From Candidatus Alloenteromonas pullicola (GTDB lineage Bacteria; Bacillota_I; Bacilli_A; RFN20; CAG-826), in the NCBI GenBank assembly GCA_018714785.1, contig DVMV01000008.1, forward strand, positions 1 through 44,818: DNA of 44,818 bases. The letters are read 5' to 3'. The notes under the pieces were generated by a model, which had not been told where the DNA came from, ran no database searches, and worked only from the letters and a program-made list of their open reading frames with translations. This document shows, in pieces, positions 1-44,818 of the stretch (the first letter of the stretch is position 1; every line of letters starts with the position of its first letter). Position numbers and translations under genes: made by a program.

Positions 1-1
1 C

Positions 2-673
2 GGCGCTGATACCGTTGTGTATTTTGAAGGCAGCTTTACTTATGCCTATTACTGGGATGAGCACGGAAATACTGACAAGCCATGGCCTGGAATTGAATTG
101 TCCACCGCCGAGCAGGTTACTGTCTCGGATAGGCATTACAGCACCGATTCCACCGTTTACAAAATTGTTGTTCCTGCAGAAGTTCAAGCAAAAAACATTA
201 AATTCTCCAAAGGCACTGTTGAGTCTGAGAATTATGCCCTTGTTGAAGGCGCCGTTTATACCGATACGGGCATTGATCAAGACAAGACGAATGCCATGAC
301 ATTCTTGGCTGCCTTTGATGAGCTTCGTGACGAAAACGGCGATATCTGCGGCATTCTAGAAGATTCCGCCAAATATGAAGAAGTTATGAGTCTATATAAC
401 GCCATTCAAGATCAATCGCTTGTCGATAACTTGAAAGATTTGGGCGCCACTATCAAAGAAGGTGATGAATACGTTTCTACCGATGTCACCATTGGCGAAA
501 CCATGACTTACCTTCTTGTCACCCGCGGTACTGATGTCGGAACCGGCGCTGGGTTGATCGGGTCTTTCCAGAAGAACGCTTCTGATTGGATCGCCATCGT
601 TTCCATCGCTGCGGTATCGGTTGCTGCCGCTGGTCTATTCTTCTTCATCCGCAAGAAGAAATCGGCCAAGTAA
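2..673 (+). CDS. C-terminal part of a cell-surface protein with a CBM26-like starch-binding segment and C-terminal membrane anchor (5' end outside window)
   Basis: Frame is open to the window edge; VYFEGSFTYAYYWDEHGNTDKPWPGIEL resembles starch-binding module 26; C-terminal TM helix WIAIVSIAAVSVAAAGLFFFI followed by RKKKSAK. Confidence 0.7.
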   Translation, partial: GADTVVYFEGSFTYAYYWDEHGNTDKPWPGIELSTAEQVTVSDRHYSTDSTVYKIVVPAEVQAKNIKFSKGTVESENYALVEGAVYTDTGIDQDKTNAMTFLAAFDELRDENGDICGILEDSAKYEEVMSLYNAIQDQSLVDNLKDLGATIKEGDEYVSTDVTIGETMTYLLVTRGTDVGTGAGLIGSFQKNASDWIAIVSIAAVSVAAAGLFFFIRKKKSAK

Positions 674-689
674 TAGGGCGATTATCTAA

Positions 690-723
690 GGCGCGGGCAC
701 ATTCGCTCGCGCCTTTTTGTTTT
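690..723 (+). terminator. Rho-independent terminator
   Basis: GGCGCG ... CGCGCC stem followed by TTTTTGTTTT. Confidence 0.75.
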
Positions 724-737
724 GCTTGTTTCCCCGG

Positions 738-743
738 TATAAT
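738..743 (+). promoter_or_regulatory. -10 box (TATAAT) placing predicted +1 at 750, the A of ATG
   Basis: TATAAT 738-743, 6 nt, ATG 750. Confidence 0.65.
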
Positions 744-749
744 CAAGCC

Positions 750-1946
750 ATGAGTCAACACATAGGAATAATCAAGCTGCGGTCGGCTCTATCGGCCGGC
801 GACAAGGACCTCGTGGGCGAGGCTAGCGAGTTCCTTTCATCCTTATCGCCTAATGGCGAATATGAATTCGAGAACGCCGGCAAGGGCAAGATGAACGTCT
901 TCTTGGTCCTCACCGGCGGATCGGAGACCTCGTTCAAGGACTTCTACAAGAACTACGAGGCCCCTTACTTCATATTGCCGACCGGCAAGCGCAACTCGCT
1001 TGCCGCCAGCCTCGAGATCGTCTCCTACCTGCATGAGCAGGGCGAGCCCGCCATCCTCCTATACGGCGAGGATCAGAAGAAGATGTTAGACGGGGCGGTC
1101 AGGGTATATAACGCCCTCCACGCCCTGCGCGGCGCTAGGCTGGGCGTAATCGGGGGATCGTCATCCTGGCTCATCGCCTCCAACATCGACCGGAAGAAGG
1201 CCAAGAAGGCGCTCGGCATCGATATAGTCGACATCCCGATGAGGGAAGTATTGGGATATTACGACGAGCACCTGCTCGCCGACGACACCTTGTTCTCTAG
1301 GTTCGAGGGCAAGACCAGGCGCAAGGAGGAGCTCCGCGAGGCCCTATATGTCCACGGGGCCTTGAAGAAGCTCGTGAAGACCCGCGGGCTAAGCGCGCTT
1401 ACCATGAAGTGCTTCGACCTCATCACCGCCAAGCAGGTCAGCGCCTGCCTCGCCTTCGCCTTGCTCAACGAGGAGGGCATCATCGCCGGATGCGAGGGCG
1501 ACATACCATCCGCGCTCACCATGATGATCATGCAGGCCCTCACCGGGGAGGCGCCGTTCATGGCCAACCCGGCCTACATGGACGCTGAGCATAGCGAAGC
1601 GGTCTATGCGCACTGCACGATTCCCATCTCCATGCTGACCTCCTATACCTTGGCCACCCACTTCGAATCGGGGCTTTCCTTCGCGCTTAGGGGGCAGCTC
1701 AAGAAGACCACCTTCACCGCGGCCAAGCTTTCGCCCGCGCTAGACGACATAAGGGGCCTTTCCGGCGAGATAATCGACAATCCGATCGAAGACAAGATGT
1801 GCCGCACCCAGATAAAGGTGAGGTTCAACGGCTCGTTGAAGCCTTTGCTGGAGAAGCCATACGGCAACCACATGATCTTCTCCTACGGAGACTACACCGA
1901 GGAGCTGGGCATGCTGTCCGCGCTCCTGGCCCATTTTTGCAAGTGA
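750..1946 (+). CDS. L-fucose/arabinose isomerase-like family protein
   Basis: Motifs LPTGKRNSLAASLEIVSYL, GVIGGSSSWLIAS, GCEGDIPSALTMMI, CRTQI; ATG at 750 preferred over ORF start 717. Confidence 0.65.
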   Translation: MSQHIGIIKLRSALSAGDKDLVGEASEFLSSLSPNGEYEFENAGKGKMNVFLVLTGGSETSFKDFYKNYEAPYFILPTGKRNSLAASLEIVSYLHEQGEPAILLYGEDQKKMLDGAVRVYNALHALRGARLGVIGGSSSWLIASNIDRKKAKKALGIDIVDIPMREVLGYYDEHLLADDTLFSRFEGKTRRKEELREALYVHGALKKLVKTRGLSALTMKCFDLITAKQVSACLAFALLNEEGIIAGCEGDIPSALTMMIMQALTGEAPFMANPAYMDAEHSEAVYAHCTIPISMLTSYTLATHFESGLSFALRGQLKKTTFTAAKLSPALDDIRGLSGEIIDNPIEDKMCRTQIKVRFNGSLKPLLEKPYGNHMIFSYGDYTEELGMLSALLAHFCK

Positions 1947-1965
1947 CGGGCATAAGTGCTATTAT
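1937..1965 (+). promoter_or_regulatory. sigma-A type promoter for the yloU-fakA unit
   Basis: TTGCAA - 17 bp - TATTAT with TGc extended -10; predicted +1 at 1972. Confidence 0.65.
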
Positions 1966-2024
1966 CACCTCTAGGCTTCTTATAGAAGCGCTTCCCAACC
2001 CGATAAATTGATCTGGCAAAGGAA

Positions 2025-2396
2025 ATGAGCATCAAAGAGAACACACCCTACGGGGGAATCAACATCTCGATGGAGGCTATTGCCTCGGTCGCGGGGCGGG
2101 CCGCCAGCGAATGCTATGGCGTGCTCGGCCTTTCGTCTAGGTCGTCATTGAAGGACAACCTATACGAACTGCTCAGGGCAGAGGACTACGTCAAAGGGGT
2201 CTCCGCCAAGAAGAGCAAGAAGGGGTACGAGGTGGATGTCTACGTCTGCTGCGCCTATGGCGTCAAGCTTCCCGAGATACTCTCCGAAGTCCAGAAGAAA
2301 GTGAAATATGTCCTCGAGAAGACGTTCGAGATGAAGTTCGCCTCGGTCAACGTCTACGTCGCCGACATAAAAGAGATAGCAAATGAAAACGATTGA
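2025..2396 (+). CDS. yloU: Asp23/Gls24 family envelope stress protein (YloU-like)
   Basis: GGINISMEAIASVAGRAASECYGVLGLS motif; located directly upstream of the fakA/yloV homologue. Confidence 0.85.
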   Translation: MSIKENTPYGGINISMEAIASVAGRAASECYGVLGLSSRSSLKDNLYELLRAEDYVKGVSAKKSKKGYEVDVYVCCAYGVKLPEILSEVQKKVKYVLEKTFEMKFASVNVYVADIKEIANEND

Positions 2397-4116
2397 CGCG
2401 ACTACCCTGAAGGGGATGTATATCTCCGCCGCCAATAACCTTTATAACCATTATCCGGAGATAGACCAGCTCAACGTCTTCCCCGTACCCGATGGCGACA
2501 CCGGCATGAACATGAACCTGACCGTCACCTCGGGCGCGAAGGAGATACAGAACCGCGAGTTCGACGACCTCCACGCGGTCGCCAGCAATTTCAGCCGCGG
2601 CCTTTTGATGGGCGCGCGCGGTAATTCCGGCGTCATCACCAGCCAGATATTCCGCGGCTTCGCCCAGGGATGCGAGGGGAAGAAGACCCTCAACGCCATC
2701 GACCTGGCCAAGGCCCTGGTATCCGGGAAGGAAGTCGCCTACAAGGCCGTCATGAAGCCGGTAGAAGGCACCATTTTGACCGTCATCCGCGAATCCAGCG
2801 CCGCGCTCAAGGAATTCGTTCAGAAAGGCACCACGATCGAGGAGGCCTTCGACTATTTCCTCGAGCAGGCCAAGAAGTCGCTAGAGCACACCCCTGAGCT
2901 ATTGCCCGTATTGAAGGAAGTCGGGGTCGTCGACTCCGGCGGCGCGGGCTTGGTCCGCATCATCGAGGGCATGGCCTCCGCGGTCCATGGCCACATCATC
3001 GAGCGCAACGCCGACGTCGCCACCGCCGAGCCTGCCGCCCCCCTTTACGCCGGGGCCAAGCTATCCGAGGACGACGAGGAGGCCTATGGCTACTGCACCC
3101 AGTTCATCCTCCGCCTAGACGACGGAAAGACCCCGGGCAAGAAGCCCTTCAACGAGAAGAACTTCATGAGGTTCCTCTCCGCTCATGGCAAGTCGCTGGT
3201 CACCGTCCGGGACGAGGAGATCGTCAAGGTCCACGTCCACGCCCTTTCCCCGGGCATGATGCTCAACTACGCCCAGCAGTTCGGCGAGTTCGTGACCATC
3301 ATCATCGAGAACATGTCCGAGGAGCACCACAACATCGAGAAAGGCTACAAAGCCACCGATTACCTCAAGGCCCTCGAGGGCGATGGGGCGAGGAAGAAGG
3401 AGCAGGTCCTGCCCGAGCCCGAGGAGGAGAACCCCTCGCTGGACAAGGACATGGCCCTCATCTCGGTTTGCTCCGGCGCGGGGCTAGAGGAGATGTTCAA
3501 GGAGCTCGGCGTCGATGAGATCGTCTCCGGCGGGCAGACCATGAACCCCTCGACCGAGGATTTCGTCAAGGCAATCAAGAAAACAAGGGCCCGCAACGTG
3601 CTGATATTGCCCAACAACTCCAACATCGTCATGGCCGCCTCCCAGGCCGCCGACGTGATGGAGGGAAGCGAGATAAAGGTCAAGGTCGTGCAGTCGAAGA
3701 CCATTCCCCAGGGGATCGCCTCCGCCATGATGTACAACCCCGAAGGCGACCTCGAATCGGTGTATTCCGAGATGAAGAGCGCCCTCAAGACCATCAGCTC
3801 CGGCTCGGTCACCTACGCCATCAAGGACACCGAGATCGAAGGCGTCCACATCACCAAGGGCTTCTACATGGCCATGAAGGACAAGAACATCGTCAGCTGC
3901 GTCAAGGACAAGCTCGAGGCGCTGTTCGATCTATCCGAGTCGCTGCTTCGCCGCGGCGAGCCGTCCATCATCACCGTCATCGCCGGCGAGGACGTCACCG
4001 ACGAGGAGGCTTCCAAGGCCCGCGAGGTGCTCGAGGAAAGATACGGCGACGAGATCGAGGTCGACGTCAAGCGCGGCGGCCAGCCGGTGTATTCCTTCCT
4101 TGTCGGCGTCGAATGA
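2383..4116 (+). CDS. fakA: DhaL/DAK2-domain fatty acid kinase FakA (YloV)
   Basis: NVFPVPDGDTGMNMNLT, MGARGNSGVITSQI, GVVDSGGAGL motifs. Confidence 0.92.
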   Translation: MKTIDATTLKGMYISAANNLYNHYPEIDQLNVFPVPDGDTGMNMNLTVTSGAKEIQNREFDDLHAVASNFSRGLLMGARGNSGVITSQIFRGFAQGCEGKKTLNAIDLAKALVSGKEVAYKAVMKPVEGTILTVIRESSAALKEFVQKGTTIEEAFDYFLEQAKKSLEHTPELLPVLKEVGVVDSGGAGLVRIIEGMASAVHGHIIERNADVATAEPAAPLYAGAKLSEDDEEAYGYCTQFILRLDDGKTPGKKPFNEKNFMRFLSAHGKSLVTVRDEEIVKVHVHALSPGMMLNYAQQFGEFVTIIIENMSEEHHNIEKGYKATDYLKALEGDGARKKEQVLPEPEEENPSLDKDMALISVCSGAGLEEMFKELGVDEIVSGGQTMNPSTEDFVKAIKKTRARNVLILPNNSNIVMAASQAADVMEGSEIKVKVVQSKTIPQGIASAMMYNPEGDLESVYSEMKSALKTISSGSVTYAIKDTEIEGVHITKGFYMAMKDKNIVSCVKDKLEALFDLSESLLRRGEPSIITVIAGEDVTDEEASKAREVLEERYGDEIEVDVKRGGQPVYSFLVGVE

Positions 4117-4123
4117 ATCCATT

Positions 4124-4145
4124 GGGACCTATTGGTCCCTTTTTT
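4124..4145 (+). terminator. Rho-independent terminator
   Basis: GGGACC-TATT-GGTCCC-TTTTTT. Confidence 0.8.
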
Positions 4146-4147
4146 GG

Positions 4148-4156
4148 TGGTAGACT
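4148..4156 (+). promoter_or_regulatory. extended -10 box (TGgTAGACT) for recG, predicted +1 at the ATG
   Basis: TAGACT ends 4156; ATG at 4163. Confidence 0.5.
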
Positions 4157-4162
4157 TTCCCT

Positions 4163-6154
4163 ATGAAGCTCACCTCCTCGAAGAAGCTATCGGCCTTGCT
4201 CTCCCAGATGGGCATCTACTCGACCCTGGACGTGATAAACCACCTCCCGCGTCGGTATGAGACGTTTTTCTATTCCCCGGTTGAGGAGCTCCGGCACCTC
4301 GAGCACGGCCAGCGGGCGGTGATATTGGGGAAGATAATAACCCCGGTGAGGGCGGTGCGCTTCGGCAGGATGTCGGCGGCGAGGTTCTATATCTCCAGCC
4401 TCGGCATGGATTTCGCCGTCTGCGCCTACAACCGCGCCTACCTCGGCACCAGCTTCAAGGAAGATGACCTGGTCACCATCTCGGCGACCTACGACGCCAA
4501 GCGGCACGAGCTCTCGCTAATAAGCATCAAGAAGGGCGAGATCGACGAAAACCATCGCATAGTCCCGATATATTCATTGCCCGCCGATTACCCGAACCAC
4601 CTTTTCGCGGATCTCGTAAAAAAGAGCCTTTTATCTTTGAAAGGGGAGATTTACGAGCATATCCCGGAAATATTTCGCCGCAAATACCGGCTCATCAGCC
4701 GGGAAGACGCCTATTGGCGCTGCCATTTCCCGAGGAGCAAAGAAGACGTAAACGCCGGCAGAAGGGTCCTCAAATACGAGGAAGCCCTCCGCTTCACGCT
4801 GCACAACCTGCTCATCAAGCGGCAGAACAAGGCGCTAACCAAGGGGCAAAGCGTTCCCATCGACCTGGCCAAGGTCGAATCGTTCGTCTCCTCATTGCCC
4901 TATAAGCTCACCGGCGATCAGAAGAAGGCGTGCGGGGAGTGCATCAAGGACATGGACGACAGGTCGCTCATGACCAGGCTGCTACAAGGCGACGTCGGGA
5001 CCGGCAAGACGCTGGTCGCCGCGGTGCTTTCCTACGCCAACTTCACCAGGGGCTGCCAAACCGCCATCATGGCCCCGACCGAGTCGCTGGCCCGGCAGCA
5101 CCTTGACTATTTTTCCTCCCTTCTGGGCAAGACCGGCATGAACATCGCCCTGCTGACCGGCTCGACCGATAGGCAGGAGAGGAAGAGGATCCTATCCGAC
5201 CTAAAAGACGGGACCATCGACCTATTGATCGGGACCCATGCCCTGTTCGGCGAGGGGGTAATTTACCCCAACCTAGGGCTCGCCATCATCGACGAGCAGC
5301 ACAAGTTCGGCGTCAACCAGCGCGCCAGGCTATTGGGCAAAGGCGAGAAGGCCGACCTGCTATTGATGTCCGCCACCCCGATCCCGCGGACCCTCTCGCT
5401 GACCCTATACGGCGACATCGACGTCTCGACCCTTTCCGAGTTCCCCTTCAAGGCCAGGAAGGTGACGATCAAGGTGGTGCCGGAGAACCTATCCCGGGCG
5501 GTGGCTACGCTAAAGAAGACGCTGCAGCGGGGCAAGCAAGCCTACGTCATAGCCCCGCGGATCGAGGGGGAGGGCAACCTCGGGGCCATCAGAGTTTTCG
5601 CTTCTTTGGACCAGGATTTGCCGGGAAAATGCGTGCTGTTGCACGGCTCGATGGATGAAGGGGAGAAGCTTGCCGCGCTATCGGAGTTCAAATCGGGCGA
5701 GCGCCCGATACTGGTGGCGACCTCCATCGTCGAGGTCGGCATCGACGTGAAGAGCGCCGACACGATGCTCATCTTCGGCCCGACCCATTTCTCGCTATCC
5801 TCCCTCCACCAGCTGCGAGGCAGGATCGGCCGCGACGGCTCCGAGGCCTATTTCTACATGCTCATCTCCGCCCCGACGGAGGAGGAGAAGGAGAAGCTCT
5901 CGGTTCTGGTGAATTCAAACGACGGCTTCGAGATCGCCGAGGCGGATCTGAGGCTTCGCGGCCCCGGCACGATATCGGGCACCAAGCAAAGCGGCTTCCC
6001 CGAGTTCGCCTTCGCCTCGATCGCGACCGACCTCCGCATGTTCGAATGCGCCCGGCAGGATGCCTCATACATCCTCGAGCACGAGGCCGATCCGCAATTC
6101 GCCTATCTGCTTCAGGAAGCCAGAAAATCCTCCCAAGGCATAAGCCTTGCTTAA
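4163..6154 (+). CDS. recG: ATP-dependent DNA helicase RecG
   Basis: GDVGTGKT, DEQHKFGV, SATPIPRTL, QLRGRIGRDG motifs; full-length (663 aa). Confidence 0.96.
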   Translation: MKLTSSKKLSALLSQMGIYSTLDVINHLPRRYETFFYSPVEELRHLEHGQRAVILGKIITPVRAVRFGRMSAARFYISSLGMDFAVCAYNRAYLGTSFKEDDLVTISATYDAKRHELSLISIKKGEIDENHRIVPIYSLPADYPNHLFADLVKKSLLSLKGEIYEHIPEIFRRKYRLISREDAYWRCHFPRSKEDVNAGRRVLKYEEALRFTLHNLLIKRQNKALTKGQSVPIDLAKVESFVSSLPYKLTGDQKKACGECIKDMDDRSLMTRLLQGDVGTGKTLVAAVLSYANFTRGCQTAIMAPTESLARQHLDYFSSLLGKTGMNIALLTGSTDRQERKRILSDLKDGTIDLLIGTHALFGEGVIYPNLGLAIIDEQHKFGVNQRARLLGKGEKADLLLMSATPIPRTLSLTLYGDIDVSTLSEFPFKARKVTIKVVPENLSRAVATLKKTLQRGKQAYVIAPRIEGEGNLGAIRVFASLDQDLPGKCVLLHGSMDEGEKLAALSEFKSGERPILVATSIVEVGIDVKSADTMLIFGPTHFSLSSLHQLRGRIGRDGSEAYFYMLISAPTEEEKEKLSVLVNSNDGFEIAEADLRLRGPGTISGTKQSGFPEFAFASIATDLRMFECARQDASYILEHEADPQFAYLLQEARKSSQGISLA

Positions 6155-6172
6155 AAGTTGGGCAAAAACCGG

Positions 6173-6178
6173 TATACT
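6173..6178 (+). promoter_or_regulatory. -10 box (TATACT) for rnc, predicted +1 6185
   Basis: TATACT followed 7 nt later by ATG 6186. Confidence 0.5.
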
Positions 6179-6185
6179 ACTCCTG

Positions 6186-6881
6186 ATGAGCAGCGAATAC
6201 ATGGCCTTGTACAGGCAGTTCAACATCAAGCCGAACAACGAGGAGCTTTACCGGCTGGCCTTCACCCATTCCTCCTACAACGGGATGGCCGGGACCCGCC
6301 ACCAGGACTATGAGCGGCTCGAGTTCCTCGGCGATTCGATAATCGGGTTCGTCACCTCCGAGCTTTGCTATACCTTCCATCCCGACATGGAGCAAGGCCA
6401 GCTGAGCATGCTAAAGGCCCAGTTCATCCGCTCCTCGAGCGAGGCGAAATACTGCCGAAAGCTCGGGCTTGGCCAATACATCAGGGTCGGGGCGAGCTTC
6501 GTCAAGGAGGCCTCGACCAACATCTCGCTTTTAGAGGACGTATTCGAGTCCTTCGTAGGGGCGGTGTTCCTCGACCAGGGGCTGGTGTTCTGCTACAACC
6601 TCGTGAGGAAGATCTTCGAGGAGGACATCAAGAACGCCACCATCGACATTGCCATCAACCCCAAGTCGCGGCTGCAGGAATGCATGCAGGCCGACTCGAA
6701 GGAATCGGTCACCTACCGGATACTGAAGGAGGAGGGCAGCGCCGCCGACAAGCGCTTCCTCGCCGGGGTCTACTTCGAGGGCAAGGAGATCGGGAGGGGA
6801 TACGGCCACAACAAGAAGCTGGCCGAGACCGCCGCGGCCCAAAACGCCTTGGACAAGATGGCGTTGCCGGAAGGGAAGTAG
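6186..6881 (+). CDS. rnc: Ribonuclease III
   Basis: ERLEFLGDSIIGF catalytic signature; C-terminal dsRBD (AETAAAQNALDKM). Confidence 0.95.
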   Translation: MSSEYMALYRQFNIKPNNEELYRLAFTHSSYNGMAGTRHQDYERLEFLGDSIIGFVTSELCYTFHPDMEQGQLSMLKAQFIRSSSEAKYCRKLGLGQYIRVGASFVKEASTNISLLEDVFESFVGAVFLDQGLVFCYNLVRKIFEEDIKNATIDIAINPKSRLQECMQADSKESVTYRILKEEGSAADKRFLAGVYFEGKEIGRGYGHNKKLAETAAAQNALDKMALPEGK

Positions 6882-6883
6882 CA

Positions 6884-7870
6884 ATGGGACTTTTTTCGTT
6901 TCTGAGGAATAAATTCAAGGGGCAGCCCAAGGACGAGGCCACCAAGACCTACGAGAAGGGGATGTCCAAATCCCGGAAGGCATTCGCCTCGAAGCTCGAC
7001 GAGCTTTCAAAGCGCTACAAGAAGGTCGACCAGGAATACTTCGAGGAGCTCGAGGAGATACTGATCGAGTCCGACGTCGGGGTTGAGCTCTCCCTTTCAT
7101 TATGCGAGAAGCTGCTCGACAAATCGGCCAAGGAGGGATTGACCGACCCCAAAGCGATAAACGACGCGCTGGTCGACCTGATGTTCGTCGATTACGCCAC
7201 CAAGGGCGATTCGATCGTGAACGAAGTCCGCTTCGTCCCCGGGGTGACCGTTCTATTGGTCGTCGGGGTCAATGGCGTCGGGAAGACCACTTCCATCGCA
7301 AAACTCGCCTATCGCTACAAGAAAACGGGCAAGAAGGTGATGCTCGCCGCCGGGGATACCTTCCGCGCCGGGGCGGTGGAGCAGCTTTCGGTCTGGGCCG
7401 ATAGGCTCGGCATCGAAATAATGAAAGGCAAGGAGAACGAGGATCCCGCCTCGGTGGCCTTCGCGGCCGCCAAGAAGGCCAAGGAGGAGGGCGTCGACCT
7501 GCTTATCGTCGACACCGCCGGCAGGCAGCAGACCAAGGCCAACCTGATGCAGGAGCTCGGCAAGATATCCCGCGTATTGGGCAAGGAGATCGAGGGAGCC
7601 CCCCACGAGACCTTCCTCATCATCGACGCCACGACCGGCCAAAACGGGGTGCTTCAGGCCAGGAGCTTCAAGGAAGTCACCAACCTAACCGGCATCGTCG
7701 TGACCAAGATGGATGGGACGTCCAAGGGCGGCATCATCCTCTCCATACGCGATGAGCTCGGCGTCCCCGTCCGCTTCATGGGACTAGGCGAGAGGATGGA
7801 GGACCTCGAGGAATTCGACCTCGACAAGTACCTATACGGCCTATTGCTGGGGGATGAGAGCAATGGATGA
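6884..7870 (+). CDS. ftsY: Signal recognition particle receptor FtsY
   Basis: [39 protein letters not shown] motifs; ATG at 6884 within longer ORF 6365-7870. Confidence 0.96.
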
Positions 7871-8198
7871 GCTCGATAAGCGCAACCACGCCATCGCGCT
7901 TTTCGCCATGTATGGCGGATTGCTCTCGAAAACCCAGAGGCAGGCGCTAAGCAGCCACCTCTGCTACGACCTTTCGATTTCGGAGATCGCGGAGTCGGGG
8001 AAGATAAGCCGGGCCGCCGCCTCCGACGCCATCACCAAGGGGATGGAGAAGCTGCAGAAGATAGAGGACGCCCTTGGGCTGCTGGAAAAACAGCAGGAAT
8101 ACGCTTCGGCCATACAAGCCATCGAGCTAGTCGATGACGAAAAGGCCAAGCTCAGCCTTTACAGGGCATTAGGGAGGTTATTCACCCATGGCATTTGA
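7863..8198 (+). CDS. ylxM: YlxM/p13-like SRP-associated HTH protein
   Basis: [26 protein letters not shown]...DLSISEIAE; conserved position between ftsY and ffh (start 7863 or 7854). Confidence 0.85.
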
Positions 8199-9519
8199 AT
8201 CGCTATCCGACCGCTTCCAGCGCGTCTTCAAGAAGCTTCGCGGACAGACCCGCCTGACCGAGTCCAACATGGACGAGATGCTCAAGGAGATCAGGGTCGC
8301 CTTGCTTGAGGCCGACGTCAACTTCAAGGTCGTCAAGAGCTTCGTCTCCGACATCAAGGAGAAGGCGGTGGGCCAAGACGTATACGACAAGGTCAACCCG
8401 AGCCAGATGGTCGTCAAGATCGTCCACGACGAGATGTGCAATCTCCTCGGCGAGGACCAAAGCGACCTGAAGCTCCATAACGGCCTTTCGATCATCATGC
8501 TCGTCGGCTTGCAGGGCACCGGCAAGACCACGACCGCCGGTAAGCTGTCCAAGCTGCTGATGAAGCGGGGCAAGAAGGTGATGCTCGCCGCCCTCGACGT
8601 ATACCGGCCAGCCGCCATCGACCAGCTGCGCACCATAGCCACCGAGGTCGGCGCCGATTTCTTCTCCAAGCCGGGAAAGCCGAGTGAGCTTTGCCTGCAG
8701 GCCAGGGATGAGGCCCTCGCCAAGGGCGAGGACGTCCTGATCATCGATACCGCCGGGCGACTGCAGATAGACGAGGCCCTGATGCAGGAGCTGCAGGACA
8801 TCAACCACGCCGTCCACCCCGACGAGGTGCTCCTGCTGGTCGACGCCGCCTCCGGCCAGGACGCGGTCAACGTCGCCAAGGCCTTCAATTCCTCGCTCCA
8901 CCTGACCGGCGTGGTGCTATCCAAGCTAGACGGCGACGCCAAAGGCGGCGCGGCCCTTTCGATCAAATACCTGACCGGATTGCCGATCAAGTTCGCGGCG
9001 ACCGGCGAGAAGATGGACGACATCGAGCAGTTCCACCCCGACCGCATGGCCGATAGGATCCTCGGCATGGGCGACATCGTGACTTTGGTCGAGAAGGCCA
9101 AGGATGCGATCGACGAGAAGACCGCCGAGAAGGAAGCCAAGAAGATGATGGACGGCGAGTTCACCCTCGAGGACATGCTTCGCCAGATGAAGATGGTCAA
9201 GCGCCTCGGGTCGCTTGGGTCCATCGCCAAGCTCATCCCCGGAATGCCCAAGCTCACCGACGAGCAGAAGGCGACCGCCGAGAAGGAGATGAAGATCTTC
9301 GAGTCCGTCATCAATTCGATGACCCCTTACGAGAGGCGCCATCCAGAGACCTTGCGCTTCTCGCACAAGAACCGCATAGCCAAGGGGTGCGGCCTCGATA
9401 ACGGCGCGGTCAACAAGGTTCTGCGCAAATTCGACCAGAGCAAGCTGGCCATGAAGCAGCTCAAGCAATACGCCAAATCCGGCAAGGGCATGGGCGGCTT
9501 CGGCGGCTTCGGGAGGTAA
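8188..9519 (+). CDS. ffh: Signal recognition particle protein Ffh (SRP54)
   Basis: GLQGTGKTTTAGKL, DTAGRLQIDEALM, LDGDAKGGAALS motifs; Met-rich M domain; SD ggaggt upstream. Confidence 0.97.
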   Translation: MAFESLSDRFQRVFKKLRGQTRLTESNMDEMLKEIRVALLEADVNFKVVKSFVSDIKEKAVGQDVYDKVNPSQMVVKIVHDEMCNLLGEDQSDLKLHNGLSIIMLVGLQGTGKTTTAGKLSKLLMKRGKKVMLAALDVYRPAAIDQLRTIATEVGADFFSKPGKPSELCLQARDEALAKGEDVLIIDTAGRLQIDEALMQELQDINHAVHPDEVLLLVDAASGQDAVNVAKAFNSSLHLTGVVLSKLDGDAKGGAALSIKYLTGLPIKFAATGEKMDDIEQFHPDRMADRILGMGDIVTLVEKAKDAIDEKTAEKEAKKMMDGEFTLEDMLRQMKMVKRLGSLGSIAKLIPGMPKLTDEQKATAEKEMKIFESVINSMTPYERRHPETLRFSHKNRIAKGCGLDNGAVNKVLRKFDQSKLAMKQLKQYAKSGKGMGGFGGFGR

Positions 9520-9522
9520 AAC

Positions 9523-11388
9523 ATGGCAGAGAAGGTTCTGTTCAAGCCAAAGGAGCTCTACGATAAGGTACTTTCGAAGTCCTACCACGACGCGGCCGAG
9601 GAATATTTCAAGCGGCTCAAGGATTTCTCCAAGGTCGACGAGGGGGCCAACCGCGCCCACGTCGGCGACTTCAACAAGAAGAAGGCGGCGGCCGATAAGC
9701 AGGCCGAGCGCCTCGGGGCCTCAAGGGCCAAGATGATAACGAGCCTGGTCTTCGGGGTGCTTTTCGCGGTGGCGGGGTTGGTCTCGCTCATCTTCGCCTT
9801 CGTGCGGGGCTTCAACTGGATAGCGTTGCTGGTCGGGCTGCTATTGGCTTTGGCCGCCTGCCTGCTGTTCGTCTTGTGCGGCCGATTCCGCAAGAAATCC
9901 AAGGCCCAGGCCACGACACTAGAGAGGATGCGGGAGGTCCAGAAAAAGGCCCTCCAGCTATGCTATGACGATATGGCCGTCCTCAATTCGCTCTTCGATG
10001 AGTCGATCCCCATGTCGGTCATGGAGAAGGCCACCCCGATAATCGACCTCGACCCGGTCTTCACCCCGGAGCGCCTCATGAACCTAATCGAGAACTACGG
10101 GTATGAGGAGAAGCTCGGGGACGAGTGCTCGGCCCTCGGGGTCCTAAGCGGCCACATCCAGGGCAACCCATTCATGCTGCTCCGCCTGCTAGAGCGCGAG
10201 GTAAAGATGAAGAGCTACACCGGGTCGATCGTGATTCATTGGGTCACCTACACCCGCGATTCCCAGGGCCGCTCGAGGGCGGTTAACCACACCCAGACCC
10301 TAACCGCCACCACCCAGCACGAGGCGCCGTTCTTTGCCACCGACACCTATATGGTCTATGCCAACGACGCCGCCCCGAGGCTCCATTTCACCCGCTCGCC
10401 CAGCGACGCCCACCGCCTGACCCCCGATCAAAGGCGGAAGGAATCGGACAAAGCGACCAAGGAACTGGCCAAGAAGGCCGAGAAATCCATCGCCACCGAC
10501 CGCCCGTTCACCCCGCTGGCCAATAGCGAATTCGAGCATTTCTTCGGGGCGCTTGACCGCGACAACGAAGTCGAGTTCAGGCTGCTTTTCACCCCGCTCG
10601 CCCAGCAGAACATCCTCGATTTGATCGAGGACCCCAAGCCCTATGGCGACGACTTCTCCATGATCAAAAGCGGCCGGATCAACGTCGTCCGCAGCGCCCA
10701 CTCGCAGAACTTCAACTACTCGTCCTCCCCGAGCCTGTTCCAAGGCTACGACCTCAAAGCTGTCCACGCCAACTTCGTCTCCTACTGCGATTCCTTCATC
10801 CAATCGCTGTTCTTCGATTTGGCGCCGCTGCTGTCCATCCCGCTGTACCAGATGCACAAGAGCCGCGACTACATCTACAAGGGGAACTACGAGCGCAACG
10901 TCACCGCCTATGAGCAGGAGTGCCTCGTCAACGGCATGGACAAGCGCAACTTCATCCCCGATGGGGCCAACGCCAACCTGCCGCTGATCCTCAAGGTTTC
11001 CGCCAACAAGAAATTCGGGAGGTCGGATTCCACCGAGGTGGTCGCCTCCTCATACGTCACCACCGACATGGTCGATTACGTCCCGGTCATGGGAGGCGAC
11101 GGCAGGACGCACAGCGTCCCGGTCCCCTGGGTCAAATACGACGAGGTCAGCAAATCGACCCCCATCCAGTTCCGGCAGGTCGGCGGGACGCGGTACGACT
11201 TCTTCAACGCCATGTCGGCTTATAAGGGCCTTGGCGACTTCACGTCGGGCTTGGCGCGCTATGAGCGGGGCCTTCTGGCCAAATGCAACGGCGGCCTTTG
11301 CGATGGGGAGGAAGCGCCGCTGGACAAGGCCGGCGAGGCCGATTTCCGCAAGCAATTGCTGGCGAAGGAAGGCAAAAAGAAAGATTAA
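9523..11388 (+). CDS. Uncharacterised 621-aa membrane protein (two N-terminal TM helices, large soluble C-terminal region)
   Basis: Intact ORF directly after ffh; TM segments MITSLVFGVLFAVAGLVSLIFAFV and WIALLVGLLLALAACLLFVL; precedes a lemA homologue. Confidence 0.8.
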   Translation: MAEKVLFKPKELYDKVLSKSYHDAAEEYFKRLKDFSKVDEGANRAHVGDFNKKKAAADKQAERLGASRAKMITSLVFGVLFAVAGLVSLIFAFVRGFNWIALLVGLLLALAACLLFVLCGRFRKKSKAQATTLERMREVQKKALQLCYDDMAVLNSLFDESIPMSVMEKATPIIDLDPVFTPERLMNLIENYGYEEKLGDECSALGVLSGHIQGNPFMLLRLLEREVKMKSYTGSIVIHWVTYTRDSQGRSRAVNHTQTLTATTQHEAPFFATDTYMVYANDAAPRLHFTRSPSDAHRLTPDQRRKESDKATKELAKKAEKSIATDRPFTPLANSEFEHFFGALDRDNEVEFRLLFTPLAQQNILDLIEDPKPYGDDFSMIKSGRINVVRSAHSQNFNYSSSPSLFQGYDLKAVHANFVSYCDSFIQSLFFDLAPLLSIPLYQMHKSRDYIYKGNYERNVTAYEQECLVNGMDKRNFIPDGANANLPLILKVSANKKFGRSDSTEVVASSYVTTDMVDYVPVMGGDGRTHSVPVPWVKYDEVSKSTPIQFRQVGGTRYDFFNAMSAYKGLGDFTSGLARYERGLLAKCNGGLCDGEEAPLDKAGEADFRKQLLAKEGKKKD

Positions 11389-11574
11389 CCCCGCATCGCC
11401 ATCGGTATATCCAAGAAGAGCCTTTCCGACATCGCCCTAACCTATAGCCATGAATATGATGGCTTCCCCCTCCTTATCGACGACCCTTGGCATTGATGAA
11501 GCGTCGACCGAATGGCGATAGTGGTGCATTTTTTCGCCCGCGGGATATAATGTTGCAAACCAAGGAGGCATTCA

Positions 11575-12237
11575 ATGGCCAACGAATTAGACGAAATGAC
11601 CGGCCCGGTCAGCGAAGAAGGGCGCGACGTACACGTCATACAGAAGCAGGTTGCAGTCAAGACCGACTGGAGGAGCACCTTATTCCAGGTCGCCCTTTGG
11701 ATCTGCGGCATCATCCCCGGCATCATCTTCGCCATCATGAAGATCAAGGCGCGCAGCTATCTGCAGCAGCTGCAGCAGAAGATCCAGCACGACGCCTCGA
11801 CCATCGACAACTACCAGACCCAGAGGGTCGTGGTATTGCAGAACTGCGCCAAGCTGCTCGACAAGGCGATCGACCTCGACAAGACCGTCCTCACCGACAT
11901 CGCCAAATACCGCGGCGGCAACGTCACCGACCAGCAGCGCAATGAGCTGGCTGGCATGCTGGATGGGCTGTCCCGCTCCATCAACGTCGCCTTCGAGGCC
12001 TACCCCGACATCAAGGCGCATCGGGAGATCGCCGACGCCATGCAGCAGAACTCCTACCTTCAGCAGGAGGTCACCGCGGCCCGCGAGGTCTACAACGACA
12101 CCGTCATGCGCTGGAACGCCGACATCTTCGCCTGGCCGACCAAGATGATCGTGGCCGCCAAGGCCGGCTACACCACCCGCATCCCCTTCACCGCCTCTAA
12201 AGAGATGAAGGAGAAGAGCGAATCCGTCTTCTTCTGA
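11575..12237 (+). CDS. lemA: LemA family protein
   Basis: Single N-terminal TM then coiled region; AYPDIKAHREIADAMQQNSYLQQEVTAAREVYNDTVMRWNADIFAWPTKMI matches LemA pattern; SD AAGGAGG. Confidence 0.85.
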   Translation: MANELDEMTGPVSEEGRDVHVIQKQVAVKTDWRSTLFQVALWICGIIPGIIFAIMKIKARSYLQQLQQKIQHDASTIDNYQTQRVVVLQNCAKLLDKAIDLDKTVLTDIAKYRGGNVTDQQRNELAGMLDGLSRSINVAFEAYPDIKAHREIADAMQQNSYLQQEVTAAREVYNDTVMRWNADIFAWPTKMIVAAKAGYTTRIPFTASKEMKEKSESVFF

Positions 12238-12250
12238 TTGGGCAAAAAGA

Positions 12251-12280
12251 AAAAGCGATGGGGCGACCCACCGCTTTTTT
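12251..12280. terminator. Bidirectional terminator between convergent lemA and trmD
   Basis: AAAAAGCGaTGGG-gcga-CCCAcCGCTTTTTT. Confidence 0.7.
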
Positions 12281-13053
12281 CATTCCTTCATGAAGGCCTT
12301 GCCCTTCTCGATGGCCTTCCTTTCCCATTCAGGCTCCTGTTCCGAATCAGCTTCAAGCAGCAGTTTCTTGTCCTGCTTGGATAGGGTGAGCTTCGCGAAT
12401 AGGTCAGGCCGGTATTTCCTGGTGAGCAACAGCGATTGCTTCCTCCGCCATTTGGCGATCGCCTCGTGGTTTCCGGAGTAGAGTATCGCCGGGACCTTCT
12501 TTCCATCGTAGTCGTAGGGCTCGGTGTACTGGGGGTATTCAAGCGCCCCGTCGGAGAAGGATTCGTCATCCAAAGACTCCTTGGCGATCGCCCCGTCCAG
12601 CAGGCGAATCACCGAGTCGGCGATGGCCATGGATGGTATCTCCCCGCCGGTGAGGATGTAGTCCCCGATGGAGATGAGCTCGTCGACGTAGTCGTTGACT
12701 CGCTCGTCGATTCCCTCGAAATGGCCGCAGATCAGCATTATCGAATCCATTTTCGACAATCTGACCGCGTCTTCCTCTTTATAGGTCTTGCCCCGGGGCG
12801 AGAGGAGGATCTTGTGGGCGGAATCCCCGCCATTGGCCTTGATGCAGTCGACTATCGGCTGGCATTTCTGCACCAGCCCGGCCCCTCCGCCGATCGGAGC
12901 GGTGTCGGTCCGGTTGTATTTGTCCTTGGTGTAGCTGCGGATGTCCACGGCTTGGAAGTCGACTATCCCCTTGCCGATGGCCCGCTTGATGATCGAGGTG
13001 GTGGCGAAGCCGTCGAACATGGCGGGGAACAGGGTCAGGACCCTGATCTTCAT
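12280..13053 (-). CDS. trmD: tRNA (guanine-N1)-methyltransferase TrmD
   Basis: MKIRVLTLFPAMFDG, ICGHFEGIDERV, ISIGDYILTGGEIP motifs. Confidence 0.97.
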   Translation of the reverse strand: MKIRVLTLFPAMFDGFATTSIIKRAIGKGIVDFQAVDIRSYTKDKYNRTDTAPIGGGAGLVQKCQPIVDCIKANGGDSAHKILLSPRGKTYKEEDAVRLSKMDSIMLICGHFEGIDERVNDYVDELISIGDYILTGGEIPSMAIADSVIRLLDGAIAKESLDDESFSDGALEYPQYTEPYDYDGKKVPAILYSGNHEAIAKWRRKQSLLLTRKYRPDLFAKLTLSKQDKKLLLEADSEQEPEWERKAIEKGKAFMKE

Positions 13054-13547
13054 AGCATCCCCTCCACGACCTCGATGACCATCTTCTTGCCCTCGACGTC
13101 GACTTCCTTGGCGAACTCGCCGACGAAGGGGAAGTAGAAGTGGCCGCCGTCGGCTTTCTTGACCTTGATGGTCTTCTTCGGGGCGTAGTCGAGGATGTCG
13201 ACGACCTCGCCGAGCTTATTCCCATCTTGGTCGTAGACCTCCATGCCCAAAAGGTCGGAGTAGCGGTAGGCGCCCTCGGGCATCGGGGCGTCCTGCTTGT
13301 CCATGTAGATCGATTGGCCGATGAGCTGCTCGGCCTTGTCGATGGAGTCGATCCCCTCGAAGGACATGACGTATGTCCCCCCGGCGGGGCGGACCGATTT
13401 GAGCACGGCCGGCGTTTTCTCCTCGCCGATCGCGTATTCGTAGCCGACCTTGAAGCGGAGCTCGGGGAAGGAGGTCATCGACACGACCCTGAGCTCACCC
13501 TTGAGCCCGAACGGCTTGCTTATCCTCGCGATTATCAGGTCTTTCAT
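13050..13547 (-). CDS. rimM: Ribosome maturation factor RimM
   Basis: ARISKPFGLKGELRV N-terminus and PRC-barrel C-terminus; overlaps trmD. Confidence 0.93.
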   Translation of the reverse strand: MKDLIIARISKPFGLKGELRVVSMTSFPELRFKVGYEYAIGEEKTPAVLKSVRPAGGTYVMSFEGIDSIDKAEQLIGQSIYMDKQDAPMPEGAYRYSDLLGMEVYDQDGNKLGEVVDILDYAPKKTIKVKKADGGHFYFPFVGEFAKEVDVEGKKMVIEVVEGML

Positions 13548-13566
13548 AATAAAGAAACGGCGGGAA

Positions 13567-13854
13567 TTACTTCCCGTCGTCCTCTTTCTCGTCCTCGAAG
13601 CTCTCGAACTTGAGGTGGATCCTCTGGTCCGAGTCGTCGGCTTTGCCGGCGATCGAGACGATGGCGCGCAGGGCGTTGGCCACGGTCCCTTTCTTCCCGA
13701 TGAGCCTGGCGGTGTCGTCGTCTTCGGCGACGATGAGCACTGTCACGTCCTTGTCATCCCCTCCCGGGAGGGCCCTGATCATTATCGATTCGGGCTTCTC
13801 GACGAGTGGGTCGATGATGGGGTGGAGCAATGCTTCGTAATCCCGCTCAGCCAT
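13567..13854 (-). CDS. khpA: KH-domain RNA-binding protein KhpA (YlqC)
   Basis: IGKKGTVANALRAIV KH GxxG-like motif; position between rpsP and rimM. Confidence 0.88.
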   Translation of the reverse strand: MAERDYEALLHPIIDPLVEKPESIMIRALPGGDDKDVTVLIVAEDDDTARLIGKKGTVANALRAIVSIAGKADDSDQRIHLKFESFEDEKEDDGK

Positions 13855-13855
13855 C

Positions 13856-14137
13856 TTACTTCGCCGCCTTCTTGATCTTCGATTCGGCGAACTTGGCCAT
13901 GATGCCCTTCTCCGAGAGGATCGCGCGGACCGAGTCGGAGGGCTGGGCGCCGTTGCCTAGCCACTTGAGGGCCTTCTGCTCGTCGATGAGGGCGCCTTCT
14001 AGCCCCTTGGCGGGGTTGTAGGTGCCGATCTGCTCGATGATGCGGCCGTCCCTGGCGTAGTGGGAGTCGGCGGCCACGACGCGGTATATCGGTTCCTCGT
14101 GGCGGCCAACGCGGGTCAATCTGATCTTAACTGCCAT
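13856..14137 (-). CDS. rpsP: 30S ribosomal protein S16
   Basis: [42 protein letters not shown]. Confidence 0.97.
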
Positions 14138-14163
14138 TTCCTTTGATCTCCTTTGCGTTGGTG

Positions 14164-14192
14164 ATTATCCGTTCTTTGGCATATGGTGTCAA
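14164..14192 (-). promoter_or_regulatory. sigma-A type promoter for rpsP-khpA-rimM-trmD
   Basis: Minus strand TTGACA - 17 bp - GATAAT. Confidence 0.75.
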
Positions 14193-14222
14193 GCGAATTT
14201 GCTTAGCAGATGCAAAATGGAC

Positions 14223-14251
14223 TTGAACGCGGACGGGTGTGTGCGTATAGT
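14223..14251 (+). promoter_or_regulatory. sigma-A type promoter for rplS
   Basis: TTGAAC - 17 bp - TATAGT; predicted +1 14258. Confidence 0.7.
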
Positions 14252-14339
14252 TAGCAATGCGCGAAAGCGCTACGCAGGCTCCGCTGCCGCCGTCACGGGC
14301 ATGAACCTGAAGAGAACAACTTAGAAGGAGGCAATCACA

Positions 14340-14687
14340 ATGAACAACAATCTAGTCAATGAGATTACCGCCCGTCAGCTTCGCAACGACGTTCCCGATT
14401 TCCGCAGCGGCGACACCGTCAGGGTCTACGTTCGCATCATCGAGAACAAGAAGGAAAGGAACCAAGCCTTCGAAGGCGTCGTCATCGCCAGGCGTGGTGG
14501 TGGGGTCTCCGAGACCTTCACCGTCCGCAAGATCTCCTCGGGGATCGGCGTCGAGCGCACCTTCCCGCTTCACACCCCCTCCATCGCCAAGATCGAGGTC
14601 GTCAAGCACGGCAAGGTCCGCCGCAACAAGATCACCTACATGCGCAAGCTCTCCGGGAAGGCAGCCCGCATCAAGAGCAGGGACTAA
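14340..14687 (+). CDS. rplS: 50S ribosomal protein L19
   Basis: [14 protein letters not shown]...[30 protein letters not shown] aaggagg. Confidence 0.97.
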
Positions 14688-14713
14688 TCACCCCACATAT
14701 CTGCAAGTGACGA

Positions 14714-14736
14714 GGAGCCTAAAAGGCTCCTTTTTT
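14714..14736 (+). terminator. Rho-independent terminator after rplS
   Basis: GGAGCC-taaaa-GGCTCC-TTTTTT. Confidence 0.85.
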
Positions 14737-14747
14737 CGTCGCCTTAT

Positions 14748-14776
14748 TTGCCATCGGCCCGATAGGCCCATATAAT
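14748..14776 (+). promoter_or_regulatory. Promoter of lepB with predicted +1 exactly at the ATG
   Basis: TTGCCA - 17 bp - TATAAT, then 6 nt, ATG 14783. Confidence 0.75.
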
Positions 14777-14782
14777 TCGCTT

Positions 14783-15640
14783 ATGCCAGAACAGGAAGTC
14801 GCCAAGCTCCATGGCACGCCTACCCCCGCCAAGCGGAAACGCCGGTGGTGGATATACGTGATAGACGCCGTCTTGCTCGTCGTTTTCCTTTTGGCCTTCG
14901 CCGTATCGGCCAACGTGATTTACCTAAACGTCTCCTTCGGCGAGCCGTTCTACGTAAACGGGGCCTCGATGTATCCGACGCTCAACCGCGACGGATTCCA
15001 TAGGGCCTCAGACGGGGAGCTCGTCCCATTGACCTGGGATTCATCGCGCAACGGGGCCGGGGACATCGTCGACTACGGCTGGGCCAAGGGCAAGGACAAG
15101 CTCGATTGGCATACCGACATCGGTCACTACGACATCGTGATCACCTATTACCCGAGCGATTACTCCGCCGATGGGACGCTAAAAGCGGGCGCCTCGCTTA
15201 AGATCAAGCGGGTGGTGGGGCTGCCGGGCGAGACGGTTACGCTTAGCTACGACCCCGACAACACCGCTTGGGGGAAGACAACCATCACCGAGCCAGATGG
15301 CGACTCCTACGTGCTTCCCGCCCTCTACGATGCCTCGGATTTCCCGCCGATCGACGGTTACGAGTATGAAGGCATAGACAGAAACCGCCTCGGGACCTGG
15401 ACGCTGGGGGAGGACGAGTTCTTCCTGGTCGGCGACAACCGCGGCGCCAACCACAGCGAGGATTCCCGCTCGCCTTCCGTCGGGCCGATAAAAGGCGATT
15501 ACATCCAAGCCAAAGCGTTTCTGATAACCGGGATGAGGGAGCTTGAGGAGGATTCCTCCGGCTCGCTTTCGCCCGCCTTCCTGCTTTCCCGTTTGAGGAT
15601 GCCATGGGATTACATCCATCTAGACGGCGGCATTGATTAG
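14783..15640 (+). CDS. lepB: Signal peptidase I (S26)
   Basis: N-terminal TM; catalytic Ser motif VNGASMYPTL; Lys motif LKIKRVVGLPGETV; FFLVGDNRGANHSEDSR. Confidence 0.92.
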   Translation: MPEQEVAKLHGTPTPAKRKRRWWIYVIDAVLLVVFLLAFAVSANVIYLNVSFGEPFYVNGASMYPTLNRDGFHRASDGELVPLTWDSSRNGAGDIVDYGWAKGKDKLDWHTDIGHYDIVITYYPSDYSADGTLKAGASLKIKRVVGLPGETVTLSYDPDNTAWGKTTITEPDGDSYVLPALYDASDFPPIDGYEYEGIDRNRLGTWTLGEDEFFLVGDNRGANHSEDSRSPSVGPIKGDYIQAKAFLITGMRELEEDSSGSLSPAFLLSRLRMPWDYIHLDGGID

Positions 15641-15675
15641 CCTTTTGCTTTCCTAATATCTATAATTTCGGCGAT

Positions 15676-16539
15676 ATGAAGCAGCAGGCCGTCCATTATT
15701 TCCCCGGGCATATGCAGAAGGCCCTCCGCAAGGTCGAGTCCTTCATCTCCTTGGTGGACATCGTAATCGAGCTGGTCGACGCCAGGGCGCCGCTTTCCAG
15801 CCGCAACCCGCTACTGACCGGCCTAAACCCATCCAAGCCGAGGCTGATACTGCTAAGCAAGGACGACATGGCCGATGAGGCCGTGACCAAGCTCTGGGTC
15901 GACTTTTTCCGCGCTTCCGGGATGCAGTGCGTGTCCGCCAATTTGAAGAAGGGCAAGCTTCTGGGGCTGCTATCGTCCTCCGTTGACAAGGCAATCTCCG
16001 CCAAGCGGGAGAAGGAAAAACGGCTTGGCATGAAGAGGCAGCCGGCCAAGGCGATGGTCATCGGCATTCCTAACGTCGGGAAAAGCACCTTGATAAACTC
16101 GTTGGCCTCAAGGAAGGCCGCTTCTGTCGGCAATAAGGCTGGCATAACCCGGGCAGAGCAGTGGATAAAGCTAAGCGAGGATTTCATATTGCTCGACACC
16201 CCCGGCATCCTGCCGATGAACTACCCGACGCCGGAGCAAGCCGTCCGCTTGGCTTTGCTCGGCTCGATGAGGGAGGACGTAATGCCAAACGACGAGCTGG
16301 CCGAGCGCCTGCTGTCGTTTTTGCGGGAAAACTACCCCAATAGCCTGCAGAACCGGTTCGAGATTGGCGATATTTCCTCTTTGCCAGACGATGAGATCCT
16401 CCAATCCATCGCCAAAAGGCGGGGCCTGCTGGAGAACGGGGCTCCGAGCTCCGCAAAAGCCGCCTATTTGCTTCTGAAGGAATTCAAAGACGGGGTGCTG
16501 GGGCGGATAAGCCTCGAGAGGCCAGCCGATGCTAGATAA
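15676..16539 (+). CDS. rbgA: Ribosome biogenesis GTPase RbgA (YlqF), circularly permuted
   Basis: HYFPGHMQKALRK; G1 GIPNVGKSTLIN; G3 DTPG; permuted motif order. Confidence 0.94.
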   Translation: MKQQAVHYFPGHMQKALRKVESFISLVDIVIELVDARAPLSSRNPLLTGLNPSKPRLILLSKDDMADEAVTKLWVDFFRASGMQCVSANLKKGKLLGLLSSSVDKAISAKREKEKRLGMKRQPAKAMVIGIPNVGKSTLINSLASRKAASVGNKAGITRAEQWIKLSEDFILLDTPGILPMNYPTPEQAVRLALLGSMREDVMPNDELAERLLSFLRENYPNSLQNRFEIGDISSLPDDEILQSIAKRRGLLENGAPSSAKAAYLLLKEFKDGVLGRISLERPADAR

Positions 16540-17149
16540 GGAAAAGGAATACTATTCCGATGAGGTGAGGCTGATCGCCGGGACCGACGAAGCGGGCCGG
16601 GGGCCTTTGGCCGGGCCGGTCTTCGCCGCGGCCGTCATATTCCCAACAGGTTACGTAAACGACGAGATCAACGACTCGAAGAAGCTGACGGCGAAAAGGC
16701 GCGACAAGCTATTCGACCTCATAAAAAAGGACGCCTTGGCCTATGGCATCGCTTCAGTTTCCCCCAAGGAGATCGACGAGATAAACATATACGAGGCCTC
16801 AAGGAAGGCCATGATGATGGCGCTCGACCAGCTTTCGAGCAAGCCGGACCTCATATTGACCGACGCGATGCCGCTGCCCTCATATCCCATAAAGTCCATC
16901 CCGATCATCAAAGGCGATGCCAAGGCGCTTTGCATCGCCGCCGCCTCGATATTAGCCAAGGTCAGCCGCGACTGCTACATGGACGAGCTGGAGAAACTGT
17001 ATCCCGATTTCTCGTTCTCGAAGCACAAAGGCTATGGGACCAAGGCCCATCTTCAGGAACTCGATGAGCACGGGCCGATTGAGGGAGTGCATCGCTTCAG
17101 CTTTGAGCCGGTGAGGGAAAAGGCTACCTCGATTTGGCGATTCATCTGA
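16529..17149 (+). CDS. rnhB: Ribonuclease HII
   Basis: IAGTDEAGRGPLAGPVFAAAV, DSKKLTAKRR, KHKGYGTKAH motifs. Confidence 0.96.
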   Translation: MLDKEKEYYSDEVRLIAGTDEAGRGPLAGPVFAAAVIFPTGYVNDEINDSKKLTAKRRDKLFDLIKKDALAYGIASVSPKEIDEINIYEASRKAMMMALDQLSSKPDLILTDAMPLPSYPIKSIPIIKGDAKALCIAAASILAKVSRDCYMDELEKLYPDFSFSKHKGYGTKAHLQELDEHGPIEGVHRFSFEPVREKATSIWRFI

Positions 17150-17195
17150 AACCTTTTGCGAATTGCCTCCTACTTATATGTCAGGAGGGCTGGAA

Positions 17196-18002
17196 ATGAT
17201 AAAGGCAAAAGAACTTCTGGCATACCTTTCGCTTATCCACAAAGGCGATTGGAACCTGATGTACGACGACATACGCAGGAAGCGCCGCTTCGACACCAAG
17301 GAGGCGGTTTCTATCGTCGAGAAATGCGGGTGCAAGTACGTCACCCTGGTCGACGACGATTACCCGACGATACTCAAGGAGTGCATCAAGCCGCCCCTGG
17401 TGCTGTGGTATCGCGGGAACCTTGAGCTGCTAAGCCGCTTCGACCGCAACGTCACGATCGTCGGCTCGAGGAAATGCTCAGACTATGCAGCCGAGATGAC
17501 CAAGAAGGTGGCATCCGAGCTCGCGGAGCGGGGCATTGGAATCGTGTCCGGGCTTGCCAAAGGAATCGACACGGCGGCGCTATCCGAAGCCAATAGGTTC
17601 GGCAAGGCCATCGCGGTGCTCGGGAACGGGATCGACGTCAATTACCCGGAGGAAAACGCCGCGCTGCAGGAGGAGATCGGCCGGACCGGATTGCTTATTA
17701 GCGAGTATCCGGAAGGGGTGGGGCCCGAGGCCTCGCATTTTCCCTGCCGGAACAGGATCCTGGCCTGCCTATCCAAGCTCACTTTGGTCGCCGAGGCCCA
17801 CGAGAAGTCGGGGACGCTAATCACCGCCGCCTATGCCCTCAACCTCAACCGCGAGCTCGCCTGCTTCCCGTTCAGGGCCGACGAAGGCAGCGCCGGCAAC
17901 ATGCTCATCAAGGACGGGGCGCTGTTGGTCGAGAACGCCTCCGAGGTGCTCGAAGCCATCGATTACAAGCTCGAAAAGGCAAAAAAGGATAAACGCCGCT
18001 AA
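17196..18002 (+). CDS. dprA: DNA-processing protein DprA (Smf)
   Basis: VGSRKCSDYA, GIVSGLAKGIDTAAL, LISEYPEGVGPEASHFPCRNRI motifs; SD aggaggg before ATG 17196. Confidence 0.94.
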   Translation: MIKAKELLAYLSLIHKGDWNLMYDDIRRKRRFDTKEAVSIVEKCGCKYVTLVDDDYPTILKECIKPPLVLWYRGNLELLSRFDRNVTIVGSRKCSDYAAEMTKKVASELAERGIGIVSGLAKGIDTAALSEANRFGKAIAVLGNGIDVNYPEENAALQEEIGRTGLLISEYPEGVGPEASHFPCRNRILACLSKLTLVAEAHEKSGTLITAAYALNLNRELACFPFRADEGSAGNMLIKDGALLVENASEVLEAIDYKLEKAKKDKRR

Positions 18003-18027
18003 GGCCCAAAAAAAGTTTTCGGCCCTT

Positions 18028-18048
18028 TATAAATAATGATTATTTATA
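18028..18048. repeat. AT-rich perfect inverted repeat (10-1-10)
   Basis: TATAAATAAT-g-ATTATTTATA. Confidence 0.9.
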
Positions 18049-18074
18049 TGCTCTTTAGGGCTCGTTGAACCGCT

Positions 18075-18103
18075 TTGACTTTCCCTTTCCCGCTATCTAT
18101 ATT
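18075..18103 (+). promoter_or_regulatory. topA promoter
   Basis: TTGACT - 17 bp - TATATT; predicted +1 18110, ATG 18114. Confidence 0.7.
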
Positions 18104-18113
18104 CTTGTCGTTT

Positions 18114-20267
18114 ATGAAGTTGGTCATCGTCGAGTCTCCGAAGAAGAGCGAAACAATTGGGCGCTATCTTGGCACCGATTATAAGGTCCTTGCCTCAGAG
18201 GGCCACATCAGGGATCTTTCTACCCGCGGAAAAGGCGGATTGGGGATCAACATCGAGGCCAATTTCAAGCCAGACTGGGCAATCCCCGAGAAGAAGCGGG
18301 GCGTCGTCGCCAAACTAACCAAAGCCGCCAAGGAGGCGGAGCAGGTGTTCCTGGCGACCGACCCTGATAGGGAGGGAGAGGCGATCTCCTGGCATTTGGC
18401 CGAGGTGCTGAAGCTGCCGGTCGATACCACCAGCCGCCTTCGTTTCCACGAGATAACCAAGCCGGCCATCACCCAAGCCATGGAGAACCCGAGCCATATA
18501 GATATGAACCTGGTCAAGGCTCAGGAGACAAGGCGCTTGGAGGACAGGATCATCGGATTTAAGGTCTCCACCCTCTTGCAGCGCAATATCGGCGTCAAAT
18601 CGGCCGGCCGCGTCCAAAGCGCTACGCTGCGCATGATAGTCGATCGGCAAAACGAGATCGACGCCTTCGTTCCCGAGGAATACTGGACCATCGAGATAAT
18701 CGTCGAGGTCGGCGGGAAGAAGCTGAAGGCCGCTTTAAGCAAGGTTGACGGCAAGCCGTTCAAATGCTCAAGCAAGGAAGAGGCCGACGCCATCGTCGCC
18801 AGGATACCGCAGATACTTTTGGTTACCTCGGTTTCCAAATCGCCGAAAACCATTTTCCCGGCGGCTCCTTTCACGACCTCAACCATGCAGCAGGCCGCCT
18901 ATACCAAATACAAATTCTCAAACGCCAAGACGCAATCCATCGCCCAGCGCCTATACGAGGGCATGACGATAAATCAGGAGCATGTCGGCTTGATCACCTA
19001 CATGCGTACCGACTCCACCCGCATCAGCCCCGAGTTCTTCACCAGGCACGCCGTTCCTTTCATCAAGGAGGTTTATGGCGATGCCTATCTTGGGTTCCTC
19101 CGCGAGGAGAAGAAGGGGAAGAACGTCCAGGACGCCCATGAAGCCATTCGCCCGACCGGAACCCACCGCACCCCCGAGGTGGTCGCCCAATACGTGAGCA
19201 GCGATGAGGCCAAGCTATACCGCCTAATCTACTGCCGCGCCATGGCTTCGCTAATGGCGCCCAAAAAGGTCGAGAAGACCTCCGTCACCCTCTCGGGAAA
19301 CGGGCTCGATTTCACTTTGTCGGGCTCGAGGACCATCTTCCCCGGCTTCGAGGTCATCTACGGCGACTTCGAAGACGACAAGGACGAGCCGACCCTGCCG
19401 GACATAAAGGAGGGCGAGAACATCGCCTTGTGCAAGGTTAACCCCGAGCAGAAGTTCACCAAGCCGGCCCCGAACTACAACGAAGCCTCCATCGTCAAGG
19501 CCATGGAGGAGAAGGGGATCGGCCGTCCATCGACCTATGCAACGACCATCGAGACGTTGATAAAGAGGAAGTACGTCACCTCGACCAAGGGCGTTCTGAC
19601 CCCGACCGATGACGGCAAGAAGACGGTGGTGGTGCTCAAGAAATACTTCCCGGACATCGTCTCCACCGACTATACGGCCAAAATGGAGGGCGAGCTCGAC
19701 AAGATCGAGGACGGGAACGTTGAGTTCCTGACCGCCATGAACGATTTCTATGGGCCCTTCATGGAGACTTTCGATCAGGCCAAGCAGAAGATGTACAAAG
19801 ATCCCCCGGTGGAAACCGGAGAGATGTGCCCGGTGTGCGGGAATCCGTTGGTGGTAAAGACAAACCGCAAGGGCGAGCAGTTCATAGGCTGCTCCGGCTA
19901 TCCATCCTGCACCTACATCAAGAAGGCGGAGAAGGTCCCCGACGAGCCGACCGGGCAGATGTGCCCCGAATGCGGATCGCCGCTGGTGTACAAGACCAAC
20001 CGCAAGGGCGAGCGCTTCATAGGCTGCTCGGCCTTCCCCAAATGCCGCTACACCGCCTCGGTTGACGGCAAACCGACCGAGAAGAAGGAAAAGCCGGTCT
20101 ATACCGAGAAAGACTACGTCAAGCCCTGCCCGAACTGCAAAACCGGCTTCCTTGTAGTCAAAAAAGGCCGCAAAACCTCATTCTTAGGCTGCACCAATTT
20201 CCCGCGTTGCCGCTACCACGAATGGCTCGACAGCAAGAAGGGAAGCAAAGATCCGGAGAATAAGTAA
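18114..20267 (+). CDS. topA: DNA topoisomerase I
   Basis: MKLVIVESPKKSETIGRYLG; ITYMRTDSTRIS catalytic Tyr; three C-terminal Cys4 zinc fingers; internal ATG of ORF 18075 is the true start. Confidence 0.97.
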   Translation: MKLVIVESPKKSETIGRYLGTDYKVLASEGHIRDLSTRGKGGLGINIEANFKPDWAIPEKKRGVVAKLTKAAKEAEQVFLATDPDREGEAISWHLAEVLKLPVDTTSRLRFHEITKPAITQAMENPSHIDMNLVKAQETRRLEDRIIGFKVSTLLQRNIGVKSAGRVQSATLRMIVDRQNEIDAFVPEEYWTIEIIVEVGGKKLKAALSKVDGKPFKCSSKEEADAIVARIPQILLVTSVSKSPKTIFPAAPFTTSTMQQAAYTKYKFSNAKTQSIAQRLYEGMTINQEHVGLITYMRTDSTRISPEFFTRHAVPFIKEVYGDAYLGFLREEKKGKNVQDAHEAIRPTGTHRTPEVVAQYVSSDEAKLYRLIYCRAMASLMAPKKVEKTSVTLSGNGLDFTLSGSRTIFPGFEVIYGDFEDDKDEPTLPDIKEGENIALCKVNPEQKFTKPAPNYNEASIVKAMEEKGIGRPSTYATTIETLIKRKYVTSTKGVLTPTDDGKKTVVVLKKYFPDIVSTDYTAKMEGELDKIEDGNVEFLTAMNDFYGPFMETFDQAKQKMYKDPPVETGEMCPVCGNPLVVKTNRKGEQFIGCSGYPSCTYIKKAEKVPDEPTGQMCPECGSPLVYKTNRKGERFIGCSAFPKCRYTASVDGKPTEKKEKPVYTEKDYVKPCPNCKTGFLVVKKGRKTSFLGCTNFPRCRYHEWLDSKKGSKDPENK

Positions 20268-21554
20268 ATGGGGAAGGCCATCGTAATCGGAGGCGGTCTG
20301 GCCGGCTCTGAGGCCGCCTATTACCTTCTTAAGAAAGGCCACGAGGTCCATCTTTATGAGCCTCGCCCGGCCTATCGCGATGAAGCGCACGAGACGCCTC
20401 TTTTCGGCGAGCTTGTGTGTTCTAACTCCCTAAAGTCCAAGCGTATTGACAACGCTTGCGGGCTGCTTAAGGAGGAGATGAGGCTCTTCGGCTCGATCAT
20501 GATGGAGGCCGCCGACCATTCCGAGGTCCCCTCCGGAAACGCTCTAGGGGTCGACCGCAACGAGTTCGCCGGTTTTATTGACGCCAAATTGCGCTCGTTC
20601 CCGAACCTAGTCGTGCATAACGAGGAAGTCAGGCGGCTACCCGAGGACGGCCTCGCCATCTTGGCGACCGGCCCGCTTACCAGCCCGGAGCTGATGTCGA
20701 GCCTTGAAGGCCTGCTTGGGAAAAGCGCCCTGTCATTTTTCGATGCCTCGGCCCCAATCATAAAAAAGGACAGCCTCGATTTCTCGATCTGCTATTACAA
20801 ATCGCGATATGAGCAGGATGACTCATCATACATAAACTGCCCATTCACCAAAGAGGAGTATTACGCCTTCGTGACCGAGCTATTGGGCGCCAAGAAAGCC
20901 TTGCTGCACGAATTCGACACCCATTACTTCGAGGGCTGCCTTCCCGTGGAGGTCATCGCCTCAAGGGGGATGGAGACTCTGCGCCACGGCCCACTCAAAC
21001 CGTTCGGCCTTTCGACCCCGGAGCACCCTCACCCTTATGCCGTGGCCCAGCTAAGGCAGGACAGCCTTTTGGGCGACCTATACAACATCGTCGGGTTCCA
21101 AACCAACCTGACCTACCCCGAACAGAAGCGAGTGTTCTCCATGATACCGGGGCTGAAGAACGCCGAGTTCGTGCGTTACGGGTTGATGCACCGGAATTCC
21201 TATATCGACTCCCCGTCTTGCCTCAACGAAGACCTGACGCTCAAGAAGCGGGGCAACGTCTACGTAGCCGGCCAGCTTTCGGGGGTGGAGGGGTATGTTG
21301 AGTCGGCCGCCTCCGGCATAGCCGCCGCGATTTACTTAGACCGTCGCCTGACGGGGAAACCCGAGGTCAAGATACCCGAGGGCACGATGCTCGGCGCTTT
21401 GCTCAACTACGTGCTTCATTCAAGCTCCGCATTCTTCTCCCCGATGAACGCCACCTGGGCCTTGATACCTTCCTCGAGCAAGCAGACTAGGCTGGAGGAT
21501 GCCCACAACTGCCTGCTGAAGATGCAATCGTTCGCGAGGGAGATAAGTGACTAG
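20268..21554 (+). CDS. trmFO: Methylenetetrahydrofolate-tRNA-(uracil-5-)-methyltransferase TrmFO
   Basis: VIGGGLAGSEAAYYL FAD motif; FGELVCSNSLKS; position after topA. Confidence 0.95.
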   Translation: MGKAIVIGGGLAGSEAAYYLLKKGHEVHLYEPRPAYRDEAHETPLFGELVCSNSLKSKRIDNACGLLKEEMRLFGSIMMEAADHSEVPSGNALGVDRNEFAGFIDAKLRSFPNLVVHNEEVRRLPEDGLAILATGPLTSPELMSSLEGLLGKSALSFFDASAPIIKKDSLDFSICYYKSRYEQDDSSYINCPFTKEEYYAFVTELLGAKKALLHEFDTHYFEGCLPVEVIASRGMETLRHGPLKPFGLSTPEHPHPYAVAQLRQDSLLGDLYNIVGFQTNLTYPEQKRVFSMIPGLKNAEFVRYGLMHRNSYIDSPSCLNEDLTLKKRGNVYVAGQLSGVEGYVESAASGIAAAIYLDRRLTGKPEVKIPEGTMLGALLNYVLHSSSAFFSPMNATWALIPSSSKQTRLEDAHNCLLKMQSFAREISD

Positions 21555-22455
21555 GCTGGACGAGTACTGCGCTTTCTTGACCTATCAGCGCGCCTATTCG
21601 GCCAAGACGGTCGAGTCCTATCGGAGCGACATCGAGTTCTTCCTGTCTTTTCTCGAGAAGAAAAAGAGGCCGGTCGACCAAATCGACGAGAAGCTGATAA
21701 GGGATTTCCTTTACAAGCAGATGGACCAAGGGGTCGGCAAAAGGAGCCTGCAGCGGAGGCTAAGCGCCCTCCGGTCGTATTTCGATTTCCTTCTGCATAA
21801 GGGCGATGTGCCTAGCAACCCGTTCCGGATGGTTAGCTCCCCGAAGATGGGGCAGTCCTTTCCCGATCGCCTGTTCCTCGAGGAGGTGGAGCGCCTCATA
21901 GAGGAGAACGGCCGCCGCGACGATGAATTGGCCCCGCGAGACCAGGCGATATTGCTGCTTCTTTTCACCTCCGGCATGCGGGCCTCGGAGCTGGTCGCCC
22001 TGACCCCTATGCAAATAGACTTCCGTCGCTTGTCCATCTTGGTTCACGGAAAGGGGAAGAAGGACCGCTACGTGCCGTTTTCCGAGAAAACCGCCGAGGC
22101 TTTGCGCGATTATGCCGTCAATTGTCGGAGCAAATTGCTCCAAAGGAGGGAAAAGCCGGGAAGGGTCGATGCCCTTTTCCTGTCCGCCAAAGGCGAGAAG
22201 CTGACCGTCCGGGGGCTGGAGTACATCCTCTCCTCGATCGAGAAGCGCCTTGGCGAGCATCTTCACCTCCACCCGCATCTGCTTCGCCATACATTCGCCA
22301 CCACCTTGCTCGATTCCGGCGCCGACCTAAGGCAGATACAGGAGCTCCTAGGCCACGAATCGATCAACACGACCCAGGTATATACCCACCTTTCGACCAA
22401 GGATCTGTCGGAAGAATATTCCAAGGCGTTCGACTCTCCCAAGAAAGGGGAATAG
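21547..22455 (+). CDS. xerC: Tyrosine recombinase XerC (CodV-like)
   Basis: SGMRASELVAL, HPHLLRHTFATTLLDSGADLRQIQELLGHESINTTQVYTH. Confidence 0.92.
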   Translation: MTRLDEYCAFLTYQRAYSAKTVESYRSDIEFFLSFLEKKKRPVDQIDEKLIRDFLYKQMDQGVGKRSLQRRLSALRSYFDFLLHKGDVPSNPFRMVSSPKMGQSFPDRLFLEEVERLIEENGRRDDELAPRDQAILLLLFTSGMRASELVALTPMQIDFRRLSILVHGKGKKDRYVPFSEKTAEALRDYAVNCRSKLLQRREKPGRVDALFLSAKGEKLTVRGLEYILSSIEKRLGEHLHLHPHLLRHTFATTLLDSGADLRQIQELLGHESINTTQVYTHLSTKDLSEEYSKAFDSPKKGE

Positions 22456-22634
22456 AAACTCGCCCTTGATACGCGCGAGCGTATGGGATAAAGTTTCCTT
22501 CGCGGTTTCATGCCGCCAAAACGCACCCCGTGGATTCGGAGCCTTGTTCCTCTCGGGCCGAAATAGGCTTAAAAATCGAGCAGGTGGTCATCCGTTGGAA
22601 GCGGGGGAGGCACAAACAAATGGAGGTCACCACA

Positions 22635-23678
22635 ATGAGTGACGAAATCAAGGAGACCCTCGCCCAGGGGACTGAGCAGGCCGAGCAGGCTGCCCCCGCC
22701 GAGGAGAACATCATGGCGCAGGTCATGCACGACCCCAACGCCCCAATCATCACGCTGAAGAAATGCCTTTCCGCCGGCGTCCACTTCGGGCATCAGACCC
22801 GTCGCTGGAACCCGAAGATGGGCAAGTTCATCTACGGCGCCCGCAATGGCATCTACATCATCGACCTCAACAAGACCGTTGAGCGCGTCACCGCTTCCTA
22901 CAAAGCCCTCCGCGCCATCGTCGAGGCCGGCGGAAATGCCTCCGGCCGCGTCCTGTTCGTCGGGACCAAGCCGCAGTCGCAGCAGATCGTCATCGACGAG
23001 GCTGTCCGCTCTGGCTCGTTCTACATCACCAACCGCTGGCTCGGCGGAACCCTCACCAACTTCCGCACCATCCAGGGCCGCATCAAGAGGCTCCGCGATC
23101 TAGAGACCGCCTCTGAGGATGGCTCCTGGGACAAGCTCCCGAAGAAGGAAGTCGCCCTTCTGAAGAAAGAGCTCGCCAAGCTCCAGAAGAACCTCGAGGG
23201 CATCAAGGAGATGCGCCGCCTTCCGAACGCCATCGTCCTCGTTGACCCGACCATCGAGCACAACGCCGTCGCCGAGGCCCACAAGCTCGGCATCCCCGTC
23301 TTCGCCATCTGCGATACTTCCGACGATCCGGACACCGTCGACTTCCCGCTTCCGTCCAACAACGATGCCACCAGCGCCATCAAGCTCATCATCGGCGTCA
23401 TGGCCGATGCCATCGTCGAGGCCCGCACCAACGGCGGCCTGACCGAGATCGCCTACACCGTCGATGAGGGTGAGGAAGCCACCATGGCCGACGCCATCAA
23501 GGTCGCCGACATCGCCGCTGAGCAGCGCCGTGCCGCCATCCGCGCCGCCCGCAAGGCCCGCGAGGAGCACTACGCCAAGATGCAGGCTGAGCGCCAGGCC
23601 CGCTATGCCGCCCGCAAGGAGGCTGCCGCCAAGGCCAAAGCCGAGACTGAGTCCAAGGCCAAAGAGGAAACCAAGTAA
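22635..23678 (+). CDS. rpsB: 30S ribosomal protein S2 with N- and C-terminal extensions
   Basis: LKKCLSAGVHFGHQTRRWNPKMGKFIYGARNGIYIIDL; SD GGAGGT before ATG 22635. Confidence 0.96.
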   Translation: MSDEIKETLAQGTEQAEQAAPAEENIMAQVMHDPNAPIITLKKCLSAGVHFGHQTRRWNPKMGKFIYGARNGIYIIDLNKTVERVTASYKALRAIVEAGGNASGRVLFVGTKPQSQQIVIDEAVRSGSFYITNRWLGGTLTNFRTIQGRIKRLRDLETASEDGSWDKLPKKEVALLKKELAKLQKNLEGIKEMRRLPNAIVLVDPTIEHNAVAEAHKLGIPVFAICDTSDDPDTVDFPLPSNNDATSAIKLIIGVMADAIVEARTNGGLTEIAYTVDEGEEATMADAIKVADIAAEQRRAAIRAARKAREEHYAKMQAERQARYAARKEAAAKAKAETESKAKEETK

Positions 23679-23679
23679 T

Positions 23680-24525
23680 ATGCCAGTAACCATCGATCAA
23701 ATCAAAGCTCTCCGCGACCGCACCGGCGCGGGGATCATGGATTGCAAGAAGGCCCTTCTGGAGGTCGACGGCGACATCGAGAAGGCCATCGACGTCCTTC
23801 GCGAGAAGGGCATCGCCAAAGCCGCTTCCAAGGCCGGCCGCATCGCCGCTGAGGGCCTCACCAACATCAAGGTCTGCGATGCCTGCCACAAGGCGGTCAT
23901 CGTCGAGGTCAACTGCGAGACCGACTTCGTCTCCAGCTCCGACAAGTTCCACGACCTCGTCGCCCAGGTCACCGATGTTCTATTGAAGAACTGCCCGGCC
24001 ACCCTTGAGGAAGCCACCGAGCTCACCAAGGACCTCTTCGCCGAGGCCACCATCGCCATGGGCGAGAAGTTCGTCCTCCGCCGCTACGAGATCCTCTCCG
24101 CCGCTGAGGGCCAGGCGTTCGGCGCCTACTCCCACATGCAGGGCAAGATCTCCGGCCTCGTCCTCCTCTCCAAAGATGGCGGCGACCTCAACAAGGCCCT
24201 TGCCATGACCGTTGTTGCCAACAATCCGTCCTACCTCACCATCACCGATGTCCCCGAGGACGTCAGGGCCCGCGAGACCAAGATCGCCCAGACCGAGGTC
24301 TCCGAGGATCCGAAGCTCGCTTCCAAGCCCGACGCCGTCAAGGCCAACATCGTGGTTAGGAAGGTCGACAAGGTCCTATCCTCCTCCTGCCTCGACGTTC
24401 AACCTTACGTTTACGACGAGAACAAGACCGTCGGTCAGGTTCTGAAGGAAAACGGCGTCGAGCTGCTCAAGTTCGTCCGCTATGCGGTCGGCGAGGGCAT
24501 CGAGAAGAAAGCCTCCGAGGAATAA
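23680..24525 (+). CDS. tsf: Elongation factor Ts
   Basis: IKALRDRTGAGIMDCKKALLEVDGDIEKAIDVLREKG; VNCETDFV. Confidence 0.97.
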   Translation: MPVTIDQIKALRDRTGAGIMDCKKALLEVDGDIEKAIDVLREKGIAKAASKAGRIAAEGLTNIKVCDACHKAVIVEVNCETDFVSSSDKFHDLVAQVTDVLLKNCPATLEEATELTKDLFAEATIAMGEKFVLRRYEILSAAEGQAFGAYSHMQGKISGLVLLSKDGGDLNKALAMTVVANNPSYLTITDVPEDVRARETKIAQTEVSEDPKLASKPDAVKANIVVRKVDKVLSSSCLDVQPYVYDENKTVGQVLKENGVELLKFVRYAVGEGIEKKASEE

Positions 24526-24533
24526 GAGTCAAC

Positions 24534-24561
24534 AAGCACTCCCGAAAGGGGGTGCTTTTTT
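24534..24561 (+). terminator. Rho-independent terminator after tsf
   Basis: AAGCACtCCC-gaaa-GGGgGTGCTTTTTT. Confidence 0.85.
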
Positions 24562-24562
24562 G

Positions 24563-24568
24563 TATAAT
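24563..24568 (+). promoter_or_regulatory. -10 box (TATAAT) for pyrH, abutting the tsf terminator
   Basis: TATAAT immediately after the terminator T-tract. Confidence 0.6.
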
Positions 24569-24584
24569 CAGCGCGAGGAAAAAT

Positions 24585-25307
24585 ATGAAGAGCATTTACA
24601 AACGGGTCATCATCAAGCTTTCGGGGGAAGCGCTTGCCGACGAGAACGACAAGCTCATCCTCGACGCCAACAAGCTGAAGAACGTGGCCCTTACCGTTGA
24701 GAAGGTGCTGGCCACCGGCACCCAGGTCGGGATAGTGGTGGGGGCCGGCAACATCTGGCGCGGTAGGCTCGCCGAGAAGATCGGCATCGAGCCCGCCACC
24801 GCCGATTACATGGGGATGCTTGGCACCATCATAAACGCGCTTGCCATCCAAAGCGCCATCGAGGAGCGGGGCATGAGCTGCCGCGTCATGAGCTCGATAA
24901 ACGTTCCGCAGGTCGCCGAGGCATATATAAGGAGGAAGGCGACCAGCCACCTGAGCAAGGGAATCGTCACCATCTTCGCCGGCGGGACCGGGAACCCATT
25001 CTTCACCACCGACTCGACCGCTACATTGCGGGCCCTCGAAGTTGGGGCGGATGCCATCCTGATGGCCAAGAACGGGGTCGATGGGGTCTATGATTCCGAT
25101 CCGCGCAAGAACAAAGACGCCAAGCTGATCAAGCACCTTACCTTCCACGAGGTCGTCGAGCGCAAGCTTCAGGTCATGGATCTGACCGCCGTGGCGATGC
25201 TAGAAGGCAAGTCGGTCGTCATCCGCGTATTCGACTTCGATTCGCCCGATTCCTTCCTCGATGTGCTAGAGGGAAAGGATATAGGGACAATCATCAGCGA
25301 AAACTGA
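24585..25307 (+). CDS. pyrH: UMP kinase
   Basis: YKRVIIKLSGEALA; VVGAGNIWRG; FAGGTGNPFFTTDSTA. Confidence 0.97.
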   Translation: MKSIYKRVIIKLSGEALADENDKLILDANKLKNVALTVEKVLATGTQVGIVVGAGNIWRGRLAEKIGIEPATADYMGMLGTIINALAIQSAIEERGMSCRVMSSINVPQVAEAYIRRKATSHLSKGIVTIFAGGTGNPFFTTDSTATLRALEVGADAILMAKNGVDGVYDSDPRKNKDAKLIKHLTFHEVVERKLQVMDLTAVAMLEGKSVVIRVFDFDSPDSFLDVLEGKDIGTIISEN

Positions 25308-25336
25308 TACAATAAGCAATTGAGGATTTAAAACAT

Positions 25337-25882
25337 ATGGATGCCTATACCCAAGAAGCTTCCTCCAAGATGGGGAAGTCGATCGAATCGCTTCAGAACA
25401 GCCTAGCCAAGCTCCGGTCCGGAAGGGCCAACCCGTCGATGCTCGACGGAATCAAGTGCGACTACTACGGCGAGAAGATGGATATCACCTCCCTCTGCTC
25501 GATCCAGATGCCCGAGCCGCGCCAACTTTACGTCAAGCCCTATTCCCGCGAGGACCTGAAGACCATCGCCGCCGCGATAAGCGCCGCCAACCTCGGCGTC
25601 AACCCGCAGACCGAGGCCGATGGCATCAGGATCGTTGTCCCGCCGCTGACCGAGGAGCTCCGCCGCGACATCGCCAAGAAGGCCAAGGCCCTAGGCGACG
25701 AGGCCAAGGTCTCGATCCGCAACATCCGCCGCGACGTCTTGAACCTCCTAAAGGAGGATGACTCGATGTCGGACGACTACAAGGACCGCGTCGAGGACGA
25801 GATCCAGAAGGAAGTCGAATCGGCCAACAAGAAGGTCGATGGCATAATCGCCGAAAAGACGAAGGAGATAATGACCATCTGA
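25337..25882 (+). CDS. frr: Ribosome recycling factor
   Basis: LAKLRSGRANPSMLDGIKCDYYG; IVVPPLTEELRRDIAK. Confidence 0.97.
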   Translation: MDAYTQEASSKMGKSIESLQNSLAKLRSGRANPSMLDGIKCDYYGEKMDITSLCSIQMPEPRQLYVKPYSREDLKTIAAAISAANLGVNPQTEADGIRIVVPPLTEELRRDIAKKAKALGDEAKVSIRNIRRDVLNLLKEDDSMSDDYKDRVEDEIQKEVESANKKVDGIIAEKTKEIMTI

Positions 25883-25885
25883 TAG

Positions 25886-25907
25886 GGAGGGCTAAGCCCT
25901 CCTTTTT
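25886..25907 (+). terminator. Rho-independent terminator after frr
   Basis: GGAGGG-ctaag-CCCTCC-TTTTT. Confidence 0.8.
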
Positions 25908-25925
25908 CTATCCCTTGCCAGGTTA

Positions 25926-25931
25926 TATAAT
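25926..25931 (+). promoter_or_regulatory. -10 box (TATAAT) for uppS, predicted +1 exactly at the ATG
   Basis: TATAAT, 6 nt, ATG 25938. Confidence 0.6.
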
Positions 25932-25937
25932 TAGCCG

Positions 25938-26669
25938 ATGAGCAAAGAAGAGTTTGTATTGACTAAGCCGTTGCGCCACATCGCCTTCATCATGGATGGC
26001 AACGGGCGCTGGGCCAAGGCCAGGGGGCTGCCGCGCACATTGGGGCATAAGAAGGCCTGCGAGATGCTACGCGGCATTTTCGACGCCTGCTATGAGCAGC
26101 ATATATACGCGATGAGCTTCTTCGCCTTCTCCACCGAGAACTGGAACCGGCCGGAGGATGAGATAACCCACCTTATGGATTACCTCGAGGAGTTCTTCAA
26201 GAAGAACATGGATTACCTGCTTTCCAAAGGAGCCCGGGTGATCGTCAGCGGCGACCTTAGCAGGTTGCGCCCCTCGACCAGGGAGACCTGCCTTAGGGCC
26301 ATCGAGGAATCCAAGGGCAACGATGCCTGCGTCCTCAACGTCTGCCTGAATTACGGAGGCCGCGACGACATCGTCCACGCGTGCCGGAATATAGCCGAGG
26401 ACGTCAAATCCGGAAAGATTGAGGGAAAGGACATCGATGAGAGGCTTTTCGCCTCCTATCTATATACCGCCGGGCTTCCCGACGTCGATCTGCTAGTCCG
26501 AACATCGGGGGAGCAGAGGATATCGAACTACATGCTGTATCAGATCGCCTATGCCGAGCTGGTCTTCACCCCGGTGAAATGGCCGGATTTCGACAAAGCC
26601 GCATTGATCGACTGCCTAAAGGAATACTGCGGCCGCATCCGCCGCTTTGGAGGGCTCAAGAATGAATAG
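25938..26669 (+). CDS. uppS: Isoprenyl transferase (undecaprenyl diphosphate synthase)
   Basis: IAFIMDGNGRWAKARGLPRTLGH; DLLVRTSGEQRISNY. Confidence 0.96.
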   Translation: MSKEEFVLTKPLRHIAFIMDGNGRWAKARGLPRTLGHKKACEMLRGIFDACYEQHIYAMSFFAFSTENWNRPEDEITHLMDYLEEFFKKNMDYLLSKGARVIVSGDLSRLRPSTRETCLRAIEESKGNDACVLNVCLNYGGRDDIVHACRNIAEDVKSGKIEGKDIDERLFASYLYTAGLPDVDLLVRTSGEQRISNYMLYQIAYAELVFTPVKWPDFDKAALIDCLKEYCGRIRRFGGLKNE

Positions 26670-27663
26670 GATCAAGCCCAATGAACTTGACCAGAAGAAG
26701 AAGCGCTCGCTTTTCTCCCGCATCGTGGTGGCGGCTCTGCTAATCGCCGTAGCCGTCCCCTGCATCTTCCTAGGCGGATGGTTTTGGTTCTCTTTCCTCA
26801 CCATCTTCCTGCTGCTGGCCTGCTTTGAGATGATCCACGCGACCGGCAAGAAATACCCGATTTACGTCTACGCTTTCGCCTACGTCTTCGTCTTGGCGGA
26901 GGCCTATTGGTTCATAGCCAAAGGCAACGTCGAGGCCTATCTGGCGAACCCCGATGGCTATTCGTTCTCGCTGTCCAATACCGGGGAGGGGATCGGGGTG
27001 AGCGTCGTCTTCTTGGTAGCCTCGATCATCGTCTACTGGGCCATAGCCCTATTCGACCGCAGGTTCGACCTGTTCGACGCGGTATATTTCCTTGCGGTCG
27101 GCCTGCTCATATCGCTTGGCTTCCAGGGCTTGCTTTTCGTCAGGTACTTCCCGCTTTCCCTTTCCGACGACTCCAGCTCATCGTTCGCCTATTATGGCTC
27201 GGTGACCCTGTTGCTGTTCGTCTGCATCGCCACCGTCATGAACGACACCTGGGCCTACTTCGTCGGCATATTCTTCGGCAGGCACAAGATGATACCCGCG
27301 GTGAGCCCCAACAAGACCTGGGAGGGGTTCTTCGGCGGATGGATACTCGGCGGGGCCACCTGCTTGGCCTTCGCCTTGCTGACCGACTATTTCGGCTTCC
27401 CGCTGCTGGATAGCCTCGCCATTTTCGGGGCCGGCTCAAAGTGGTGGTGGGCCGTCGTGCTGAGCTTCCTCTTGCCGCTTGTAGGCGACGTCGGCGACTT
27501 GACCTTCTCGCTTATCAAGAGGCATTTCGGCATAAAGGATTTCGGCTTCATCTTCCTCGCCCACGGCGGCGTGCTGGATAGGGCCGATTCCTTCACCTTC
27601 ACCGCGATGTTCACCGCCGTTTTCGTGAGCCTGCTTACCAGCGGGTTGGGATTCCTGCTATGA
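26662..27663 (+). CDS. cdsA: Phosphatidate cytidylyltransferase
   Basis: Multi-TM; SPNKTWEGFFGGW; SLIKRHFGIKDFGFIFLAHGGVLDRADSF. Confidence 0.93.
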   Translation: MNRIKPNELDQKKKRSLFSRIVVAALLIAVAVPCIFLGGWFWFSFLTIFLLLACFEMIHATGKKYPIYVYAFAYVFVLAEAYWFIAKGNVEAYLANPDGYSFSLSNTGEGIGVSVVFLVASIIVYWAIALFDRRFDLFDAVYFLAVGLLISLGFQGLLFVRYFPLSLSDDSSSSFAYYGSVTLLLFVCIATVMNDTWAYFVGIFFGRHKMIPAVSPNKTWEGFFGGWILGGATCLAFALLTDYFGFPLLDSLAIFGAGSKWWWAVVLSFLLPLVGDVGDLTFSLIKRHFGIKDFGFIFLAHGGVLDRADSFTFTAMFTAVFVSLLTSGLGFLL

Positions 27664-28820
27664 GGAACGTCTGCCTGCTGGGCGCTTCCGGATCGATTGG
27701 GACGCAGAGCCTCGACATAATTAGGCAAAACCCGGACCGATTCTGCCTTAAAGCCGTGTCGGTGGGGCGCAATATCAAGCGTCTTGAGGAGATTTTGCGC
27801 GATTTTCCGTCCATCGAACACGCCTATGCCATTTCCGAAGACGATATCGCGTCTTTGCGCGGTTTGTTCCCGAACGTCAGTTTCCTCTCTGGCGAGGAAG
27901 CCCTCAAGGAAATGGCCGAGCTAGATTGCTGCGACATGGTCGTCAACGCCTTGGTCGGATTCGCCGGCGTGGCGCCGACTTTGGCTTCGCTTGGCAGCGG
28001 CAAGATACTATGCCTAGCCAACAAGGAATCCCTGGTGGTCGCCGGGGGGCTGGTCAACGGATTGCTAGAAGCGGGGAAAGGGAGGCTATACCCGATAGAC
28101 TCCGAGCACGTGGCAATAGCCAAGCTGCTCCGCTACGCCGGGAAGGACAACGTCGACAAGGTTCTCATCACCGCCTCCGGCGGCCCGTTCAGGAATCTAA
28201 GCCGGGAGCAGCTTAAGGGCATCACCCCGGAAAGGGCGCTCGACCACCCGACCTGGCACATGGGCAAGAAGATAACCATCGACTCCGCCACCATGATGAA
28301 CAAGGGATTCGAGGTGATCGAGGCTTGCTATTTGTTCGGCCTCTCGCCCGACGATATTGAGATAGTCATAAACCCCGAGAGCCACGTGCATTCGCTTGTT
28401 AAGCTAAAGGACGGGTCGTATCTGGCTGACGTCTCCTCGCCCGACATGCATTCGCCGATCGCCTATGCCCTGTTCGAGTCCGATTATCCATTCGATCCCA
28501 TGAAATCGGACAGCCTCGATGGTTATGCGCCTTACCACCTGCTGCCATTCGACCCGGATAGGTTCCCCTCGGTCGGGCTGGCGCTAAGCTGCTATCGAAG
28601 GGGCGGCAACATGGGGGCGGCCCTAAACGGAGCCAACGAGGCGGCGGTATACGCCTTCCTCGACCGGCAACTTCCTTTCTTGCAAATAGAGGAAGCCGTA
28701 AGCTATGCTTGTAGTCGCGTTGATTACGTCAAAGACGTAGACTACGAGGCGCTGAAGCTCACCGACCATAAGGCGCGGGAGGACGTTAGGCGGTTCGTGT
28801 CCGCAAACGAGAAAAGATAA
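27660..28820 (+). CDS. dxr: 1-deoxy-D-xylulose 5-phosphate reductoisomerase
   Basis: LLGASGSIGTQSLDII; LANKESLVVAGG; DSEHVAI; DHPTWHMGKKITIDSATMMNKGFEVIEA. Confidence 0.96.
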   Translation: MRNVCLLGASGSIGTQSLDIIRQNPDRFCLKAVSVGRNIKRLEEILRDFPSIEHAYAISEDDIASLRGLFPNVSFLSGEEALKEMAELDCCDMVVNALVGFAGVAPTLASLGSGKILCLANKESLVVAGGLVNGLLEAGKGRLYPIDSEHVAIAKLLRYAGKDNVDKVLITASGGPFRNLSREQLKGITPERALDHPTWHMGKKITIDSATMMNKGFEVIEACYLFGLSPDDIEIVINPESHVHSLVKLKDGSYLADVSSPDMHSPIAYALFESDYPFDPMKSDSLDGYAPYHLLPFDPDRFPSVGLALSCYRRGGNMGAALNGANEAAVYAFLDRQLPFLQIEEAVSYACSRVDYVKDVDYEALKLTDHKAREDVRRFVSANEKR

Positions 28821-30173
28821 ATGGATATATTGCTCGCAATAATAGAGATAGTGCTCATATTGGGCGTTCTGATCTCGATACACGAGGCCGGCCACCTCTC
28901 GATGGCCAAGGCATTCCACGTCTACTGCTTCGAGTACTCGATCGGCTTTGGGCCGGCCATAATCCATAAGAAGCGGAAAAAGGGCGAGACATATTTCAGC
29001 CTGCGCGCCATCCCCCTCGGCGGATACGTCTCGATGTATGGCGAGGACGGCGAGGCCCCCGAGGGCTACGATGCCCCCGATCCATCCCGGAGCCTCAACG
29101 CCATCGCCAAATGGAAGAAATGCATCGTCTTGGTCGCCGGCGTCACCTTGAACTTCGTGCTGGGCCTCGTCTTGATCTTCGTCTCCGACGTCGCCTTCCC
29201 GCAGTACTATTCGGCCTACTCGAGCCCCTACAATGAGACCAGCCAGCGGACCGTCCTCTACACCCCGGCCATCTATAGCGAGGAAGTCGCATCCTACATC
29301 GAGGAGAATGCCCTCGAGGGATATGAGCCAAAGGATTATTGCGTCGAGCTGCCGGCCAACCTCAACAACACCTACATCATGCTTTCCGACAACGTGACGA
29401 TGTCGACCACCTCGTCGATCTTCGTCGCGCTTTATTCCCCCTCGACGTTGCTCGATTCGCATAATCTCGCCGATTCGGTGGTCTTCTACCCATCGACCGA
29501 GGAAGGCGTAACCGAGGAGATGAAGGAGATGGGCATCTACCGCCTCCCGGACCAAAAGGCCATCAATAGCGGCGATTCCTTCGACGTCGCCGCCTCCCCC
29601 GAGGGCACCACGGCCACCTTCACCATCAGCCTGCTGCCAATCGGCCAGCAGATGACGATGGAGCAAAGCAAGCAGAATGCGATCTCGCTCCCGGTCACCT
29701 TGACCGCCACCAAGCAGGGCGATTTGGTGAGCTGGGCCGACTACGGCGTCGAGTTCCAGGTCATCAAGCAGTGGCTTGGCTGGAGCGGGGCTTGGCGGAA
29801 ATGGGCGGGCGACGTGCCGACCGCCTGCGGGGCCATCGTCAAGGGCTTCGCCTCGCTATTCACCGCCGACGGCTTCAACAACCTCTCGGGCATCGTCGGC
29901 ATGACCGCTGCCCTCCCGGCCTTGCAGGCCAGCGGCGGGGCGGCGAGGATCTTCTACTTCGCCGGATTGCTCTCGATCAACCTCGCCTTCTTCAACCTGC
30001 TTCCGTTCCCGGGGCTTGACGGGTGGGCGCTATTGGTCACCATCATCGAGGGCATCACCAGGAAAAGGGTCCCGGCCAAAGCCCAGAGCATCATGTCGGT
30101 CATCGGGATGGTATTATTATTCGGCTTGATGATCGCGGTCACGGTCAAAGACATCATTCAGCTAATCATCTAA
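28821..30173 (+). CDS. rseP: Site-2 protease family zinc metalloprotease (RseP/RasP position) with divergent central domain
   Basis: ISIHEAGHL active site; FNLLPFPGLDGW second motif; between dxr and polC. Confidence 0.9.
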   Translation: MDILLAIIEIVLILGVLISIHEAGHLSMAKAFHVYCFEYSIGFGPAIIHKKRKKGETYFSLRAIPLGGYVSMYGEDGEAPEGYDAPDPSRSLNAIAKWKKCIVLVAGVTLNFVLGLVLIFVSDVAFPQYYSAYSSPYNETSQRTVLYTPAIYSEEVASYIEENALEGYEPKDYCVELPANLNNTYIMLSDNVTMSTTSSIFVALYSPSTLLDSHNLADSVVFYPSTEEGVTEEMKEMGIYRLPDQKAINSGDSFDVAASPEGTTATFTISLLPIGQQMTMEQSKQNAISLPVTLTATKQGDLVSWADYGVEFQVIKQWLGWSGAWRKWAGDVPTACGAIVKGFASLFTADGFNNLSGIVGMTAALPALQASGGAARIFYFAGLLSINLAFFNLLPFPGLDGWALLVTIIEGITRKRVPAKAQSIMSVIGMVLLFGLMIAVTVKDIIQLII

Positions 30174-30185
30174 GGAGGCGGGTTT

Positions 30186-33100
30186 ATGCAAAATAGGATG
30201 AAGCGCTTCCTGGATTCCATCGGCATCGAGGACTTCGAATCCTTCGATATGGATTTCGTGTTCATTGCCAAGGATCCATCCAACGCTGAGCAGATAAACA
30301 TGGCGATATGCAAGAAGACGCCATGGGACTATGGGCAGTTTTCCCGCTTCTTCCTTGGGCTGCAGAACGTCCATTACCGCTACACCATACGCTTCTCCTA
30401 CGACCAGCAGCCGACCACAAAGGACTGCAAGGACCTGCTTGAGCCGTGGGGCACCGACCAGTACTTCGGCTCCCGCCCGTTCAACGTCGTCGACGGGGAC
30501 GGGCTGACAATCGACTTCCCCTCCCTCGAATTCAACGAGGGTGAGGGCTTCAAGAAGGACATCGAGAGCTTCCTCAGGTTCCTCAATTACGATTTCAAAC
30601 CGTCCTATACCTACTCCTATGCTGTCCAGAAGAAGGAAAGGGAGGAAGCGAGGATGAGGGCCGAGCAGCAGATGCTATCCGCCAGCCGTGAGGAATACCT
30701 ATCCGCCAAGCGGTGGCAGAAGGGGAACTACAAGAAGGTCGATCGGATCGACGAGCTTTTCGCCATGGGCCCGTGCAACGTCGAGGTCGTCGGCGAGGCA
30801 TATGGCAACATCGACGTCAGGACCTCGAAGAAGGGGCGCCTTTGGGCGAGCTTCGGAATCGGAGACGACTATGGGGCGATCAACGTCCGGGCCTTCGAGG
30901 GCCAGGGGATAAAGGACGAGGACATCAACGCCCTCAACGCCAAATGCAATAAGGGCAAGAACACCTTCATGGTGAGGGTTTTCGGCGCCTTGCAGGAGGA
31001 TAGCCGCGACAACCTGCCATCCATCACCGCCCACAAGATAGAGTTCGACGTCAGCAAGCCGATGCGGGAGGACCCATATCCCCGCAAGCGGGTTGAGCTG
31101 CACCTGCACACCAACATGTCGATGATGGACGCTCTCCCCCCGATGGAGGATTACTGCGCGCTAGCCAAGCACATGGGCATGGAGGCGATAGGGCTTACCG
31201 ACCATGGAGTCGTCCAGGCCTTCCCGGCCGCCCAAAGGGCCGCCAAGCAATATGGGCTGAAGATAGTCTACGGCTGCGAGCTGTACATGTTCGACAAGCA
31301 CCAGACCTACGTGCTAAACCCCGCAAAAACCCCGCTTAAGGGAGCTAAGTACTGCGTGTTCGATACCGAGACCACCGGCCTATCGACCCGGTATGACCGC
31401 ATAATCGAGTTCGCCGGCGTCATCGTGCAGGATGGGCAGATAATCGACCGCTTCTCCCAATACGTCAACCCGGGCATGAAGATCCCGGAGGCCGCGAGCC
31501 GGGTCAACCACATAACCGACGAGATGGTCGCCGACAAGCCGAGGCTAGAGGACGTTATGCCCCGGATTCTGGAATTCATGGGGGACAGCATCCTAGTCGC
31601 CCACAACGCCACCTTCGACATCGGCTTCATCAACGCCGCGCTGAAGCGGATGGGGCTGCCCGACATCGCCAACCCGGTGGTCGACACCTTGCCTTTGTCC
31701 CATTACCTCTTCCCGGAATCCAGCCGCCACACCGAGGGGGCGATGCTGCGCAACCTGGGGCTGAGCACCTATGACGAGTCCGACGCCCACGAGGCGCTTT
31801 ACGACGCCGAGCAGCTTAGCCACGGCTGGCTTGAGATAGTCAACCACTTCGAGAAGGAGAAGCCCGGCATAACCCACGAGGACCTCAAGGACCTGATGGT
31901 CGAGATCACCGACGAGAACGATCCGGACAAGGACCACTACCAGGCGGTGTGGAAGAAATACAACGCCTTCTGCTCCCACCTCCGCGAATACCACTGCGAC
32001 GTCTGGGTGAAGAACGAGCAGGGGCTTTCCGACCTCTACCGCATCGTCACGGAAGGCCACACGACCTATTTCTCGAAGGTCCCGAAGACCCCGAGGGAGC
32101 TCATCGAGAAGTACCGCAGCAATTTCATAGTCGGCTCGGCCTGCTTCAACTCCGAGATCTTCGAGATCGCCAGGAACCGCACCCGGGAGGAGCTGGTCAA
32201 GGCGATGGAGTTCTACGACTACATCGAGATCCAGCCGATAGAGAACTACTCCTACCTCGTCGACATGGGCCGCGTCGACGGGCGGGCGAGGCTAATCGAG
32301 ATACTCAAGGACATCATCGAGGCCGCTTCCATCGCCGGGAAGAAGATCATCGCCACCGGCGACTGCCATTACCTCAACCCCGACGACAAGATACTCCGCG
32401 ACATCTACATCTCGACCCTGGTCCCCTCGATCGGGCGCCATCCGCTTAACCCCGGCGCGCGGGCCAACCTGAGCTTCGAGAACCCCGACCAGCATTTCCG
32501 CTCGACCCAGGAGATGGTCGATTCCTTCTCCGCTTGGCTCGACGACAAGGACTTCATCGAGCAGATAGTCATCGACAACCCCAAGGAGATCGCCGATTCG
32601 GTCGATGTCCTAGAGCCGGTCAAGGACGACCTGTTCAAGCCCGATGCCAACCTGCCGCATTCCTCCACCACGCTGCGGGAGCTTTGCGAATCCAACTTCG
32701 ACGCCCGCTACCGCGGCAACCCCGACCCCGAGGTGCAGAAGCGCATCGAGGAGGTCCACCAGAGACTCGAGAAGGAGCTCAACGGTATCATCGACCACGG
32801 CTATGCCGTCACCTACATCATCGCCCACCACCTGGTGAAGATGGCCCACGACGAGCCCGAGCACTACATCGTCGGGTCCCGCGGCTCGGTCGGGTCGAGC
32901 TTCGTGGCCACCATGGCCGACATCACCGAGGTCAACCCTCTCCCGCCGCATTACCTCTGCCCGCACTGCCATTACTTCGAGTGGGGCGACAAAGACAAAT
33001 ACCTGTCCGGCTTCGACCTACCCGACAAGGAATGCCCGATGTGCCACCACAAGATGGTCGGCAACGGGCAGAACATCCCCTTCGAGACCTTCCTGGGCTT

Positions 33101-34577
33101 CGCGGCCGACAAGGTGCCGGACATCGACCTCAACTTCGAGGATGAGAGCCAGCACAAGGCCCACAACTACACGAAGATATTGCTCGGCGAGCACAACGTC
33201 TACCGCTGCGGCACCATCGAAACGGTCGCCGAGAAGACGGCGTACGGCTTTGCCATGAAGTTCTTCGAGAGCAAGGGGAAGAACACCTCCGACCCGCTTT
33301 TCAAGAACTACGTGGCCTACATCGCCTCGCGCTGCCAGGGCGTCAAGAAGACGACCGGCCAGCACCCCGGCGGCATCATCGTCGTCCCCGCCGACCACTC
33401 GCTTTTCGACTTCACCGCCGTCCAGCACCCGGCCAACGACCTTAGCTCGGACTGGCTCACCACCCACTACGACTTCCACTCGATGCACGATGAGCTGCTG
33501 AAGCTCGACATCCTCGGCCACGTCGACCCGATGGCCATGCGCTATTACCGCGATTACACCGGGATACCAATCGAGTCGATACCGATGAACGACCCGAAGG
33601 TGCTTTCGCTGTTCACCTCGGCCAAGGAACTGAATATGAGCGGCAACTTCCTCGGGGTCAAAACCGGCGCCAGCGCCCTCCCCGAATTCGGCACTGACCT
33701 GGCCCAGCGAATGCTTTTGACGGCCCAGCCGAAATGCTTCAACGACCTGCTCATCATCTCAGGCCTGGCCCATGGCACCAACGTCTGGAGCGGCAACGCC
33801 GAGGACCTCATCACCTCCGGCACGACCGACCTGCACGGCGTCATCGGGTGCCGCGACGATATCATGACCTACCTCATCTCCAAGGGAATCGAGCCCCAGA
33901 TGGCCTTCAAGATCATGGAATCCGTCCGAAAGGGGCGCGGCCTGAGCCAGGAGTTCGAATCCGCAATGGTCGCCCATAAGGTGCCGGCCTTCTACATCGA
34001 GTCCTGCAAGAAGATCAAATACCTCTTCCCGAGGGGGCACGCGACCGCCTACGTCATGATGGCCGTCCGCGTGGCCTACTTCAAACTCTACCATCCGCTG
34101 GAGTTCTACGCGGTTTTCTTCTCCGTCCGGTGCGACAACTACGACATCAAGTCGATGGTTGCCGGATATGAGGCGGTGAAGGCCAAGATAACCGAATTGC
34201 AGAACAGGCAATACGATAGATCCAATCCTCTGTCCGACCCGGAGCAGGAGACCTTGGCGACGCTTAAGATCGCCATCGAGATGCTCCAGCGCGGCTACAC
34301 CTTCTCCAACATCGACCTATACCGGAGCGATGCGAAGATGTTCTTGGTCGACAATGATAAGAAGCAGCTCATCCCGCCTTTCTCCTGCGTGCCTAGATTG
34401 GGATTGGCGGCCGCTAAGACCATCGTCGAGGCGCGGAAGGAGGGCAAGTTCCTCTCCAAGGAGGACCTGCTCAGCCGCACCAAGCTATCGAGCACCAACG
34501 TCTCGGACCTGTCCGACCTCGGCGTTTTGGACGGCATGAGCGAGCGGAATCAGATGTCTATATTTGATTTCATTTGA
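30186..34577 (+). CDS. polC: DNA polymerase III alpha subunit, PolC type
   Basis: OB fold, PHP (ELHLHTNMSMMDALPP), embedded DEDD exonuclease (FDTETTGLS), zinc site CPHC...CPMCHHKM; 1463 aa; SD aaggagg. Confidence 0.97.
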   Translation: MQNRMKRFLDSIGIEDFESFDMDFVFIAKDPSNAEQINMAICKKTPWDYGQFSRFFLGLQNVHYRYTIRFSYDQQPTTKDCKDLLEPWGTDQYFGSRPFNVVDGDGLTIDFPSLEFNEGEGFKKDIESFLRFLNYDFKPSYTYSYAVQKKEREEARMRAEQQMLSASREEYLSAKRWQKGNYKKVDRIDELFAMGPCNVEVVGEAYGNIDVRTSKKGRLWASFGIGDDYGAINVRAFEGQGIKDEDINALNAKCNKGKNTFMVRVFGALQEDSRDNLPSITAHKIEFDVSKPMREDPYPRKRVELHLHTNMSMMDALPPMEDYCALAKHMGMEAIGLTDHGVVQAFPAAQRAAKQYGLKIVYGCELYMFDKHQTYVLNPAKTPLKGAKYCVFDTETTGLSTRYDRIIEFAGVIVQDGQIIDRFSQYVNPGMKIPEAASRVNHITDEMVADKPRLEDVMPRILEFMGDSILVAHNATFDIGFINAALKRMGLPDIANPVVDTLPLSHYLFPESSRHTEGAMLRNLGLSTYDESDAHEALYDAEQLSHGWLEIVNHFEKEKPGITHEDLKDLMVEITDENDPDKDHYQAVWKKYNAFCSHLREYHCDVWVKNEQGLSDLYRIVTEGHTTYFSKVPKTPRELIEKYRSNFIVGSACFNSEIFEIARNRTREELVKAMEFYDYIEIQPIENYSYLVDMGRVDGRARLIEILKDIIEAASIAGKKIIATGDCHYLNPDDKILRDIYISTLVPSIGRHPLNPGARANLSFENPDQHFRSTQEMVDSFSAWLDDKDFIEQIVIDNPKEIADSVDVLEPVKDDLFKPDANLPHSSTTLRELCESNFDARYRGNPDPEVQKRIEEVHQRLEKELNGIIDHGYAVTYIIAHHLVKMAHDEPEHYIVGSRGSVGSSFVATMADITEVNPLPPHYLCPHCHYFEWGDKDKYLSGFDLPDKECPMCHHKMVGNGQNIPFETFLGFAADKVPDIDLNFEDESQHKAHNYTKILLGEHNVYRCGTIETVAEKTAYGFAMKFFESKGKNTSDPLFKNYVAYIASRCQGVKKTTGQHPGGIIVVPADHSLFDFTAVQHPANDLSSDWLTTHYDFHSMHDELLKLDILGHVDPMAMRYYRDYTGIPIESIPMNDPKVLSLFTSAKELNMSGNFLGVKTGASALPEFGTDLAQRMLLTAQPKCFNDLLIISGLAHGTNVWSGNAEDLITSGTTDLHGVIGCRDDIMTYLISKGIEPQMAFKIMESVRKGRGLSQEFESAMVAHKVPAFYIESCKKIKYLFPRGHATAYVMMAVRVAYFKLYHPLEFYAVFFSVRCDNYDIKSMVAGYEAVKAKITELQNRQYDRSNPLSDPEQETLATLKIAIEMLQRGYTFSNIDLYRSDAKMFLVDNDKKQLIPPFSCVPRLGLAAAKTIVEARKEGKFLSKEDLLSRTKLSSTNVSDLSDLGVLDGMSERNQMSIFDFI

Positions 34578-34592
34578 CTCCGATGGTATATT
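34564..34592 (+). promoter_or_regulatory. Promoter for tRNA-Pro, overlapping the polC stop region
   Basis: TTGATT - 17 bp - TATATT; predicted +1 34599. Confidence 0.6.
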
Positions 34593-34613
34593 TCACTTCG
34601 CGCGTAAGCGCAT

Positions 34614-34690
34614 CGGGACGTAGCACAGCTTGGTAGTGCGCCTGGTTCGGGACCAGGAGGTCGCGGGTTCGAACCCCGCCGTTCCGACCA
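34614..34690 (+). tRNA. tRNA-Pro (anticodon CGG), CCA encoded
   Basis: Cloverleaf: acceptor CGGGACG/CGTTCCG, anticodon arm CCTGG-TTCGGGA-CCAGG, T arm GGGTTCGAACCCC. Confidence 0.95.
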
Positions 34691-34701
34691 TCGTGAAGAA
34701 T

Positions 34702-34731
34702 CCTATAATGGCAAAACATTATAGGTTTTTT
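34702..34731 (+). terminator. Rho-independent terminator after tRNA-Pro
   Basis: CCTATAATG-gcaaaa-CATTATAGG-TTTTTT. Confidence 0.9.
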
Positions 34732-34836
34732 GCTTTCTTTGCGCGGATGGCCCATAGACAACTGTTTTAAAGAACCTCCACTAATGTATAATTGACGTTA
34801 GCCAAGACTTTTTGGCTATGCAAAGGAGCATCGAAA

Positions 34837-35889
34837 ATGGCTTTCTATGAGTTAATAAAATACGATGGCACCGGCATAGATTGGCTTTTGGCCAAACATC
34901 CGGTTGACGAGTTCAACAACAAGAGCCGCCTCATCGTATCCCCTGGGCAGATCGCGATAATCGTCCATTCTGGGAAGATCGAGAAGATCTGCGAGGAAGG
35001 AAGCTTCAGGATCAATTCCGAATTGCTTCCGATACTGAAGTCCTTCACCAAGGCCTTCTACGGCGGCAAGAACCCCTATCCAATCGAGATATACTTCGTC
35101 AACAAGCGTTTGAAGCTGGACCTGCTTTGGGGCACCAGCGACCCGATTAAGCTCATCGACCCGAAATATTCCATTCAGATCAATGTCAGGGCCAGGGGGC
35201 AGATGGGGATAAGGCTCAGCAACTACCAGTATTTCCTGCAGACCTTGGTCGGGACCCTGATGAAGGGATCGGTGGTGGATTTCGCCGCCATCCAGAGCTT
35301 CTTCCGCGGGAAGGTCAACCAGATCGTCAAGAAGGAGCTGTCCGCCTTCATACTCGGGAACAAGGTTACCTATTTCGAAATCGACTTGCATCTCGACGAC
35401 ATCTCCAAGCGGATCGGCGACCAGATAAAGGAAGAGCTCGCCGGATATGGCTTCGATATGCTCTCGCTGTCGATCGAATCCATAAATGTGCCCGACGCCG
35501 AACTCAATAAGCTCAACGAGATTCTGCACAAGAAGGCCGAATACGATCAGCTCGGCGACAAGGTCTATCGGACCGCCAGGGGATACGACGTCCTCGAGGC
35601 TGGGGCTGAGAACAACGCCGCCGCGGCCACCATCATGGGAGTGGGGCTAGGGAACAACATCGCCGGGTCCACCGGATCGATCATCCCCGCCTCCGAACCG
35701 GAGAATAAGGCTAAGCCGGCCGGGAAGCACTGCCCCAACTGCGGGGCTGCGGTCGCTTCGGGGGCGAAGTTCTGCCCCGAATGCGGCGCCAAGCTATCCG
35801 CCACCTGCCCCAAATGCGGGCACGAGATCTCGCCCAACGCCAAATTCTGCCCCAACTGCGGGGAGAGCCTGAAGAAGGAGGGAGAATGA
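34837..35889 (+). CDS. SPFH-domain / virion-core-like (YdjI-type) protein with C-terminal double zinc ribbons
   Basis: N-terminal SPFH-like region; CPNCGAAVASGAKFCPECGAKL and CPKCGHEISPNAKFCPNCGESL. Confidence 0.82.
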   Translation: MAFYELIKYDGTGIDWLLAKHPVDEFNNKSRLIVSPGQIAIIVHSGKIEKICEEGSFRINSELLPILKSFTKAFYGGKNPYPIEIYFVNKRLKLDLLWGTSDPIKLIDPKYSIQINVRARGQMGIRLSNYQYFLQTLVGTLMKGSVVDFAAIQSFFRGKVNQIVKKELSAFILGNKVTYFEIDLHLDDISKRIGDQIKEELAGYGFDMLSLSIESINVPDAELNKLNEILHKKAEYDQLGDKVYRTARGYDVLEAGAENNAAAATIMGVGLGNNIAGSTGSIIPASEPENKAKPAGKHCPNCGAAVASGAKFCPECGAKLSATCPKCGHEISPNAKFCPNCGESLKKEGE

Positions 35890-35890
35890 C

Positions 35891-36343
35891 ATGAAACTCC
35901 GCATCGCCTATCTAGTTTTCGCCATCGGGGTCGCCGGGCTAGTCATCGGCTTGCCGTTTAGCTTCGACAACTCGCTTTTCACCGACTCGATGCTCGGATA
36001 TTACATCGCCTCCAAGGTGGTGTTCTTCCTGACCCTGATCGCCGCGGTCACCTATTCGCTCGTGTCCAAAGCCCCGACTGGGTCCAGCAGCTGGCTGACC
36101 GGCATCGCCTTTGTCTTCCAGCTGGTGCCGCTAGGCCTCCGCTACCTGCTGCTTACCGGCTACGGAGCCGCCGGAACTTGGTGCATCGTGATAATGGTTT
36201 TGTGCGTCTTGGCCTTCGTCGGGTTGGCCCTTGGGCTGTCGTGGCAGGACGGCAAGATGGTCAAAAACGACGAGGATAGCGCCGGCAAGACCATCCCGGT
36301 TGAGCCGGAGAAGGTTAGCCTGAAGGAGGAAGAAAAGAAATGA
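35891..36343 (+). CDS. Small multi-TM membrane protein
   Basis: Four hydrophobic segments; intact; overlaps downstream ORF start (ATGA). Confidence 0.75.
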   Translation: MKLRIAYLVFAIGVAGLVIGLPFSFDNSLFTDSMLGYYIASKVVFFLTLIAAVTYSLVSKAPTGSSSWLTGIAFVFQLVPLGLRYLLLTGYGAAGTWCIVIMVLCVLAFVGLALGLSWQDGKMVKNDEDSAGKTIPVEPEKVSLKEEEKK

Positions 36344-36606
36344 GCAAGGAATGCCCGAACTGCGGATACGCTTTCTCCGCTTCCGATGCCAAGTGCCCAT
36401 ATTGCGGCACCGCGAACCCCGATTACGTCCCGACCGCGAAGCCGGTCGCGGCTAGACCGGCCTCGCCGACCCAAAACTACGTCTCCAACGCCGGGTCCAA
36501 CCAGACCCCGGCCAAGAAGAAAGAACCCAATTGGATTATCTTCATCATCCTGCTGATAATCTGCTGGCCGATTGCCATCGTCTACCTTTTGGTGAAGATA
36601 GCCTAA
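36340..36606 (+). CDS. Zinc-ribbon protein with single C-terminal TM helix
   Basis: CPNCGYAFSASDAKCPYCG; C-terminal WIIFIILLIICWPIAIVYLLVKIA. Confidence 0.78.
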   Translation: MSKECPNCGYAFSASDAKCPYCGTANPDYVPTAKPVAARPASPTQNYVSNAGSNQTPAKKKEPNWIIFIILLIICWPIAIVYLLVKIA

Positions 36607-36650
36607 TTTCCTATCGCTTTGTCCGCACTTGGTGATAAAATCACCGTGCT

Positions 36651-36726
36651 GTCGCTGTAGCTCAGTGGATAGAGCGACCGCCTCCTAAGCGGTAGGCCGG
36701 AGGTTCGAATCCTCTCAGCGACGCCA
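36651..36726 (+). tRNA. tRNA-Arg (anticodon CCT), CCA encoded
   Basis: Acceptor GTCGCTG/CAGCGAC; anticodon arm ACCGC-CTCCTAA-GCGGT. Confidence 0.95.
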
Positions 36727-36798
36727 TCGCAAAATCGCCCCCGGCTTCATTCCGTGGGCTTTTTCTTTGCTTTCAAAGGGGAATTACGCGGTATTCTC

Positions 36799-36825
36799 GA
36801 AAAATAAAACCGGCTTTTGCCGGTT
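36799..36825 (-). terminator. Rho-independent terminator for the minus-strand PII-like gene
   Basis: Minus strand AACCGGC-aaaa-GCCGGTT-TTATTTTT. Confidence 0.75.
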
Positions 36826-36827
36826 GT

Positions 36828-37160
36828 TTATAGCGATCCTTCGTTATCGGTGGACTGCAGGACGAACATCCCGCCTTTGATGCTCTTGAAGGAATTGGTC
36901 GCCTCGCGGATCATCTTCTTCAGGTCGTCGAGCTTGTCGTCGTCGATGGTGATGAACAAGGTTAGGTTGCCGCTTGGCAGGTCGTCGACCATGGCCGCCA
37001 AGGGAATGGCACCCGACACGTCGTCGTCGAATTTCGGGAGGATGTGGTGGAGGCCACTGGTCGGAATGACCGTTCCGTTGTAGCCTTTTTCCGATAGCCG
37101 GCGAAGCAATTCCTCGGTCGCCGGAACGTGGTCTAGTATCGCGAATAGAAGCTTCTTCAT
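36828..37160 (-). CDS. PII-like protein, possibly cyclic-di-AMP receptor-like (DarA/PstA fold)
   Basis: MKKLLFAILDHVPATEELLRRLSEKGYNGTVIPTSGLHHIL... resembles PII-superfamily start; SD aggagg upstream of internal ATG. Confidence 0.5.
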   Translation of the reverse strand: MKKLLFAILDHVPATEELLRRLSEKGYNGTVIPTSGLHHILPKFDDDVSGAIPLAAMVDDLPSGNLTLFITIDDDKLDDLKKMIREATNSFKSIKGGMFVLQSTDNEGSL

Positions 37161-37235
37161 CTTCTTTCCTCCTGCCAAAGGCTAATATATCATATACGCG
37201 CGTTTTATAGGCGCAATAAAAAGGAAGGTCAATCA

Positions 37236-37736
37236 ATGGTAAAGATATACGTCAAGGACTTCGGCGTCATGAGCGCCGAACTGTATTGGGACGCCGCCCC
37301 GAACTCCTGCGCGAATTTCGTCTCCGTCGCCAGGCAAGGGCTATACGAGGGGACCGTCTTCCACCGCATCATCAAGAACTTCATGATCCAGGGCGGGGCG
37401 CTGGAGATGGTTGGCAAATCGCTTGGCTACACCATCAAGGGCGAGTTCAAGGCCAACGGGGTCGACAACCCGATAAAGCACACCCGCGGGGTGCTCTCCT
37501 ATGCCCGCACGATGGTCAACGACTCGGCCACCACCCAGTTCTTCATCGTCCACAAGGACTCGCCGCACCTCGATGGGCAATACTCCGCGTTCGGCAAGCT
37601 GGTCGATGGATTCGACGTGCTGGATAAGCTGGCCGGTTTGCCCACCAACTTCCGCGACATGCCTTATCCGCTTCCGGTCATAGAGAAGGTCGAGGTAATC
37701 GATGAGCCCGATAGGGAAGTCGAGAAGATAAAATGA
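37236..37736 (+). CDS. Cyclophilin-type peptidyl-prolyl cis-trans isomerase
   Basis: [42 protein letters not shown]. Confidence 0.95.
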
Positions 37737-38293
37737 CCGTCGAGGAGTTCGTTTCCGCGGTCAAAGACGGTCTAAGCATCGCTACATCGGAGGCCCATGC
37801 CTTGATGGACTCGCAATCCTCTGAGGCCCGAAAGATAACCGCCAAGATCAACGATGGATACAAGGACATGGATGAGATCAGGGCGCTGTTCTCCGAACTC
37901 ATCGGGGAGAAGGTAGACCCCTCGTTCCGCCTGTTCCCGCCGTTTCAAACCGATTTTGGACGCAATATCCATGTTGGGAAGAACGTGTTCATCAACTCGT
38001 ATTGCTGCTTTCAGGACCATGGTGGGATCTATATCGGCGACGGGGCGCTGATCGGCCATCAGGTCGTCTTGGCCACGCTCAACCACGAAATCGATCCGCT
38101 GCGCCGCTTCGACATGGTCGCCAAGCCGATCCATATCGGCAAGAACGTCTGGATCGGATCCCACGCCACCATCCTCCCGGGGGTGACCATCGGCGATGGG
38201 GCGGTCGTGGCCGCCGGCGCCGTCGTGACTAAGGACGTCGAGCCCAACACGGTGGTGGGTGGAGTTCCAGCCAAGTTGATAAAACGGATTTGA
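37733..38293 (+). CDS. Left-handed beta-helix O-acetyltransferase (maltose/galactoside acetyltransferase family)
   Basis: Hexapeptide repeats; [58 protein letters not shown]. Confidence 0.9.
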
Positions 38294-38299
38294 AATGTG

Positions 38300-38328
38300 T
38301 TGACATCCTCTTCTAGCGCGCATATTCT
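38300..38328 (+). promoter_or_regulatory. Promoter for tRNA-Ala
   Basis: TTGACA - 17 bp - TATTCT; predicted +1 38335. Confidence 0.75.
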
Positions 38329-38356
38329 AATAAACGCGCTTAAGCGCGATGTCCTT

Positions 38357-38432
38357 GGGCCTTTAGCTCAGCTGGGAGAGCGCCTCCATGGCATGGAGGA
38401 GGTCGTGGGTTCGAGCCCCATAAGGTCCACCA
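38357..38432 (+). tRNA. tRNA-Ala (anticodon GGC), CCA encoded
   Basis: Acceptor GGGCCTT/AAGGTCC; anticodon arm CCTCC-ATGGCAT-GGAGG. Confidence 0.95.
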
Positions 38433-38445
38433 AGCAAAAAGCAAG

Positions 38446-38469
38446 CGGAGCCTGTTGGCTCCGTTTTTT
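38446..38469 (+). terminator. Rho-independent terminator after tRNA-Ala
   Basis: CGGAGCC-tgtt-GGCTCCG-TTTTTT. Confidence 0.88.
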
Positions 38470-38534
38470 ACAACTCTACCGATGGTTTGTTTATTTGCCC
38501 TCGGCGTTATTTAAAATGTCCTCAGAGGTCGCCT

Positions 38535-38681
38535 ATGGATCAATCTAAAATCGGATTGTTCATATCATCTTGTCGGAAGGAAAAGGGCCTCACCCAAGCC
38601 CAGTTGGCCGATATGCTAGGAATAAGCGACCGCGCGGTCTCAAATTGGGAGCGGGGGAAGGCGATGCCCGAAATGCCATAA
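38535..38681 (+). pseudogene. Truncated XRE-family HTH regulator (about 48 aa)
   Basis: IGLFISSCRKEKGLTQAQLADMLGISDRAVSNWERGKAMPEMP then stop; helix-turn-helix present, no C-terminal domain. Confidence 0.6.
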
Positions 38682-38801
38682 GAGGTCTTGGTGCGGGAAG
38701 ACGATGCAATAGCGCCCAAAAAATATTCTCGCCATCTAGCCTAAAACGCTAAAAATTTGCAATATTCTAAGCTTTCGTGATAGTTATTAATTTAAGGGAA
38801 T

Positions 38802-39170
38802 ATGAAAGCGCTGACGTTTATAAGACATATCTCGAAAATGGCCTCATCGGGAGGGAACCACAGATTCGCCTTCGCCTTCGCCAACGCCTTGATAGTCGGG
38901 CTGGCGATTCTGTTCTTCTTCCTATGCAAATATTGCTTTGGAATCATGGAAAGCAATTTCGCCGGCGGACTGCTTGGCGGCATACTTTGCGTCGCGCTTT
39001 CGATCTTCTGCGGATTGCACGGGATAATAGCCCAAATCGCGTTGGTCTTCATTTCGCTTATCGGGATATTCGGCAAAGAGCAAAGGGCCGGCAATTTCGG
39101 CGCCTTCTTGGTCTCCTTGGCCTCGCTTATCGCCGGGGCGGTGGCCGTGTACTTCATATTTCTAAACTGA
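38802..39170 (+). CDS. Small membrane protein, 3-4 TM
   Basis: 122 aa, hydrophobic segments throughout; aaggga before ATG. Confidence 0.6.
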   Translation: MKALTFIRHISKMASSGGNHRFAFAFANALIVGLAILFFFLCKYCFGIMESNFAGGLLGGILCVALSIFCGLHGIIAQIALVFISLIGIFGKEQRAGNFGAFLVSLASLIAGAVAVYFIFLN

Positions 39171-39182
39171 TGAAGATATACA

Positions 39183-39211
39183 TTGGCACGTATCAATATG
39201 ACTACTAATAT
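39183..39211 (+). promoter_or_regulatory. Promoter of arsR-like gene
   Basis: TTGGCA - 17 bp - TAATAT; predicted +1 39218. Confidence 0.55.
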
Positions 39212-39229
39212 ATTGATAGATATCAATAT
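39191..39229. promoter_or_regulatory. Candidate ArsR operator: three TATCAATAT half-sites
   Basis: TATCAATAT 39191-39199, inverted 39210-39218, direct 39221-39229; last two form ATATTGATA-ga-TATCAATAT (9-2-9). Confidence 0.75.
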
Positions 39230-39237
39230 GTGTGATT

Positions 39238-39516
39238 ATGGAAGACATCGAACTTGAGAAAATCATGAAGGCCATCGCCGATCCGACCAGGATCAGAATC
39301 ATTCAGCTGCTGCCTAGCGATGGCGGGATATGCGCCTGCAGGCTGCTGGAGAACCTAAAGATCACCCAAGGGACCCTCTCGCATCATATGAAGGTCCTAT
39401 GCGAAGCGGGGTTGGTGAACTGCGCAAAAGATGGGAAGTGGTGCCGTTACACCATCAATCAGGCAGCCCTCGACAACTTGATTTCGTTCTTGTCCTGTTT
39501 GGGCAAAGGAAGGTAG
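39238..39516 (+). CDS. ArsR/SmtB family metalloregulator
   Basis: MKAIADPTRIRIIQLL; ICACRLLENLKITQGTLSHHMKVLCEAGLV (Cys-rich recognition-helix region). Confidence 0.92.
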   Translation: MEDIELEKIMKAIADPTRIRIIQLLPSDGGICACRLLENLKITQGTLSHHMKVLCEAGLVNCAKDGKWCRYTINQAALDNLISFLSCLGKGR

Positions 39517-39518
39517 CT

Positions 39519-39635
39519 GGCAGGCCACGTTGGCCGGCGCTCGCGATAGATGGCCGGGTCGTGTCGTTTGGCCGCGTCCTTTCGGTTGCCCAGGCGAAGG
39601 AACTGCTCTCCAAGGCGATGGGCGGCCGGCGCTAA
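39519..39635 (+). pseudogene. C-terminal remnant of a small thioredoxin-fold protein
   Basis: Frame reads WPALAIDGRVVSFGRVLSVAQAKELLSKAMGGRR, resembling the cis-Pro/C-terminal part of redox-active disulfide proteins often encoded with arsR; no start or CxxC. Confidence 0.5.
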
Positions 39636-40003
39636 GCCCTGCTTTGAAGCGGCACGAAGAAGCAGCACTTCGCGACTTTGAGCCTTTCGGATTGGCCTAT
39701 TTCCTCGGCTGCCGCTTTGGCCCCGATTCCGTCAAGCAGATCTAGATAGTAGAGGTGCAGCGGCGCCTCGCTTGCCATGGCCAGGAAATGCTTGGTCAGC
39801 GTTTTGATGCTTGATATTCGCTCATCATAATCGATTTTTGCGGACATCCTGAAACCGAATCGCCCGTTTTTCACGTCCTCGTAGCTGGCGTGCGTTTTGC
39901 AGCCGTTTGCCCCTCCGAGCCTGCACGCGATGACGCCGGGAATCGAGGATATCCCTGCCGTATTTTCATCAATCGCCTCAAAACTGATCACAACGCTTTT
40001 CAT
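39632..40003 (-). CDS. Hypothetical 123-aa protein
   Basis: Intact minus ORF from internal ATG at 40003; -10 TATACT on minus strand (40015-40010) puts +1 at the ATG. Confidence 0.55.
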   Translation of the reverse strand: MKSVVISFEAIDENTAGISSIPGVIACRLGGANGCKTHASYEDVKNGRFGFRMSAKIDYDERISSIKTLTKHFLAMASEAPLHLYYLDLLDGIGAKAAAEEIGQSERLKVAKCCFFVPLQSRA

Positions 40004-40033
40004 GGGATGAGTATATCGCAATGCCTTTCCCGC

Positions 40034-40062
40034 TTTATAAAAAATCGCGGTCGGGGGATAAT
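40034..40062 (+). promoter_or_regulatory. Promoter of GH3 gene
   Basis: TTTATA - 17 bp - GATAAT; predicted +1 40069, ATG 40071. Confidence 0.5.
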
Positions 40063-40069
40063 TCCCCCG
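40052..40069. repeat. GC inverted repeat enclosing the -10 box of the GH3 gene
   Basis: CGGGGGA-TAAT-TCCCCCG. Confidence 0.8.
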
Positions 40070-40070
40070 T

Positions 40071-42461
40071 ATGAGGAAAAAGAACAAGAACGCCGGAGGA
40101 CCGGCGATACCGCTGGAGGAGAAGATCGGCCTCCTGTATGGAGACGGGAACTGGAAGACGCACGGCTCGCCTACCCTCAACCTAAGCGGCGTCGTGATGC
40201 GCGATGGCCCTTTGGGCCTGCGCGACATCGATGATTCGGGCATGCTCGATGGGGCCAAGACCAACAAGGCCACCTGCTACCCAGCCCCCTGCCTTACCGC
40301 CTGCAGCTTCGACGTCGATCTGCTATCTAGGATCGGCGAGTCGATTGGCAAGGAATGCCGACACCGGGGAATAGACGTTTTGCTCGCCCCGGGAGTCAAT
40401 ATCAAGCGTAATCCGCTGTGCGGCCGCAATTTTGAATATTATTCCGAGGACCCTTTGCTCGCGGGGAAGCTTGGCGCCGCCTTCATCAACGGCATCCAGA
40501 AGCAGGGCGTCGGGGCTTGCCTGAAGCATTTCGCGTGCAATTCGCAAGAGACCGGGAGAATGGTCAACGACTCGATAATCGACGACCGCGCGCTCCACGA
40601 GATTTACCTGCGGGCTTTCTCGATTGCCGTGAAGGAAGCCGACCCATGGATGGTGATGTCGTCCTACAACAAGGTAAACGGGGAATACGCTTGCTCTTCC
40701 GAGTTCTTGCTCAAGCAAACTCTGCGCGCGGATTGGGGCTACGAGGGCGTCGTCGTTTCGGATTGGGGCGCCTCCGCCCATTACGTCGACGACCACAACC
40801 GCGGCCTCGACGTGGAGATGCCGTGCACGGTAAGCCGCGCCAAGGACCTAACGAAGGCGTATAAGCACGGCAAGCTAAGCCGGCAATCGCTGGATGAATG
40901 CGCAACCCACGTGGTATCGCTGTTGGAAAAAGCCGACAAAGGGAGGAAGCGCAAGGACGCATTCGATGAGCAGGAAGCCGATGCCTTGGCCCTAGAAGCT
41001 GCCACCAAGAGCATGGTATTGCTGCAAAACGACGGTATTTTGCCGCTTAAGAAATCCAATAAGGCCGTATATGTCGGCGAATTGGCCAAGAGCATCAGAA
41101 TCGTTGGCGGCGGGTCGAGCTGCGTCAACGCTCGCAAAACCCCCTCATTCATAGCGGGATTGGCCGAAAGCGACAAATACGCTCAAGGATATCGGCTTGA
41201 CGGGAAGGAAGATGAAACGCTCCGAATCGAGGCGGCCGACATTGCCTCTAAAGCCGACGTCGTGGTCCTGTTCATGGGACTCTCGGAGGCCGACGAATCG
41301 GAAGGCTTCGATCGCGAGTCGCTGTCTTTGCCGGAGGTGCAGCTGCACCTATTCGAGTCGATCTACGCGGTAAACCAGAACATAGTCGTCGTCCTCAACG
41401 TGGGTTCCCCGGTCGAACTGCCGTTCGCCGACCGCTGCAAGGCGATTCTGTTGGCCTACCTGCCTGGTCAGGATGGGGCCGAGGCGATAAGGGCGGTGCT
41501 GTCGGGTGAGGTTTCGCCTTCCGGGAAGCTGGCCGAGACCTGGCCCATCCATCTTTCCGACGTCCCCTCTTTCGGCTTCTATCCTGGCACATTGACGCAA
41601 TCGGAGTATCGCGAATCAATCTACGTCGGATATCGATACTATTGTTCAAGCGACGTCCCGGTCCGCTTCCCGTTTGGCCATGGGCTTAGCTATGCGAAGT
41701 TCAAATACGGAAAGTTGACGCTGTCGGATAAAGCGATAGACCGCGATGGAAAGATCAAAGCCACGATCGACGTGACCAATAACAGCGCCAAGCCCAGCGA
41801 GCTGGTTGTTGAGCTTTACGCTTCGCCCTGCGAAGGCAACGTGTTCAAGGCCAAGCGGTCGCTCATCGATTTCAAGAAGCAGCTCATCGGGGCCAAGGAA
41901 ACGAAGACCTATGAGTTCGAGATCCCCTACGATGCGTTCTCCCATTACGACATCGGCTCGGGGGCGTTTGAGGTCGAAGGCGGCAAATACGCCATCGAGG
42001 TCGGCGAAAGCGCGACCTCGATAGTCTCCAAGGCCATCATAAAGGTCAAAAGCGACGTCGAGTTCGAGCTTCGCCGCTCGGAGCTGCCGAATTACTACAA
42101 CCTCCCTGAGCATGGATTCATGCAGTCCGACGTCGATTTCGAGCATCTGCTTGGCCATCCGGTCCAGCTGCCGCGCGATTCCCGGGCCCGCCCATATACC
42201 ACCTCGTCCACCTTCGGCGACATCGGCTCCACCTTCATCGGCAAGATAATCAACAAGAAGGCCCATGGGCCCAACACCTATTCGGTTTCCGAGTCCGAAT
42301 CGGAGATGATCAAGCGGTCCATCGATTCCACTCCGATAAGGTGCATGCATATGCACGGATATAAGTCCAAGACCATCCTCGCGATAGTCGATATGGCCAA
42401 CGGGCACTATTTCAAAGCCTTGCTTCATTTCATCTTCGGGGTTGGCGTCCGTGATCTTTGA
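40071..42461 (+). CDS. Glycoside hydrolase family 3 (beta-glucosidase-like), no signal peptide
   Basis: GVNIKRNPLCGRNFEYYSEDPLLAG; KHFACNSQE; GVVVSDWGA nucleophile motif; C-terminal FnIII-like region. Confidence 0.93.
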   Translation: MRKKNKNAGGPAIPLEEKIGLLYGDGNWKTHGSPTLNLSGVVMRDGPLGLRDIDDSGMLDGAKTNKATCYPAPCLTACSFDVDLLSRIGESIGKECRHRGIDVLLAPGVNIKRNPLCGRNFEYYSEDPLLAGKLGAAFINGIQKQGVGACLKHFACNSQETGRMVNDSIIDDRALHEIYLRAFSIAVKEADPWMVMSSYNKVNGEYACSSEFLLKQTLRADWGYEGVVVSDWGASAHYVDDHNRGLDVEMPCTVSRAKDLTKAYKHGKLSRQSLDECATHVVSLLEKADKGRKRKDAFDEQEADALALEAATKSMVLLQNDGILPLKKSNKAVYVGELAKSIRIVGGGSSCVNARKTPSFIAGLAESDKYAQGYRLDGKEDETLRIEAADIASKADVVVLFMGLSEADESEGFDRESLSLPEVQLHLFESIYAVNQNIVVVLNVGSPVELPFADRCKAILLAYLPGQDGAEAIRAVLSGEVSPSGKLAETWPIHLSDVPSFGFYPGTLTQSEYRESIYVGYRYYCSSDVPVRFPFGHGLSYAKFKYGKLTLSDKAIDRDGKIKATIDVTNNSAKPSELVVELYASPCEGNVFKAKRSLIDFKKQLIGAKETKTYEFEIPYDAFSHYDIGSGAFEVEGGKYAIEVGESATSIVSKAIIKVKSDVEFELRRSELPNYYNLPEHGFMQSDVDFEHLLGHPVQLPRDSRARPYTTSSTFGDIGSTFIGKIINKKAHGPNTYSVSESESEMIKRSIDSTPIRCMHMHGYKSKTILAIVDMANGHYFKALLHFIFGVGVRDL

Positions 42462-43383
42462 TTCGCTTCTGTCCAAGGCGTTTGGCAAAGCGATGGGGCG
42501 AGGCGATGGATTGCCTAGCCTCCGCTACTTCCCTTTGTCTTATTTCCAAGTCGCATCCAAGCCCTTCTCCTTCGTCTCGGAAGGCCGCTTGCTCCGCGGC
42601 GAGGCATGCTTCCCCGCCGTCGAGCCGAAGGCGGTCATCGTCTTCTTCCATGGCCTAGGCGCGGGATATACCTCCTATTCGCCGGAGATCGCATCCATGG
42701 TCAAGGCGGGATATCTGGTCTATTGCTTCGATTACACTGGCTGTATGCAGTCGGAGGGCAGCTCGATGGTCGATCTTGGCCACCCGATTTTGGACATCAG
42801 GGCGTTCTTTTCCTTCCTCGATGGGGAAGAAATCGCCAAGGGGAAGGCGCGATTCGCCTTGGGCCATTCCTGGGGCGGCTACATGGCTTTGCATTCGCTC
42901 TACGATGAAAAATACGGGATAAGCCGCTCCGTGAGCCTAGCGGGCTTCATCGACCTGGCCGGCATAGTCGAGCACACCGCTCCCAATATGTCCAAGCTAG
43001 ACGGAGCGCTTCGCCACTACTTCCGGAAAAGATATGGCGCGGCGGCGGGGCAAAGTGCGACTACCTTCCTCAAAGAAGCGACTGGCAAGCGGCTCCTATA
43101 CATCGCCTCGCCCAACGACGACATGGTTCCTTATAAGGATAACTTCATCCCCTTAAGGGATTCTTTGGGAGGCAAGGAGGGGTTCGAATTCATCTGCCTG
43201 CCCAATAAAGGACACCAGCCTTATTGGAGCGACGATGCTGTAGCCTATTTCCGCGACATCATGGCCAAGGCCAGGCCTTCGCACCTCGACCGCGACGTCT
43301 CGATCGGCATCGATTTTGCCCGTCTGCAGCAAGACGATGAAAAAGTGATTAAAACCATAATCGACTTTTTCTCTCGAGGGTAG
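42451..43383 (+). CDS. Alpha/beta hydrolase (serine aminopeptidase/lysophospholipase-like)
   Basis: FFHGLGAG; GHSWGGYMAL nucleophile elbow; PNDDMVPY; GHQPYW; GTG start overlapping GH3 stop. Confidence 0.85.
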   Translation: MIFDSLLSKAFGKAMGRGDGLPSLRYFPLSYFQVASKPFSFVSEGRLLRGEACFPAVEPKAVIVFFHGLGAGYTSYSPEIASMVKAGYLVYCFDYTGCMQSEGSSMVDLGHPILDIRAFFSFLDGEEIAKGKARFALGHSWGGYMALHSLYDEKYGISRSVSLAGFIDLAGIVEHTAPNMSKLDGALRHYFRKRYGAAAGQSATTFLKEATGKRLLYIASPNDDMVPYKDNFIPLRDSLGGKEGFEFICLPNKGHQPYWSDDAVAYFRDIMAKARPSHLDRDVSIGIDFARLQQDDEKVIKTIIDFFSRG

Positions 43384-43389
43384 TAATAT
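43361..43389 (+). promoter_or_regulatory. Promoter for tRNA-Leu/tRNA-Arg pair, overlapping the hydrolase 3' end
   Basis: TCGACT - 17 bp - TAATAT; predicted +1 43396, 3 nt before tRNA-Leu. Confidence 0.55.
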
Positions 43390-43398
43390 ATGGCGCGT

Positions 43399-43483
43399 GC
43401 ACTGGTGGCGGAATTGGTATACGCGCTAGTCTCAGGAGCTAGTCGGGAAACCGGTGTGAGTTCGACTCTCATCCAGTGCACCA
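43399..43483 (+). tRNA. tRNA-Leu (anticodon CAG), long variable arm, CCA encoded
   Basis: Acceptor GCACTGG/CCAGTGC; anticodon loop CTCAGGA. Confidence 0.94.
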
Positions 43484-43488
43484 TCTTT

Positions 43489-43565
43489 GCGCTCATAGCT
43501 CAGTTGGATAGAGTGCAAGCCTCCGAAGCTTGAGGTCAGGCGTTCGAGTCGCCTTGGGCGCACCA
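43489..43565 (+). tRNA. tRNA-Arg (anticodon CCG), CCA encoded
   Basis: Acceptor GCGCTCA/TGGGCGC; anticodon arm CAAGC-CTCCGAA-GCTTG. Confidence 0.95.
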
Positions 43566-43578
43566 AATGCCATTAAGT

Positions 43579-43600
43579 CCCGATTCAATCGGGATTTTTT
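43579..43600 (+). terminator. Rho-independent terminator downstream of tRNA-Arg
   Basis: CCCGAT-tca-ATCGGG-ATTTTTT. Confidence 0.85.
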
Positions 43601-43607
43601 GTTGCGT

Positions 43608-43643
43608 GTAAGACATTTTGTAAGACATTTTGTAAGACAATTT
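43608..43643. repeat. Three tandem 12-bp direct repeats (candidate integrase arm sites)
   Basis: GTAAGACATTTT x2 then GTAAGACAATTT(T). Confidence 0.88.
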
Positions 43644-43654
43644 TCTTTGGCTGA

Positions 43655-44776
43655 CTATTTCTTGCCCGAAAAAAGCGATTCGACCATGTCGGATGTTTCG
43701 TTCGGGAACAAATGAGAATATGTGTCCAGCGTTTCCTTAACGGATGCATGGCGAAGATGCTTTGCGACCAGAAGAGGGCCCATTCCGGCATGGATGAGGT
43801 GAGAGGCGCAGCTGTGGCGCAATCCATGGAATCTTATGAAAGGAACCCCGGATATGTCTATGTGTTTCTTCATCACCCTCCTTATGGTCGTCCTTGACGT
43901 TCTTCGTCCGGGAAAGAACATCCAATCTTCTGGCGATGCGGCGAAGTCCCTCATGAAAACGGTGAGCTCATCAGAAAGCCATCTGGGTATTGAGACTATC
44001 CCATTGGAACTGTAATTCTTTGGGGTTGAAACGTTTCCAGCATTATCGATGGCCTTGTTTATAGATATTGTCTTGGAGTTTGGATCGAAATCCCTCCAGG
44101 TTAAGGCCAGGAGCTCGCCGAGGCGAAGACCACATACGTACGTAACCAGGAAAAGCGTTCTGAAAGGGTCACCTTCGTCGAAGGATGATACGAATTTGCT
44201 CCATTCCTCGTCGGTCCAAAAGGAGAGCCTTTCCTTTGGGAGGGCTTCAGGGAAATGCCTAAGAGCGTTCTTGCACTTTGTTACACGCTCAAACGTAATC
44301 AGATCGGCCTCGCCAGCTTTATCTACAAGCTGCTTTGTAGCTAGGAGGATCTTGTTTTTCCACCCAGCCGTTAGGCTCAACGAAGAAACATAACTTCTAA
44401 AGCCAGAAAGAGCAGACGGTGTCAGAGCGTCTTTTGCTTTTACCGACCGCGCAAAATAGGACTTTATGTATTTTTCCAAAATATGCTCTTTGTGATACGC
44501 CGTTTGGAATTTGTATTCCGTTCTCCAAGCAGCGATGGTTTGGTCTACGACTGACCACATGCTTACGTCTTTGCTTTTGGCTGAGGCCCTTTGCGCCGCT
44601 TTTTGGCGCTTGGAATCCTTCACCATGGCCTCTTCGATACGCTCTACGTATCGCTTGCCCCTTTCCTTCGTCCAGTTACGGTTATAGACGGAGACGGTCT
44701 TATATGATCCGTCCTCTCTCTTTATTTTGTAGCATATGAAAAAACGTTTTCGCTCGCTGCTCCAATGAACCGACAT
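43655..44776 (-). CDS. int: Phage/ICE-type tyrosine integrase
   Basis: CGLRLGELLALTW, FHGLRHSCASHLIHAG, LRHASVKETLDTYSHLF; SD aggagg at start; adjacent to tRNA-Arg 3' end. Confidence 0.93.
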   Translation of the reverse strand: MSVHWSSERKRFFICYKIKREDGSYKTVSVYNRNWTKERGKRYVERIEEAMVKDSKRQKAAQRASAKSKDVSMWSVVDQTIAAWRTEYKFQTAYHKEHILEKYIKSYFARSVKAKDALTPSALSGFRSYVSSLSLTAGWKNKILLATKQLVDKAGEADLITFERVTKCKNALRHFPEALPKERLSFWTDEEWSKFVSSFDEGDPFRTLFLVTYVCGLRLGELLALTWRDFDPNSKTISINKAIDNAGNVSTPKNYSSNGIVSIPRWLSDELTVFMRDFAASPEDWMFFPGRRTSRTTIRRVMKKHIDISGVPFIRFHGLRHSCASHLIHAGMGPLLVAKHLRHASVKETLDTYSHLFPNETSDMVESLFSGKK

Positions 44777-44818
44777 TCCAATTTCCTCCTGTTAACGCTT
44801 GAGAAAACAAAAAGGAAT

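Follow-up and report, generated by a model that had tools for sequence, protein, structure and literature searches.

Predicted leaderless and three-nucleotide-leader first genes behind sigma-70-type promoters in a family of uncultured gut Bacilli

Zheng et al. 2011 (PMC3160421) surveyed leaderless genes, which in Mycoplasma and Lactobacillales had TAtAAT about 12 bp before the start and lacked a Shine-Dalgarno (SD) site; their mean share of genes was 18.3% in Mycoplasma and 4.2% (2.4-16.6) in Firmicutes, for the 56 of 209 genomes with detection. The genes described here are similar to those cases in belonging to the same broad group (Firmicutes there), in having a -10 box near the start and in the absence of SD, but differ in a GC content of 58% instead of an AT-rich genome, in the intact anti-SD of relatives and in the strong SD sites of internal genes. 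A putative 3-nt GNU leader class comes in addition here, and the lineage is unlisted among the leaderless-rich clades of that survey. In Mycobacterium tuberculosis, 26% of genes with a primary TSS are leaderless by TSS mapping, and the promoters have no -35 and rarely TGn (7%) (PMC3898074). Features in common with that system are a promoter overlapping the start codon, a -10 box 7-12 bp before the TSS, C at -1 and a purine at +1, as well as a leaderless set without ribosomal protein genes and with aminoacyl-tRNA synthetases; unlike in M. tuberculosis, an estimated ~17% of non-internal genes are concerned here, TGn reaches 28%, and AUG is nearly exclusive. In Zymomonas mobilis, where a leader of 5 nt or less was counted as leaderless, 119 of 2,675 TSS-gene pairs were of this type (PMC7566282). 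This bacterium likewise has a minor but substantial leaderless set while otherwise using leaders, although it belongs to another phylum and its starts were measured whereas those here are predicted. Leaderless genes are of a known kind, and what is new is their dense, family-wide occurrence. The position of the box, the lack of SD, the character of the promoters, the preference for AUG, the conservation and the distribution within the family, presented below, indicate that the first genes of many units in this family are very probably read from leaderless or 3-nt-leader mRNAs made from sigma-70-type promoters without SD, with internal and longer-leader genes being SD-led.

The genome analysed was a MAG of 1,046,311 bases in 41 contigs (86% complete, GC 57.9%), and the window, that is, the whole stretch of 44,818 nt under study, is one of these contigs. 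A simple, home-made caller that works on codons and disregards upstream signals called 883 genes. The distance d is the number of bases separating the -10 hexamer from the start codon; a strict box was defined as TA[TG]A[AC]T and a loose box as TANNNT, strict boxes catching only part of the leaderless set, and by the TSS-based definition a leader of 5 nt or less is leaderless. All 41 contigs were read to make a genome-wide histogram of -10-to-start distances, in which the initial annotation had expected a peak at 6-10 nt, and a sharp peak was present there. Independently of gene calling, TATAAT ahead of an ATG that opens an ORF of 60 codons or more occurred 1, 8, 12, 4, 8, 5 and 2 times at d=5 to 11, the background being 0-2 per distance at d=0-5 and 11-16; TAGAAT, TAAAAT and TATACT behaved like TATAAT in this caller-free pile-up. 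Among called genes, 58 of the 508 non-internal ones had a strict box at d=6-10, versus a mean of 2.5 and a maximum of 8 in 200 Markov sequence sets and 3.1 in shuffles. For TANNNT, the excess over flanking positions was 85.5, corresponding to 17% of non-internal genes, and inclusion of an excess of 10 among internal genes brings the leaderless estimate to ~11% of all 874 genes, a value that depends on background subtraction and on the home-made caller. A second peak of box distance, at d of about 16-45, was accompanied by SD. Under the rule placing +1 seven bases after the hexamer, which fits the d=6 class, these leadered genes have leaders of 10-39 nt, and the leaderless and leadered populations are therefore separated. 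The close spacing of -10 box and start codon was thereby confirmed as a genome-wide feature that is not due to chance.

The nine -10-like hexamers proposed earlier for starts in the window were all found on reading the sequence, at d=6-10, and HMMs confirmed the identities of recG, rnc, lepB, rbgA/ylqF, topA, uppS, GH3, ffh, rplS and rpsB. On the plus strand, TATAAT at nt 738-743 precedes the ATG of an isomerase-like gene (nt 750) with d=6. An extreme example of compaction in the window is recG (ATG at nt 4163), whose box TAGACT (nt 4151-4156), extended by TGG, lies at d=6 directly behind the intrinsic terminator of the preceding unit, GGGACC-TATT-GGTCCC-TTTTTT (nt 4124-4145), identified from sequence and a terminator scan; hairpin, TTTTTT, TGG-TAGACT and ATG are contained within 50 bp. 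For rnc (ATG at nt 6186), TATACT was located at nt 6173-6178 (d=7), and the orthologue in G024, a genome of the window's genus, has TATAAT at d=6. The lepB gene (ATG at nt 14783) has TATAAT at nt 14771-14776 (d=6) with a -35-like TTGCCA (nt 14748-14753) 17 nt before it, and topA (ATG at nt 18114) has TATATT at nt 18098-18103 (d=10) with a -35, TTGACT (nt 18075-18080), also 17 nt before the box. Between them, rbgA/ylqF (ATG at nt 15676) is preceded by TATAAT at nt 15661-15666 (d=9) and has the junction GAT-ATG, for which a 3-nt leader is predicted. Upstream of uppS (ATG at nt 25938), the T-run of a terminator (nt 25903-25925) covers the -35 region and is followed by TATAAT at nt 25926-25931 (d=6), the G024 orthologue having TATAAT at d=8. 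The GH3 gene (ATG at nt 40071) has a weak -10-like GATAAT, with the first T missing, at nt 40057-40062 (d=8). On the minus strand, TATACT is present at nt 40010-40015 with d=6 to an ATG at nt 40003, as described earlier, but the 123-aa ORF that had been taken as a gene is only an MsrA-like fragment uncalled by the gene caller.

The suggestion that first genes are often leaderless and internal genes SD-led was borne out genome-wide. SD was found in 2 of 58 leaderless-like genes (3%), as compared with 229 of 366 internal genes (63%), 40 of 62 genes with the box 16-45 nt upstream (65%) and 7% at random. TGn stood ahead of the box in 16 of the 58 leaderless-like genes versus about 3.5 expected, TT was enriched at -23/-22, corresponding to the -35, and the leadered promoters shared the same -35 signature; for these reasons, the box near the ATG is regarded as a promoter. 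The best -35 match of the leaderless-like set was also shifted up relative to shuffles, and the set carries the combination that defines vegetative promoters of the sigma-70 type, a -10 with a -35 at 16-18 nt and/or TGn. Alternatively, the TATAAT-like motif might be no promoter but an A/T-rich start context, acting through low structure or as an S1-type enhancer, since Bacteroidetes and others are known to initiate without SD and with A/T-rich sequence favoured upstream (PMC5397173). This is extremely unlikely, because the motif matches the -10 hexamer exactly, has TGn and -35 TT at specific positions, is mostly confined to non-internal genes, often directly after a terminator, and has no counterpart in the AT-matched controls: TATTAT, ATTATA and TTATAA gave no comparable peak, and AATATT just a small bump at d=6. 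The mRNA around the start was weakly folded in all three classes of gene (leaderless, leadered and internal), none of which stood out, and a search for ribosomal protein S1 gave no match above the cut-off in the family, a cut-off that 12 of 14 control genomes missed too. The anti-SD GGATCACCTCCTTTCT was intact in six family members (read in relatives, the 16S being missing from the window's own MAG), indicating that SD-led initiation is retained alongside the promoters described.

Start codons of the leaderless-type genes comprised about 71 ATG, 3 GTG (all at d=6) and 1 TTG, and such near-exclusive use of ATG, with TTG disfavoured, is expected for leaderless initiation. Choosing starts from raw sequence is uncertain, and some called starts had small margins, so the start codons could be mis-assigned, with true starts lying downstream behind SD sites and the promoters producing ordinary short leaders. 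However, in-frame SD-preceded starts within 30 codons showed no excess in leaderless genes, being seen in 4 of 72, not above the 33 of 366 internal genes nor clearly above the 2 of 78 leadered ones. Alignments with G024 orthologues, used because gene calling in that genome itself was poor (632 genes), put the start codon at the same residue while the upstream DNA had otherwise diverged, and family profiles begin within a few residues of the leaderless starts, as in LeuS (3-800 to 1-842), TyrS, MutS2, TruB, Def and topA. Misplacement of the starts is thus very improbable. With the called starts accepted, a strict box at the aligned start was found in both members of 19 orthologue pairs (mean 54% identity), in one only in 26/15 and in neither in 452, an odds ratio of about 22 for a leaderless arrangement shared by the window genome and G024.

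Tandem gaps had a median of 61 nt before leaderless genes versus 92 nt before leadered genes (P=3e-5), and for 27 of 35 tandem leaderless genes the gap measured 25-75 nt. Intrinsic terminators lay inside 16 of these 35 gaps, compared with 0.1 in shuffles, and in 11 of the 16 terminators the T-run started 18-31 nt before the -10 hexamer, which places it within or immediately upstream of the -35 region. These gaps bear on the possibility that the promoters are real but that most genes have a stronger one upstream, leaderless mRNA being a minor form. Alternative promoters are indeed common in bacteria, and a minority of sites could carry a second, upstream promoter adding a leader. As a general explanation this has only a very small chance of being right: gaps so short, with terminators inside them, leave little room for a second promoter, and the genes lack SD sites, on which a leadered form would depend. 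Packing of a terminator T-run, -35, -10 and AUG into about 50 bp suggests genome streamlining as a reason for leaderless promoters. Besides recG, rnc, lepB, rbgA and uppS, the predicted leaderless genes include uvrA, leuS, tyrS, mutS2, priA, truB, tgt, def, uppP, glyA and those for a PcrA-type helicase, an EzrA-like protein and a RarA-like AAA ATPase. Their identified functions are in repair, tRNA and the envelope, and no ribosomal protein gene was among those identified.

The initial annotation had put the predicted +1 on the ATG or a few bases before it. At d=6-7 the predicted +1 is the A of the ATG, a pyrimidine being present at -1 in 17 of 22 genes with d=6, whereas sites with d=9-10 are better read as having a 3-nt leader with G at +1 than as a shift of +1 onto the A. 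Of the 20 genes with d=9, 17 had G three nt ahead of the ATG, which is the seventh base behind the hexamer; in leadered promoters this seventh position was a purine, following C, in 69%. For d=9-10 together, G at -3 occurred in 22 of 28 genes versus 15 of 78 leadered genes (P=4e-8), and T at -1 in 54% versus about 24% when internal and leadered genes are pooled (P=0.001). Leadered promoters share the preference for G at position 7 but lack that for T at position 9, so the -1 U is a feature of the start codon, and the sites are read as 3-nt leaders in which a U next to the AUG is selected. In 14 relatives, d=9 sites had G at -3 in 53% and T at -1 in 57%, the top triplets being GTT, GCT and GAT. 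Summed over 25 family genomes, TATAAT-N6-GNT-ATG occurred 100 times versus 15 for the reversed pattern; beyond the family, the sums in f19 were 42 and 16. The GNT-ATG pattern, also exceeding its reversal elsewhere in the class, is thus family-specific only by degree. A clean rule of 0 or 3 nt, considered from a dip at d=8, was rejected, as the TANNNT dip is shallow (33, 24, 17, 31 and 13 for d=6-10) and G024 has many d=8 sites; with d=9 exceeding d=8 by 194 to 131 (z 3.5) in the 14 relatives, there is a preference, not a rule.

Initiation can involve an extended codon-anticodon interaction in which, reportedly, the -1 U and A37 take part. We tentatively consider, at somewhat less than even chances, that these sites represent a second discrete SD-less signal, with transcription beginning precisely three bases ahead of the AUG, on a G, and with a U adjoining the AUG (GUU-, GCU- or GAU-AUG), and would then be a distinct minimal leader and not loose spacing; its three bases may occupy the E site of the ribosome, with the -1 U possibly pairing with A37 of the initiator tRNA. 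The extended interaction was described by Esposito 2003, as cited in PMC9841429, and might by analogy apply to the GNU-AUG class, which allows the function of a 3-nt leader, if any, to be tested directly. In the predicted mechanism, RNA polymerase would use vegetative promoters of the ordinary sigma-70 type (TGn-TATAAT and a loose, TT-rich -35), starting at the A of the start codon for d=6-7 and at the G three bases before AUG for d=9-10, and such promoter placement would cause the first genes to be read from leaderless or 3-nt-leader mRNAs without SD. The ribosome with initiator tRNA would recognise the 5'-AUG directly, as in other bacteria, while operon-internal and longer-leader genes would use SD-led initiation on ribosomes with the normal anti-SD.

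Distribution was surveyed by comparing TATAATN{6,10}ATG with TATAATN{11,15}ATG across 237 Bacilli genomes and a further 58 of the order, this spacing control being adopted because a reversed-pattern control was too lenient in AT-rich genomes. All 25 sampled genomes of the window's family showed an excess (3699 versus 2651, z 13), the ratio being 2-11 in low-background members (the window's genus and genus g9) and up to 11 in GC-rich members. The median ratio was 1.05 in 206 Bacilli genomes outside the order, and two other Bacilli families were elevated, f22 (genomes of 700-900 kb) and f25; these might correspond to the Mycoplasma and Lactobacillales of the Zheng 2011 survey (PMC3160421). The earlier statement that such density is unusual in Bacilli thus holds for the class overall, but the trait is not unique to this lineage. 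By these predictions, dense leaderless initiation is now extended to an entire family of uncultured gut Bacilli with a normal anti-SD, in which the two initiation modes exist side by side and individual genes can be compared. In this family, gene finders relying on SD sites alone may misplace starts. By Ffh, most of the closest named relatives were gut MAGs, deposited under Bacilli, Bacillales or Erysipelotrichaceae.

Both in the window and genome-wide, the predicted leaderless promoter of a gene was overlapped by the intrinsic terminator of the gene upstream, with the T-run lying within the -35 region or just upstream of it, so that terminator, promoter and AUG together formed an entire module of about 50–70 bp. 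Such overlaps were located at nt 4124–4162, preceding recG, and at nt 25,880–25,938, at uppS. A predicted class with 3-nt leaders, possessing the pattern TATAAT-N6/7-GNU-AUG, in which the predicted +1 is G and U precedes the AUG, comprised 28 genes genome-wide, as exemplified by rbgA (nt 15,661–15,678), and was seen again in 14 relatives. The excess of TATAAT-to-ATG spacings of 6–10 nt over those of 11–15 nt was also raised in genomes G050, G053 and G056 of family f5, which belongs to the same order as the family of the window, and, in the survey of the Bacilli class, in two further families, f22 and f25 (e.g. genomes G146, G176 and G153).

The isomerase-like protein (nt 750–1946) showed only a weak relationship to the sulfoquinovose isomerase SftI and to L-arabinose isomerase, with both matches far below the cut-offs. 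The 123-aa orf with a leaderless-type promoter (nt 39,632–40,003, minus strand), divergent from the GH3 gene, matched the MsrA family at residues 16–74 only and may encode a methionine sulfoxide reductase that has been truncated or has diverged. At the contig end, two adjacent tRNA genes (nt 43,399–43,562) were followed by a phage-type integrase gene (nt 43,655–44,776, minus strand), an arrangement likely to mark the edge of an integrated element.
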